In this document: piece after piece, positions 1 to 64,000 of the stretch
How the letters are laid out: every line of letters begins with the position of its first letter
Numbering within the stretch: position 1 is the first letter of the stretch
Notes under the pieces: model-generated
What the model saw: the letters and a program-made list of their open reading frames with translations, nothing else
What the model was told of the DNA's origin: nothing
The model's database searches: none
Source of the DNA: Closterium sp. NIES-65
Taxonomy: Eukaryota; Streptophyta; Zygnematophyceae; Desmidiales; Closteriaceae
Direction: 5' to 3'
DNA: 64,000 nucleotides
Assembly (NCBI GenBank): GCA_948144175.1
Contig: CANXME010002087.1
Location: forward strand, 2,973,501 to 3,037,500
Position numbers and translations under genes: made by a program

Positions 1-2441
1 CCATTGATATGGTGTATTCTTCTTCAACAGGTTCGTTAATGGTGCGGCAATCTTGGCGTAGTTCGGTACGAACCGGTTGTAGTAGTTGGCGAATCCAAGG
101 AACTGTTGTAACTCCTTCACGTTCTCAGGGGTCTTCCACGTTCGCACTGCTTCGATCTTCTTAGGATCCACGTGAACTCCTTGAGCGCTCACCATATGTC
201 CAAGGAACGAGACTTTTCCAACGCAAACTCGCTCTTGGATAGTTTCACGTAGAAGCGTTCTCATCGAAGAATTTCAAACACCCGTCGTAGATGCTCAACG
301 TGCTGCTTCATATCTTTCGAGTAGATCAGGATATCGTCCAAATATACCACCACGCACTCGTCCAGAAGGGGCCGAAGGATGTGGTTCATTTCCGCCTGAA
401 ATGTGGCTGGTGCGTTAGTGAGTCCGAATGGCATCACGAGATACTCGTATGACCCGTACCGAGTTCGAAAAGCGATTTTGTGGATAGAGTTGTCCGCCAT
501 ACGAATTTGCCAGTATCCCGATCTGAGGTCGAGCTTGGAGAATACCGTAGCACCGCGAAGTTGATCGAGTAAGTCGTCGATCCGTGGTATCGGGTATTTA
601 TTTTTTACAGTCTGCTTGTTCAAGGCTCGGTAGTCGATGCACATTCGCAGACTTCCGTCTGGCTTCGGAGTGAAGAGAACTGGAGCTCCGTACGGCGAAG
701 TCGAAGGTCGAATCAGCCCTTTCTCCAGGAGATACTCTATTTGTTTTTTCATATCGGCAAGCTCTGTCGGGCTCAGCCGGTATGGTGCTCGAAATGTTGG
801 CTTGGACCCCGGCTCTTCTACGATCTCGTGTTGATGTGTCCGGTATGGCGGTAGTTGATCAGGTAAATCGTCGGGGAGAACGTCCTGGAACTCTTCAAGA
901 ATTTTCTTGACTGCTGGAGGAAGTTCCTGGGTCTGCTTCTCTCCGTTGTCTGCCTCGTTGACTATCGCCATGAATCCCGCTGTGGTCCGTTTGACGTCCT
1001 TTTCAAAGCGTGAGAGTGTCTCGACTGGAATATTTCCCGTGTCGTCCCATTTGGGAAGGCTGATTTTCCTCCCGTTGTTGTTGATGTTGGCCGTCTGGTT
1101 AACCCAGTTGATCTCGGGGTTGAACTTTTTAAGAAAGTCTCTCCCGAAGATTACGTCGAGTCCTTTGATATTTGTGACGGGGAGAGCAGGCTTCCATCGA
1201 AGGGGTCCAATCTGGAGTAGCAACCGTGTTTTTCCGTAGATAGGTAGCTTACTGCCATCCACCATCGTTGCAGAGAAGCTTGAGGACTTGATGTCACCTC
1301 CGAGTCGATCGATTGCCTTTTTGTCATAGACGTTGTGCGACGCTCCGCTGTCCACGAGTGCTTGGAGGCGCTGTCCGTTGCAGATCACCTCGAGCAGGAG
1401 TGGTGAGCGTTGCTCGGAGTACCCAAAAATAGTCTCATTAATAGGATCATAGGGTACATCCCAATATTCAGTACACACCGTGGTTCCACTGCTTTCTTCT
1501 GGACAACTAGCTGGCCTGGGCTGCGTGGAGAAAGGCTCTTCTCCAATGCCAGGAGTAGAGGTAGTAACCGTACAAGTTGACCCTGAGGGGGTGGATCCGG
1601 TCGACGCCTGCGATCCACTGGATGCATCCTTGAGGGGTTTTCGGAGTTTCTGCAGCTTCTTTTGAACTCCCAGCTGCCTCTTCAGCTGCTTCAGCTCCAT
1701 AGACTTTTTCCCTGGGGAGTGGAGAGTCGTCTTGGGCTGGTTCCGGGAGAGGACGTTGACGCCGTGAAAAGGTCTACTCCTTTCCACACTCCTTAATTTT
1801 TTCCCCAGCTCCGTAGGCACCGGTACCACTTCTTTAATTGTCTGCTTCCTCTGGAGTTCTTCCCGGAATTTGTTTATGGCTCCGGACCCGCGAAAAACGC
1901 TAGTCTTCATTAAAGCATCTTTGAAAGATAACTTTAACGAATTCTGTTTTTTCCCGGGGTCGAATTGGAGAGTTCCCGTCTTGGTCGAGTCTGTTTTGGC
2001 GGAGGTTTTCTTTTCCTCGGCGAATTCCTCTGACAAATTTCGGTCAAGGGGCTTGGGATTTCGCCCTTGATTCTCCAAATCTCGCGCCCAATGCTGTCCT
2101 TCAATTTCGATTCGGTCCAGATTGCGCTGACGCTTTCGGATCTGTTTTTTCTCGCCAGCACGATCCGCAATCACTGGCGAGATCCGTTTTTTTGACTTTT
2201 TGTTTTTAGTTTTGCCACTCCCACGAGCTCGGAATGCCGCACGTGCAGATTTCATGTGAAAACAGTCGACAATCCGATGTCCGTTTCCGCCGCAAAATTC
2301 GCAAAGTGTTTTGTTTTTTGCAGGACGTGAACTCGCGTCGAATTTGTCGACTTCCATGGGGTCGGCGAACGTGGTTGAAGCCGAGCGATCCCCTTGTCGT
2401 GATCCGACGACGTGGGGTCGTCGTGTCCCGGAGTTGACCAA
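1..2441 (-). pseudogene. gypsy pol (zinc knuckle, protease, reverse transcriptase), broken
   Basis: The 726-codon open stretch starts near the end of gag with a zinc-knuckle motif ([14 protein letters not shown]), followed by a basic linker, an aspartic protease ([11 protein letters not shown], with [10 protein letters not shown] later) and a reverse transcriptase with [38 protein letters not shown] and the catalytic [11 protein letters not shown]. The frame is cut by a TGA at 261-263, after which typical RT thumb/connection residues follow. A 1-base deletion near 205-212 shifts the frame again before the recognisable [11 protein letters not shown] region at the window edge. This is an old, non-functional copy. 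Confidence 0.9.
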
Positions 2442-2442
2442 G

Positions 2443-3279
2443 TCAAAACGCTCCGCGGCCGATACGATTTCGCTGTAGCTGCTGCAATTTGCTGCTGCAA
2501 CCTGGCGCCGAATGTCGGTTTTCAGCCCCGCGATGTAGACTGAATTTTTTCGCCCTCGGTAATGTCGGGAATGCGATTATAAAATTCCTCCATCTGCTGC
2601 GTGTATTGCGCGACACTCCCGTATTGCCTATGGTGATGTAATTTTTGTGAAACAGTGAGAAGAGGAATGAATTGACTAAGTCAAGAATGAGTACAAATAG
2701 GAAACCTAATTGTGTTGTACCCCTTATGGGATACCCCACTGTAGCCTACACAAACAGGTAAGCTATATGTTCTGACAATTTTTCGCGCGCAATATAAGTG
2801 GAATTAATCGGCTCAAAACGTTTGAGAAGGTCTGCCCGGAACTGGTGCCACGTGGCTTCGCCCTGGAAAATGCTACTGTTGCTTCCGAGCCACTCGAGAG
2901 CTGGACCGCGCATCAACGTTGTCGCGAGACGAATTTTCTCGACGTCGTACTCCGTTGTCGTCAATCCGATCGCCGCGAAATAAATTTCCATCGTCGCGAG
3001 CCACCGCCTGACGTCGGATTTTCGATCGCTAGGGTCGAACGATTCCGGCGAGCGAAGTTTCGGAACCTCGAACTGACGCTGCGACTGCTGCGAAGTCGTT
3101 GAAGCAGGAATGTTCATGGTCGAGAGGAGCCGCGTAACGCGCTGCAGTTCGTTTCGCAGCTGCTCGTTCTCCAATCGCGACCATTCAGTCGTCGCTCGCA
3201 TCTCCGCTTCCATCTTGGCGATTTGCGCGAAGAGCTGCTGCGTAACGTCGTTGGTCGCCGGCGAACCCATCCTGTTCAA
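2443..3279 (-). pseudogene. gypsy gag, split by a solo LTR
   Basis: The first 177 codons (start ATG at 3279) show a coiled N-terminus followed by a retrotransposon gag core (SPESFDPSDRKSDVRRWLATME, RGPALEWLGSN, WHQFRADLLKRFEPIN). The frame breaks where the solo LTR 2646-2777 sits; beyond it the remaining gag residues (DITEGEK-like, then RFDLVNSG-like) can be followed in shifted frames into the zinc-knuckle region of pol. Removing the LTR plus one copy of its 5-bp target duplication would make the two halves adjacent, so the interruption is a secondary insertion. Confidence 0.8.
2646..2777 (-). repeat. Solo LTR of the TE2/TE3/TE5 copia family
   Basis: This 132-bp segment begins TGTCAGAAC on the minus strand and ends in CA. 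It closely matches the LTRs at 13651-13783 and 21155-21286, including the shared core GTGGGGTA...AAGGGGTACAAC. It is flanked by a perfect 5-bp target duplication ATTTT (2641-2645 and 2778-2782). No internal region is present, so it is a recombination product of a once complete element. It disrupts gypsy gag. Confidence 0.92.
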
Positions 3280-3419
3280 AAACCACGCGAGGGGGTTAAT
3301 TCGAAAAGCGCGGAACTGGTACTTACCAGAAATCGGCGTCGAATTGGTCGCCCCCGGCGGTTTTTCGAGGCGATTTTTTCCGCGACCGCTGCTTAGCCGA
3401 GAGTTGTCGAGTGAGAACG

Positions 3420-3434
3420 GCTCTGATTACCAAG
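3420..3434 (-). other. Primer-binding site of the gypsy element
   Basis: Immediately inside the 5' LTR the minus strand reads CTTGGTAATCAGAG, one base different in spacing from the usual initiator-Met tRNA complement TGGTATCAGAGC. It fixes the inner LTR edge at 3435. Confidence 0.8.
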
Positions 3435-3837
3435 TGTCACAGGATCGAATTCTCAATCGAAACTTAGTCACTAAAACTGAATACAAGGCATATTTATACT
3501 CGGAAAGTACAAGGATAAACGAGATAAAACGAACCTTCGGGAACACACCCTTCCCGATACTACAATCACAAGTGCGCATAAGCACGCAAGTCTATTGGCA
3601 CTTGGGATTACGCCCAGATTACACCGTATACACCACTGTCGGCGCTGTCGGTGCCGTATAATAGGTATGTCGGTGGGAAAAGTAGGAAATAAGAGAAATA
3701 AATAGAAGGCTCTAGAAAATAGAATAGTAGGCCGATTGAGATGAGATAAAGATCAAAATAAAGAGGAGAAAAGGGAGAATGGGATAACGGAAAAATATAA
3801 TAGTGAGAAAATATTATAACGGGGACGTCCTCTCACA
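3435..3837 (-). repeat. 5' LTR of the gypsy element
   Basis: The segment starts TGTGAGAGG on the minus strand and ends CCTGTGACA, next to the primer-binding site. It is AT-rich with AATATAATA stretches that could hold a promoter. The partner LTR is outside the window, so the outer edge at 3837 is set by the TG start and by the resumption of copia sequence at 3855. Confidence 0.75.
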
Positions 3838-3854
3838 CCAATCCCCTCCAGCAG

Positions 3855-4487
3855 CTACTGCAACAGCAGGATGTCGTTGACATAGACCAGGAACATGACG
3901 AGGGTCTCCTTCTCCCCCATGAGGAAAAGGCTCTTGTCACATGCACACGCCCTGAAGCCCATCTCCTCTAATACCGAAGACAACTTCTTGTACCAGCATC
4001 GTGGTTCTTGTTTGAGGCCATAAATGGCCTTCTTCAGCTTGCATACACGCCCGGTACCATCCTCATAACCCGGCGGCTGCGACATGAACACCTCCACATC
4101 TATCAGCCCATAAAGAAAGGCAGTGGTGATATCCATCTGAACTATCACCCACCCACACACGACTGCACCGGCAAGTAAAACACGCGGTGTTGGCGGCTTC
4201 GCAGTTGCAGCAGAGGTCTCCTTGTAATCCTCCCTTTCTTTCTGTTGGTATCCCCTTGCAACCAGCCTGCTCTTGTAAACTGACACCACCCTTTTTTTGT
4301 CAGTTTTAATCCTAGAAATCCAGCCACAATTTATGGCTTTCTTCCCCAATGGCAGTGGCATTAGCTCCCACGTCCCATTATCCATTTGAATATTATATTC
4401 AGCATCTCGTGACACTAGCCACTTGTCCCTATCTGGTCTGTTAAGGGCCTCCTCCATGGTCAGTAGCTGAGTCGGTGCAGGTGACAA
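3855..4487 (-). pseudogene. Copia reverse transcriptase fragment
   Basis: The 210-codon frame shows the N-terminal half of a Ty1/copia RT: NGTWELMPLP, YKSRLVARGYQQKE, VQMDITTAFLYG, MSQPPGYEDG, CKLKKAIYGLKQ. It ends at the catalytic box, which reads YVND instead of YVDD. No gag, integrase or LTR is attached. It lies only about 70 bases beyond the exon-7 donor of the ABCG gene, so it sits inside or has replaced the next intron. The gypsy element at 1-3837 abuts its 3' end. Confidence 0.85.
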
Positions 4488-4558
4488 TCGTGGGACTAAG
4501 GGACAAGCATGGGGCTAAGGAGGAAAATTATGTGCGCAAATCAGCAATGGGTACGCAC

Positions 4559-7500
4559 CGAGAGGTGGGCAGCAGTGGCCTTGCCGATCTCCGTCTCCTT
4601 GAACGCCGCCTCAAACGCCTGCACCGGCACATAGTGGTATGGCTGGCTTTTCCCGCCCGCCCCACCATCTGCCCCAGCCGCGCCCCCCCTCCAGTACTGC
4701 CCTTGGTCCTTCATCGACGTCATCTCCTGCAGGAAATCCGCCTCGCCTTTCCTGGCAGGGCACTCCAAGCCGAGGCGGGAGAAGAAGGGAAGTACGTCCT
4801 CCCTGGGCCCGTGGAACACCACGTGCCCTTCTGCAAGAAACAGCACGTCGTCAAAGAGGTGGTAGGTCTCGAGGGCGGGCTGCAGGAGAGCCACGAGCGT
4901 GGTGGTGGCGTGGAGGTGCGTGGGGTGGCGCAGGCAGCGCGTGATGAGGAAGGTGGTGGAGGAGTCGAGCCCCGTGGTGATCTCGTCCATAAGCAGCACC
5001 TGCTGCCCGCCCACCAGGGATACGCCTGTGGTGACCCGCTTCTTCTGCCCGCCTGAGATGCCGCGTAGCATGTTGTTTCCCACCACTGTATCCGCACAGA
5101 TGTCCAGGCCTAGAATCTGACACGGGGGGGAGAGGGAAAGGGGGGGAAAGCGGCGGGAGCAGGGAGAGTGAGTTCAATCTGTAGCATGTTAAGCACTCTC
5201 CCATTACCTGACCACTTGGCATGATTGTGAGACAATCTGAGAAATAGCTTGTCTCAGAAACCTTTACACCTGGTAATTTCTAAACATGCTACCACCTATC
5301 CTGTCTGACATCACAATGAGCACATAGCCTCACCTCACCACCATGCTCACCACCATCCTCATCACCATCCTCAGCACCACCACCCCCATCAGCCTCACCT
5401 TGAGCACATAGTCCATGATGATGTTTGTGGGATTGCCCTCCAGTGCCATCGCCTAGCATGGAGAGAGGTGAAGTGGGGGGCCGGAGTAGCATGGAGAGAG
5501 GTGAAGTGGGGGGCCGGAGTAGCATGGAGAGGGGTGAAGTGGGGGGCCGGAGTAGCATGGAGAGAGGTGAAGTGGGGGGCCGGAGTAGCATGGAGGATTA
5601 ATAGTGATATGGACAGCAAGGGATGGAAGATACGTGGTATGTGGAGCACCAGGGGTGAAGGCAGGCAAGCAAAAGATCAACAGAGTGAATTCCCACACGC
5701 CGAAATGTTCACCCGATATCACAGCACCATACGCTCAACAGCGCACGAACACACTACCCACCTTCATGCTGCCATCATAGCACCTTACCTTCATGATGGC
5801 GTCCATAGTAGGGTCTGGCACAATGCCCTTCTCCGCCTCGCGCCTCTCCAGCTCCGCCACTAGTTCTGCACCACCAGGGGGTGCGGGGGTGAACGGGATA
5901 GAGAAGGGGGAATGTTGGGGAGAGGGGGGGGTGGACGGAGAGGGGGAATGGAGGCTATGGGGATAGCTGAGTGGGGTGAAACCGTGAGAGTATTAGTGGA
6001 AGAAATAGAGAGAAAAGGCCAGCGGAAACAGGAAATGGACTCAAACACAAAGAAGAACCCTCTTTCCCACACACATTTTGGTAGGCCCGGACCCTGCAGG
6101 CACGCAGAGGAGTCTGCACAACCCCCCTAACCCAAACCCCAGCGCAACCCACCCATCCAGCAGCCCACCATTCTTCCCCTTCCCAACATTCGCACATGCG
6201 CACCTTTGCGCAGCCCCGGGCCCTGCAGGCGCGCGGAGAAGTCAAGGGGCTGTGGCACAGACGCACAGACACCCACTATCCTTCCCAACACAACCCCCCC
6301 ACCCCACACACGTCTCAGTCAACCCACCTTAGCGGAGCCCCGGCCCCTGCAGGCGCGCGAAGAAGTCGAGGGTCTTTCCTTTGCTAAACCTCAACCCCCC
6401 CCCCCCCCCCACACGCGCACACACGCACCTTTCCGGAGCCCCGGGCCCTGCAGGCGCGCGGAGAAGTCGAGGGTCTCCCGGACGGTCATCTCGCCGATGT
6501 GCTCGTCGTTCTGCGGCACGTACACTGCTGTGCACTCTGGTACAAACTCGTTAAGAGCATGCCCGTTATAGGTCACGCTGCCTGATACCTGTGATAGAGG
6601 GAAAAGGAGGGGGAGGAGGGAAGGGAAGGGAAGGGGAGGAGGGGGAGAAGCGCTAAGGGTTTTGAGCCTCAATGGAGGTCACCCAGACCTTTGTTGCTGG
6701 CACATACGCTCAGGCCCCCAAGCGTATAGCGGATAAATCTCATACACACTAATTTTTTTTGGGCCGTCCGAGAACAAAAACGCAAATGTGATAGAAAAGA
6801 CGGATATCCCGCTAAGCGTTTTGCCTAACTAGAAATGCAAATCGGCCCTCTAGTCGGTCAAAATGTGGCTTCGAAGTTTTTTGCGGACGAAGTCACAACT
6901 GTATCGCACTGAAACCTACTCCATCTACGAACCCCAACCCGTCAAAACGAGGTCTCAGCAAACCTCTCACGCTACTTACCAGCCAGCCCAACCCTAAAGA
7001 CGTCATTTGTAGCTTTCAATCCCGCTTTCGTCTAGTTCTCGCCAACTTCCACCACTCCCACAGGCGCCGATGCCTGCTCTGCCTCCTTCGCCAACCGTCA
7101 TCGGGACTTGAGTTGATGTGAAGGCATGACCTAGTCAGAAAGATTTATCCCACGACCTGGCGTATTCTGAATCCACTCTCTAGGCGAATAGCGCATATAC
7201 CGTAAACACGTCTATTCCGACTTAGGCCAACGTCACTCTTGTGAGACCCCGAAACCCCCAGCTATTTTTCATAAGCTTTTAGTGGGTTTCTCGACAGTTA
7301 CTAGAGAATTAAAATATCGGTGATCAACTCTGCGCGCAATGTTGCCTTCACTCACATCCCGTTACAAAGAACGCACCTTGAGCGACTTATCGAGACATCC
7401 AGCGAGCGCCTGCAAGAGCGTTGACTTGCCAACGCCTGGCGGTCCCAGCAGCAGCGTCATGCGGCTCGGTCGCAGCACGCCCGAGCACCCATGCAGGATC

Positions 7501-8724
7501 GGATACGGGCGGCGCGCATCCAACTCCACGCCCAGTGAGTGCAGCGCGGCCTGAGGAGGAACCGGGGGGGGGAGGGTTGGGGAGGGTGGGGGGTGGGTGA
7601 GGAGGAAGAGGAAGATCCAAGGCGAAGACTTCTGAAACGGATACGGGCGGCGCGCATCCAGCTCCACGCCCAGTAGGTGCAGCGTGGCCTGAGGAAGGGT
7701 GTGGGGAGGGGTGGGAAGAAGGATGATTAAAACGAAAGAGCGACATTGGGGGATCAGGGAGTGAAGTGCGAATGTGCGCAGGCGACCGGGAAATGCGAGG
7801 GAAGCTGCTCGCATGACTCACGGCGAGCGCGACTCACGGCGAGTGCGACTCACGGCGAGTGCGATTCACGGCGCGCGAATGCGATTCGCGGCGAGCGAGA
7901 CTCACGGCGATCGAGTGCGACTCACGGCGATCGAGTTTCGCGTGAAGTTGAGGAGCGTGGGCAGCGCGCGCGTGCCGACGTACACGCCCGCCTCGACGTT
8001 CACGTCCTCGAAGCGCACCTCCACCGCCAGCACGGCCAGCCCCCCGCTGCTCGCGATTGGATGACATTCCGCGGCGCAGGTTTAGGAGGAGGGAGGAGGG
8101 AGGGATGGGAGCGGAAAGGAGGCGAAGGGGGGGAAGAGGAAGGAGGGAAGGTTAGATTACGCACAGCAAAGCGCATTCAAAACCGCATCCCGTACTTTCT
8201 CTGAAACAGTAACGTTGATCACACCTTGCATTCCCCTCATGACATCTCGATGCAACCCGTCAATGCAATTTCTCACAGCAACTTCTCTCAAGAAAGGAGC
8301 CATGCGGCTCGGCTCCAAGCTTTCCCAGCGATCCCCCGACTGTCTTCCAACGTCTTGTCGCCCGCGGTTCCGCGGCGGCGATGCTCAGCCGGCCTTGTAG
8401 AGAACCTCACCGGTCGAGGCGGGCTTTAAGCTTAGTAAGGAACGCCTCGTTGTCCTGATCGAGCGTCTCCAGCGCGCGCTCCACCAGCCGCTCCCGCTGC
8501 GCGTGGCTCAGCGCGCGCAGGTCTACTTGCGCCAGCTCCGCCGCCGCCCCCTTCTTTCCGCCGTCCGTCGCCGTGCCACTGCCCTGCAGGCTTCCGCTTT
8601 TGGGAAGCACCGATGTGTGCTGGCGGTTGGACGGGGGGAGCTGCTGGAGCTGCGCCCATGCTGCGGGGTTTACCGCCACTGGATCGTGTTTGCCTGCGGC
8701 GACGAGCGCAACGGGACAGGACAA
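4559..8724 (-). CDS. PDR/ABCG-type ABC transporter, N-terminal exons 1-7
   Basis: Seven exons join in phase: 8411-8724, 7926-8046, 7377-7550, 6429-6588, 5789-5865, 5399-5452 and 4559-5116 (486 codons). They match the N-terminal part of plant pleiotropic-drug-resistance ATP-dependent exporters. Exon 1 has the [10 protein letters not shown]...[15 protein letters not shown] helix. Exon 2 has [12 protein letters not shown] and RALPTLLNF. Exon 3 has Walker [10 protein letters not shown] (about residues 181-189). Exon 4 has [13 protein letters not shown] and [19 protein letters not shown]. Exon 7 has the signature [12 protein letters not shown], Walker B LLMDEI, D-loop TGLDSSTT and [18 protein letters not shown]. 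Introns are GT-AG. Exon 7 ends at a good donor (GTGCGT), but no further exon is visible before base 1; the membrane domains and second ATPase are missing or lie beyond a transposon-filled intron. The ATG at 8724 is provisional, because an acceptor-like CAG precedes GCAAACACG just downstream, so exon 1 may be a second exon. Confidence 0.88.
5457..5595 (-). repeat. 33-bp tandem repeat at the acceptor of ABCG exon 6
   Basis: About four copies of a 33-bp unit (plus strand AGCATGGAGAGAGGTGAAGT plus a GC-rich tail) lie in the intron directly upstream of exon 6. On the gene strand each copy is a pyrimidine-rich stretch ending CTCTCCATGCT; the last, partial copy reads CATGCTAG and supplies the actual acceptor at 5453/5452. 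The repeat thus multiplies the polypyrimidine tract of the 3' splice site. Confidence 0.85.
6076..6376 (-). repeat. Three extra copies of the 3' edge of ABCG exon 4
   Basis: The last roughly 49 bases of exon 4 plus the GTGCGT donor (edge at 6429) recur three times in the following intron, with edges at about 6328, 6204 and 6076. Each contains CGCGCCTGCAGG (or a close variant), a GGGGCT(C/G)CG core and a GTG donor-like end; similarity falls with distance from the exon. The copies are about 100-130 bp apart, so exon edge plus adjoining intron was duplicated as a unit. They are partial exons with no acceptor of their own. Confidence 0.85.
6589..7376 (-). other. ABCG intron 3, no recognisable element
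   Basis: This intron separates the Walker A exon from exon 4. Its middle (about 6690-7330) is less GC-rich than its surroundings, has stops in all frames and shows no LTR or tandem repeat. I see no gene in it. A decayed insertion is possible. Confidence 0.5.
7640..7688 (-). repeat. Extra copy of the 5' edge of ABCG exon 3
   Basis: The 49 bases after the CAG at 7691-7689 nearly repeat the first 49-50 bases of exon 3 (edge 7550), with the shared run GATGCGCGCCGCCCGTATCCG. The preceding CCTCAG acceptor is copied too. After the copy the sequence diverges and no donor follows, so it is a partial exon lying about 140 bp upstream of the real one. Confidence 0.85.
7812..7935 (-). repeat. Array of 5' splice-site copies after ABCG exon 2
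   Basis: On the gene strand, exon 2 ends ATCGCC followed by donor GTGAGTCGC (edge 7926). The motif CGCCGTGAGTC or a close variant then recurs about six more times over roughly 110 bases with spacings near 16-20 bp (plus strand GACTCACGGCGA). Several copies keep a perfect GTGAGT. The array begins in the last bases of the exon, so it multiplies the exon-2 donor. Confidence 0.85.
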
Positions 8725-9398
8725 CGAAGTTAGCAGTCAACGAAGTTATTTGTTTCTCTCTTCATTCGGTTGTACTACGCTAGCGTGCATCATAAAGTCG
8801 CATCCAAACACCGGAATACAATGCTGATGCAATGTTTGCAGATACTAATTTCTAGGGAGGCATGGCCGTATCATATTTCAACCACCGTTATTATTCCACA
8901 TCTGGCACCCGACACACCGCACCTTCGGGCCAATAAGCTCGTGAGATGCATCCATCACAAAAAACCCGCGTTTCCAATCTGGGGGGGTTGGGAACATTTT
9001 CGAGGTTGGGTTGTTTGGTTTGCGCAAGGAAACCCTGTTTTCGTCGAAGCGCAGTCTGCTCTTGGTCGCGCGTCAAAATTTGGTCACATTGAGTCTGACG
9101 CCCTGCACATCGAGCCGCGTCAGATTCTGACCGAGGGTTAGGCCTGGCAAATTCAGGCCAGGGTTGTTCCCATTTTAGGCCTGCTTTGTTATTGTATGAC
9201 AAGGCAAATTCGGACCAATTTTGGTCCAATTATAGATTGTTTAAAGTTGTGTAGATCATGCTTTGCTCTTTGAGACTTGTTATTTTATTACATGTATTTA
9301 TATAATTTGTAAATCTGATTAACAGAAACCAAAGTAACTTGTGTTCTAAAACATATTTATTTTATAACATGCCTACGCAGATGCATGCTTTCACTACA
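8725..9398. other. Upstream region of the ABCG gene
   Basis: No convincing coding segment is seen. The part from about 9180 is AT-rich. It would contain the promoter or a first non-coding exon of the ABCG gene if 8724 is close to the true start. No clear TATA box can be tied to a start site. Confidence 0.4.
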
Positions 9399-9803
9399 CT
9401 ATCTAAGTTGGTATTTGTTAAGCAAATAAGTGGTGTCGCTATGAAATGCCTTGATAACGTGGACCCCGCAATAAATCGCATCGACGTTGACCACATAATA
9501 CTTGGTAAGGGTTGTCGTCCATGCAAGTCGAGTGCATCCCGTTTTCGCATCCTCGCCCGTTTTGGTCCAGTACCTCACGTACGCCAACTCCCTTTTGCAA
9601 CCCCTCTCCTTGGTGTGAAACAGGAGCAACAGCTTCCCATACCATTCAACATCTCCCCCGTCTGGTGCTGTCCCCATGATGGCCACGTCTGAGAACCATG
9701 GCCTCGAGTACGAATGGGGGGCAGCCTTCACAAAGTGTGCAACGCGCGAAAAGTGCTCTCCTTGGGCTAAGGGAATCGCCATTGTTGTGTGCGTCTGCGA
9801 CAA
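9399..9803 (-). pseudogene. Plavaka-like C-terminal domain
   Basis: The 134-codon frame contains FSDVAIMG, WYGKLLLLFH, ELAYVRYWTKTGED, TGCTRL and a terminal VVNVDAIYCGVHVI...YLLNKYQLR. This pattern (a beta-rich domain ending in a xxVxxIxxxVHxxP-like strand and xLNK) is typical of the C-terminal part of Plavaka-type transposon proteins in plants and fungi. It may be a 3' exon, since no full-length frame is attached. Confidence 0.45.
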
Positions 9804-10059
9804 TGCATGAAAACCATCGTTATGCTCTGGATAACACTCTTATGTCATTAGGGCCGCACCCAGGTTTAGCTAGAAAAAACTGTGGTATCTCCATGCCACA
9901 TCTCAAGGAAGACGGGAGATAGGGAGGGCAGGAGAGAGTGGTGGATGGGGTTAGGGCGAATGGGGAAGGGTTGGAAGGATGATGGGTATGGGAACGGAGA
10001 AGGGGTGCTCCAGCCAGTTTCCAAGTGGCTAGTGCAGGTGGGGTCTCAACAAGGCTAGG

Positions 10060-11170
10060 GCCAGCCCAGAGGAGCACTCCTGAGGGTCCTTTGCAGGGGG
10101 TTGGCTGGAGTGAGGGTGAGGGGGATGCAGTGAGTCATGGAGGGAAACTGTGAGGGGGGGAAGGGGGGAGGGGTATTACTTCTTATCTGAGTGGATGGGG
10201 AAAGGTGGATGGGTTTGGGAATGGAAAAGGGGTGCTCCAGCCAAGTTCCTAGGGGGTCGTGCAGGTGGGGACTCAACAGCCCCACTGCCGGCCTAGAGTT
10301 GCACCCCTGTGTGTCCCGGGAGGGCATGGGCTGGAGTGAGGGAGAGAGGGATGAAGTGGGGCAGGGTGGGAAAGAGAGAAGGGGGCATTATTATGCCCCT
10401 TGCTGTTTCTGCAACTCAGATTGCAGAGTGTTGGGTGCCAGTTGTCTTGCAGAGGTGTTCCCATGCCTTGGAGCTGCCCCCGGGTGGCACATCTGAGGGG
10501 AACAAGGAAATAGGGAGAGAGGGCAGGAGAGAGGGGTGCATTAGAGAAGGGGGAATGGGGAAGGGGAAAGGTGGATGGGTTTGGGAATGGAAAAAGGGTG
10601 CTCTAGCTAGGTTCCTAGGGGGTCGTGTAGGAGAGGACTCAATAGCCCCACTACCGGCCTAGAGTTGCACCCCTGTGTGTCCCGGGAGGGCCTGGGCTGG
10701 AGTGAGGGAGAGAGGGATGAAGTGGGGCAGGGTGGGAAAGAGAGAAGGGGGCATTATCATGCCCCTTGCTGTTTCTGCAACTCAGATTGTAGAGTGTTGG
10801 GTACTAGTTGTCTTGCAGAGGTGTTCCCATGCCTTGGAGCTGCCCCCAGGTGGCACATCTGAGGGGAACAAGGAAATAGGGAGAGAGGGCAGGAGAGAGG
10901 GGTGCATTAGAGAAGGGGGGATGGGGAATCAACAGCCCCACTGCCGGCCTAGAGTTGCACCCCTGTGTGTCCCGGGAGGGCCAGGGCTGGAGTGAGGGAG
11001 AGAGGGATGAAGTGGGGCAGGGGGCATTATTATGCCCCTTGCTGTTTCTGCAACTCAGTTTGCAGAGTGTTGGGTGCCAATGTCTTGCAGAGGTCTTCCC
11101 ATGCCTTGGAGTTGCCCCCAGGTGGCACATCTGAGGGGAACAAGGAAATAGGGAGAGAGGGCAAGGTAGG
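10060..11170 (+). repeat. Long tandem repeat, three main copies of about 300-370 bp
   Basis: A unit containing GTTGCACCCCTGTGTGTCCC, then TGGAGTGAGGGAGAGAGGGA, then CTTGCTGTTTCTGCAACTCA recurs with the first motif at about 10300, 10667 and 10958. Partial copies extend left to about 10080 and right to 11290. The G-rich strand is the plus strand. The array interrupts the transposon remnant and has no coding content of its own. Confidence 0.85.
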
Positions 11171-11412
11171 GGGGTGCATGGGGGTAGGGTGAATGGGGAA
11201 GGGGGAAATCCGGTTGATTTGGGATGGTGGATTTGGTGGCTCCAGCCGGGTTCCCTGCAAATCCGGGTGAACCCTGTGCTGGAGTGAGGGAAAGAGGGAT
11301 GCGATGCAGTGAGGCATTGGAAGAAGAGGGAGGGGGGTGGAGGTGGGGGGGAGGGGAGTTGCCATTGCCTTGGTGGTTAGGGCAACAAATGTCAGCAAAG
11401 TGGAATTTGCAA

Positions 11413-11852
11413 TCACGAATGAGCATGGAAGGCAATCCTTACCCGAACCTTGGTGGGCGACAAGTTCACCCGTGCAAGTGCCCGCTTGAACTTGGCATGT
11501 GCCTCGGGGTGCTGCTCGCTCCACTCTTTCACGAAATCGTTGGGGTGCTCAGTCGCATCCACAGGGTCCACGGGGAAAAAATAAGATTCCTTGGTCATGA
11601 CGCGCACGCCTTTTTCAATTGCCTGCAGTGAAAAGGGGCTCACTCATTGCCTGAAAGTACGCTATGGCTGAAATTTGGCTCGGCCAACATGTGCTTGAAT
11701 ATACTTACCGTTGCCATGGCGGTCTCGTGTTTAGTGTCCGACTCTTCGTCTTCCCACACGCCTAGCCATTTTTCATGGTGCTTCATGATTTGCACGTCCA
11801 CATTTCTCTTGTTCGAGCGACGGTAGATTTGCTTCAACAGTGTGCTATGCAA
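11413..11852 (-). pseudogene. Plavaka-like transposase fragments
   Basis: Two adjoining frames: 11640-11852 with KQIYRRSNKRNVDVQIMKHHEKW and 11413-11643 with SYFFPVDPVDATEHPNDFVKEW. The basic RRSNKR stretch followed by a Gln/His helix fits the region downstream of the catalytic core in Plavaka-type proteins. The frames overlap by four bases, so a frameshift or a lost intron separates them. Confidence 0.4.
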
Positions 11853-11949
11853 GTGCTAAAAAAAATTCGTGCTGTACTCTTGCACGTAACCGGCTCGCCG
11901 AATGGCGGGAACAAAATGTGACATGAGGTGAGTTTTAATGAGGTTCCAG

Positions 11950-12252
11950 TCAGATGCTTGTTGGGGAAAGGCTTTCACCAACAATTTCACCAGCCTGGAG
12001 TGTATGGGCAGGCACAAGGAAAGGTTGATGAATATGCGAGGCTACGTACATGCACAAGGCAAGCTCTCTTGGTTTCGGGTTAAGAGAAAACCAAGAATAT
12101 GTGTTTAGGGTGGAGTGAGCATACCTTGCTGCCTTCCGTTTCAGCTCTTGTAAAGTGCTCTCCGTGTGGAGGTCTTTGTTGCACCAAATATACCAGTCAA
12201 TGTATGCACGAATCGCCTCTAGTTGTCCCGCATCTAGTATGTCGGCCACCAA
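11950..12252 (-). pseudogene. Plavaka-like transposase fragment
   Basis: A 100-codon frame with AIRAYIDWYIWCNKDLHTESTLQELKRKA, a helical segment containing the HTxxTL pattern of the same family. The C-terminal 40 residues lose similarity. It lies upstream of the 11413-11852 pieces in the expected order. Confidence 0.4.
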
Positions 12253-12526
12253 AAAAATCAGAACCTATGGTGTAGGTTTCATGGTGTATTGGCAATGGCA
12301 AGGATCATATGATTGTATGAGCAAGTAAAATCATGGCAGAGGAGCATACTGCATAGTTCATGGCTCTGAAACATAGGTATGCAACAACATTAACTGAGAT
12401 ATGCAGGGAAGAAGAATGGAGAGGGTTTACGTCAGTTTGTACTGCATTATCATTTCACATGATTAGGTTTGAACGTATGCAATAACATATGCATATGCAA
12501 CCATGCAACATCAGCCCTACCAGCAT

Positions 12527-12716
12527 CACAACCATTTATGGTGCATCCTACCTGCATCCCACACCTACCTGCATCACAGCCATTTAAGGTGTGTCCTACC
12601 TGCATCCCACACCTACCTGCATCACAGCCATTTAAGGTGTGTCCTAACTGCATCCCACACCTACCTGCATCACAGCCATTTAAGGAGTGTCCTACCTGCA
12701 TCCCACACCTACCAGC
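12527..12716 (+). repeat. 48-bp tandem repeat, four copies
   Basis: The unit contains TCCTACCTGCATCCCACACC and CATCACAGCCATTTAAGGTG. It is open in several frames only because 48 is a multiple of three. The flanks 12253-12526 and 12717-13212 hold no recognisable gene. Confidence 0.85.
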
Positions 12717-13212
12717 CATTGAAGGTGCGTCCTACATGCATCACAGCCCTATGCTCAAATGCTGGGACATTCGCATTGCTCGAAAAGTACTCATCGGGAA
12801 ATCGCATCGTGTTGATGCGTGTAGCTTCACGCAAGTTCTGCAGCCTCCTGGTAGGGGGAAAGTACTGGTGAGGAGTTTTGAAACCCTGATAGGATGACCA
12901 TCAAGAATGATACACATCCTTACCGCAAATGACAGATACAGCTATTCAGGTTCGAAAAGAACAAAGATGAACCTACGTGTCGAGCTTCTTGAGGGACCTC
13001 GGTGACGCTTTACGGATGCACTTGACAATGTGGTCCAATATTCCGAGATCCGCCATGTGCATGATGTCTGGCAAGAGTGCTAGATATGGGTTCCCCCATG
13101 CATGGCCAGCGATGCCCCATTGCCACAATGCGCACTGCCATACAATGGCGTGTAGTGTAGATCTTCACTGAGCAACATAACACAACCACAAAGGCCAACA
13201 TAAACAACTCCT

Positions 13213-13650
13213 TTGGGTGGGTATAGGCAAGCACCCTGGTGGTTGCACCAGCAGTCCTATGTCGACAAGCGGCGTAGGCGCTTCATCGACGAGGAGCAGA
13301 CTGGTCGACGTCCGAAGACGCCTAATTCCGTGGACGCCTACGCGGAGCTGACTTTCGACGATAAGGACTTCCAGTCTCGCGAAGAAGAGGAGTACCGTCA
13401 GAAGGTCGGTTCATTGCAGTTCGCTGCCAAAACAACTCGGCCCGACATTGCTTTCGCGTGTAGCAAGCTGGGGTCTGGTCTGACGGTGAGGAGCGATCAG
13501 CACTGGCGCGAGGTCGATCGCTGCCTCTCCTATCTCACCGACAAGCGCGATTTCGCTATGGAGATTGGAGGAGGACCCGAAACTCTAAAACTGGTCGGCT
13601 ACGCGGACGCGGACGACGCCGGCAACAAGCAGAATCGCACTAGCACAAGT
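13213..13650 (+). pseudogene. Copia TE1, RT connection/RNase H part (left half)
   Basis: The frame shows EEEYRQKVGSLQFAAKTTRPDIAFA, WREVDRCLSYL and LVGYADADDAGNKQNRTSTS, the end of a copia RT and the first RNase H acidic motif. The element is truncated at its 5' side near 13225, where the DNA-transposon flank ends. The sequence stops at the insertion of TE2 and resumes at 21292 in the same frame. Confidence 0.88.
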
Positions 13651-13783
13651 TGAGAAAATTGAAACGAGAAAGAATGAACTATGGAATGAATTGTGTACAA
13701 GTACTAACTCTAATTGGGTTGTACCCCTTATGGGCTACCCCACTATAGCCTACACAATATGCATGAGCTATAATGTTCTGACA
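13651..13783 (-). repeat. 3' LTR of TE2
   Basis: 133 bp, TG...CA ends (plus strand TGAGAAAATT to TTCTGACA). It carries the core GGCTA...GTGGGGTAGCC, a 5-bp inverted repeat found with small changes in the other LTRs of the family. Confidence 0.95.
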
Positions 13784-13796
13784 CACCCCCATAGGC
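13784..13796 (-). other. Polypurine tract of TE2
   Basis: On the minus strand CTATGGGGGTG immediately precedes the 3' LTR, the usual site of plus-strand priming. Confidence 0.7.
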
Positions 13797-14006
13797 AAAG
13801 TGGGGGAGAACAAGGGGTCACAAGACCAGTCAAGCAAAGCAAAGCAAAGCAAGCTCAGGGTGGATCACAAAGTCACCACACATTCCGAGCACAAGTTCAA
13901 GGCCACAAGGCCAGTTCACATGCAGGAGTACGTATATATAAAAAAGAGCTAGACAAACGAGAGCACGTATATATATATATATGTATATGTAGCAGTACAA
14001 GCAAGG

Positions 14007-15521
14007 TCAAGAGGTGAGCAAGTGAGGCAAGGTAGGCACAAGGCCCAGCTGAGTACAGAAGCGCTGATGGTCACAAGGCACAAGCGCCTTGGTGAAGATA
14101 TCAGCAGTGTTGGCCTCAGAGGCCACGTACGCAAGCCGCAACTGACCACGCTGCTGCAGCTCACGAGCAAGAAAGTAGCGGAGACCAATGTGCTTCGTTC
14201 CGTGCTCCAGTCGCTGCTCCCAACACAAGGCTAGCATGGCCTTGTTGTCTACGTACAGCACGGGAGGAGAACGAGGCGGCTCTCCGAGGTCAATCAGCAG
14301 ATAGGTGAGCCAGCGAAGCTCCTGTGCAGCCATGGCTCCTGCGTAGATCTCACCCTCACAACTAGAGCCGAGAACAGAAGACAAGCGAGTAGCCCGCCAC
14401 GAAACAGAGCCGGAACCAAGGCTGAAGGTGTAACCCTGTGACGACCGCTGCGTAGCCTGGTCGTCAGCCCAAGAAGCGTCCGCGTGGCCGGTAAGGACCA
14501 CTGGACTCTGCCCTCTAAGCACAAGCCCCATGCGCGACGTACTGCACAAGTAGCGCAGCACCCTCTTCGCTGCAGCCATGTGCTCCGGTCTGTGTCTCCC
14601 AGGAGCAACATAGCGTGCGAGAATACTAAGAGGGTATGCAAGGTCAGGTCGTGTGCAGGTCATCAGGTACATGAGGCAGCCAACAAGCTCTGGGTACAGG
14701 CCACTTGACTCTACGGACTCATCCGAAGGCAGAGCTGAGAGCGAGTGGCGAGTAGGCAGAGGAGTGGCCTCAGGCAAGGAGTACATGAAGCCGAAGCGCT
14801 GAAGGACCTGCTGCACCATGTGGGACTGAGTCAGGGTAATGGTGCCGCGTGCTCTGTCCCGGGTGATCTGCAAGCCAAGGTAGCTGCGCAGTTCACCCAG
14901 GTGTGTGCACGTGTGCCTCTTCTGCAGCTCAGACTTCACGTGGGCGAGTCGAGTAGTGTCAGCAGTGGCAAAGACCAAGTTGTCGACGTACACGAGGATG
15001 TAGAACGGCGGCAAAGAAGTCTCGGTGCGCAGAAACAGCGATGGGTCGGCAGTAGAGGGAGCAAACCCAAGAGCCGCAAGTGTAGTCCTCAGTGTGTCGT
15101 GCCACTCACGAGGTGCCTGGCGGAGACCGTAGACTGGCCGCCGGAGGCTCCACTGGGTGCCAGGAGGAAAAGACCCAGTGAATCCAGGTGGGCGACGCAG
15201 CCAGATCTCCTCGTGCAGGCTGCCCTGCAAGAAAGCAGTGCTGAAGTCAAGAGAGTGTAGCTCGTAGTCACGGTGAGCAGCTATGTGCAGCAGTACCCGA
15301 AGAGTGGTCATCTTCGGGGTGGGAGAGAAGGTCTGAAAGTAGTCAACTCCCTGCCGCTGACTGAAGCCACGAGCCACGTAACGCACCTTGAAGACAGGCG
15401 GAGAACCCGGCGGCCGCTTCACCCTGAAAATCCACATGCCACTGACGATGTTCACCCCATGCGGGGGAACCTCATCAACGTAGGTGCCTGTGGACTTCCA
15501 GGAAGCCATCTCTGCGTCCAT
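14007..15521 (-). CDS. TE2 reverse transcriptase-RNase H, open frame
   Basis: A 504-codon uninterrupted frame. Copia RT motifs occur in order: GMWIFRVKRPPG, VRYVARGFSQRQGVDYFQTF, LDFSTAFLQGSLHEEIWLRRP, RRPVYGLRQAPREWH and FYILVYVDNLVFA, then SYLGLQITRD, the LMYLMTCTRPDLAY connection and RNase H (HADASWADD, SSCEGEIYAGAMAA, LYVDNKAMLAL, YVASEANTADIFTKAL). The catalytic YVDD is YVDN and the RNase H EAE is EGE, two changes that should weaken or abolish activity. The frame is the C-terminal part of a pol polyprotein, so the first Met is not a true start. Confidence 0.92.
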   Translation of the reverse strand: MDAEMASWKSTGTYVDEVPPHGVNIVSGMWIFRVKRPPGSPPVFKVRYVARGFSQRQGVDYFQTFSPTPKMTTLRVLLHIAAHRDYELHSLDFSTAFLQGSLHEEIWLRRPPGFTGSFPPGTQWSLRRPVYGLRQAPREWHDTLRTTLAALGFAPSTADPSLFLRTETSLPPFYILVYVDNLVFATADTTRLAHVKSELQKRHTCTHLGELRSYLGLQITRDRARGTITLTQSHMVQQVLQRFGFMYSLPEATPLPTRHSLSALPSDESVESSGLYPELVGCLMYLMTCTRPDLAYPLSILARYVAPGRHRPEHMAAAKRVLRYLCSTSRMGLVLRGQSPVVLTGHADASWADDQATQRSSQGYTFSLGSGSVSWRATRLSSVLGSSCEGEIYAGAMAAQELRWLTYLLIDLGEPPRSPPVLYVDNKAMLALCWEQRLEHGTKHIGLRYFLARELQQRGQLRLAYVASEANTADIFTKALVPCDHQRFCTQLGLVPTLPHLLTS

Positions 15522-15530
15522 AGCTGCCTG

Positions 15531-17220
15531 TCACTGAGAGGAGTAGGGACCCTCTATCGCCTCCGCGTAAGAGCGCGGAGTCGGGATGTGAAGTGCATCC
15601 GGGTCTCCCTCAGGGGTGAGCAGTACGGACACGAGATGAGGTGAAGCGGCAGTTAAACACTGGAACTCCTCCTGCCTGTCCTCAAGGACGTCCGTGCCAA
15701 GGGCACACTCACCCCCGACGGACGGAGGACAGACAGACTCAGACTCAGCAACAAGACTGGCGACGTACTCTAGGCGACAGCGAGCAGCAAAGTCAACGAG
15801 CTCATCAACTAGGGCAGACGCAGCAGTGGACTCAAAGGAAGGATCAGTGACAACAGTAGCAAGGAGACGCGTGACAGTAGGACTGGCAGCACGAAGAGAG
15901 TCCGACTCCGGGTCGGCAAGAGCATGAAGAGAAGACTCAGGAGGAGAAGGCAAAGGCACACGTAGAGGAGCAGTGGACGGATGAAGAGACATCTGGTGCG
16001 TGCTAGGGACAGGAGGAGGACGCTGACGCGAACCGCGACCACTAGTGCGAGCAGCACGGACAGGCGACGCAGGGCGAGACGCAGGCTCACAACGCTCAGC
16101 AAGACCTCCAGTAGGACCAGTGTAGGGAGACGGAGCAGGCAGTGGGGAGGCCGGCTGTAGCTGTAACTGCGCGGGACACGCTGTGGACACTCTAAGGGAG
16201 GAGGAGGACCAGTAGAAGACGGGAGACCAAGAACCTGCTGAAGGAGCGGAACGAAGTACGGCCGAGGCCGCGCGGCAACTCCAGACACAGCAGGGACAGC
16301 ACCAGCACCCCCAGCGGCAGCACCAGCACCAGTAGCAGCTCCAGCTCCAGTACCTCCAGCAGCACCAGTAGTACCCCCAGCAGGACCACCTCCAGGACCG
16401 ACAGCAGGTGCCTCCGCGCCAACACCCGCAGCAGCTCCAGCTCCAAAAGTACCCGCAGGTCCAGCAGCTCCAGTACTCCCAGTACGAGCACCTCTGGGAC
16501 CCGTGGCACCAGCTCCCTCAGCAGCAACACAACCTCCAGTACCCACAGTACCTCTAGCTCCAGCAGCTCGCCTCCAGCATCGGGCAAACCACTCACGCAA
16601 CTCCTGTGGAGAGAGTGGCTCCCGGTGAGAAGAGGCACTCGGAGAACCGCCAGGCACAGCACCAGCAGGCCCAGCTCGCTCAGGCTCCGCACCCCCAAGC
16701 TCAACACCTCCAGGCGTAGCACGCCCAGGCTCAGCACCCCCAGGCTCAGCACCCCCAGGCGTAGCACCCCCAGGCTCAGCACCCCTAGACTCAGCACCCC
16801 TAGGCTCAGCACCCCCAGATTCAGCACCCCCAGGCTCAGCACCCCCAGTCGTAGTACCCTCAGGCTCAGCACCCCCAGTCGTCGTACCCTTTGGCTCAGC
16901 ACCCCCAGGCGTATCACCCACACGCTCAGCACCCCTAGATTCAGCACCCCCAGGCTCTGCACCCTCAGCAGCACCAGAGTTACCAGCTACCTCGACAGGC
17001 TCAACAGCGTCTACCTGGGACACACCTGAAGGGGCAGGACCCTGAGGGGGGAGGGGGTCTACCGGGGGGGGGACCTGGCACAAGGAAGAGCAGTGGCGGG
17101 GGGAGGGACGGAGTGCGGTAGGGGAAGAGACGGTAGTAGGGGACCGACTCGTCGAACGTGACGTCCTGGGAGGACAGAACACGGCGAGAGGTGGGGTGGT
17201 AGAACTGCCACCCTGGCGCG
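15531..17220 (-). pseudogene. TE2 linker between integrase and RT, with tandem repeats
   Basis: This stretch encodes the end of integrase and a long low-complexity linker. At 16640-16960 the minus strand repeats GGGGGTGCTGAGCCTG-type 15-bp units, giving GGAEPGGAE-like peptide repeats; next come Ala/Gly-rich segments, then a Ser/Pro-rich region and the conserved VDELVDFAARCRLEYVASLV, SVCPPSVGGECALGTDVLEDRQ and YAEAIEGPYSSQ block before RT. The same layout recurs in TE3 (44860-46140) and TE5 (51840-53430). Frames shift within the repeats. Confidence 0.75.
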
Positions 17221-18785
17221 TCAGGGGGGGAAACCCAGGAAGACGCAAGGAGCAGCACGAGGGGACAGCTTGTCCGCAGACAAGTCGCGGACAAACGCCC
17301 GAGATCCCCAGACACGGAACGCAGACGCATCGCCAACCTTCCCGGTCCACAGCAAAGCTGGGGAGGTCTCCGGCATGGAGACCCTGGGCTGAAGGTTGAT
17401 CTGATGCGCCGCGTACCGAACCGCAAACGGCCACAGCAAATGGGGGGCAGCCGCATGCATCATGAACGTACGGGCGACGTCCATGACCATGCCAATGCGG
17501 CGCTCAGCAATCCCATTTTTTTGTGGAGAGTCCGGAAGCGTGAAGGTGTGGCAGATGCCTCGTGCACGACAGTAGGCTCGCAGAAGGCCAGAGGAGAACT
17601 CTCCGCCTCTGTCAGAGTGCAGACGCAGAACAGGAAAGTCCGAGCCGAAGCTCCGCCTGAGCTGGAGACGAGCTGCGCGGATCCAGTCGATCAACACCTC
17701 AGTGACATCACCCTTGCTGCGCAAGGGGAAGACTGTGGTGTAACGCGAGTAGTCGTCAACCACCAGCAGGAAGTAGCGCTCATGACCCTGTCCACGGACG
17801 CGGGCTGGGCCCCACACGTCCATGTGAAGCGTCTGCAGCGGGCCCTCTGTCGGAGGAAACTGGGAGGAGTGAGGGGTAGGTCGCTGCCGCCCCTCGACAC
17901 AGGGAACGCAGGAAGGGCCAGGCCCCGGAGGAAGGGGAGGGAGGGACCGGGGAAGACCAGAGACAAGGACACGGGAGGCCATGCTTCGGAGACGAAGCAG
18001 GGAGGGGTGACCAAGGCGGTGGTGCCAGAGGAGAGTCTCGTGAGACAGGAGGCGACACGAACAGGGGGCAGACTCAGGACCAGACCTGGACGCTGCAGCT
18101 AACACCTGACCCGACGCAGCTACCTGACCAGACGCAGGGACTGGAGGAGACGCTGTGGTCAGTGTGTACAGGCTCGACCCCGGCTGACGTGTAAACGTGG
18201 CCAATTGTCAGCCTGTCCGAGCGTCCGTGCAGTGGGTCACCCGCTGACTCGCAGGAGTGAACTGGTGAACCCCCGCATCCTGTAGGTCAGCACCACTCAC
18301 CAAGTTCGTAGAGAACGAGGGGAGGTAAAGACCAGACAGGGTGCCATAGGGGGCCGCCGGTCACGGGAGGACAGTGGAGAAGTGAGCAAGGACAGGACCC
18401 CCAGTGGGGTCTCCCAGGGAGACTGCAACTGGCCGACCAAGCGGCATGAGTGTGGTGCGGTCTCGAAAGAAGGAGCGAGAAGCCCCCGAGTCAAGTGTGA
18501 AGGTGTGGGAGGCCGAAGCCGACGCTGTACCTGAGAGCGCAGACTCACCAGTACCGGAGGAAGCAAACGCACTAGCACCTAGAGCAGCAGCCTCGCTAGC
18601 ACCAAGAGCAGCAGCCTCACCAGCACCTAGAGCAACAGTCTCAATGCCCGGGTCGGGCGGGAAACACCGGTAACAGTCACCCTCCTCACTAATGGACAAA
18701 GTATACATAGCAGCAAGAATAGCATCAAAGTCAAGGTTAAAGATATCTACCCCTGCCCTAGACAGCTGCCCCAGCGAGGGATCTC
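17221..18785 (-). pseudogene. TE2 protease, GAG-pre and integrase
   Basis: The protease is at 18361-18708 (FTLDSGASRSFFRD). A GAG-pre domain with HHRLGHPSLLRL and a CVPCVEGRQR zinc-binding pair follows. The integrase core has LHMDVWGPARV, LVVDDYSRYTTVFPL, LHSDRGGEF and SPQKNGIAERR, then LLWPFAVRYAAHQINLQPR. DDE residues are visible. The frame changes near 18204-18361 and around 18785, where one base is missing relative to the gag-pol junction of TE3. Confidence 0.88.
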
Positions 18786-20033
18786 AGTGGCCTCAGCGAA
18801 CTGGTGACGCCAAGCGTCCGTCAGGCGGCCAAAGCAGCGCTGGGTGGGGTGCGCACCCCCACACTGCTCACCCGCACGGTCGCCGGTGCGCAGGACGTAG
18901 GTGCACGGACCAGTACCCCCACCCCGCTGGCGTGCAGCGTACCACTCACGGAGCTGCTGAGGGGACAGGGTCTCCCGACTGCGCTGCTGCTGCTGGCGCT
19001 GACCACCACCGGAGCCACTCCTCTGCGAAGAGCCACGACCTCCTCCTCCTCCGCCTCCGCCACCGCCTCTTCCACCTCCGCCACCTCCACCACCTCCGCT
19101 CCCACCGCCACCGCCGCCGCCGCCTCCACCTCCACTGCCGCCGCCGACACCTCCAACCCCGCCACCACTCCCACCACCACCCCCACCCCCTCCAGTGCCT
19201 CCACCGCCGCCTCCACCGCCCACGCTAGCTCCTCCAGCGCCCCTGCCCCCCGTGCCCTTGCCAAAGCGACGCTTCCCACTAGGGGTAGACGCCGCACCGA
19301 CCGACTCTAGACCAACGAGGTCGGCCGCAGCAGTAGAGGCAACAGAGGGCAAAATTGGGGAGGGGGAACACCCCTCAAAGATGGGGGTGCGAGGGTCACC
19401 ACGAGAGGCTCCTATAGCTACGATGCTCTTTTCTGCTGCTAGGAGGGCCTTCTCGAGGAGGTCAACGGTGAGAGTGGTGGGGCAAACTGAGAGGAAGTGG
19501 TCCCTGACTACGCGAAGGGAGTCAGGGAGACGGGTGACTATGTAGTAGAGGGTGATGTACATGGGGGGGGGGTTCTTGGCGCATAACTCAGCAGGAAGCG
19601 CAGCTCAGTAGCGAGTGTCACTAGTGCGGAGGTGCGTAATGAGGTCAGCGACTGTGGAAAAGGCAGCAAGGTCAGGGAAGAGGTACGGTAGCATGAGGCG
19701 GCTCAGTGCAGCAGTGGCAGGGGAGGAGTAGCGTGCAACTACAGCGTCGTACAAGGTCTGAGCACTCTTGTACTGGCTAAAGTGCGCACGCTTAGAGGTA
19801 GGCAGGTGGCGACGCACAGCAAGACGTGTAGTAGCATCGCGCGTGGCCCACTGTGAGTGAACAGTGGCGTCAGCATCAGCAGCGGGGGCAGGAGAGGCAC
19901 CAGAAGTGAGGTCAAAGAGGGAGAGGCCGTCTGCCCTATCGCACTATAAGAAAAGCTACAGGTCATCTATCCAGACGTCAAAGTCAATGGCCCGACCCTC
20001 AGCGTCAAAAGCGAGGACACTAGGGGTAGCCAT
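18747..20033 (-). pseudogene. TE2 gag with glycine-rich insert, in-frame stops
   Basis: The ATG at 20033 starts MATPSVLAFDAEG...FDVWIDDL. Two TAG codons follow within the next 15 codons and a TGA is at 19605-19607. The capsid-like core includes RLMLPYLFPDLAAFSTVADLI and PPMYITLYYIVTRLPDSL. An almost pure Gly tract (about 19020-19240) precedes SPQQLREWYAARQRGGG and a CGGAHPTQRCF motif, a possible degenerate zinc knuckle. TE3 encodes the homologous protein at 41045. Confidence 0.85.
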
Positions 20034-20084
20034 GACAGTAGTAGACTAGCAGCGCAAACAGTAGGGTGAGGGCAGTGCTGTGAA

Positions 20085-20850
20085 AGAGGCGCTGCTCTTA
20101 CCGGACAGGGCGGCTCGGGCGACTCGGCTGCAGGGCGACTCGGCGGCTCGGCAGCTGGGCGGCTCGGCGGCTCGGCTGCTGGGCGGCTCGGCGGCTCGGC
20201 TGCTGGGCGGCTCGGCGGCTCGGCTGCTGGGCGGCTCGGCTGCTGGGCGGCTCGGCTGCTGGGCGGCTCAGCTGCTGGGCGGCTCGGCGGGGCCGCTGAG
20301 AGGGCGGCGTCCGGGGCCGCTGGGAGGAGGCAGCGGGGCCGCTGAGAGGAGGCGGCGGGGCCGCAAAGGTAGGTGGCGGGGCCGCCGCAGGTAGGTGGCG
20401 GGGTCGCCGCAGGTAGGTGGCGGTGCCGCAGGTAGGTGGCGGGGCCGCAGGTAGGTGGCGGGGCCGCAGGTAGGTGGCGGGGCCGCAGGTAGGCGCCGGG
20501 GCCGCACAGGTAGGTGGCGGGGCCGCGGGTAGGTGGCGGGGCCGCAGGCAGGTGGCGGGGCCGCTGGTAGGTGGCGGGGCCGCAGGTAGGTGGCGGGGCC
20601 AGCAGATAGGTGGCGGGGCCAGCAGGTAGGTGGCGGGGCCGCACAGGTAGGTGGCGGGGCCAGCAGGTAGGTGGCGGGGCCGCACAGGTAGGTGGCGGGG
20701 CCGCGGGTAGGTGGCGGGGCCGTTGGTAGGTGGCGCGGCCGCAGGTAGGTGGCGGGGCCGCACAGGTAGGTGGCGGGGCCGCGGGTAGGTGGCGGGTCCG
20801 CTGGTTGGTGGCGGGGCCAGCAGGTAGGCGCCGGTAAAGGCGGCGTCAGG
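20085..20850 (-). repeat. GC-rich tandem-repeat leader of TE2
   Basis: Between the primer-binding site and gag, two arrays occupy most of the 1.1-kb leader: plus-strand GGCGGCTCGGCTGCTGG units (about 20100-20290) and GTAGGTGGCGGGGCCGCA units of 18-20 bp (about 20365-20830). Long frames here are repeat artefacts. TE3 and TE5 have arrays at the same place with different units. Confidence 0.9.
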
Positions 20851-21137
20851 GCCGCAGGGCGGCGCGAGGGCCGCTGGGTGGGCGACGAGGCCGTAGGGCG
20901 GTGGATCGGGGCCGGGAAAGGGCGGTGCGATGGCCGCGAGGTAGGCGACGAGGCCGCCGGGCGGCGGGTTGGGGCCAGGAAGGGCGGCGCGAGGGCCGCA
21001 AGGCAGGCGACAGGGCCGCTAGGGCGGCGCGACGGGGCGAGAAAGAAAGGGGGAGCGCGACTCGGGCTAGAGCTGAGCGCGCTCTGGGCAGGAAAAAAAA
21101 ATCGAATTGGTGGGCCCTAGGAACAGTTCCCACGAGG

Positions 21138-21154
21138 GAACCTGCTCGATACCA
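21138..21154 (-). other. Primer-binding site of TE2
   Basis: The minus strand directly inside the 5' LTR reads TGGTATCGAGCAGGTTC, close to the complement of the initiator-Met tRNA 3' end. Confidence 0.85.
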
Positions 21155-21286
21155 TGAGAAAATTGAAACGAGAATGAATGAAATATGAATGAATTGTGTA
21201 CAAGTACTAACTCTAATCGGGTTGTACCCCTTATGGGCTACCCCACTATAGCCTACACAATATGCATGAGCTATAATGTTCTGACA
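21155..21286 (-). repeat. 5' LTR of TE2
   Basis: 132 bp, nearly identical to 13651-13783, next to the primer-binding site and the right-hand CAAGT duplication. Confidence 0.95.
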
Positions 21287-21291
21287 CAAGT

Positions 21292-21735
21292 GGCTACGTT
21301 TTCACCTTCGGCGGCGCAGCTGTCTCTTGGACGAGCCAACGCATCAAGTGCGTGACTCTGTCCTCTACAGAGTCGGAGTACATCGCGGCCACCGAAGCAG
21401 GCAAGGAGGCTCGTCGACTTCTGTTCCTCCTCGCCAAGTTCCAGCTCCTTAATGCTGGGACGCCAACTGTTTTGAACGTGGACAATCAGTCCGCCATCGC
21501 TGTCGCTGAGGGCTTGGGGCTGAAGGGCAACCTCAAGCACATGGAGCGACTCTACGCCTGGCTGCAGCAGATGGTGAAGCGCAAGAAGATTGCGCTGGAG
21601 TACATCCCGACATCCGGGCAGCCGGCGGACTTCGTTACGAAAGGGCTGCACTTTGCGGCCTTCAACCGGTGCTCTGTCGCGGTCGGTCAGGTTCGCCTTG
21701 CCGAAGTCGGCGACGACGACGACGTGCAGCAGTAG
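21292..21735 (+). pseudogene. Copia TE1, RNase H C-terminal part (right half)
   Basis: After TE2 and the second copy of CAAGT, the frame continues GYVFTFGGAAVSWTSQRIK, then TLSSTESEYIAATEAGKEA, VLNVDNQSAIAVAEG, EYIPTSGQPADFVTKGL and a stop after DDDDVQQ. These are the canonical C-terminal copia RNase H motifs. A purine-rich GGGCAGGGGAG tract and an LTR follow at 21877. Confidence 0.9.
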
Positions 21736-21876
21736 GTGCCATGTCCTCTAACATGGCTGGTGCGGTGATCGGCGTGCGGAGGTGTGCACGCCACAGAAAT
21801 ATCCCCTTGTATTCTATTAAGTCGGTTCTGGGTGGACCTTGTGTGTGGGGGCCCAAGCTTGAGCTGGGCAGGGGAG

Positions 21877-22459
21877 TGTCGGAGTGAAAGGCCCCGCCCT
21901 CGCTTGGGCACAGGCATTCTCTGCGACGAAATTTGACCTGCGAAATGGCATCACGTGCTCGACGGTGGACACCTGACGAAACCGTCGGAGCGTTTTGTAC
22001 CTGGCACCTACGCAATGTCTCTGACGGTGCAACCGTCTATCTGCACCTACTCGGCAGTTGCACACCTGCGTAGATATTCACCTGCGAATGCAGCGCTGGC
22101 AGGCCGACCTGTTGCAGCGCTCGCATGTCGCCCTTCTGCTCCTCTGGCAGACCGCTCTGTTTCAGCGTTGGCGAACGGCTCTGATGCAGTGCTGGCAATT
22201 CGCCTTGCAGAATGCTTGCTATGGATTGCAATGCCATTCCAGTCATATCACTTGCATGCTCTTCTTTGTACTCTAATTCTCAATTTTCAATGTTCTTTCA
22301 ATTTCCTTAGTGGAAACTCTTGCCAAATTTCTCAATGGTCACAGCAAGTAGTAAGAACTCTGATAGAACGCTACTAGAGCGCTACGATCACCCACACAAC
22401 TCCGTGCTCTCCTTCGTAGTCCACTCCCGTTGTAGGGTGACTCTCGGCAAATTCCAACA
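21877..22459 (+). repeat. 3' LTR of copia TE1
   Basis: The LTR starts TGTCGGAGTG directly after a polypurine-like tract (21866-21876) and ends ATTCCAACA. It is 583 bp, much longer than the TE2-type LTRs, so TE1 belongs to another copia family. The 5' LTR is not in the window, consistent with 5' truncation. Confidence 0.65.
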
Positions 22460-22719
22460 CTCCTAACGGGCAGTGGGTTAACATCAATTTTGCTGACTTT
22501 GATGAAGGCGCAAACGCTATTAGTCGGAGTGAGATAATCGTATCTATCTTTCAGCCGACCGCTTTGCAGCCCACCAAGTCTATCGTACCCCTGCACTAAA
22601 AACTATCCCGGAAAGTGGAGGGTAACCTAGGAAAGTAGCTCTGATACCAAGTGTTATGAGTTTGTACGAAAGAAGAGTGCGTAGAATGCAATATCGCGGA
22701 AGTGATTACAACTACCCAG
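22460..22719 (-). mobile_element. LTR-retrotransposon remnant with primer-binding site
   Basis: On the minus strand ACTTGGTATCAGAGC (22638-22652) is an initiator-Met primer-binding site, and the sequence to its right ends ACTCATAACA, like an LTR inner edge. The leader-like sequence 22463-22637 has no coding content. The element is otherwise missing; the outer LTR edge could not be placed. Confidence 0.55.
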
Positions 22720-23330
22720 CAAACAACGGGGTTAGGCCCTCAGATTCGTTTTTTGCCTGTCTGATTCGTCAGACTAGTACACTGTTTTAGTCTGAAAATC
22801 TCAGACTTGGTATAGAAAAAAGGCTGAAATTTCAGAGTGTCTTAAAACAAAAGTCTGATCATTCAAAAGCAATGTATTCTATGTTTCATCGAAAGTGTAT
22901 TCAATGTTTCATTCATCTGCTATCGAAACATGCCCTGACAGGGCGAATGTGAAATGTCAGGGCGATTTTGTTGTGATTGGGCGAAGATTGTTGTACTTTG
23001 ACAGCGCAAATCTGTTGTGTCAGAGAGATTTTCCTATGATTGGAAGAAAATCTAGTGCTGTAAGACTCGGATTTGCTGTGTCAATACGAATCTGCTGTGA
23101 CCCGTAAGTCCGAATCACCCGTCAAGGACGCGTTTGTACTCCGAATTATTAGAGTACACTCTCAGAAAACTCTGAACTGTCAGAGATAGCATTAAAAAAA
23201 GTCTGAAAATTACAGAGTTGAGGCCCAGAAAAGTCTGATTTTATCAGAGTACACAGGAAAAAAAATACGAAATATCAGAGAAAAAAAGTCCAAATTAGAG
23301 AAAAAAGTCTGACTTATGAGGGCCTGAACG
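22720..23330. repeat. Cluster of small imperfect palindromes (TCTGA...TCAGA)
   Basis: An A/T-rich segment holds at least eight short hairpin-like words, for example TCTGATTCGTCAGA, CTGAAATTTCAG, TCTGATTTTATCAGA and CTCTGAACTGTCAGAG, separated by A-rich spacers. No coding frame is convincing. It could be a decayed MITE or an unstructured repeat. Confidence 0.6.
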
Positions 23331-24510
23331 GGGCCTAGGCATAATATAGCAAAGCTAGCTAGGTCGAGGTCGCGGGGTCGCTTGAAGGTTGGGTGCAGGT
23401 TTGGGGTTGGGAAACCCGAAGGCGACGCGAAGGACGTTCGGAAGGCGAGGTCGACGGACCGAGCCTGAACTCTGAAAAGTTGGAATTGTACGCGTACGGA
23501 GTGCCTCAGTAAGGAATTAGGAAAATTCCTTACAACGAAACACTTCGCAAACCCACTGCCAAATGTACGAACGAGGGTGTGTACGCGATACAATACATCC
23601 CGGTAAAAACTATGCAGCTTCAGAAACTATTCCCGTGGATCAATCGCAGCCCAGCAACGTGGGACTGACGAGCGCTGCGGCAGCAGGCGCTGACGTGAAT
23701 GGCCAGGCAATCGCAGCCACACGTCTTTTGCTTAGGGGAGTGCCGGAAAGCCAACTCAACCTCGAGAACAGCCATGTCAACACGGAAATTGGTGCTTGAT
23801 TCCCTCAGCTCAGATGAAGCGGTGAGTCGTGGTTTAAAGCGTTTAAATCAAAATAGTCTTTCTCTACTGCACATCACCGTACGAAACCGCAAAATTCGAA
23901 CACAATGTACCCTCCCTCCCGCCCTCGGAATTAGTTGAATGGGCCCATTGCATATCATGCTTCCCGTGTCGAGCATCTGCACCACTAGTAGACACGCACA
24001 TTGCGTGACAGCAAAGAAGCAAAGCGAAATCGATTTCGGGCGCGGGTAGAGGGTCGTACGCAAGGCACTGGCAGCACAATAAATCTCCGCAGTCGTCTCC
24101 GCGAGCCGTCCGCGGAACTGGAGCTGCGCCAGCGAGCTCTGCGACTCCGGTCGAATGCTTGAGCAGGCGCGTCCCACCCGTTAATCCTTGCGTGACCCTC
24201 GCGTTGACTTACGCGTGAACCATGGCTCCCGTCTACCTCCTTGAAGCGATGAGCACCCAATTGCTCTGAGGAATAGTTAAGCGCTTATTTGTGTGCAATG
24301 CAATGGCTTTAGTTATTTAAATGACGATAATAATGGCGTCCAATCGAGTAGCAGCACAGCTGTTAGCGAGGATATCCTTCTTATCGCACTCAATCCATCC
24401 GTGCTCGAGCGCAACCGCCGCGACGCCTCTCCTCATCTTCGAGTAACCCGCAGTCGACCCACGTCGAAAGCCACCACGTAACCCGTAGCCGGCAAGCGCC
24501 AACCAGAGCC
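23331..24510 (+). other. Upstream region of the lipase gene
   Basis: No gene is recognisable. The last few hundred bases presumably hold the promoter and 5' UTR of the lipase gene starting at 24511. No TATA box can be placed with confidence. Confidence 0.4.
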
Positions 24511-27500
24511 ATGGTTCCGCTGCTCATCTGCCTGGTGTGCCTCATGGGCGGGTGCATGTGGTGGCTGTGCCGGCGCTGCCTGCACTCCGGCTCCACCGCT
24601 AGCAAGGACTGGCCGCCCGCCACCTACGACGAGTTTAAAGACGTCCCTAGAATCTGCCGCATCCTGCTGTCCGTCTACGAGGAGGATATCAACAGCCCGG
24701 TCTACAACGACCGTCTGGAGATTAATGACGTCGTGCGGCTCGCGGGGTACAAGGACACGCAGGGCCGGTGCCCGCCGTACGTGATCTACGTGGACCACGC
24801 GGCGCGCGACATCTGTCTCGCGGTGCGCGGGCTGAACATGGCCAACTTCGCCGACTACCGCGTGCTGATGGACAACCGCATCGGCAAGCAGCGCTTCGAC
24901 GGCGGCTACGTGCACCACGGGCTGCTCAAATCCGCCGCGTGGCTGCTCGACCAGGAGATGGAGACGCTCAACGCGCTCGCCGCGGAAAACCCGGAGTATA
25001 CGGTGACGCTCGCGGGGCACTCGCTGGGGAGCGGGATTGTCGCGATGATGACGGTGATTCTGCATAAGAACCCCGACGAGGTGGGGTTTGATAATGCGCG
25101 GCTTCGCTGCTTCTGCATCGCGCCCGCGCGGTCCACGTCCCTCAACCTCGCAATTAAGTACGCTGACATCATCAACTCCGTCGTCTTGCAGGTGAGCTGA
25201 CGTCTCCGGCGGTTCGTACACTCAGCGTGCTGCAGTTGTTCGTTTGGCCTCTCAACGTCATCCCCCCACCTCTCCCTTCGCCCCTCTCCCCTCGTCACTC
25301 CCCTCCACACCGGCTCCTCTTCTCTCGTCTGCCTTCTCTTCCCCTCCGCTTCCCCCCGCCTCCTTCCCCCCTCGCCCCGCGCACGTCGTTCCCCCTGCCC
25401 GCTCCCCCGCAGGACGACTTCCTTCCGCGCACGTCAGCACCCATCGATAACATCCTCGCGCTCTCCTTCTGGTATGCTCCTCCGCTCTCCTGGTATCCCC
25501 CACTCTTCTTCCCTCTATTCTTCTTTTACTCCCTTCCTCACTCTCCTTGCCTCACTCTCCTTGCTTCACTCTCCTTCCCCCACTCTCCTTCCCCAACTCT
25601 CCTTCCCCAACTCTCCTTCCCCCACTCTCCTTCCCCCAACTCTCCTTCCCCCACTCTCCTTCCCCCCACTCTCCTTCCCCCACTCTCCTTCCCCCACTCT
25701 CCTTCCCCCAACTCTCCTTCCCCCAAGTTCCTCCCTAGCACTTTGTCCCTCTCTCTTGTTTCCCCAACCATGCCATGCGCCCCCCACCTTTTCTCCCTTT
25801 CCCCCCACCCTCCTCAGTCTGCCATGCATGCTGTGCGTCAAGTGCTGCTGGGACTCGTGCGGGCTGTACAAGCGTCGCCTCAAGGACCCTCGCCGCCTCT
25901 ACGCGCCCGGTCGCCTCTTCCACATCCTCTACACCTCCGACTTCAGGTGGGGCACTGGGTAGGGCACAGGGTGGGGCACAGGGTGGGGCACAGGGTGGGG
26001 CACTGGGTGGGGCACTGGGCGAGGTGCTGGGAGAAGCACCGCTTCCTCGACCCTGCACTACACCGCCCACTTCAGGTGGGCCGCTCTGCACTGCACTGTT
26101 GCTGCCTTCAGGTGGTGCGTGGGGGCGGGGCAGGTGCAGTGGTGGTGTGCCGCTGCTCGTGTATCGCGTGGTCACTGTGGTGGTATATTCCTTCCGTCTG
26201 CACTGCATCCCGCTACTCCTGCTGTTACATGCGAGTGAACTGCCTGACAATTTCTCTCTCCCATACCCACTCTTGCCTTCCCCTCCCTGCTCACTCTCCT
26301 TCGCCCCGCATGTGTCCCCCACCTTCTTCCCACCATGTCAATAGAGGAGCATTTGACAAGTAACTTGCCTGCCACTCCCTCGTCCTTCTTCCCCCCTCTC
26401 CGTTCCCCAAAACCCTCTTCCCTTCAACCTGCGTGCGCCCTGGCCCCCCCAGCTGCCAGGAGGAGGAGCCACAGGTGAAGACCGCCGTACCGGTCGAAGA
26501 CCGCTTTGAAAAGGTGGTGCTGTCCCGCACGGCCATCGACGACCATTCGATCGTCATCATCGAGCGCCGATCAACGGTGGCGGTGGAGTCTCTAGAGCTG
26601 CGGGAACAGGCGGAGCAGGAGGAGGAGGAGAAGACACCCCCGGAGCAGCAGCGCATGAAGCGCTCTTCAACCATGAAGGAGCGCCAGCACCAGTACGCCC
26701 AGGCGCTTGAGCGCGCCCTCACTCTCCACGTGCCCGATGCCGCCAGCGCTGAGGAGATTCGGCAGCTGGTGGCTGCTGCTGAGGCGCGGGAGGAGGGGGT
26801 GAGTGATAGGGCGGTGCAGGGGCACAGGGCAGATAAAACGGGCGAGAAGGGAGATAAGGGGGACAAGGGGGAGAAGGTACAGGTGAAGGAGAAATCAGAA
26901 ACGATTGCACCTTCGCCAACAGCCGCAGCAGCAGGGGCAGTGGCAGTTGTTGCTGCTGTGGGGATGGAAGGCGGCAAGGAGGCAGTGGGAGGTGAGAAAG
27001 AGGCGGAGAGGAAGAAGGATGAGGACGAGACGAGCGAGAAGAGCGCCAAGAGCGAGACGCTGTCAGAGTTCTGGCAGAAGGAGCTGGAGGAGTTTCGGGC
27101 GAAGGAGAAACAAGCACTGCTGGAGGAAGAGCGGAAAGCCGAGGAGCGCGTGAGGCAGATTGAGGAGCAGAGCCGTGCGGACAAGGCAGAGAAGGCGGAG
27201 AAGCGCCGAGCGGAGCAGACGGGAGGGGAGGAGAAGGAAGAAAAGGGCGAGGAGGCGGAGAGTCTATCGGACTACTGGAGCAAGGAGCTGGCAGCGCTGC
27301 GGCGGCGCGAGGAGGTGGCGATGGTGGAGAGGGAGGCGCAGGCGGCTGAGCGCATCCGCGCGTTTGAGGAGAGGCAGAGGGTGGAGCGGGCGAGACGCGC
27401 CGAGGAGGGGGAGGCGGCCGAGCGGCTTTCGGAGTTCTGGGGAAGGGAGATGGACGGGGAGAAGGGGGAGGGGGAGTGGGCGGAGAGGGAGGTGGAGGGC

Positions 27501-28316
27501 GATGGGGAGGGGGTTGTAGGTGTGGGTGGGAAAGAGGGTGGTGATGGTGCCGTCTCTGCTGCCACAGCGCCTGCCGCTGCCGCCGCCGCCGCTGCTGCTG
27601 CTTTTGCCGCTGCTGGTGCTGCTGCTCGTTCTCCTGCTGCTACTGCTGGTGCTCCCACAGCAGGGGGAGGAGGGGATGTGGTGGTGGAGGTGGGCGATGG
27701 GGCGGCGCGAGGCCCGGCAGATGTGGCCATCCAGGTGGATGAAGGCACGGCGATGCTACCCAAGACACCTCCACCTGCCACTGCCCCTGCCCCTGCCACT
27801 GCCACTGCCACTGCTGCACGTGCAGCTGGGGCTGGGGCCAAGGGCGAGAAGAGCGAGGCAGAGCGCGACGGGCAGCAGCACAGGCACGCACAGTTGGGGC
27901 GGGCTTTAACCACCGCACCGCAGCAGCAGCAGCAGCCGAGGGTGGAGGCTGCAGCAGCGCGGCAGCAGATGGGGCGAGCGATCACTGTAGGGTCAGGGCG
28001 AGAGGAGGAGGCAGCAGCAGCAGCGAGGCTGTCTGCAGGAGGGGCAGCGGCAAGGGGGGGGCTGTCTGCAGGGGAAGTGGGGGGGACGGGGGGGACGGGG
28101 GGGACCCTGTCAGTGAGGCAGAAGTGGGCGCGTATAGTGGATGAGTTGATAGATGCGGGGGAGGGGGAGGTGCACGGGGGCACACGCGACGCCGCCGAGG
28201 CTCAGCTTCGGGAGGCGCAGAGGATCGGCAAGGAGCAGTGGCACAAGGCTCGGGCGGCGTTCCTGTCTGGTGTGGGTGGCCTGTCGAAGAAGGCCGGGAT
28301 GAACATTGAGATCTGA
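24511..28316 (+). CDS. Plant-type class-3 lipase (DAG lipase-like) with long C-terminal extension
   Basis: Four exons join in phase: 24511-25191, 25413-25471, 25818-25946 and 26453-28316 (910 codons plus stop). The N-terminus has a hydrophobic segment (VPLLICLVCLMGG), likely a membrane anchor. The alpha/beta-hydrolase core has GGYVHHGLLKSA and the nucleophile elbow GHSLG (Ser171). Exon 2 begins DDFLPRTSAP, the likely catalytic Asp (228/229); His321 in DDHSIV may complete the triad. Exon 3 carries CLPCMLCVKCC and LKDPRRLYAPG; exon 4 starts with VKTAVPVEDRFEKVVLS. This matches plant alpha/beta-hydrolases annotated as DAG lipase-like or calmodulin-binding; the reaction would be acylglycerol hydrolysis at a membrane. 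The last 450 residues are a charged, Ala/Glu-rich extension with three LSxxW units (about residues 493, 561, 615), longer than I recall for plant relatives. The ATG at 24511 just precedes the anchor. Confidence 0.92.
25482..25740 (+). repeat. Lipase intron 2: donor copy and pyrimidine tandem array
   Basis: Exon 2 ends CGCTCTCCTTCTG followed by GTATGC. Eleven bases later CGCTCTCCTG followed by GTATCC repeats the exon edge and donor (25484-25497). Then comes an array of CTCTCCTTCCCC(C/A)A units of about 12-15 bp (25560-25735) that forms a very long pyrimidine tract before the acceptor at 25817. Confidence 0.8.
25947..26115 (+). repeat. Lipase intron 3: donor array and copies of the exon-3 edge
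   Basis: The intron opens with about seven GTGGGGCACTGG/GTGGGGCACAGG units of 11-12 bp that include the donor itself. At 26058-26080, CTACACCGCCCACTTCAG plus GTGGG repeats the end of exon 3 (CTACACCTCCGACTTCAG plus GTGGG, edge 25946). A shorter CCTTCAGGTGG copy ends at 26111. Confidence 0.85.
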
Positions 28317-29931
28317 CCGCAAGATGACGTGGCGCTTGGTGCTGATGTGGCACTCGGGTTGGTGCTGACATGGCACTTGGAGCTGCCCCGGTGGTGAATG
28401 TCCTGGTGGTAGCAGCAGCAGCATCTGAGGCTCACTCTGCTGGCCATGGCAGCATTACTAATAGCTCCCCCAACAGCTTGTCTCGGTGTACACACAGTAG
28501 GTGGCTCTTGGGAACTTAGGACTCCATCCGGTGCTTCACTGCTGCGAGTGCCTGTCGTGACATGCTTGCCTTACTTGTGCGTGCCGGTGGTGCTCCCAAG
28601 AGCAAGCCACTGGTGGTTGATGGGAGACCAGGTGGCGAATGGAAGGGTTTCTAGGCTGAGTGGTTGTCCTCTAGGCTGTAGCGTGCTTTCAGGCCGGCCT
28701 TTCACAGGCGAATAGGTGGGTGCTCTAACCAGACACCAGGCTCGTCGAAAAGTGCTGTGTATTCTTCAGTGGCAGAGTATCGCATCACATGTGTTGTGTT
28801 GCGCTGTGTAGCAGTGGAGTTGAGCCGACCAGCATGGGTTGTGGACAGGGCTAATTTTTGGTTTTGGCCAACCCTTACGATCAGTGTTGCTCATCATAAA
28901 AAACCTGATTATCAGAGTATCCCTCTTTGAAAATCCTGATTTGTCAGGGTTTTTGCAGATCTAGATTTTTTTACCCTGGGTCATCAGTGTAACAATTTTT
29001 CAAGCCCTTGAGACAGTTAGTTTTAACACTGCACAGAATAACAATCTCACTCATCATCGTGCCAGCACACGTAATGTCGTGTCGAATTGTACAGTTGCGA
29101 TGCGACAGTTGACAAAGGGGATTCCCAGGTTTCGGGGAATGGGGGTTATGGGAAGGTTGGGGGGGGGCGGGGGGTCGGCTGGAGCCTGGAACTCGCTTCA
29201 GGGTAGAACTCGCTAAGAACTTCGGCAACCCTGACGCGACAGTGTAGCTTAAACGTAAACCCTGGCACATCAGGGTAAATGAAGGTCCCAAAAAAATTAC
29301 CCTACTGCATCAGTGTTACTACCTAAAAACCACCCTGTTCATCAGGGCATCAAGGTGATTTACCCTGATAAAATAGGCCCTGGTTGTGGATTGCATGGGA
29401 TTTCACCTTTGCATTGCATTGTAGCAGTTTGCTGTGTCATGGTGCTGTACATGTCATACCTAATGTGTGTGTGTGGGCTGTATGGCAGCAACACAAATGC
29501 ATAGACCAGTGCAAGAGCGTGCAGAAGTCAGGAGAGAGGAAAGAGGAATGGAGAACCACAGGCAGAACATGGGTCCACGACACAATAACGCACAGCACCA
29601 TCACAGCATGGCAAACCAAACAAAGGCTTTATGCTATATAAATGTGTGGTAATAGGGTGCAGTGGTGTAGCCACACCCGTCAAAGTAGAATGCAGTAATG
29701 AAGAAAGGAGGAATTCTGTCTGTGTCATTGAGCAACAAGAGCAGCTGCAATGGTGATTGCATGCAACCAAATGTTGTAGGGCCGACCGAGATTTTGAAGA
29801 TCGTGCTAACAGGGCGGCAGAGCTGCAAGCCGGACGGCAGATCTTGAAGCCGGGCGGCAGAGCAACACATCGGTGGTCAAACTTTGAATTGGGTGGTGGC
29901 AGAGGTTTGGTTCTGGCGGGGCGGCAGAGGT
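28317..29931. other. Convergent intergenic region with palindrome cluster
   Basis: The lipase and formyltransferase genes converge here. No coding segment is seen. At about 28870-29395 the sequence contains paired short words such as CCTGATTTGTCAGG, ACCCTG...CATCAGGGT and CCTGATTATCAG, in the same style as the cluster at 22720-23330. Polyadenylation signals cannot be fixed by eye. Confidence 0.5.
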
Positions 29932-32900
29932 TCAAGCAGGGCGGTAGAGCTTGCGGTTGCGGAGGCCGTTCCAGAACTGCTTGGCTGTCATTGGTCGCTT
30001 GCTCTCTGGCTGCACCTCCAGCACCTGACTCATGCATGCACGCGCAGTGGGATGGGTGGGAGGCAGATGCAAGAGAAGGGGAGGGAGGGGGGGGGAGGGG
30101 AGGGCAGGGAAGATGTATGAGAGTGAGTGGACTGCATGCCTGTGATTGGTCGCTTGCTGTCTGGCTGTACCTCCAGCACCTGACATGCACACGCGGGCGC
30201 AATGGGATGGGTGGGAGGGAAATGTGGGAGGTAGATGTTGGGTGGGTAGTGTAGTGAGGGAGATGTAAGGGGGAGATGTAAGGGGGAGATGGATCACAGG
30301 CTGTGAGGGAGATGTAAGGGGGAGATGGATGACAGGCTGAATGAAGTGCTGCAGTGAAACAGGCCTCTTTTCCTGTGCCTGCAGCAGGTGAGCATGGCAT
30401 GCAGGTGAGCATGGCATGCAGGTGAGCATGGCATGCAGGTGAGCATGGCGCGCAGGTGAGCATGGCGTGCAGGTGAGCATGGCGTGCAGGTGAGCATGGC
30501 ATGCAGGTGAGCATGGCATGCAGGTGAGCATGGCATGCAGGTGAGCATGGCGTGCAGGTGAGCATGGCATGCAGGTGAGCATGGCATGCAGGTGAGCATG
30601 GCGTGCAGGTGAGCATGGCATGCAGGTGAGCATGGCATGCAGGTGAGCATGGCGTGCAGGTGAGCATGGCATGCAGGTGAGCATGGCATGCAGGTGAGCA
30701 TGACATGCAGGTGAGCATGGCATGCAGGTGAGCATGGCATGCAGGTGAGCATGGCATGCAGGTGAGCATGGCATGCAGGTGAGCATGGCATGCAGGTGAG
30801 CATGGCATGCAGGTGAGCATGGCATGCAGGTGAGCATGGCATGCAGGTGAGCATGGCATGCAGGTGAGCATGGCATGCAGGTGAGCATGGCATGCAGGTG
30901 AGCATGGCATGCAGGTGAGCATGGCATGCAGGTGAGCATGGCATGCAGGTGAGCATGGCATGCAGGTGAGCATGGCATGCAGGTGAGCATGGCATGCAGG
31001 TGAGCATGGCATGCAGGTGAGCATGGCATGCAGGTGAGCATGGCATGCAGGTGAGCATGGCATGCAGGTGAGCATGGCATGCAGGTGAGCATGGCATGCA
31101 GGTGAGCATGGCATGCAGGTGAGCATGGCATGCAGGTGAGCATGGCATGCAGGTGAGCATGGCGTGCAGGTGAGCATGGCGTGCAGGTGAGCATGGCGTG
31201 CAGGTGAGCATGGCGTGCAGGTGAGCATGGCGTGCAGGTGAGCATGCCACCACTCACCACCACCACTCACCACCACTGGCTGGTCACCTTGACTGCTCAC
31301 CTTGACCACTCACCTCAAGCACAGATCCATCACTGCACGGAACAAGCATGGCCTGCCCCTCCAGCCACACCTCCTCCACCTCCTCCGGTGCCACCGCGGG
31401 GGATGGTGGGGAGGAGGCGGGGGTAGCGGGGCGGGGCCGCGTGCGGAGGAGCTTGAGAGACACGTTGTCCACGTCGCCCGTCACTGGGTCCTTGGTTAGG
31501 AAGGAGGCTCGGGTGCCGGGCCAGGGGGGGAACGCCCGAACCTGGACGTGTGGTTTGGGTAAGAGGGAGGAGTGGAGGAGTGAGCACAGACGGAGCAATG
31601 GGGATGGGTGGGAAGGGAGGGAGTGGGTGAGAGGGCAATGGGCTGACCTGCAGGTGATGCAGGGAGGGTAACGGATGGGGAGAGATGGGAGAGAGGGACA
31701 ATGGCATGTCATAAGGCAGGGAATGCAGAATGATGTGCCAAGTGGAGTGCTTGTGGTGCAATCAGCTCAACTGAGAAAAGTGGAAAGGCGTGCGAAATGA
31801 GTTCAACTGCACTGAATCAGCAAGGTGCTGTGCTGAGCTCTCTTAAGGTTGCTCCACGCTTGTGCATGCAATACTTGAGGGGTAACACCACATAACCTGC
31901 AGAAGCTGCCATGCAAAGGAGTTCTAAACCTGTCATGGCATGTGGTGCTGTGATGGCATGTGGTGCTGTGAACGCATGTGGTGCTGTGATGGCATGTGGT
32001 GCTGTGATGGCATGTGGTGCTGTGATGGCATGTGGTGCTGTGATGGCATGTGGTGCTGTGATGGCATGTGGTGCTGTGATGCCATGTGGTGCTGTGATGG
32101 CATGTGGTGCTGTGATGGCATGTGGTGCTGTGATGGCATGTGGTGCTGTGATGGCATGTGGTGCTGTGATGGCATGTGGTGCTGTGATGGCATGTGGTGC
32201 TGTGATGGCATGTGGTGCTGTGATGGCATGTGGTGCTGTGAAGGCAGCACCTTGTTGTGCAGAGTGAGGGCTGGCAGAGAGAAGTTGAGAATGCCCTCCT
32301 CTGCTGCCACCTGCCATGAGAGGCAACCAGGCAGTCGTGGGAGGGCAGTCGTTGTTGTAATTGTATACAATATACAACATTCATAGGCTAGAATAGGTGT
32401 AGTCCTTTATGTTCTTGGGGGGTAGGGTGTACACTCCAACCACATGTGGTTGGTCAAGATTGGATTTGGTCATGGCCCTTGGTTGGCACTTGCCAACTTT
32501 CGGTCCTTAGACCAACCAATCCCAACCTAGCTACTTTGCGAGGTTTCCTACTCCACAAGGCACCTCACTCATTGGCCAACTTAGTGGCCAATAGGATTAG
32601 CTCCTCCTCCACCCTTCTCTTCCTTGCATGCTTGTATTACAGAGCCTTGTTGGCTCATTACTAAACACGTTCTTGAATTCTATCAGTCGTGGGAGGGCAG
32701 TCGTGGGAGGGGATTCAAGGGAGGGCAGTCATGCAAGGTGCAGAGATGAGAGGAACATCAGGACCCCCTCCTCTGCTGCCCCATGCAACCCCATGCAACC
32801 CCTTGCAACCCCATGCAACCCCATGCAACCCCTTGCAACCCCATGCAACCCCATGGAACCCTATGCAACCTCTTGCAACCCCTTGCAAGCCCATGCAACC

Positions 32901-35900
32901 ACTTGCAACCCCTTGCAACCCCTTGCAAGCCCATGCAATCCCTTGCAGCCCCTTGCAACCCCATGCAAGACCATGCAAGCCCATGCAATGTGGTGTTGCG
33001 CTGGCCCCACCTTAGCCGCGTGGGTAGCTTGGGAGTCGTCTTGCGGCGTCGCAGTGGCAGCCGCAGAGCCATCCAGCACGGCGGGCAGATGCTGCAGTAG
33101 CAGGTGCGTGCCTGGCGTGGGAGGGACAGGGGAGACAGGAGGGTGGGGGGGGAGGAAAGGTGTTGCACTTTGTGAGGCATCTCAGTGAGGGCAGATGCTG
33201 CAGTAGCAGGTGGGTGGAAGGCGGGAGGGGAGCCGAGAGAGAGGAGGGTGCGAGGGGGAGTGGGGAGAGAGAAAGAGGAAAGAGAAGGACGGCAGTGGGA
33301 AGGGACGATAGCATGGATGGTGCGGGTGATGCAGTGATGAGGTGAAAGATAGCAGCACGGTGGGATGCTGCATCGAAGTAGATGCAGCACGGTGGGATGC
33401 TGCATCGAAGTAGATGCAGCACGGTGAGAAGATGGGTGGGGGCTGTGGTGGGCTAGATGGGGTGGGGGCTGTGGTGGGCTAGATGGGGTGGGGGTTGTGG
33501 GTTGGGCAGTGAAGGCACCCCGATGAAAGAGGTCGTTGAGCAGTTCAGGTGCTTGCACGTCATCCGCTACCAGCACCCGCTCCTGTGCGATGATGGGGCC
33601 TGCATCCATCTGCAGCACCGTGTACGCCACTGTCACTCCTGTCTCTGCCACCCCTTGCTAGATGAGGAGGGAGGGTGGGGGGAAGGTGACTTATGGGTCA
33701 ACTGGAGAGGCATAAGCGCCCGCCCCCTCTCCTGTGCGATGATGGGCTCTGCGTTCACCGTCTGCACCGTGTATGCCCCTGTCACTCCCGTCTCTGCCAC
33801 TCCTTGCTGGCGAGGCCATAGGAGATGGGAGACACGGGGGGAGACACGGGGGGAAGACACGGGGGAAGACACGGGGGGAAGACACGGGGGGAAGACACGG
33901 GGGGAAGACACGGGGGGAAGACACGGGGGGAAGACACGGGGGGAAGACACGGGGGGAAGACACGGGGGGAGACACGGGGGGAGACACGGGGGGGAGACAC
34001 GGGGGGAAGACACGGGGGGAAGACACGGGGGGAAGACACGGGGGGAAGACACGGGGGAAAGACACGGGGGGAAGACACGGGGGGAAGACACGGGGGGAAG
34101 ACACGGGGGGAAGACATGGGAGGAAGACATGGGGGGAGGACATGGAGTGAAGATGCAGAAAGTTGCATGGCACAGAGGTGTGGTGTTGCATGGCACAGAG
34201 GTGTGGTGTTGCATGGCACAGAGGTGTGGTGTTGCATGGCACAGAGGTGAGGTGTTGGAAAGAAGAGGCAGCAAGGAGGTGGGGGTGCGATGGGGCAGGT
34301 GGCATCAGGAAGGCCGCAGTGAGTTGTGCACCGAGGTTGCTCAACACACTTTATCTTCCTCTGCTAAATAATAACAACTTATCGGCTGGCATGCCTGCCT
34401 GGAGGAAGGAAATTGGTGGAGGTGGGGAGAGGAAGGCGGGCCTTCGTGAAACCTGCTACTTCATCGCCCCTTGTTGACTCCACTGCCCCTTGTTGACTCC
34501 ACTGCCCCTTGTTGACTCCACTGCCCCTTGTTGACTCCACTGCCCCTTGTTGACTCCACTGCCCCTTGTTGACTCCACTGCCCCTTGTTGACTCCACTGC
34601 CCCTTGTTGACTCCACTGCCCCTTGTTGACTCCACTGCCCCTTGTTGACTCCACTGCCCCTTGTTGACTCCACTGCCCCTTGTTGACTCCACTGCCTCTT
34701 GTTGACTCCACTGCCCCTTGTTGACTCCACTGCCCCTTGTTGACTCCACTGCCCCTTGCACGTCTACCCTTGTTGCTCCTTCCTCCCCTCCTCTACCCCT
34801 CCTCTCCTTCCTTTCCCCTTGGTCACCTCTAGTGCTCGCTGCCACCCAGTGCCACCCAGTGCCACCCAGTGCCCCTCGCCACTCGCCCTCTCCTCTCCCC
34901 TTTACTACCCCCTACCCACCTCCTCAGCCCCTTTCCCACTGCTTCAGCTCCCTACCCGCCTGCTCACCTCCAGTGCTCGCTGCACGGGCGATGCTCCTCT
35001 GAACTTGGGGAGCAGGCTGGGGTGAATGTTCACAGTGCCTGCTCATGAATGGGGGTGAATGTTCACAGTGCCTGCTCATGAATGGGGGTGAATGTTCACA
35101 GTGCCTGCTCATGAATGGGGGTGAATGTTCACAGTGCCTGCTCATGAATGGGGGTGAATGTTCACAGTGCCTGCTCATGAATGGGGGTGAATGTTCACAG
35201 TGCCTGCTCATGAATGGGGGTGAATGTTCACAGTGCCTGCTCATGAATGGGGGTGAATGTTCACAGTGCCTGCTCATGAATGGGGGTGAATGTTCACAGT
35301 GCCTGCTCATGAATGGGGGTGAATGTTCACATTGCCTGCTCATGAATGGGGGTGAATGTTCACAGTGCCTGCTCATGAACGGGGGTGAATGTTCACAGTG
35401 CCTGCTCATGAATGGGGGTGAATGTTCACAGTGCCTGCTCACGAATGGGGGTGAATGTTCACAGTGCCTGCTCATGAATGAGGGTGAATGTTCACAGTGC
35501 CTGCTCATGAATGGGGGTGAATGTTCACAGTGCCTGCTCATGAACGGGGGTGAATGTTCACAGTGCCTGCTCATGAATGAGGGTGAATGTTCACAGTGCC
35601 TGCTCATGAATGGGGGTGAATGTTCACAGTGCCTGCTCATGAACGGGGGTGAATGTTCACAGTGCCTGCTCATGAATGAGGGTGAATGTTCACAGTGCCT
35701 GCTCATGAATGGGGGTGAATGTTCACAGTGCCTGCTCATGAATGAGGGTGAATGTTCACAGTGCCTGCTCATGAATGGGGGTGAATGTTCACAGTGCCTG
35801 CTCATGAACGGGGGTGAATGTTCACAGTGCCTGCTCATGAATGAGGGTGAATGTTCACAGTGCCTGCTCATGAATGGGGGTGAATGTTCACAGTGCCTGC

Positions 35901-38900
35901 TCATGAACGGGGGTGAATGTTCACAGTGCCTGCTCATGAATGAGGGTGAATGTTCACAGTGCCTGCTCATGAATGGGGGTGAATGTTCACAGTGCCTGCT
36001 CATGAATGGGGGTGAATGTTCACAGTGCCTGCTCATGAATGGGGGTGAATGTTCACAGTGCCTGCTCATGAACGGGGGTGAATGTTCACAGTGCCTGCTC
36101 ATGAATGAGGGTGAATGTTCACAGTGCCTGCTCATGAATGGGGGTGAATGTTCACAGTGCCTGCTCATGAACGGGGGTGAATGTTCACAGTGCCTGCTCA
36201 TGAATGAGGGTGAATGTTCACAGTGCCTGCTCATGAATGGGGGTGAATGTTCACAGTGCCTGCTCATGAATGAGGGTGAATGTTCACAGTGCCTGCTCAT
36301 GAATGGGGGTGAATGTTCACAGTGCCTGCTCATGAACGGGGGTGAATATCCACTAGGAATCCGCACAACTCACAGCCTCGATTATCGTGTTACGCTCACA
36401 ACACAAGAGCTTGCGTGTGAGGGATTTATGGAGGAGGGGCCAGGTGAGTGGAAGAGAGCGCAAAAAGAACCAAGAGAGTGCAAGAGAGCGCAAGAGGGTG
36501 CAAGAGAGTGCAAGAGAGCGTACGAGAGTGCAAGAGAGCGCAAGAGAGTGCAAGAGAGCGCAAGAAAGAGAGTGCAAGGGAGCGCATGAGAGTGCAAGGG
36601 AGTGCAAGGAAGAGAGCGGAAGAGAGAGCAAGAGAGCTCAAGGGAAAGGGACAGATGGGTGGATGCATGTGCTTACCTTGGAGCGGGATAGAGAGGAAGG
36701 AAGACGGGAGGAAGTTTCCATATGCTGCAGTGATGCACATGTCTGGCTGCAGGTGCTTCAGCGCCTCTAGGAAGGCGGGCTGGCAGCACATGGGGTTAGC
36801 GCAGCGCATCAAGAAAGGCCGGAGGGCAGTGCGTGGGCGTATTGTATTGGGTTGGGCGAGGGTGGAGATGTGCGGAAAGGGGGGGAATAATGCTTGATAA
36901 GGAGGGCGGGCAGGCGGCGCAAGAAGATATACGTGTGAGAGGGAAGGGGGGGGGGGGGGGGGGGGGTGGGAAGAATAAGTGGAGGGAGGGGGGTGAGGGG
37001 ATGGCGATGCAGGCAGTAAGTGGAAGGGTCCTCGAGTCTCGAGAAACACAAGTAGTTCGTACTAACGAGGAAGCACAGCAAGGACATTTGTGAAAGCGGC
37101 CAACAAAAGGTCAGGAGGGACAGGGAAAAGGACAGGAGTAACAGATCAGCGGGTGAGAGCAGCGGATGAGAGCAGCGGATGAGAGCAGCGGATGAGAGCA
37201 GCGGATGAGAGCAGCGGATGAGAGCAGTGGATGAGAGCGGCGGATGAGAGCAGCGGATGAGAGCAGCGGATGAGGACAGAGGCTGAGGCGAACAAGGGCG
37301 CACATCGCGAGCCGTGGCAGGCGAGAGGATACGGTCGGGCGGCAGGCCGCGATCTGCTGCCAGCTGTCCCACGGCGGTCGGCTGCAGCTGTCCTTTAGTG
37401 CGCCCCCTGCCCCGGCTGGACGGCGGCTGCGTTACCACCGCCGCCACCTGGTGGGGTGAGCGTGCATGGGGGATAAGAGGGGGGAGGGCGGGGAAGACGG
37501 GCGGGGAAGAAAGGCGGGGAAGAAGGGGGGGAAGAGGTAGGTGGGAGGGGGTAAGGAAATGGGAAAGAGTTGCGAATGGCGTGGGAGGCAGAGAAAGTAG
37601 GTGGTGGGAAGAGGCAGCAGTGTAGCGGGAGAAGGGGGTGGGGGAGGCAGCTTGCGAGGTGATGCGATGCCATGGGGAAGGTGTAGCTGGCGGGGGGTGG
37701 CAGGAAGCAGAGATGATGCAACATGGGAGAAGCAAGGGGGCAAACAAGAAGCAAGGGGGGAAACAAGAAGCAAGGGGGGAAACAAGAAGCAAGGGAGGAA
37801 ACAAGAAGCAAGTCAGAGTGCCGTATCCACCAGTGGCGGCCCACCGATGCACGCGGCACATTGGAGCTGCACGCGGCACATTGGAGCTGCCCTTTCGCTG
37901 TCCAAGATTGGATCTTCCTGCGTGTTCGCCTGCCCGTTAGCCTGCCTATCAGCGGGTACGGACTGACCTCAAAGAGCGAGTGCGGCTGCTGAGCCGCGTC
38001 CAGCAGTCGGCCCAACACCCCCGCCGCCACCTGCGCGCGCAGGAGGAGAGGGGAGGGGAGGGGGACAGAAAGGGAGGGGGGGCGGGCGGGGCGGGGAGGA
38101 GGACAGAAAGGGAGGGGGGGCGGGCGGGGCGGGGAGGAGGACAGAAAGGGAGGGGAGGGGGCTGGGAGCAGGATATAAAGGGAGGGGAGGGGGGGGGGAG
38201 CAGTGAGTCCAACACTCCCGCTGCCACCTGCACGAGGGGGCGGGGAGCGGGGGCGTGGCGATGCAGGGAGGGAACAGGAGGGGATGACGAGAGGTGGGGA
38301 GGAGGGGAGGAGGAGAGGTGGGGAGGAGAGGAGGAGGAGAGGTGGGGAGGAAGGGAGGAGGAGAGGTGGGGAGGAGGGGAGGAAGGGAGGCAAGGAGGGG
38401 CGGAGGAGAGGTGGGGAGGAGGGGAGGCAGGTAGGAGGGGAGGCAGGGAAGGGGGGAGGGGGGAGGAGGGTGCAAAAGAGTAGGACGAAGCGGGGATTGG
38501 CTGGGGTGAAGCGGATATGTGGGGGCGCACGAAAACACTGCGAAGCGGCGAACACGGCGGGGGAAATGAGGGGCGCAAAGGAGAGGCGCGTGGTGGGATG
38601 GCGCGGAGGAGAAGCGCGTGGTGGGATGGCGCAGAGGAGAGGCGCGCGGAGGGAAGGCGCGGAGGAGAGGCGCGCGGAGGGATGGCACAGAGCAGAGGCG
38701 CGCGGTGAGATGGCGAGGAGAAACGCGCGGTGGGAGTTGGAATGCCGCTTAGGAGAGGCACGTGGTGGGATGGCGCGGCGGAGAAGAGGCGAGGAGAGGA
38801 AGGTTGGCGGTGCACAGACGTGCAGTGAGCAGTAGCGCAGTGAGGCGGGCCGCTGCAGACTTTGCAGCCCAGCAATCGCTGTCGGTTCTAGCTCGCCCGA

Positions 38901-39175
38901 CCCACCTCAGGCGACCCGAGAAATACAAGCTTCTTCTTGTCCCCGCTAGAGGAACCTCCGCTTTGCGCGCTACAGGAAACGTATCGACGGTGGCGTCCAG
39001 CGGGCACTAGGAGAAGCTTGACGGGGAGCGCGAGAGGGCGACTCAACAGCCATCTGAAGCCGCTGGATACGCGCGTCAACGGCTGCATCGGGCAAAGTAT
39101 AGACGGTGACATTATCGATCCTACGCAGGGAAATCTTACGGGATCTCTAGGTACTTGGATGAAATCGAGTCCCAA
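29932..39175 (-). CDS. Methionyl-tRNA formyltransferase, organellar, ten exons
   Basis: Exons, all GT-AG and in phase: 38906-39175, 37968-38030, 37304-37447, 36677-36779, 34968-35038, 33519-33657, 33011-33111, 32251-32310, 31314-31541, 29932-30024 (423 codons from the first ATG). The enzyme transfers a formyl group from 10-formyl-THF to Met-tRNA for initiation in mitochondria or plastids. Evidence: [10 protein letters not shown] at the start of the Rossmann fold, [29 protein letters not shown], the formyl-THF site [17 protein letters not shown] (Asn197, His199), [16 protein letters not shown] with Asp235, and a C-terminal domain with [12 protein letters not shown] and SAK-type [11 protein letters not shown]. 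The N-terminus (Arg/Ser/Leu-rich, few acids) is a probable transit peptide; ATGs at 39112 or 39088 are alternative starts. The gene looks intact. Introns are packed with minisatellites and exon-edge copies. Confidence 0.93.
30030..30235 (-). repeat. Partial duplication of formyltransferase exon 10 and its upstream intron
   Basis: A copy of the acceptor plus the first 38 bases of exon 10 lies at 30142-30179 (GTGCTGGAGGTACAGCCAGA...), about 155 bp upstream of the real exon (edge 30024). The intronic flank (GGGATGGGTGGGAGG) is duplicated with it. The copy keeps phase 0 but no donor follows. Confidence 0.85.
30386..31250. repeat. 17-bp minisatellite in intron 9, about 50 copies
   Basis: The unit GCAGGTGAGCATGGCAT repeats with only A/G changes in GGC(A/G)TGCAG. 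Because three units make 51 bp without stops, all minus frames stay open for 300-590 codons; these are not genes. On the plus strand each unit contains CAGGTGAGC, but the gene is transcribed from the minus strand. Confidence 0.95.
31926..32242. repeat. 18-bp minisatellite in intron 8, about 17 copies
   Basis: Unit GTGCTGTGATGGCATGTG. The array starts about 10 bases after the exon-8 donor at 32250. It is open in several frames on both strands by periodicity only. Confidence 0.95.
32353..32685 (+). repeat. Solo LTR in intron 7 of the formyltransferase gene
   Basis: A 333-bp segment starting TGTTGTAATTG and ending TTCTATCA, flanked by the perfect 5-bp duplication GTCGT (32348-32352 and 32686-32690). 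It shows no similarity to the TE2 LTR that I can see, so it belongs to another LTR family. It separates exon 8 from its partial copy at 32737. Confidence 0.85.
32737..32995 (-). repeat. Degenerate copy of exon 8 and a CCATGCAACC array, intron 7
   Basis: On the gene strand GGCAGCAGAGGAGGGGGTCC (about 32765-32783) resembles the start of exon 8 (GTGGCAGCAGAGGAGGGCAT), followed by a decayed remainder to 32737. To its right lies an array of 10-bp units CCATGCAACC/CCTTGCAACC (32782-32990) that reaches the exon-7 donor. Confidence 0.7.
33189..33425 (-). repeat. Copy of the start of exon 7 and a 30-bp repeat, intron 6
   Basis: CACCTGCTACTGCAGCATCT (gene strand, about 33191-33212) exactly repeats bases from the start of exon 7. 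Further upstream a 30-bp unit containing GATGCAGCACGGTGGGATGC is present two to three times (33348-33425). Confidence 0.8.
33728..33806 (-). repeat. Near-complete extra copy of the 5' part of exon 6
   Basis: After a CCAG acceptor (edge 33806) about 78 bases repeat exon 6 (edge 33657): the peptide reads [27 protein letters not shown] against [27 protein letters not shown]. The catalytic Asp position is Asn in the copy. Phase 0 is kept, but the second half of the exon and the donor are missing. Confidence 0.88.
33826..34254. repeat. 13-bp and 23-bp minisatellites in intron 5
   Basis: About 23 copies of GACACGGGGGGAA (33826-34140) are followed by four copies of a 23-bp unit TTGCATGGCACAGAGGTGTG-GTG (34163-34254). 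They are not coding. Confidence 0.92.
34470..34755. repeat. 20-bp minisatellite in intron 5, about 15 copies
   Basis: Unit CTTGTTGACTCCACTGCCCC, nearly perfect. Reading frames across it ([13 protein letters not shown]...) arise from the 60-bp common period. Confidence 0.94.
34827..34843 (-). repeat. Copy of the 3' edge of exon 5
   Basis: AGCGAGCACTAGAG plus GTGACC repeats the exon-5 end GCGAGCACTGGAG plus GTGAGC (edge 34968), about 140 bp into the intron. Confidence 0.75.
35029..36349 (-). repeat. 33-bp minisatellite: about 40 copies of the exon-5 acceptor junction
   Basis: On the gene strand each unit is CATTCATGAGCAG (13 intronic bases ending in AG) followed by GCACTGTGAACATTCACCCC (the first 20 bases of exon 5). 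Only the last copy at 35038 continues into the rest of exon 5. Copies differ mainly at ATTC/GTTC and CCCCC/CCCTC positions. In the reading phase of exon 5 every upstream copy contains a TGA, so splicing to any but the last acceptor would terminate translation. The long frames of about 480-514 codons on both strands are artefacts of the 11-codon period. Confidence 0.95.
36440..36655. repeat. AGAGAGTGCA-type repeat in intron 4
   Basis: Irregular units of about 10-12 bp (GCAAGAGAGTGCAAGAGAG) lie between the exon-4 donor and the 33-bp array. Confidence 0.8.
36780..37303. repeat. Intron 3 with a 15-bp repeat and a G tract
   Basis: Nine copies of AGCAGCGGATGAGAG lie at 37143-37275 just after the exon-3 donor, and a run of more than 20 G lies near 36946-36967. 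No coding content. Confidence 0.85.
37448..37967. repeat. Intron 2 with a GCAAGGGGGGAAACAAGAA repeat
   Basis: About four 19-bp units at 37735-37812, and a doubled GCACGCGGCACATTGGAGCT segment at 37849-37890. No coding content. Confidence 0.8.
38031..38905 (-). repeat. Intron 1 with purine-rich arrays and a copy of the start of exon 2
   Basis: GTGGCAGCGGGAGTGTTGGA after a CAG (edge 38227) repeats the first bases of exon 2 (GTGGCGGCGGGGGTGTTGG, edge 38030). Two 41-bp copies of a GGAGGACAGAAAGGGAGG unit lie between them. GGAGGAGAGGTGGGG units (38290-38460) and GGAGAGGCGCGCGGAG units (38570-38790) follow. Confidence 0.8.
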
Positions 39176-39924
39176 GAATCTCCGAGCAATATTCTAGGGA
39201 GTGCCAACTAGTTTCCAAAAAAGGTTCTTGGGGAAGCTTCTGGAAGAATGTATCGCGACAGTTGACAGGCTCGTGAGGCCCGTAGCACATTTCGACCGTT
39301 GACGATATGTGGTGATACAAGCTGGTGCTACTAACGTGGAACTTTCAGGGCCGCCACTGAACGTTCAATTGCTCCGATAGATGACACACCATAAAGCATG
39401 CAGCTATATATCCAACACCACCGTTGTATTTTCCTTTTAACCTCTTTATCTCAAAGATAAAAATGTTCATGTATTAAAGAATTGATTCCATATGATGTTT
39501 TGACTGAAACAAAATTATTAGTCTACTACACACCACTAGAGCAGAAAATACCTGGAACAATGACAATGACCTCGAGCTCACCGCCATAGATTGTATAAAC
39601 AACGTCAGCACCGCATACGGTACCGTATTACCCCGGGTATAAGCGCAACCGCGCTTATAATAAAACATTGATTTATAGGGGGGTGCATTTATAAATGAGT
39701 CACAGGCATAAGCGAATGCGTTTATAATGACAAATGTAGAAATATGTTTTAAGCGTACCAAAATATGCATCTTAGTCTTGCAATTCCAGTCGAATCGAAA
39801 TGTTAGCGCGTCATAGATCAAAATCGCGGGTAATTACCTTCTGGGTAACCAACATCGAGCCCGATGATGTCAGTAGTCACCTACGTGGCTCGATGGTATC
39901 CGTCAGATCTTGTGCGCCCCTTTG
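39176..39924. other. Upstream region of the formyltransferase gene
   Basis: No gene is seen. The first bases presumably hold the promoter and 5' UTR of the formyltransferase gene, and the segment 39400-39830 is AT-rich. It ends at the LTR of TE3. Confidence 0.4.
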
Positions 39925-40051
39925 TGTCAAAACGTATTTGCTTATGTTGTTAAGGCTATATGGATGTTAGCACTAGGGGGTATACAATTTCACTCGATAT
40001 TGTTCTTGTAGCCCTCCCCTTGACCTAATGACCATCCTATTCTTCTCGACA
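39925..40051 (+). repeat. 5' LTR of TE3
   Basis: 127 bp from TGTCAAAACG to TTCTCGACA. It retains a diverged form of the family core (AAGGCTATATGGATGTTAGC...GGGGGTATACAA). The inner edge is fixed by the adjacent primer-binding site. Confidence 0.75.
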
Positions 40052-40099
40052 TGGTATAGAGCGGGTCCTTTCTAAGGACCATTGTTTTTAGAGGGCCCA

Positions 40100-40950
40100 C
40101 CGATGAGTTTTTTTTTCCTGCCCGAAATCTGCCCGTTTAGCCCGCGAACAGCCCGAGCGTGGACCGTACAGCCCGCGCCAGGCCCGTTTAGCCCGCGAAC
40201 CGCCCGCGCGTAGGTTGTACAGCTCGCGCGCCGCCCTTGCGCAGCCCATACAGTCCGCGCGCCGCCCACGTACAGCCCGTACAGCCCACGCACGACTAGC
40301 ACGCAGCCCGTACGGCCCGCGCCAGGCCCGCGCGCAGCTAGTATTGCCCGCGCTAGGCCCGCACGCAGTCCGTACAGCCCGCGCAAGGCCCGTGCGCACC
40401 TACCCTGCCGCGCGTGCACTTGCACTGGCCCTACACCTCGCTGGCCCGCTGTCCCTACTGCCCTACTACTACAACTGCCCTACTTCTACTACCCTACTGT
40501 CATTGCCCTGGACGGTGTAGTGCTAGCAAGCGCGACTGCCCTGCCCTGCCTGCACGTGTAAGCACTGGCCGCGCCGCCCTGCCCTGCTGAGCGGCGCCCT
40601 GCACTGCCTTGCTGGCCTGCACCGCCCTGCACTGCCTTGCTGGCCTGCACCACCCTGCACTGCTCTGCTGGCCTGCACCGCCCTGCACTGCTGGCCTGCA
40701 CTACTGGCCTGCACTGCCCTGCACTACTGGCCTGCGCCGCCCTGCCCTACTGAGCGCCACCCTGCACTGCCCTGCTGGCCTGCACTGCCTTGCTGGTCAC
40801 TGCCCTGATGGCCGCCTTGCACTGCACTACCCTACTGCACTGCCCTGCTGGCCGCGCTGCCCTGCCCGTGCTGGCCGCACCGCCCTACCTGAGCGCCGCT
40901 AACAACCATGCCACCCTGCCCTACTGACTGCCGCCCTGTCCTACTCCGCG
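40100..40950 (+). repeat. GC-rich repeat leader of TE3
   Basis: The first array uses CCCGTACAGCCCGCGC-like units (about 40130-40410), the second CTGCCCTGCTGGCCTGCAC-like units (about 40540-40930). Position and GC content match the TE2 leader but the units differ. Confidence 0.88.
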
Positions 40951-41044
40951 CTACTACTCAGAGAGTCGCCCTGCTGGCCACCGCCCTGCTTTGCCTTGCC
41001 TGCGTGCTGCTCTGTTGCTAGCGCGCCCGACCACTCTGCCCGCT

Positions 41045-42330
41045 ATGGCCACTCTCAGTGTCGTCACGTTCGATCCGGAGGGCCGCCCGATAGAGTTCAA
41101 TGCATGGCTCGATGACCTACAGTTGTTCTTACTGAGCGATTCCAAGGACGGAGTCACACTGTTTGACCTAACGTCTCGCGCCTCTCTCGCCCCTGCCGCC
41201 ATAGCTGACAGTACGACTCGCTCACAGTGGCTTACTCGTGACGTTGCTGCTCGCTTAGCTGTTTGCAACCACCTGCCGTTAGCCGAACGCGCTCACTTCG
41301 GATAGCATAACACTGTGAAAGCACTGTACGACGTTGTAGTTGTTCGTTACTCCTCCCCGGCCACGGGTGCACTAGGCCGCCTTCTCCTGCCCTACCTGTT
41401 CCCAGAGCTGTCCGCATATGCCATAGTAGCTGACCTCGTCACTCACCTTCGTACTAGTGACACTCTCTACCGCGCTGCGCTTCCCGCCGAGTTTCTCACC
41501 AAGAACCCCCCTCCCATGTACATCACTCTCTACTTCATAGTCACCCGCCTCCCTGACTCCTTAGCGCTAACAGGGACCTCCTTTTAGTCGTTGACCCCAC
41601 CACCCTCACTGTCGACCTGCTCGAGAAGCACCTCCTTGCAGCTGAGACTAGCATAGTCATTGTAGGCGCTTATCGTGGCACTCCTTGCACCCCCTTCTTT
41701 GAGGGGTGTTGGCCCTCCTCCCTTCTCCCCTCAGTCGCCTCTGCTGCAGAGTTGACTACCTTCGTGCTGAGGAGGTAGGAGCTGCGTCTGCCCCTAGTAG
41801 GAGGCGCCGCAGCTGCAGGGGCAGGGGAGGCAGGGGCGGTGGGGGCGGCAGAGGTGGAGGCGGTGGTGGGGGCGGTGGAGGCGGTGGAGGAGACGGCGGT
41901 GGCGGAGGGAGTGGTGGTGGGGGTGGAGGTGTAGGTGGCGGCAGTGGTGGCGGCAGTGGCAGTGGGGTGGGGGTGGAGGTGGGGGTGGTGGCGGGAGTGG
42001 GGGCGTCGGCGGCGGCGGTGGAGGTGCTGGAGGCAGCGGCAGCGGTGGTGAAGGTCGCGGCGGCGGTGGTGGTGGCCGGAGTGGAGCCACGCAGCGTGGA
42101 GGCTTTGGCGGCGCTCAGCAACAGCAGCAGCCGCACTCCTGTGAGACTCTGTCACCCCAGTAGCTTCGTGAGTGGTACGCTGGGCGTGGTAGGTCTAGGG
42201 GTGCTGGTCCCTGCACTTACGGTCTCCGCACCGGCGACCGCAGTGGGGAGACGTGCGGGCAGCCACACGCGACGCAGCGCTGTTTCGGTCGCCTAACTGA
42301 CGCCTGGCGCACATAGATCCCTGACGCCAC
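41045..42330 (+). pseudogene. TE3 gag
   Basis: MATLSVVTFDPEGRPIEFNAWLDDLQLFLL starts at 41045. A TAG interrupts at 41303-41305, and the frame shifts after RLPDSLAL near 41565. The Gly-rich tract (41810-42080) and the RSGATQRGGFGGAQ segment follow, then a degraded CGQPHATQRCFG-like motif. Homologous to TE2 gag. Confidence 0.85.
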
Positions 42331-42349
42331 TGAGCTCTCTCGCTGGGTT

Positions 42350-43569
42350 GATCTGCTTAAGTCTGGTGTTGATATCTTTGCTCTTGACTATGATGCTATC
42401 CTTGCTGCCATGTATGCTGTGACTATGAGTGCTGAGGGTGACTATTACGTGTCTGTTCCGCCCGACCCGGACATTGGTGCTGCTGCTCTAGGTGCTAGTG
42501 AGTCTGTCGCTCAAGGTGCTAGTGAGTCAGCTGCTCCAGGTACTGGTGAGTTTGCTTTCTCAGGTACTGCGCCCGCTGAGGCCTTGCACACCTTCACAGT
42601 TGACTCAGGTGCTTCGCGCTCCTTCTTTTGCGACTGCACCACTCTCACGCCACTCAGTCGGCCGGTTGCGGTCTCCCTGGCGGACCCCTCTGGAGGTCCT
42701 GTCCTTGCGCACTCTTCCACGATTCTACCATGTCTAGGAGTCCCATCTGGCTCACTGTCAGGTCTCCACCTCCCCTCGTTCTCTACGAACTTGGTGAGTG
42801 GCGCTGATCTCCAGGATGTGTGGGTTGACCAGTTCACTCCTGGAGGTCAGCGAGTGACCCACTGCACTTGCTCCCAGACTGGTAGACACCTGGCCACATT
42901 CACCCGAGCGCCTAGCTTGAGCCTGTACACACTGACTACTGCGTCCCCCAAGATAGCTGCGTCTGCGTCCGTGCCTGGTCAACTAGCTGCCCCCTGCTCG
43001 TGTCGGGCTCTGTCGCACCGGACCCTTCTTTCGTACCACCGTCTTGGTCACCCCTCGGTGCAGCGCCTTCGGGCCATGCACCGCCATCTCCTAGTCTCTG
43101 GCCTTCTGGAGACTCTGCCTCCTCTCCCACCCTCCCCTACCCCCCCCTGCCTTCCCTGTGTCGAGGGGCGGCAACGCGCTGCTCCTCACTACTCCTCGTT
43201 CCCCCCGACGTCTGCTCCCCTGCAGACCCTGCACATGGACATGTGGGGCCCAACCCGCGTCCGTGGACAGGGCCACGAGCGGTACTTCCTGCTGGTTGTT
43301 GACGACTACTCGCGCTACACCACGGTCTTCCCCTTGCGCACCAAGGGTGAGGTCCCTGATGTTTTGATCCCTTGGATCCGCGCTGCCCGTCTCAAGCTCC
43401 GCAAGCGGTTCGGGACGGAGTTTCCCGTCCTGCGTCTGCACTATGACAGAGGTGAAGAATTTTCCTCTGACCTGCTGCAGAGCTTTTGTCATGGGGAGGG
43501 CATTCGCCAGACGTTCACGCTTCCGGCCTCTCCGCAGCAAAATGGGGTTGCTGAGCGCCGCAATGGCTT
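42350..43569 (+). pseudogene. TE3 protease, GAG-pre and integrase N-terminal part
   Basis: The frame shows VDSGASRSFFCD (protease), YHRLGHPSVQRL, CLPCVEGRQRAA, LHMDMWGPTRVRGQGHERY, LVVDDYSRYTTVFPL, LHYDRGEEF and SPQQNGVAERRNG. It is open from 42410 up to the methyltransferase junction; after RRNGL the integrase sequence is lost and resumes at about 44336. Confidence 0.88.
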
Positions 43570-44350
43570 GCAGTTGCTCGGCAGGGACCACATTCTGCCA
43601 GTACATTCTGAGCCGGTGCGCGTAGGACCCCATTCTAGCCGCATCGCAGCTCATCCCTTCTCCCAGTTGTCCCCTGATCCTGTCCCTCACCAGTCGGATT
43701 GGCTCTCTGCTATCCCCCTCCAGGTCCAGGTTCTCTAGCAAGTATGCCACCCTGCCCTGCCTCTCCTGCAGCCACTCCCTGATTCGGAACAGATCCTCCA
43801 GCAGCCCCGCCCTATGATCTTCTCCTCCCTTGCCCCTGCCTCCCCAAGACACCACTTGGCATTCCCACCCTGCCACCAGCAGATCCACCTGCCCCCAGCT
43901 CGCTACTTCGGCCTCACCTATGTCTTTCACATCGTGAATCGTCCCCCTCATCGCCTTGCCGATCACCTCCTCACTCAGCAGGTCTAGGAATTCCGCTTGC
44001 AGCTTCCTGGCATGGTGCTCCGCCATCCTCCTCATCCCGGGTTCCTTCTCTACATATGTCCATCTCTTCACTGCTATCCCATTCCTCATCAATGCTGACA
44101 GCCCAGCCCCTATCCCCCCAAATAGCTCCACCAGGTGGATGGGCTGCTGCCAATCACTCTGCTGCTGCGGCTTGTCCATCCCCTTCATTCTAGGCGCTCC
44201 TCCCCTCCCTGGCAGCCCTCCCTGCTCCCCTAGCAGCCGCTCCCCCACGGCCTGGTATGCTCTCTTCGGCTCCACTTTCACGAATCGCACTGGCAGTTCT
44301 CCTAGCGGCCCCTCCCTTTTCCAGTATCTGGTCCTCGCTCGTACATCCAT
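43091..44350 (-). CDS. C5-cytosine DNA methyltransferase ORF, antisense within TE3 integrase
   Basis: The 419-codon frame has foreign sequence only for residues about 5-260 (43570-44335); both ends are antisense integrase. Motif I is VELFGGIGAG (74-83), followed by an acidic strand end VEKEPG. The motif IV segment is LLVAGWECQVVSWGG with catalytic Cys164, motif VI is LLENL (Glu206) and a motif VIII-like segment is GSYAHRLRMYWQN. The pattern is closest to the DNMT3/DRM-like group and to methyltransferases known from algal and dinoflagellate retrotransposons. The usual Pro before the Cys is Glu here, and the target-recognition and final motifs are missing or lie ahead of motif I, so activity is doubtful. 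A start at 44188 or 44179 would lie inside the insert. The frame is unbroken although the host element has many stops, suggesting a later insertion. Confidence 0.85.
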   Translation of the reverse strand: MDVRARTRYWKREGPLGELPVRFVKVEPKRAYQAVGERLLGEQGGLPGRGGAPRMKGMDKPQQQSDWQQPIHLVELFGGIGAGLSALMRNGIAVKRWTYVEKEPGMRRMAEHHARKLQAEFLDLLSEEVIGKAMRGTIHDVKDIGEAEVASWGQVDLLVAGWECQVVSWGGRGKGGEDHRAGLLEDLFRIREWLQERQGRVAYLLENLDLEGDSREPIRLVRDRIRGQLGEGMSCDAARMGSYAHRLRMYWQNVVPAEQLQAIAALSNPILLRRGRKRERLANALPMTKALQQVRGKFFTSVIVQTQDGKLRPEPLAELETGSADPRDQNIRDLTLGAQGEDRGVARVVVNNQQEVPLVALSTDAGWAPHVHVQGLQGSRRRGERGVVRSSALPPLDTGKAGGGRGGWERRQSLQKARD

Positions 44351-46143
44351 GGTCCATGCGGCTGCCCCCCATTTTCTGTGGCCGTTTGCGGTCCGCTACG
44401 CTGCACATCAGCTCAACCTCTGGCCCCGTGTCTCCTTGCCGAAGACCTCGCCCACACTGCGGTGGACAGGGAAGGTTGGCAATGCGTCGGTGTTCCGGGT
44501 CTAGGGTTCTCGTGCTTTTCTCCGTGATACCACCGCGGACAAGCTCTCCACCCGTGCTGCTCCCTACGTCTTCCTTTGGTGTTGTCCTTGACGCGCCCGG
44601 CTGGCAGTTTTACCACCCCACCTCGCGCCGAGTCCTGCCCTCTCAGGACGTCATGTTCAACGAGTCGGTTCCTTTTTACCGTCTCTTCCCCTACCGCGCT
44701 GCCCCTCTCCCCCCCCCCACCGCCCTTCCTTGCACCAGGTCCTCCCCCAGTAGACCCCCTCCCCCCTCAGGCTCCGGCTCCCTCAGGTGTGTCTCAGGTA
44801 GACGCTGTCGAGCCTATCGAGGTAGCGGTTGACTCTGGTGCTACTGGGGGTGCTTAGCTTGTGCGTGCGGAGCCTGGGGGTGCTGAGCCTGGGGGTACGG
44901 CGCCTAGGGGTGCTGAGCCTGAGCGTGTGGAGTCTCGGGGTGCTAAGCCTGGGGGTGTCGAGCCTGCGGTTGCTGAGAAGAGGGGTGCTGAGTCTGCTGG
45001 AGGTCCTGCAGGGGCCTCGTCTCGGCGGGAGCCTCTCTCTCCATAGCAGCTAAGAGAGTAGTTTGCTCTCCGCTGGAGGCGTCAGGGCGGAGCTGGTGCG
45101 GCTGAGGAGCCTGCCGCGGGTGGCCCTGGAGCAGGAGGTGCTGGAGCTGCTACTGCTGGAGCACCTGGAGCCGCTGTAGCTAGTGGTTCTGCTGGTGTTG
45201 GCGCCGGCGCTACTGGAGCTGTTCCTGATGGAGGTGCTGCTGGTACTGGAGCTAGTGGTGTGGCAAGAGTTGGAGCTCGAGGCGTTGGAGCTATTTCTGC
45301 TGGTGGTGCTGCTGGTGCTCGAGCTCATGGTGCTGCAGAAGTTGGAGCTGGAGACCTTGGAGTTGGAGGTGCAGGAGGTCCCTCTGCTGGTTCTGGTGGT
45401 GCTGCACGGCCGCGGCCATACTTCGTTCCACTCCTTTAGCAGGTTCTTGCTCTCCCGCCTTCTACTGGTCACGCTCCTCCCTTAGAATGTCCACCGCCTG
45501 TCCAACCGCAGTCGCAGTTACAGCTAGCCTCCCCACTGCCTGCTCCTTCTCCTTACACTGGTCCGACCAGAGGTCGTGCTGAGCCTTGTGAGCCTGCGTC
45601 TCGCCCTGCGTCGACTGTTCGTGCTGCTTGCACTGGTCGTCGTGTTCCCTGTCCGCGTCCTCCTCCTGTCCCCGGCACGCACCAAATGGCACTGCGTCCT
45701 TCCACAGCTCCACACCGTGTCCCTCTGCCATCTCCTCTTGCGTCCTCCCTTGCTGATGGTCCGGATTTGGAGTGTGACTCCCTTTGTGCTGCTAGTCCTA
45801 CTGTCACGCGTCTCCTGGCTACTATTGTCACTGACCCTTCCTTTGAGTCCACAGCTGCGTCTGCCTTAGTTGCTGAGCTTGTCGACTTTGCTGCTCGCTG
45901 TCATCTAGACTACGCTGCTAGTCTTGTTGCTCAGTCTGAGTCTGTCTGTCCTCCGTCCGTTGGGGGTGAGTGTGCTCTTAGCACGGACGTCCTTGAGGAC
46001 AGGCAGGAGGAGTTCCAGTGTTTTGCCGCTGCTATACCCCATCTCGTGTCCATGCTGTTTGCACCTGAGGGAGATCCGGATGCACTAGACATCCCGACCC
46101 CGCGCTCTTACGTTGAGGCGATAGAGGGTCCCTACTCCTCTTA
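44336..46143 (+). pseudogene. TE3 integrase C-terminal part and repeat linker
   Basis: The integrase resumes at ARTSMVHAAAPHFLWPFAVRYAAHQLNLWPR, then DVMFNESVPFYRLFPYR. The linker contains GGGGGTGCTGAGCCTG-type repeats (44860-45000), Gly/Ala-rich repeats to 45410, then the conserved block ending at 46143 before RT. Frame changes are frequent. Confidence 0.8.
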
Positions 46144-47600
46144 ATGGCAGACAGCCATGGATGCAGAGATGGCTTCCTGGAAGTCCAGAGGCACTTATGT
46201 CGACGAGGTTCCCCACCTAGGGCGAACATTGTCGATGGCATGTGGATTTTTAGGGTGAAGCGGCCACCAGGTTCTCCGCTTGTCTTCAAGGTGCCTTACG
46301 CTGCTCGAGGCTCCAGTCAGGGACAGGGAGTTGACTACTTTCAGACCTTCTCCCCTACCCCAAAGATGACCACTCTTCGGGTGCTGCTGCACATCGCCGC
46401 TCAGCCTGACTACGAGCTTCACTCTCTTGAGTTCAGTACAGCCTTCCTACAGGGCAGCCTGCACGAGGAGATCTGGCTGCGCCGCCCACCTGGCTTCACT
46501 GGGCTGTTTCCTCCTGGTACCTAGTGGAGCCTCCGGCGGCCAGTCTACGGTCTTCGCCAGGCGCTCGCTAGTGAAACGACACACCGATGACGACGCTTGC
46601 GGCTCTTGGATTTGCTCCTTCTAATGCTGACCCGTCGCTGTTTCTACGCACCGACACTTCGCTGCCGCCGTTCTACATCCTCGTGTACGTCGACGACTTG
46701 GTTTTCGCCACTGCTGACACTGAGGTATTGACTCTACTGAATTCGGAGCTGCAGAAGAGACACATGTGCACAGACCTCGGTGAGCTGCACAGCTATCTTG
46801 GCTTGCAGATCACTTGGGACAGAGCACGCCGCACCATCACCCTGACTCAGTCACACATGGTGCAGCAGGTCCTTCAGCGCTTCGACTTCCAGTACTCCTC
46901 GCCACAGTCCACTCCTCTGCCTACTGGTCACTCGCTCGCAGCTCTGCCTTCGGATAAGTCCGTAGAGCCGAGTGGCCCGTATTCAAAGCTTGTGGGCTTC
47001 CTCATGTACCTGATGACCTGCTCTCGTCTTGACCTTGCTTACGCTCTCAGCATCCTGGCACGCTACGTTGCGCCCGGGAGACACTGACCGGAGCACTTGA
47101 AGGCAGCTAAGAGGGTGATGCGCTACTTGTGCAGTACGTTGGGAATGGGGCTCGTGCTTGGAGGACGGGGTCCAGTTGTCCTCACTTGTCACGGAGACGC
47201 TTCTTGGGTTGACGACTTGGCTACGCAGCGGTCGTCACAGGGTTACACCTTCAGCCTTGGTTCCAGTTCTGTTTCGTGGCGGTCTACTTGCTCGCCTTTT
47301 GTTCTCAGCTCCAGCTGTGAGGCTGAGATCTATGTAGGGGCCATGGCTGCACAGGGGCTACGCTGGCTCACCTACCTGCTGACCGGCCTGGGCAAGGCGC
47401 CTCGTTCTCCTCTAGTCCTGTACGTCGACAACAAGGCAATGCTTGCCTTGTGTCGCGAGCAGAGTCTGGAGCACAGAACAAAGCACATTGCTCTTCGCTA
47501 CTTCCTTGCTCGAGAGTTGCAGCAGTGTGGTCAGCTTCGTCTTGTTTACATGGCCTCTCAGGCCAACACTGCTGATATCTTCACCAAGGCACTTTAGCCT
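46144..47600 (+). pseudogene. TE3 reverse transcriptase-RNase H
   Basis: Motifs match TE2 RT: GMWIFRVKRPPGSPLVFK, LEFSTAFLQGSLHEE, FYILVYVDDLVFA, SYLGLQITWDR, LMYLMTCSRLDLAY, SSCEAEIYVGAMAA, LYVDNKAMLAL and NTADIFTKAL. The frame is cut at 46522-46524 (TAG), about 46560 (frameshift) and 47085-47087 (TGA). YVDD and EAE are intact here, unlike TE2. Confidence 0.88.
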
Positions 47601-47898
47601 TGTGATCATCAGTGGTTCTGTAATGTTCTAGGCCTTGTCCTCACTTGGCCTCACTTGCTCACTTCTTGACTTTACTTGTACTGTGATCTCTATATATATA
47701 CCTGCATGTTTACACTTGCTAGGTTGTGATCACTGTCTTGCTTGTTCTGCTTTATATAACCCTGCATGTGAACTGGCCTTGTGGTCGCTTGCTTGTGCTC
47801 AGAATGCGTGGTGACGTTGTGATCCACCCTTAGCCTGCTTTGCTTTTCTTGACTGGTCTTGTGACCTCTTGTTCTCCCCCACTTTGCCTTTGGAGGTG

Positions 47899-48002
47899 TG
47901 TCAAACTTATGGGTTAGACAATATGGGGTACAACACTCTTTGGTTTATTACTTGTACCTACCTACTTCCTAGTCATTTTCATTCACTCGTACTATTCTCA
48001 CA
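47899..48002 (+). repeat. 3' LTR of TE3
   Basis: Starts TGTCAAACTT after the polypurine-like TTTGGAGG and ends TTCTCACA. It contains ATATGGGGTACAACA, the second half of the family core. Shorter and much diverged from the 5' copy. Confidence 0.65.
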
Positions 48003-48115
48003 CAATGCACGCAGCAGATGGAAAAATTCTTCAACCACATCGACGATTTGACCAAAGGCGAAAAGATCCAAGCGTACACTGCGGGGCTAAGAAACGAAGT
48101 TGGTCGATAGGTGAC
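48003..48115 (+). pseudogene. Gypsy gag fragment
   Basis: Plus-strand codons give QQMEKFFNHIDDLTKGEKIQ and AYTAGLRNEV, the C-terminal part of a retrotransposon gag core. It directly abuts the TE3 3' LTR. The matching N-terminal gag is not on the left flank of TE3. Confidence 0.7.
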
Positions 48116-48129
48116 TGCAGCGAGCTACA

Positions 48130-48491
48130 GTAAATATTTCGGGGTACTTTAGTGTTCAAGGGTGGTTTACCCTAAACAGTGTCTTAACCTCATTCCAACC
48201 TTATCTTCATCCAATCCCTTTAGGATTTCCAAGGCTTTTAAGGTGCCATGTGGCACTCTACTTTTCTAACATTCCAATTCCTTGTCCCACGAACTACTTA
48301 CCGACATTCGCTCGTGCATGCTATATAAACCTTGTTTGTATTTGTCAATACAAACCAATTCACATTCAATTACACAGTAACTTCTCACCTATTTCGCCAA
48401 CAATTTTTTCGCCAAAGTCTTCCACCGCATTCCATCCTCGAGTTAGTCGACCCCGCTATTCGTTAGCGGATTTAGGCCAGCGGGCCGAACA
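48130..48491 (+). repeat. Gypsy 5' LTR and primer-binding site
   Basis: The segment ends GGGCCGAACA, and CTTGGTATCAAGAGCC (48492-48507) follows, an initiator-Met primer-binding site. CTATATAAACC at about 48322 is a likely TATA box. The left edge is approximate because no second LTR copy is in the window. Confidence 0.6.
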
Positions 48492-48602
48492 CTTGGTATC
48501 AAGAGCCTTCACGCGGAGTGACTTCCGACGAGCGACCATCGACGACGAGCGTCATCATCCCGCAGTGCCGACTTGCAGACTTGGAGTCGTCGAGCGAACA
48601 TG

Positions 48603-49207
48603 GACGAAGCCATGAACGCTCTCCCCCACGACATTCGCAACACGTTTGCCGAGCTCATGCGTCATCTCAAAGAATTGACGTTGAAAAATCGTCAGGTACA
48701 AGCGGAAATGAAATAGCTTTGCAACTTGGCTTCTAACCCTAAGATCATGCCGCACCATCTCCTGCACCCAACACGTTGACTACGCGGAAGCTCTGTCAGA
48801 ACGTCAAAGCGCGCTCAAGCCGCAAACGCCCGAGTCATTCTACCCAAGTCAACACGATGCGAATGTGCAGACGTGGGTCTTCATGCTCAACAACTACTTC
48901 GCCGCAAGCGGGGTGCAAGAGGCGGACGTGTAGCAGCGGATCGAGTACTCTGTAACGCTGCTGAGGGGCCCAGCCTTGGAGTGGTGGCGCCAACTTTGGC
49001 AGACTGCTGTACAGAGGGCTCAATTAGACGGGCATCAACAGGGCGTGGGGAATGCATCAACAACTTTGAGCCTTTCTAGTCTAGCTTTAGGTGTTACCAC
49101 GGTTCCGACGACATGGGAAGGATTTGAAGCGCTATGAGAAGTAGGTTCGACTTGGTGAACGCAAACGAAGCTGCTAGGAAGCGTCTGCGTCATTTCCGAC
49201 AAATTGG
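48603..49207 (+). pseudogene. Gypsy gag, N-terminal part
   Basis: Starts MDEAMNALPHDIRNTFAELM and, after frame changes, shows TPESFYPSQHDANVQTWVFM, LLRGPALEWWRQLW and, after another shift, RFDLVNANEAARKRLRHFRQIG. Several stops (for example 48714 and 48931) mark it as dead. TE5 is inserted right after HFRQIG. Confidence 0.75.
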
Positions 49208-49338
49208 TGTAAAACTCTTATGCTATGTGTTGTGTAGGCTGTAGTGGGGTAGCCTATATGGGGTACAATCCAATTAGGGTTAGTACTTGTATCACTTTCT
49301 TACTCAGTGCAATCATTCATGCTCCTTAGTTTCTGACA
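49208..49338 (+). repeat. 5' LTR of TE5
   Basis: 131 bp from TGTAAAACTC to TTCTGACA, with the core GTGTAGGCTGTAGTGGGGTA...ATATGGGGTACAA. It is closer to the TE2 LTR than to that of TE3. Confidence 0.85.
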
Positions 49339-49419
49339 TGGTTTCAGAGCAATAGGTCCGTAGGACCTTTTTTTTTTTTTTTTTTCGGGCCCACCATTAG
49401 CTAGTGACCGACTGCAGTC

Positions 49420-50040
49420 ACCGCGCTACCCCACGCCCTGCCCTGCGTTGCGCCGTCGCACGCGCGCCCTGCCCTGCCCTGCCTTACGTCACGCTGCCCG
49501 TGCATGCCCTGCCCCGCGTTGCACTGCCCCGCGCACGCCCTGCCCTGCCCCGCGTCCCGCTGCCCCGTGCACGCCCTGCCATGCCCCGCGTAGCGCTGCC
49601 CCACGCACGCCCTGCCCTGCCCCACGCACGCCCTGCCCTGCCCCGCGTCGCACTGCCCCATGCACGCCCTGCCCTGCCCCGCGTCGCACTGCCCCATGCA
49701 CGCCCTGCCCTGCCCCGCGTCGCGCGCCCCTGCAGCCCGTCGCGTCGCGCGCCCCTGCTGCCCGCCGCGCTGTGCACCCCTGCCGTCCATCGTGTCGCGC
49801 TGCCCGTGCGCCCCTGCTGCCCGTTGCATTGCCCGTGTGGGCTGCCCCAGCCCGTCGCGTCGCCCATCTGCCCTAACTGCCCGTGCACCGCCCCTGCCTG
49901 CCTGCGCGCCGCCCCTGCCTGCCCCGCGTCGCGCCGCCCCGCTCACGCCATCCGCGCGCCGCCCCTTGCAGCCCGCGCGCCGCCCCTTGCAGCCCGCGCG
50001 CCGCTCGTCTGCAGCCCGCGCGCCGCTCTGCTAGCGCGTA
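49420..50040 (+). repeat. GC-rich repeat leader of TE5
   Basis: Units of CCCTGCCCTGCCCCGCGTCG and GCACTGCCCCATGCACG, about 25-31 bp, then CGCGCGCCGCCCCTTGCAGCC units. Same position as the leaders of TE2 and TE3 but a third unrelated unit. Confidence 0.88.
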
Positions 50041-50088
50041 GAGTTTGGCAACGCGGCTTACCTTCCGCGCTGGCTAGAGCTGCTTAGG

Positions 50089-51667
50089 CAACGTGTGGAT
50101 ATCTTTGCTCTAGACTATGACGCTATCCTCACTGCCATGTATGCTTTGACTATTGGTACTGAGGGTGACTGTTACATGTGTTTGCTGCCCGACCCTGGTA
50201 TAGAGGATGCTGCCCTAGGCGCTGGTGAGCCTGCTCTCTTTGATACTGCGCCTGTTGAGGCCTTGCACACCTTCGTGTTTGACTCAGGTGCTTCTCGCTG
50301 CTTCTTTCGCGACAGCACCACAGTCACACCACTCGCAGCACCGGTTGCAGTCTCTCTGACTGACTTCTCTAGGGGACCGGTTTTTGCACGTTCCTCCACT
50401 GTTCACCCGTCTCCGGCGGTCCCGTCTGGCTCACTGTCAGGTCTTCACCTCCCCTCGTTCTCTATGAACTTGGTGAGTAACGCCATCCTTCAGGATGCTT
50501 GGGTTGATACCTTAACCCCTGGAGGACAGCGTGTGGCGATCTGCACATGTGCACGGACGGGCCGTCACCTGGCCACGTTCACCCGTCGGACTAGGTCGAG
50601 CCTATACACATTGACTACTAAGCCTCCTCAGGTAGCTGCGTCTGCATCAACGTCAGGTCAGCTAGCAGCCCTTTGTTCGTGTCGCCTCCTGTCGCACCAG
50701 ACTCTCCTCTGGTACCACCGCCTTGGTCACCCCTCCCTGCCATGCCTCCGTGGCATGCAAAACCGCCTCCTTGTCTCTGGTCTTCCCAGGTCCCTACCTC
50801 CTCTCCCACCCTCGCCTGCCCCTGCCTGCCTTCCCTGTATCGAGGGGCGGCAGCGCGCCGCTCCTCAATCCTCCTCGTTTCCCCCGACGACTGCTCCCCT
50901 GCAGACTCTCCACATGGACGTGTGGGGCCAAGCCTGCGTCCAGGGACAGGTTTTTACTTTCAGGTCTTCACCTCCCCTCATTCTCTACGAACTTGGTGAG
51001 TAACGCCGTCCTTCAAGATGCTTGGGTTGATACCTTTACCCCTGGAGGACAGCGTGTGCCGATCTGCACGTGTGCACGGACGGGCCGTCACCTGGCCACG
51101 TTCACCCTTCGGATTGGGTCGAGCCTATATACACTAACTACTGAGCCTCCTCAAGTAGATGCGTCTGCATCAACGTCAGGTCAGCTAGCAGCCCTCTGTT
51201 CGTGTCGCCTCCTTTCGCACCAGACTCTCCTCTGGCACCACCGCCTTGGTCACCCCTCCCTGCCATGCCTCCATGGCATGCACTCCCGCCTCCTTGTCTC
51301 TGGTCTTCCCAGGTCCTTGCCTCCTCTCCCACCCTCGCCTGCACCTCCCTGCCTTCCCTGTGTCGAGGGGCGGCAGCGCGCCGCTCCTCAATCATCCTCG
51401 TTTCCCCCGACGACCACTCCCCTGCAGACTCTCCATATGGACGTGTGGGGCCAAGCCCGCTTTGAGGGACAGGGCCGCGAGCGATACTTTCTGCTGGTTG
51501 TTGACGACTACTTGCGTTACACCACGGTCTTCCCCTTGCACAGCAAGGGGGAGTTCCCTGATGTCTTGATCCCTTGGATCCGTGCTGTCCGTCTCCAGCT
51601 CCGCGAGGGGTTCGGCACGGACCTTCCTGTCCTGCGTATGCACTCTGACAGAGGACGTCACGTTTGA
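50089..51667 (+). pseudogene. TE5 protease, GAG-pre and truncated integrase with internal duplication
   Basis: The protease is FDSGASRCFFRD. GAG-pre with YHRLGHPSLPCL and CLPCIEGRQR leads to LHMDVWGQ. Then about 513 bp (50438-50950) are repeated at 50961-51473, joined by TTTTTACTTT, so the GAG-pre domain occurs twice. The second copy continues into LVVDDYLRYTTVFPL and MHSDRG, then joins abruptly to the linker at a GAGGACGTC microhomology, deleting the integrase C-terminus. Confidence 0.85.
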
Positions 51668-51829
51668 CGAGTTGGTTCCCTTTTACCGTCTTTTCCTCTA
51701 CAACACTGCCCCTTACCCCCCCCGCCATCGCTCTTCCTCGCTCCAGTTCCCCCTCCGGTAGACCCCCTCCCCCCTCAGGGTCCTGCTCCTTCAGGTGTGT
51801 ATTACGTAGACCCACTCCCCTTAGTTGAG

Positions 51830-53435
51830 CATGTTGAGGTCACTGGTGACTCTGGTGCTGCTCGGGGTGTTGCGTCTGGGTGTGCTGAGCCTGCGGTTGC
51901 GGAGCCTGAGCGTGCAGAGCTTGGAGGTGCTGAGCCTGCAAGTTCGGAGCCTGGGGGTGCTGAGCATGAGCATGCAGAGCCTGGGGGTGCTGAGCCTGCG
52001 GGTTTGGAGCCTGGGGGTGCTGTGTCTGAGCGTGCGGAGCTTGTGGGTGCTGAGCCTGCGGGAGTAGAGCCCGGGGGTGTTGAGTCTGGGGGTGATGAGC
52101 CTAGGGGTCTTGCGTCTACACTATGGTAGTCTCTTTCACCACAGCAGCTGCGCGAGTGGTACACTCGGCGCACATACCTTTGGAGTGGCGCTGCTAGAGC
52201 TGGAGGCTCTAGAGCTGCTAGTCCTCGAGGTGATAGAGGTAGTGCTGGTACTGGAGGTACTTGGGGCTCTCAAGCTACTAGTCCTGGAGGTCCTACTAGT
52301 GCCTAGCCCCAGCGGCCTAGCCGGCGGGAGCCTCTCTCACCACAGCAGCTGCGCGAGTGGTACGCTTGGCGCACTCGCCTTCGGAGTCGCGCTGCTGGAG
52401 CTGGAGGCCTTGCCGCTAGAGGCGCTGGCGCTAGAGTCACTGGTACTGCTGGTGCTGGAGGTGCTGGTGGTGATGGCTCTGCTGATCTCGGGGGTGCTCG
52501 TGCTGGAGGCGCTAGAGCTGCCGGAGCTGGTGGTGCTGCTGGTGCCGGAGGTGCTGGAGATAGTGGAGATTCTGGAGCTGCTGGAGCTGGTGGTGGTGGT
52601 GCTGCTAGAGGTACTAGAGCTGCTGGAGCTGGTGGTGCAGCAGGAGCTGGAGGTGCTGGCGCTGGGGGTGCTGGAGCTGTTGGTACTGGTGCTAGAGGCG
52701 TTGTGCGGCCGCGACCGTACTTTGTTTCACTGCTTCGCTAGGTTCTTGGTCTCCCGCCTTCTACTGACATTACTTCGCCACTACGATTTCCATCGCCAGA
52801 CCAGTCACAGCCACAGTTACAGCGAGCCTTCCCACTACGTGCTCCTTCTCCATACACTGAGCAGACATACTCTCTTACAGCGCTTCGTGAGCCTGCGTCT
52901 CGCCCTGCCTCGCCTGTTCGCACTGGTCGCACTGGTACCGCGTCCGCGTCCTCCTCCTGTCCCCAGCACTCACAGTATGACACTTCGTCCTTCCTCTGTT
53001 CCACTGCAAGTTCCCCTGCCGTCTCCTCCTACTTCCTCTCTTCTTGACGGTACAGACCCTGAGTCTGACTTAGTTCGTGCAGCTAGTCCTATCGTCACCC
53101 GTCTCCTAGCCACTGTTGTCACCGACCCTTTGTTTGAGTCCACTACTGGGTCTGCCCTAGTTGCTGAGCTTATTGACTTTGCTGCTAGCTATCTTCTCGA
53201 CTACGCCGCTAGTCTTATTGCTGAGTCTGTCTGTCCTCCGTCCGTTGGGGGTGAGTGTGCTCTTTGTACGGACGTCCTTCGGGATAGGCAGGAGGACTTT
53301 AGGTGTCTTGCAGCTGCTGTACCTCATCTCGTGTCCATGCTGCTTGCACCTGAGGGAGACCCGGATGCTCCACACATCCCGACCCCACACTCTTACGTAG
53401 AGGCGATTGAGGGTCCCTACTCCTCTCAGTGGTAG
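51830..53435 (+). pseudogene. TE5 linker region
   Basis: Contains GGAEPASSEPGGAE-like repeats (51850-52110), two copies of a segment around CACAGCAGCTGCGCGAGTGG (52139 and 52340), Gly/Ala repeats, then the conserved block SVCPPSVGGECALCTDVLRDRQ and YVEAIEGPYSSQ before RT. Interrupted by stops. Confidence 0.75.
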
Positions 53436-54950
53436 ACAGCTGTGGACGCACAGATGGCATCCTGGAAGTCCACAGACACTTGACGCAATTCCCCCTCCTA
53501 GGGCGAACATAGTTGATGGCATGTGGATTTTCAGGGTGAAGCGGCCGTTGGGTTCTCCGCCTGTCTTCAAGGCTCGTTACGTTGCAAAAGGCCTTAGTCA
53601 ACGACACGGAGTTGACTTCTTCCAGACCTTCTCCCTTACCCCGAAGATGACCACTCTTCGGGTGCTGCTGCATGTTGCCGCTCAGCGTGACTACGAGCTT
53701 CACTCTCTTGGTTTCAGCACAGCTTTCTTACAGGGCAGCCTGCACGAGGAGATCTGGCTGCTTCGCCCACCTGGCTTCACTGGGTCGTTTCCTAGAGGTA
53801 CCCAGTGGAGCCTCCGGCGGCCAGTCTACAGTCTCCGCCAAGTGCCTCGCGAGTGGCACGACACACTGAGGACGACTCTTGCGGCTCTTGGGTTTCCTCC
53901 TTCTACTGCTAACCCGTCGCTGTTTCTATGCACCGACACTTCGCTATCGCCGTTCTACGTCCTCGTGTACGTCGACGACTTGGTCTTTGCCACTACTGAC
54001 ACTGAGGGACTGGCCCTTGTAAATTTGGAGCTTCAGAAGAGACACACGTGCACAGACCTAGGTGAGCTGCGCAACTATCTTTGCTTGCAGATCACCCCGG
54101 GACAGAGCACGCCGCACCATCACCCTAACGTAGTCACACATGGTGCACCAGGTCCTTCAGCACTTCCGCTTCGAGTACTCCTCGCCACAGTCCACTCCTT
54201 TGCCTACCGGTCACTCGCTCTCAGCTCCACCTTCGAGCGAGTCCGTAGAGCAGAGTGGCCCGTATCTAGAGCTTGTGGGCTGCCTCACGTACCTGATGAC
54301 CTGCACTCGACATGACCTTGCTTACCCTCTCAGCATCCTGGCACGCTACGTTGCGCCCGGGAGACACCGACCAGAGCACTAGGAGGCCGCTACGAGGGTG
54401 TTACGCTACTTGTGCAGTACGTCGGGCATGGGGCTCGTGCTTGGAGGACGGAGTCGAGTTGTTCTCATTAGCCATGCAGACGCGTCTTGGGTTGACGACT
54501 TGGCTACGCAGCGGTCGTCATAGGGTTACACTTTCAGCCTTGGCTCCGGTTCTGTTTCTTGGCTGTCTACCCGCTCGTCTTCTGTTCTCAGTTCCAGTTG
54601 TGAGGCTGAGAGCTACGCATGGGCCATGGCTGTACAGGAGTTACGCTGGCTCACCTACCTGCTGACCAAGTTGGGTGAGCGGCCTAGTTCTCCTTCAGTT
54701 CTGTACGTAGACAACAAGGCCATGATTGCCTTGTGTCAGGAGCACAGACTAGAGCACAGGACGAAGCACATCGCTGTGCATTACTTCCTTGCTCGAGAGT
54801 TGCAGCAGCGTGGTCAGCTTCGTCTTGTTTACGTGGCCACTTGGGCCAACACTACTGATATATTCACCAAGGCTTTTCAGCCTCTTGATCATCACCGGTT
54901 CTGTACTGTTCTAGGCCTTGTGCCTGCTTTGCCTCACTTGCTCAATTGTG
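53436..54950 (+). pseudogene. TE5 reverse transcriptase-RNase H
   Basis: RT motifs GMWIFRVKRPLG, FSTAFLQGSLHEE and FYVLVYVDDLVFA (YVDD intact) are followed by a frameshift near 54098. The connection and RNase H continue in other frames (LTYLMTCTRHDLAY, LYVDNKAMIAL, NTTDIFTKAF) with stops at 54380 and 54522. Similarity ends near 54950. Confidence 0.85.
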
Positions 54951-56329
54951 GGCAGGGTGTTTCGCGGCCCAGTGCGCGTGGATCCCCAAGAGAAACACCT
55001 CCAAGGGGAGCACCGTCCTGAACTCGCTAGATGCCTCCTCGCATCAGCCTCTCGAGCCTCCAAGGTGTGTGCTATGCTCGCTACAACTACGGGGTCGACC
55101 ATGGTGACTAAGATGGCTGTCGGCCTGCTCACAAATTAGGTAATGTGCACCTAAGTCGTCTAAACTAAAGGTAAGTTGTAGGGCCGTCCACGCTCACCGC
55201 ACCATGCGGAGATTAACTCAACAACAGTGGGAGCTAGACTACGAGGGAAAGCATGGTTGTGTGAGTGACTCTAGCGTTCCTTATTGTTCTCCAGCACTTG
55301 TGCATTCACAAAGCAAAACCGCAAGAGTTTTACTTGCAGATGTTGAGAACAATGATAGCGACAATATTGGCAAGAATGACTACATGAGATGCAAGTCTGC
55401 CTAGCACTCTGGTGGGTCAACCTCTATCACATCAAGGTCGATCGCGTTCCAGCACTGCAAAGTCCGCACTACTCCAGCGCTGCAAAAAGGTGGCTTGCCA
55501 ACGCTGCAAGTCAATGGTGTGCCAACGCTGCAGCAAGGCGGCTGCACAGCATTGCACCCGCTTCACAACAACGCACCCACTCGGTAGGTGCTCGCAGTTG
55601 GTTGGCGGGCGATGCACTGTCCCATGCACAATGCAGATATCAAGTCAACCACGTGCCATTGACTGCGCTTGATCAGCCACGTCGACCTCGGAATACCACC
55701 TCTGAGGTCGGCTTCGTCAGAGCCATTCGGGCGACTGTCGCACACCCCGCAAAACCTCGTTGCCCTAGTTACTTGGTCATCTGGGGCACCACCAAGTCGG
55801 CGTCGACTTGCATGGTCGACCAACCGCTGGACGTGCTCGTCAACCAACCAAGTTGACGACCATAAGTCGACTTCACCAAGTCGGCCTCCAAAGTCGGCGT
55901 CCCCCAAGTCGGCGCCCATCTCTAGTCGACGAGCCTCGTCGTCGACCACCAGCCGAAGTCGATCGCCGGCTTCCCTTGGTCGGCGGCTTCGCAGTGGCCC
56001 CGTGCAGGTCGACCAATCCTGTCAACCAGCTCGCCCAAGTCAGCGTCGCCCACTACAGTCGGTCGGCTGCACTTCCCGCACACCCGAGTAAGAAGTCGGC
56101 TCCACCCAAGCAGGGATGGGGCCAACACCCAACTCCTGTTGACATCATACTCATGGGCCACCGATGGCTGCTCATCCACTGCTACCTGTCCTTCTATCTT
56201 ATGATCAGCCGTGCCGCCTCCGTCCTCAAGGGGACCATCCTCAAGTCCCACGGGCGCCGAATCAGCACTTGAGGAAGGACCGGGAGGTGACGCAGCCATA
56301 GGTGCCTTGCTGCCCGCAGGGCCCACCGA
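54951..56329. other. Non-coding, repeat-like region
   Basis: No gene is recognised. 55440-55560 has GCTGCAA/CAGCGCTGC-rich sequence; 55670-56070 is rich in (C)AAGTCGGC and GTCGAC words, suggesting a degraded tandem repeat or LTR. Open frames here are short and shadow each other. Confidence 0.4.
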
Positions 56330-57420
56330 ACGATCAAACGGTTACTCGCCCCCTTGCATGGTTGGCATCGGAACCACAATGATGGTACGTGGTGGTGGCA
56401 GCTCTGCTCGGGGTCGTGGGGCTCAGAAAAGAGAGATGAAGCAAAGGGTGGTGTGAGCTGGTCAATTTCGTCACCCACACATGCACGCCACTTCTGCCAC
56501 CGTCCTCATAAAAACGTGCATCCTGGGTGATGACCACAAGCCATCCCTTGCTTTCCATGCTCATGCCCAGTGCATGCCCCAACGAGTCTTGCTTGCAAGC
56601 TTCCCCTCACTCTCATGCTCAAGAAAGAGGCATTGCACTATGCACCCAAACACACGAATCGTAGACACATCGGGCTTGACTTTGTACACCACCGAATGAG
56701 GGGTCACACCATGGGGCAAGGTGGACTGGTGCATACAGTTTACCATCCACAAGAACTACTGTAACAAGAAGTTCCACCAATGTGCTTTCACCCCCACGTC
56801 TCCCAACATCACACGCATGCCCTTGGTTACTACATCGTTCAACCACACCGTTCTGTTGGGGGGTGGAGGGGCAGAAGTGTTGATGTAGGACTCACCGTTG
56901 CTTCAGCAGCAGAAGAACTCATTCACCATAAACTCCCTTGATCCGACCGTAACACCTTCCGGGTCATCCCGGTTTGGCGTTCAGCTTTGGGAAGCCACTT
57001 CTTGAAGGTAGCAAGCGCGTCGCTCTTCAACCTCAATGTCTTCCCCAAGGTGTAACGTGAGGTGTGGTCCACAAAGGGGATGTAGTACCTGCTTCTATCC
57101 ATGGCTGGGGTCTGAAATGGACCGCACACGTCAGTATGGACCAGCCCAAGAACCTGACCCTCTCGCTCGTCATGCAGCGGAAACGATTGACGAGTGAGTT
57201 TGGCTTCATGGTAGGAGGTGCACGACATATCCTCACCTCCTTTCTCCAGGTCCATGCCTAACACGCCACCGCTGGTGGCTGTCCGCTTCACCGCATCGAA
57301 GTGGACATGTACAAGGCGAGCTTGCCAGGTTGGGCGCTGCCTTGGAGCCCACCACGTACGTCTTGAGGCTGGCCGCTCCTTCTTAGCTTCTGGCTTGCTT
57401 GACGTCACATCAGCAATCAC
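56330..57420 (-). pseudogene. TE7 integrase
   Basis: CTSYHEAKLTRQSFP, LVHTDVCGPFQTPAM, RYYIPFVDHTSRYT, FKKWLPKAERQTG and LRSDQGS form the integrase core; further pieces at 56619-56846 and 56561-56752 give LPHGVTPHSVVYKVKPDVST and FGCIVQCL. The pieces lie in three frames with stops. Confidence 0.8.
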
Positions 57421-58014
57421 CTAAGTCATGCCGGTGCTTGCCATTACAGCCGTCGTGCCCTTGCATGCTATCACAGCCACCATGTCGTTGCATGCTGTCG
57501 CAGCCACCGTGTCGTTGCATACCGATGCAGCCACCGTGCCGTTGCACGCCGTTGCATGCGCTGTGCCACTGCATGCCTTTGCATCCGCCGTATCGTTGCA
57601 TGCCTTTGCATCCACCATGCCGTTGTATGTAGCTGCAGCTGCCGTGCCGTTGCATGCCACTGCAACCGCTGTGCCATTGCATGTCTCTGCAACCGCTATG
57701 CCGTTGCTTGCTGGCCACGATTTTAAGTCAAGGCAGAGAAGACGATGGCGGTAGCGTGCTGTTGCAGCCACTTGTCCTTCCAATGCGATGATGCAGGTGA
57801 CACCTTCGGTTTGCATATTTGCTCCCTTGTCCATGAGCTGCCCAGGGGAGACCAAGTTGGCCATCATTCCTAGCACAAATAAGATATTATGCAGGGTTAC
57901 AAGCAGACCGTTAGTGCCCGTCAGCAAAACCTCACCAACACCGGCGACTTCCTGCGTACAACCATCAAACCTTTTGACAACTTTTGTTGCCGATAGGCCA
58001 CGGATCACCGTCAA
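57421..58014 (-). pseudogene. TE7 protease/GAG-pre with inserted 30-bp repeat
   Basis: FDGCTQEVAGVGEVLLT, LHNILFVLGMMANLVSPGQLMDKG fits the region after the copia protease. From LDLKSWP on, a 30-bp (10-residue) repeat (AxACNGTVA-type, 57430-57715, about ten copies) interrupts the frame before integrase resumes at 57420. Confidence 0.75.
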
Positions 58015-58018
58015 CCAC

Positions 58019-58870
58019 TCATGTGTTGGGAGTATCCCGAGTCAAGGAACGACAAGTCTTTGTCGTCGGCCAGCAACTTTGCAGCCGAACATGCGACGGT
58101 AAGCACCACGCCCTTCCCATCTCCTTTAGCAACGTTCGCGGCTGCCGTGGGCGTTGCATCCTTCTTGTTGGGGCACTTGGCAGCCATGCGTCCCTCCTCA
58201 TTGCAATTGTAGTAACGCCCCTTAAGGGGGGCTCGCTTCTTCTCCCGCTTGTCATTCTTCTTCTTGTCTGTCTAATCCCTTCCTTCTTTCCCTTCGTTCA
58301 GGTTGACGCCCGTTGTAGCCACGATCGTGTTGACAGCGCCCGAGAAAGCAAATGCATCGCTGGTGATCTGCTTATAGCTTTGTTCTATGGAGAGGGTCTT
58401 CTTTTCCATCAACACCACGCTGCACACACGTTCCACCGTCATCTCCAAGCTGGAAATGTCGAGCTTGCGTTGAAGGAATTCGTACTCCGGCGACAGGCCC
58501 TTCAGTACGCGAGCGGCGAATATGGCGATGTGGACATCCAGCTCAATGGTCAATAGCTCTGCTCGAATGGTCCGGGCCCTGTTACAGTAGGATTTGGCCA
58601 TCTCGTCATCTCCCTTCCTGAGTTGGGCTAACAGGGTCTGAAGTAGGGAGGCCTGGAGGGTACCACGAGCTTGCTTGGTGGACAGAATGTATGCCCATGC
58701 CAACTGCTTAGCTTTCTCTTGCTAGGAGAAACCAGATATGGACATTCGAATGGATGGAGAGTCACTACAGCACCATGAATGCAAGCATTTGGCCATTCGC
58801 GTACTCCCTTTGTTGCATGGGGTTGTTTGGGGCTGGGCTTGGTGCTGTCCCGTTGCAAAACTACCACAAA
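58019..58870 (-). pseudogene. TE7 gag with zinc knuckle and protease start
   Basis: The gag frame at 58272-58703 has TLQASLLQTLLAQLRKGDDEMAKSY and VLKGLSPEYEFLQRKL, a copia UBN2-type gag. Downstream, in another frame, YNCNEEGRMAAKCPNKK resembles a knuckle, and FLDSGYSQHM (about 58020-58060) is a protease-like active site with DSG. Confidence 0.75.
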
Positions 58871-59364
58871 TCAGCGCACTAGAACTGAGGTCAGATGGCG
58901 CTGACCCACGCGGTGAGGTTGTGCCTTCCCTCCAGCGGCGGCGTCACAGATATATGCTCAACTCCAAACTTGAATTGGCCATAGCTCATCCCGATCATTC
59001 ACGTGTCAATGGTTAGTACAACAGCTCCTCCACCAATGCTCCTCTACAACAGCTTCATGCTCAGCTCCTCCCCCACCAACTCCCCCTTGCTTGCCGCCCA
59101 CAGGTGGTTGCTCCGCCGCTGCGTTCTCGAATGATGCGTAGTAGACAACCGCCCACAAGGTCGATCTCTTCATCTTGCAAGTTAGGGTGCTGCTCACGAA
59201 CGGACGCTTCCACTTACTGACGGGCATTCAGGCCCTCATCACTCGTTAACCACTCCATTCGCAGTCAAAACGAGCTTCGGCCATACCGACGTAGAAACGA
59301 AGTGACGGGAGGACGAAATCAAGCTGCTAGTTGGATCGACGCAGATAACACAGATCTGGTACCA

Positions 59365-59914
59365 TGTAAATTTCCACTACTATAGTAGCTTGATAGAGCT
59401 CAGAAGCACAATTCCAATGCACCAAAGATTGCTGAAAGCGGTTGACTATAGTAAGAGATACACACAAACATAGCAGTGATACTCACTTGGTTGATTTCTG
59501 GTTTTGCTCTCTGGTTTTCACACAACAAAGCACACAACAAAGTGTCAACCCGGGTCGCATGCTGAATTTTGTCAACGCAAAATTCCGAGCCTTGAATGTC
59601 GTAGACGAGAATTTCCGCGGCCATAATTCCGTCGACCACCTCCTGTAAGTCCCGTGCGAATTCTGTTGACTTTGACACTCCGCTCCCGCATTCAAACCGA
59701 ATGCGACCCGAGACCAATTTCACCAAACTGTCCCCAAACTGTCCTGAAAGGACTCTTTTGGGACACTTGAATTGAAAGGACTCCAGTTCGAAACTCGCAT
59801 GCACCATAACTAGCGCCTTGGCATAAACTGTCCTGAATTTGTCCTTGGACATTTTCACGACAAATTGAAAGACACGAGTTCGAATCCCATCGCCGACAAT
59901 GGCAGCATTTCCTT
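59365..59914 (-). repeat. Probable LTR of TE7
   Basis: The inner edge (TTTACA next to the primer-binding site) is clear, the outer edge is not. The segment has a long open minus frame without recognisable domains. It ends near the RNase H stop of the neighbouring element TE6. Confidence 0.4.
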
Positions 59915-60205
59915 CTAACAAAGCTCACTCTCAGTGATAGACAATGCAACCACCGGCTGCCTCTTGCTTTGCCAAGTGATGACTGCACCATTGAGGCAAT
60001 AGACATAGCCGGTATGACTCTTGCGATTAGCTGAATCTTCAGCATAAGCAGCATCAATAAATCCCACCAGCGCGACCTGAGGCTCGTTGTGTGCAACAAA
60101 GAAGATACCTGACTTTACACAACCTTTCAGGCACTTCAACACTCTCTTAGCAGCCTGGAGGTGAAATGTCTTGGGACAGGACACCGCCTTCGACAGCTGT
60201 GACAC
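59915..60205 (-). pseudogene. TE6 RNase H fragment
   Basis: KTFHLQAAKRVLKCLKG, LVGFIDAAYAEDSANRKSHTGY and LNGAVITWQSKRQPVVALSITESE are the copia connection and RNase H motifs; the frame stops within the STESEY-type motif. Confidence 0.8.
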
Positions 60206-60414
60206 TGCATAGGCAATCTGAGCTTATATGGTCGTACTTGCGTACATGAGGGATCCCACAATGCCTTGATAGAGCTAAATCAGGCCATCTCTCAGCAAGG
60301 GTTTCTCAGCATATGCATGCACGTCAAACCCTGTAGGGAGAGGGGTATGCATAGAGTTAGCCTTAGAAAGGCCAAATAACTCAAGCATGTTGAGAATGTA
60401 CCGTTCTTGTTGAA

Positions 60415-61662
60415 TCAAGATGTCACTCTCATCACGCTCAATCTGCACCTCCAAATAGTACTTAGCCTCCCCAAGTTATTCATGCAAAAATGAGAGGACA
60501 AGAGACACTTGACCCTATCCATCAAGACCATGCTCGAAGACAAAAGCAGTAACTCATCCTTATACAGGTAGATGGAGAGTCTGTCCTCACCCCTCACCAA
60601 GTGATACAAGGCGGGATCACACTCCAACCTTTCGAAGCCAAAATCCATCAGTGCCTCATCAAACTTGAGGTACCACTGCCTTGGAGCATGCTTCAGCCCA
60701 TGGATTGATTTTCTGAGTTGGCAAACTCTACCGGATCCATCATCAAAACCAGAGGGCTGCCTCAGGTAATGCTCCTTCAAGATCCCATGAAGTAAGGCAG
60801 TGGTCACGTCCATGTGATGGATGTGACCCCTTGAAGAGGCTACCATCCCAAGGGAGCTCCTCAGGGTGGTAGGCATATCCACAGGGGTAAATACCTGATC
60901 ATAATGAACACCCCGTGTTTGAGTGTTCCCCATGACCACCAACCTGGACTTAGGCTTCTCGATACTGCCATCAGCATTGTGCTTGTGCTTCCACACCCAC
61001 TGACACCTTAAGACCTTTATCCTAAGTGGCACACTAGATGGATCAACTAGCTCAAAGGACCCATTCACCTTTGTTGTGAACCTTTCAGGTGGTCGGGAGA
61101 TGCATGTGCTGCAGCGCAGAGGTGATGCCCCCCCCTGCTCCAAAATTTGCAGCTTTTCCTTCCAAGTCATGGGGAAATGTGGTGACTTGGACAATTGCTG
61201 CTGTAGTAGTTGCTGCCACCTACCCATAGGAACAGGAATTGTATGCTGCTGTGGTGGCTGCTGCGGCTGCTCTTGTTGACGCTGCTGCTCCTGTGGCTGC
61301 TGCGGGTCATGGACTGGTGCATTATGGTGAGGGTTGGGACCAGCAGTTGAGGACTCCTTATGGTGAGGTGCAGTTGCTTTATGTTCCTCTTGCTGCTCCT
61401 CTACCTCCTCTCCATGGTCCTCCCAAGCCCCCTCAAAGATGGAAGCGATGTAGGGATCCTGGAGGGAATTCCTAATCGTACTAGCACCATGCTCCTTCCA
61501 CCCCTTGTAGCTTAGCCCCTCATGGAAAACCACGTCCCGGCTTTCCACCATCTGTTGATCTTCCACGCTCCACAACACCCAAGCCTTGCTCCTCTCCGAC
61601 ACCCCAAGAAGAATGTCCCATTGCGCCTTGAGATCCAGCTTCCTCCTTTGCTGTTCGGGCAT
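60415..61662 (-). pseudogene. TE6 integrase end and reverse transcriptase
   Basis: A 415-codon frame opens with the integrase C-terminal GVSERSKAWVLW and RDVVFHEGLSY segments, a Gln-rich linker (QQPQEQQRQQEQPQQ), then copia RT: LVVMGNTQTRGVHYDQVFTP, HHMDVTTALLHGIL, LRQPSGFDDGSG, LRKSIHGLKHAPRQWY. The catalytic box is YKDE and an early frameshift follows. Confidence 0.85.
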
Positions 61663-61866
61663 TTTGTACTATGCCATTCACCCCCACACTCTTGCCATGG
61701 ACACACTAGGCAACTTCCTAGTCCACATGAAGTATGGGCTCTTGCCCCCTAGCCCCTTGCTGTCCTTCTTGTTCCAGGCTCCATTCTTCACCCTCCTCTC
61801 TACCCACTCAGGCCTAGTGTCTCGTGGAGCCTCTCCTGGGTAGCCTTGAGGCTTCCACCCATCCGG

Positions 61867-62700
61867 CTAGCTCCAACACTCCGTCCAAGAATGGTTTCGG
61901 TTGCAACCAGGAACGAGGCACTTGTCGAGCTCCTTCTTCTTCCCCCCACCTCGTTGCCGTTGCTTGTACTTCTTGGAGGCAACCCTATCTCTTGGCCTTA
62001 TTCCCCCTTCAACTCCTTTACCAGCGTCACGCTTGATAGCCTCATTAGAGACCAATACCTCCCATATCCAAGCATTGGTCCATTTCTGTTGCTCTAGGTA
62101 AAGGTATCGTAGTAGGGCCTCGTTTGCGTCTTGGTGCAGCCCCTGGAGTGCAGTGTAGATGATCTCCTCCTCATCTACACTATAGTCCAACTCCTCCAAT
62201 ACTCTCACATACTCATCCACCCTCTAGAGGTACTGCACCATGCTCTCCCCATCACCCTGTGTAGAACCGCTTCCTCCATGTGAATATGTTTAGAAGCCTT
62301 TCTGCAAATGTCGATCTTGAACTCTTCCATGCTTCAGCAGTTGCTCCTTTCTTCCCATTCAAGTCAATTAGCATCTTGAGGAGCTCAAGATGGCCTTCTA
62401 AGGTCCAACACAGGTACTGGAATGCTTTCTTGTCCTTTTGGTCATGTGGCTTCAGTAGGTCATCCACACTAAGCATTGCTGCTGACCCACCTCAGCTTCC
62501 TTCAGCTTCCCTGCTCCCACTTGGTTAGACACTCTAGCAAAAGCCTTTGCTTCACTAGCTTCAAGTCTTTGCTCCGATCCATCCAAAACGCCCTTAAGGT
62601 CTTTAATACCTAGCCAAAGCGTAAACTGGAACCGGTGAACCTAGGCGGACCATCTAATTTCTGGGCCATGAACAACACTAGATCAATAGGTCCTTGAACC
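61867..62700 (-). pseudogene. TE6 gag
   Basis: KLDGPPRFTGSSLRF marks the gag start region; KKAFQYLCWTLEGHLELLKM, AEAWKSSRSTFAER and LEELDYSVDEEEIIYTALQGL are copia gag core features in three frames. CLVPGCNRNHSWTECW near the end is a zinc-knuckle-like CxxxC...HxxxxC motif. Confidence 0.75.
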
Positions 62701-62971
62701 AATTCGAAATCTTGTAATAGGAGGGAATGTTGTTGTCCTAACCAGCTCTGATACCACTCATGGAAAGCATACGAATGTAGAAAGCGTACTAAGAGATTAA
62801 GCCCGCCCACTTTGATGGAACATTTAATGCAGCTCACGTCTCCTAAAAATTTGAGTAGGTACGCGTTGAAAAATCTCAATCTCCATTTTTCGGAAACGGC
62901 TATATATCTCAAAAGTGACGAGTTTGACAAACTCTACCATTCCAACCCTCGCCCTACAACACTCCCCAACA

Positions 62972-64000
62972 ACCCAACCTGCCAAAATAGCAACACCAAA
63001 AGTGTTGTAGTGCATAGCAAAGGTTTGTTGATGCTTATTGGATGCTTGTTGGATGCGAGTTCAATTCCAGCCAGCAACAAGTCTATTTTATCATATTTTG
63101 CCCAAGCCCTTAGCCTGCAACCAGGTGGAGCAAAATATCACAACCATCTACATAAACATCAACGACAGCAGGGGCATCAGCGGTATAGCCAGCAGGGGCA
63201 GATGGGACTCCAGGCCCAGTTGGCACCGCTCTTGGGTTCTGGCTTGGTTGGGGAGAAGGGGGGGGAGGAGATGGCAGGGGACATGACTTTGGGAACGGAG
63301 GGGTTAGGAGGGGAGGGTATTGAGATAGGGGATAGGGTGAGGGTGATAGGGGGTTTCGAGTTAGGGAGAGGAGATGGGAGGAGGCAAATGGGAGGGGGAG
63401 AGGTTAGAGAGGCAGAGACGATGAGGGAGGAGGCACAGAGGGACAAGGCACAGCAGCAGCTAGTACAGCAGCAAAGGCAGGCTGGATGCACAAGCTGCAT
63501 AGGAACACCCATCAGCATTCCAGACCTGACTTGCCGTGATATAGAAAACAATTTGATGGTATTGCAACAGTTAGACGAGTACAGGACAAGTTGCGCCACT
63601 AGGGACCGCACTTAGAGGGGTTGCAGTCGGACCCACGTTTTTATGTGTGTATGGCGGAGACATTTGGGTTGCTCAGCAAGCCGATGAGGCGGTTTTGGGG
63701 GCATTGTGTGCGGCGAAAGGACTTGGAGGGGGGGGGGGGAGGAATACGGGTCAGCATAGATCTATGAGACTAGACTCACTATACCTCTCTCCGTAACATT
63801 GCAGTGGGCGCAGGTCCATAGTATTATACAGCACACGGTGCGGCATTTGGGAGGGTTTGATGATCGGTGGATGCCCGTGCCAGTCCCACTAGGTGCAGGG
63901 CAGGGCAGTTGGCATCAGATCACATTCTGTTTTGAGATTGTGGCTGACAGGCAGTACATGTACGATGCATATGAGTAGGAAATGGATGGTTGTGCTTAAA
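62972..64000 (+). other. Unassigned region with possible exons
   Basis: A plus frame to 63615 contains a Gly/Gln/Arg-rich stretch and then DIENNLMVLQQLDEYR. After a frame change 63620-63720 reads LQSDPRFYVCMAETFGLLSKPMRRFW. At 63805-63979, after a TTGCAG acceptor-like site, 58 codons read WAQVHSIIQHTVRHLGGF...DAYE and a stop. I do not recognise the family. It may be a degraded gene or mobile-element ORF whose rest lies outside the window. Confidence 0.3.

Follow-up and report, generated by a model that had tools for sequence, protein, structure and literature searches.

Some introns of Closterium sp. NIES-65 contain tandem arrays of copies of their own exon edges, in which the repeated unit straddles the splice junction, the number of units can differ between alleles, and the intronic copies differ from the used edge mostly by silent codon changes. 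The arrays are probably explained by junction-spanning tandem duplication, which yields spare edges, together with recombination between spares and the used edge, which exposes the spares to coding selection. A broader proposal, put forward tentatively and with somewhat less than even confidence, is that introns of this lineage form a genome-wide stock of exchangeable exon edges under coding constraint, that junction-centred, nucleosome-sized duplications keep making spares which rotate through the working position, that exon ends thus evolve in concert with introns, and that untranslated DNA comes under protein-level selection by recombination alone.

The window, meaning the whole stretch of 64,000 nucleotides analysed, contains three host genes, whose exons were modelled from reading frames, with homology as a further guide in the formyltransferase. 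The 18 introns have 36 edges, each of which was aligned with its own intron, the best copy alone being retained; 200 block shuffles per edge and the 17 other introns served as controls. Genes and edge copies are listed below.

4559..8643, minus strand: PDR-type ABCG gene (family name by reading), 7 exons inside the window, start codon provisional
24516..28316, plus strand: lipase-like gene (family name from the initial annotation), 4 exons, start codon provisional
29932..39112, minus strand: methionyl-tRNA formyltransferase-like gene, 10 exons by reading frame and homology, host of most edge copies
7815..7935, minus strand: PDR/ABCG exon 2 donor, short-unit array of exon end plus GTGAGT; score 34, reached in 0/200 shuffles and 0/17 other introns
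7638..7718, minus strand: PDR exon 3 acceptor edge copy; edges at 7688 (copy) and 7550 (true), 138 bp apart; 47/51 exon columns identical
6294..6375, minus strand: PDR exon 4 donor edge, copy 1; edge 6326, true donor 6428; exon side 44/49, intron side 25/34
6176..6251, minus strand: PDR exon 4 donor edge, copy 2; edge 6203; exon side 44/48, intron side 21/28
6068..6114, minus strand: PDR exon 4 donor edge, copy 3, the most diverged; edge 6074; exon side 31/40
26039..26080, plus strand: lipase exon 3 donor edge copy; edge 26076, true edge 25947
38199..38231, minus strand: formyltransferase exon 2 acceptor edge copy; copy edge 38227, true edge 38030
35019..36347, minus strand: 33-bp x40 array at the formyltransferase exon 5 acceptor; unit of CAG, the junction and the opening 19-20 bases of exon 5, the true exon lying at 35038-34968
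34823..34842, minus strand: formyltransferase exon 5 donor edge copy; copy edge 34827
33719..33808, minus strand: formyltransferase exon 6 acceptor edge copy; copy edge 33806, true edge 33657; 88 exon columns, 73/88 identical
33189..33216, minus strand: formyltransferase exon 7 start copy; edge 33221, true edge 33111; acceptor AG lost
32766..32786, minus strand: formyltransferase exon 8 start copy, marginal (score 32, best shuffle 31); edge 32782, true edge 32310; AG changed to AT
30131..30267, minus strand: formyltransferase exon 10 acceptor edge copy with upstream intron; edge 30179, true edge 30024; exon side 44/49, intron side 68/96 columns

Edges scoring above all 200 shuffles and all 17 other introns were the exon 2, 4 and 6 donors and the exon 3 acceptor of the PDR gene, those of exons 2, 5 (acceptor and donor), 6, 7, 8 and 10 of the formyltransferase, and the exon 3 donor of the lipase (26076). 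The initial annotation had listed twelve edges as copied into the flanking introns, and eleven of these are in this group, the twelfth being the lipase exon 2 donor (copy at 25493; p 0.02 against shuffles). Weak additional signals came from the PDR exon 5 donor (p 0.005) and the formyltransferase exon 4 acceptor (p 0.02), and none of the remaining window edges exceeded its own shuffles. The PDR exon 4 copies at 6326 and 6074 and a weak lipase copy at 26112 were measured by extension only. In the PDR exon 3 acceptor copy the homology extends 34 columns into the intron, 25 of them identical. The roughly 40 copies reported for the formyltransferase exon 5 acceptor were recovered as the 33-bp array, each with the acceptor and 19-20 exon bases; its exon-adjoining unit contains the acceptor and 20 exon bases, exon 5 beginning, after CAG and the junction, with GCACTGTGAACATTCACCCC. 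Reading of the units indicates that splicing to an upstream one would run into an in-unit TGA.

Beyond the window, in a set of 16 genes, a copy scoring at least 28 was found for 40 of the 173 donors and 42 of the 171 acceptors, a total that is inflated because four of the genes were picked after their hit tables had been seen. The counts expected from aligning exon edges to introns of other genes were 0.12 and 0.27, a score of 28 being reached in 0.07-0.16% of such trials. This rate, for exon edges, is what the analysis offers on introners, dispersed intron-making elements that place one sequence in many introns of different genes. Edge copies greatly exceed the controls, and they do so as well in the genes that were not picked. 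In the whole-family subset (nine genes, three families), 14 of 113 donors and 12 of 112 acceptors recur in their own intron; the four picked genes gave 25/42 and 23/41. The families were fixed beforehand, and in PF00133 and PF00330 some loci were chosen after viewing the tables; loci left out were C376/C1855, C461/C1983, a second ValRS on C1749/C946, C1992, the aconitase-like C1541/C1723 and C1831/C1894, and L027 from C122. Gene models rest on protein alignments, with E. coli proteins or paralogues at 38-60% identity as templates, so that some edges are misplaced, by a small number of bases or by a micro-intron. Copies were counted up to six per edge, and 4 of the 82 edges have at least six. 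The spread among genes is uneven: PEPC1-3 have one such edge in 29 introns, ChlH1 (5 introns) and GP4 (13) have none, and GP3 too has almost none.

The copies are arranged as tandem arrays of up to 13 members, with units mostly of 115-175 bp that straddle the splice junction, and the nearest copy lies 100-200 bp away in 63 of 82 arrays. In young arrays the units are contiguous and homology continues through entire units, exon and intron parts alike, as in the potato duplication discussed below, which bears out the earlier proposal of tandem duplication across splice junctions; in many older unit pairs the intron part is no longer alignable. The copies displayed have their own pyrimidine tracts, acceptor and intron sequence, and GT or AG is intact in 107 of 122 copies, a figure equally compatible with decoys and with spares.

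Contact with an exon edge was found in 86 of 99 arrays, against a geometric expectation of 44%. Random tandem duplication that is just noticed at edges was rejected as an explanation, since geometry predicts 56% intron-only units and 13 of 99 were found. At cuts of 39, 36, 33 and 30 matches in 40, clusters touching an edge and intron-only clusters numbered 39:12, 58:22, 66:21 and 75:23; of 145-bp units lying wholly in intron, 95.6% could be detected. Many of the intron-only clusters are located in short-unit minisatellites. When exon-derived stretches were masked to leave pure-intron windows, 20 units with exon-edge sequence were found versus 6 without (P 0.0008), and 14 versus 6 at a stricter cut (P 0.02). 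A poorer labelling, in which exon copies within introns were counted as intron, gave junction versus intron-only counts of 5:16, 5:20 and 6:25, minisatellites apart; as they stand these oppose a junction preference, and they are superseded by the masked counts. The preference for junctions at the birth of units is moderate, and much of the 86/99 is due to longer survival of the exon part. In 120 kb of intergenic and retroelement DNA, which is mostly transposons and so a poor control, 3 of 72 periods fell within 115-175 bp.

The assembly contains two nearly identical copies of many loci, differing at 0.4-2.4% of bases, and edge copies are present in both (arrays comparable at the cut used). Six of 34 arrays have different copy numbers on the two alleles, by whole units, with length differences of 121, 3x121 and 227 bp and further ones of 128, 3x139 and 155 bp; complete units are thus both gained and lost by introns. 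Among 22 allelic differences inside arrays, 5 have both states elsewhere in the array and 17 are private, as expected from plain mutation. In Aco1 intron 10, the pyrimidine tract, acceptor and exon head of an intronic copy in C1863 equal the used edge in C2019, from which it follows that copy and used edge can swap roles; in C1863 the outer edge has 5 differences among its first 26 bases, all silent by reading. This was the one case accepted among 7 shifted edges in a scan of 159 for such promotion. The six others were rejected as ties inside arrays or near-ties (Aco1 3A, GP2 7D, MTF 4A), for an anchor in a duplicated exon head (Aco1 4D, GP2 12D) or for an exon insertion (GP1 8D). In addition, edge GP1 2A was without matching flank.

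For the coding comparison, units below 90 bp and exon homologies below 30 bases were dropped (32 of 154 copies, leaving GP4 with none), and then 10 copies were removed as repeats of one pattern within an array. The resulting 112 copies from 73 arrays differ from the used edges by 485 silent and 295 changing codon differences, a per-site ratio of 0.197 (bootstrap range 0.15-0.26), whereas about 0.53 is expected for freely decaying copies. The ratio was 0.188 in whole-family genes and 0.182 in picked genes, and the third-position excess of differences holds for each base. Changes private to the copy comprised 96 silent and 66 changing (ratio 0.22), and those private to the used edge 36 and 6 (ratio 0.055). 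The 18 copies of at least 95% identity have 27 silent and 7 changing differences, the ratio being 0.08 in the most similar copies; copies below 85% identity gave 0.37 and hold the majority of gapped codons. An amino-acid change is absent from 25 of 122 copies and a stop codon is present in 10, so that many copies are already damaged. In the window genes the ratio was 0.57 (6 copies, 14 silent and 21 changing codons), near the free-decay value.

Taken together, these observations suggest the following course. Segments, mostly of 115-175 bp, across an exon-intron junction would be duplicated in tandem, as the array structure indicates. The outermost site would stay in use, leaving the protein unaltered, and the intron would gain a unit with a spare edge and splice site; that the outermost site is the one used is deduced from its keeping the protein continuous. 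Arrays would then expand and contract by entire units, as the allele pairs attest, the used edge and spares recombining because some 30-200 bp of exon sequence is common to both. Loss of an outer unit would promote a spare to working edge, a step captured once, in the aconitase gene, and short tracts may perhaps be converted, to which a few sites point. Such exchange would place spares under protein-level selection and may thereby account for coding constraint on sequence outside the predicted mRNA, while spares too dissimilar would leave the exchange and decay, as the window-gene copies seem to. Unit size is near that of a nucleosome or Okazaki fragment, and, speculatively, replication of nucleosomal DNA might set the unit.

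Another reading is that the copies are themselves coding, as alternative or mutually exclusive exon ends in some mRNAs, so that selection is direct. The low changing/silent ratio, the intact GT or AG of most copies and 7 of 122 copies that extend to the far end of the exon as modelled (for example in Aco2 intron 5, with both splice sites) are in its favour, and like tandem exons with mutually exclusive splicing the arrays repeat coding-constrained exon sequence in introns. Those known cases involve whole exons with both splice sites, whereas 115 of 122 Closterium copies stop short of the far end and, without the other splice site of the exon, have no evident route into mRNA. Distances to the used edge are often not divisible by three (41, 31 and 50 in the three classes), which argues against reading through, and 10 copies contain a stop codon, so this reading is unlikely. 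Less probable again is junction-spanning duplication with the inner copy then decaying freely, the course proposed initially. Unit structure agrees with it, as do the ratio of 0.57 on 35 codon differences in the window genes and the 0.37 and gapped codons of the most diverged copies; decay of the old edge may thus hold for the window genes, on few data, but as a general rule it is not supported, the upper bootstrap bound of 0.26 in this sample lying well below the free-decay value, with 0.08 in the most similar copies and the aconitase role swap also against it. That the copies are decoy or regulatory splice sites retained to tune splicing is very improbable: most have intact splice dinucleotides, and those displayed have pyrimidine tracts, but for a decoy the site suffices, and the amino-acid sequence over tens of exon bases is not required; allelic copy-number variation also opposes it. 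Intron gain through tandem duplication of an exonic AGGT segment, although likewise a tandem duplication, can hardly be entertained, since it predicts intron starts resembling the downstream exon start and intron ends resembling the upstream exon end, which were found in 1 and 1 of 152 introns (0 and 1 in shuffled pairs), and since the copies contain intron sequence with pyrimidine tract and acceptor. An assembly or haplotype-merging artefact, conceivable where many loci are assembled twice, is scarcely credible given the same array positions in both diverged copies and the differences among most array members.

Minisatellites evolve in concert by unequal exchange, with allelic copy-number change and homogenisation. 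The Closterium arrays resemble them in their tandem units and whole-unit allelic variation (6/34), and differ in that units are mostly 115-175 bp, straddle junctions and have an outermost member that is partly protein coding. In the potato RdRp gene, as reported, one tandem duplication over an intron-exon boundary has made former exon sequence intronic, with splice signals from the parent junction (PMC4974935). The Closterium duplications likewise cross junctions and put exon sequence into introns; the potato case is one gene and one duplication, whereas in Closterium many genes, donor and acceptor sides, up to 13 copies, allelic copy number, coding constraint and one role swap are involved. 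Novel Drosophila introns are reported to have arisen where coding sequence containing a proto-splice site underwent regional tandem duplication, one copy being intronised (PMC2891723); there an exonic unit creates the intron, whereas in Closterium the introns pre-exist and the unit spans the junction. The polyubiquitin gene UBC also has tandem repeats bounded by splice-like sites, dual-specific ones in which AGGT works both ways (PMC10809524), but these repeats are ubiquitin monomers and those of Closterium are intronic. Within the literature searched, arrays of exchanging junction-spanning edge copies were not found, the single junction-crossing duplication of potato being known.

It has long been asked how introns grow, and how splice sites stay accurate beside near-perfect copies of themselves, and live examples are scarce. 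In Closterium such growth, by whole units that span a junction, differs between the two copies of a single locus, and intronic DNA outside the predicted message is under coding constraint. If this is explained by exchange, an exception must be made to the usual rule by which codon-biased conservation is taken to mean translation; if the copies are used directly, alternative splicing of an unfamiliar type is widespread. In both cases, an intron with some 40 acceptors offers a test system for spliceosome choice among many equal sites.

Two further families were inspected. The Prp8 family gave one intron-free match per locus and is hence uninformative for edge copies. In HSP90, overlaps of more than 20 model positions occurred only in one gene and its second copy; in C1978, a match to positions 172-222 precedes that to 172-411, with the same start, and one to 378-421 follows it, with nearly the same end, both at edges.

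Much of the window (C1789:2973501-3037500, in an assembly of 874 Mb and 2400 contigs) has a second copy on contig C1512 that is 98-99.6% identical, and such locus pairs are here termed alleles, although they may also be segmental duplicates. Exon models in the window rest on reading frames, supplemented by homology in the case of the formyltransferase. The initial annotation had reported that exon edges of the PDR/ABCG, lipase-like and formyltransferase genes recur inside their flanking introns, and these copies are present, with 11 of its 12 listed edges exceeding all shuffles and all other introns. Among the strongest were the following (window positions):
7688: copy of the PDR exon 3 start
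6326, 6203 and 6074: copies of the PDR exon 4 end
33806: copy of formyltransferase exon 6
30179: copy of formyltransferase exon 10
33-bp array of about 40 repeats: formyltransferase exon 5 start, each unit including CAG, the splice junction and 19-20 exon bases

In several cases homology crosses the splice site into the intron, extending over 96 columns upstream of the edge in the formyltransferase exon 10 copy and over about 30 columns downstream of the edge in PDR exon 4 copies 1 and 2, which marks the copies as products of genomic tandem duplication, not of spliced RNA.

For the genome sample, loci were taken from five families and 13 genes were modelled by spliced alignment; together with those of the window they supplied 179 introns no shorter than 60 nt. 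The Prp8 family had no intron-bearing loci and HSP90 served as a check only. When the 40 exon bases next to each edge were compared with the adjoining intron of the same gene at a score of at least 28, 40 of 173 donor and 42 of 171 acceptor edges recurred in the 16 genes, whereas edges of other genes did so in 0.07% (donor) and 0.16% (acceptor) of trials. ValRS, IleRS and the two aconitases were chosen after the hit tables had been seen, and these four picked genes are rich in copies (donor 25/42, acceptor 23/41). For the three families sampled in full (ChlH, PEPC and phosphorylase; nine genes) the counts were 14/113 and 12/112, and for the window genes 1/18 and 7/18 at the same cut. Fairly estimated, roughly every eighth or ninth edge thus recurs, which still greatly exceeds the control. 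Over all genes together, the stretch 41-80 bases away from the edge recurred likewise (26/133 and 26/137), as long copies require. The whole families are uneven, nearly all copies lying in ChlH2, GP2 and GP1, with one edge across the 29 introns of PEPC1-3 and none in ChlH1 (5 introns) or GP4 (13 introns).

At least 154 copies, with up to six listed per edge, were found across 82 edge arrays. The distance to the nearest copy was 100-200 bp in 63 of the 82 arrays and 115-175 bp in 53; units shorter than 90 bp occurred in four arrays, and the 33-bp array of the window, which shows a distance of 1023 among the up to six copies listed per edge, is a fifth. Plain tandem repeats are seen, for example, in the arrays of ValRS intron 10 (distances 139/278/417/556), GP2 intron 3 (147/295/443/591) and GP2 intron 10 (121-bp steps). 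Most donor copies (46 of 65) were situated in the 5' half of their intron and most acceptor copies (45 of 57) in the 3' half. Nucleosome or Okazaki-fragment size might, speculatively, set the unit length.

These tandem units span splice junctions preferentially. Random placement of units in and around introns is expected to span a junction in 44% of cases, and 86 of 99 arrays did so when every array was counted. Since exon parts survive longer, a fair count comes from sequence windows without exon-derived sequence, where junctions were spanned in 20 of 26 (P 0.0008) and, at a stricter cut, in 14 of 20 (P 0.02). Poorer labelling had given the opposite trend (5 junction versus 20 intron-only at the middle cut), a count now superseded because exon copies inside introns had been scored as intron. 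No units of 90-260 bp were found entirely within exons, as selection would have it.

In the genome sample the copies are under coding constraint. Compared with the used edge, the 122 copies with units of at least 90 bp and at least 30 bases of exon homology carried 511 silent and 308 amino-acid-changing codon differences, distributed 157:162:603 over the codon positions and including 10 stops. With repeated patterns removed, 485 silent and 295 changing differences remained in 112 copies from 73 arrays, a per-site ratio of changing to silent differences of 0.197 (bootstrap over arrays 0.15-0.26), whereas about 0.53 is expected for free copies beside an exon constrained as measured, if both mutate alike. 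The initial annotation had proposed that the old edge decays, which agrees with the window genes (14 silent and 21 changing, 0.57, six copies) but not with the genome sample. Whole-family and picked genes gave practically the same ratio (0.188 and 0.182); the 18 copies closest to the used edge gave 0.08 and the 28 most divergent 0.37. A change found in one copy only must have originated there, and such changes numbered 96 silent and 66 amino-acid-changing (0.22), while 36 silent and 6 changing ones (0.055) were confined to the used edge. The constraint falls short of perfection: 25 of the 122 copies had no changed amino acid and 10 bore a stop. Exchange with the used edge is probably what holds the copies to the code. 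The main rival, that copies are directly used in mRNA, stands, although two features speak against it: most copies come without the exon's other splice site, and their distances are not limited to multiples of three. Base composition does not account for the low ratio, differences being about 2-11 times commoner at third positions for A, C, G and T each.

Regarding exchange, six of the 34 arrays had allelic copy numbers that differed by entire units. The length differences were 121 and 3 × 121 bp in GP2 (intron 10 has 13 copies in one allele against 10 in its partner), 128 and 3 × 139 bp in ValRS, and 227 and 155 bp in Aco1. On contig C1863, intron 10 of Aco1 contains a copy located some 155 bp upstream of the acceptor in use; in the C2019 allele the outer unit is missing, and the pyrimidine tract, acceptor and exon head in use are exactly those of the C1863 intronic copy, the head of the promoted copy being joined to the remainder of the exon. 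The two heads differ at 5 of 26 bases, all silent by reading. At one further site the C1863 intronic copy has R changed to H and C2019 keeps the R form, so that the join lies before that site. This was the only clear promotion among 159 edges tested. In arrays of equal copy number with three or more members, both states were present elsewhere in the array for 5 of the 22 allelic differences, and four of these five concern used edges of Aco1. This pattern hints at conversion; the remaining 17 resemble plain mutation.

Tandem duplication across an intron-exon boundary is described for a single potato gene (PMC4974935), and certain introns of Drosophila are described as involving tandem duplication of exonic sequence (PMC2891723). 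Nothing similar to exchanging arrays of exon edges was found in the open-licence literature, which is weak evidence of absence. The PDR-type ABCG gene and the style of the introns resemble those of a streptophyte alga. For the Closterium psl complex, which is a tentative match, introns averaging 485-554 bp and numerous duplicated genes in haploid cells have been reported (PMC10407611).

Several further loci were noted. L038 (C1642:3266401-3270100) is a glycogen phosphorylase gene with introns mostly of 77-94 nt, exon GC of 0.53 and the lowest GC3 of the 16 genes (0.63; next is the formyltransferase, 0.66), and edge copies were absent from all its 13 introns; the gene perhaps stems from a second organism represented in the assembly, or belongs to a separate class of genes. 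Intron 5 (4177 nt) of the phosphorylase locus L035 is largely minisatellite with period 8 or multiples, and blocks of 946 and 829 bp are among its differences from the allelic intron. The Prp8 PROCN region was matched at C718:1111826-1113043 in a single intron-free frame, unlike the mostly many-introned sampled genes, and a second ValRS-like match lies near C1749:2305608, separated from the first by about 55 kb of that contig. In the window, a frame that reads as a Copia-type reverse transcriptase (3855-4514) directly follows the last PDR exon present (4559); the PDR gene has thus had its second half displaced or lost. Two repeats of a 366-bp unit (95% matches) occupy 10193-10928, and comparison with C1512 revealed related stretches up to about 11200. 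Formyltransferase intron 9 holds a 17-bp array of 51 units (30384-31246), and in the second locus copy the distance between exons 9 and 10 is reduced by about 590 bp.
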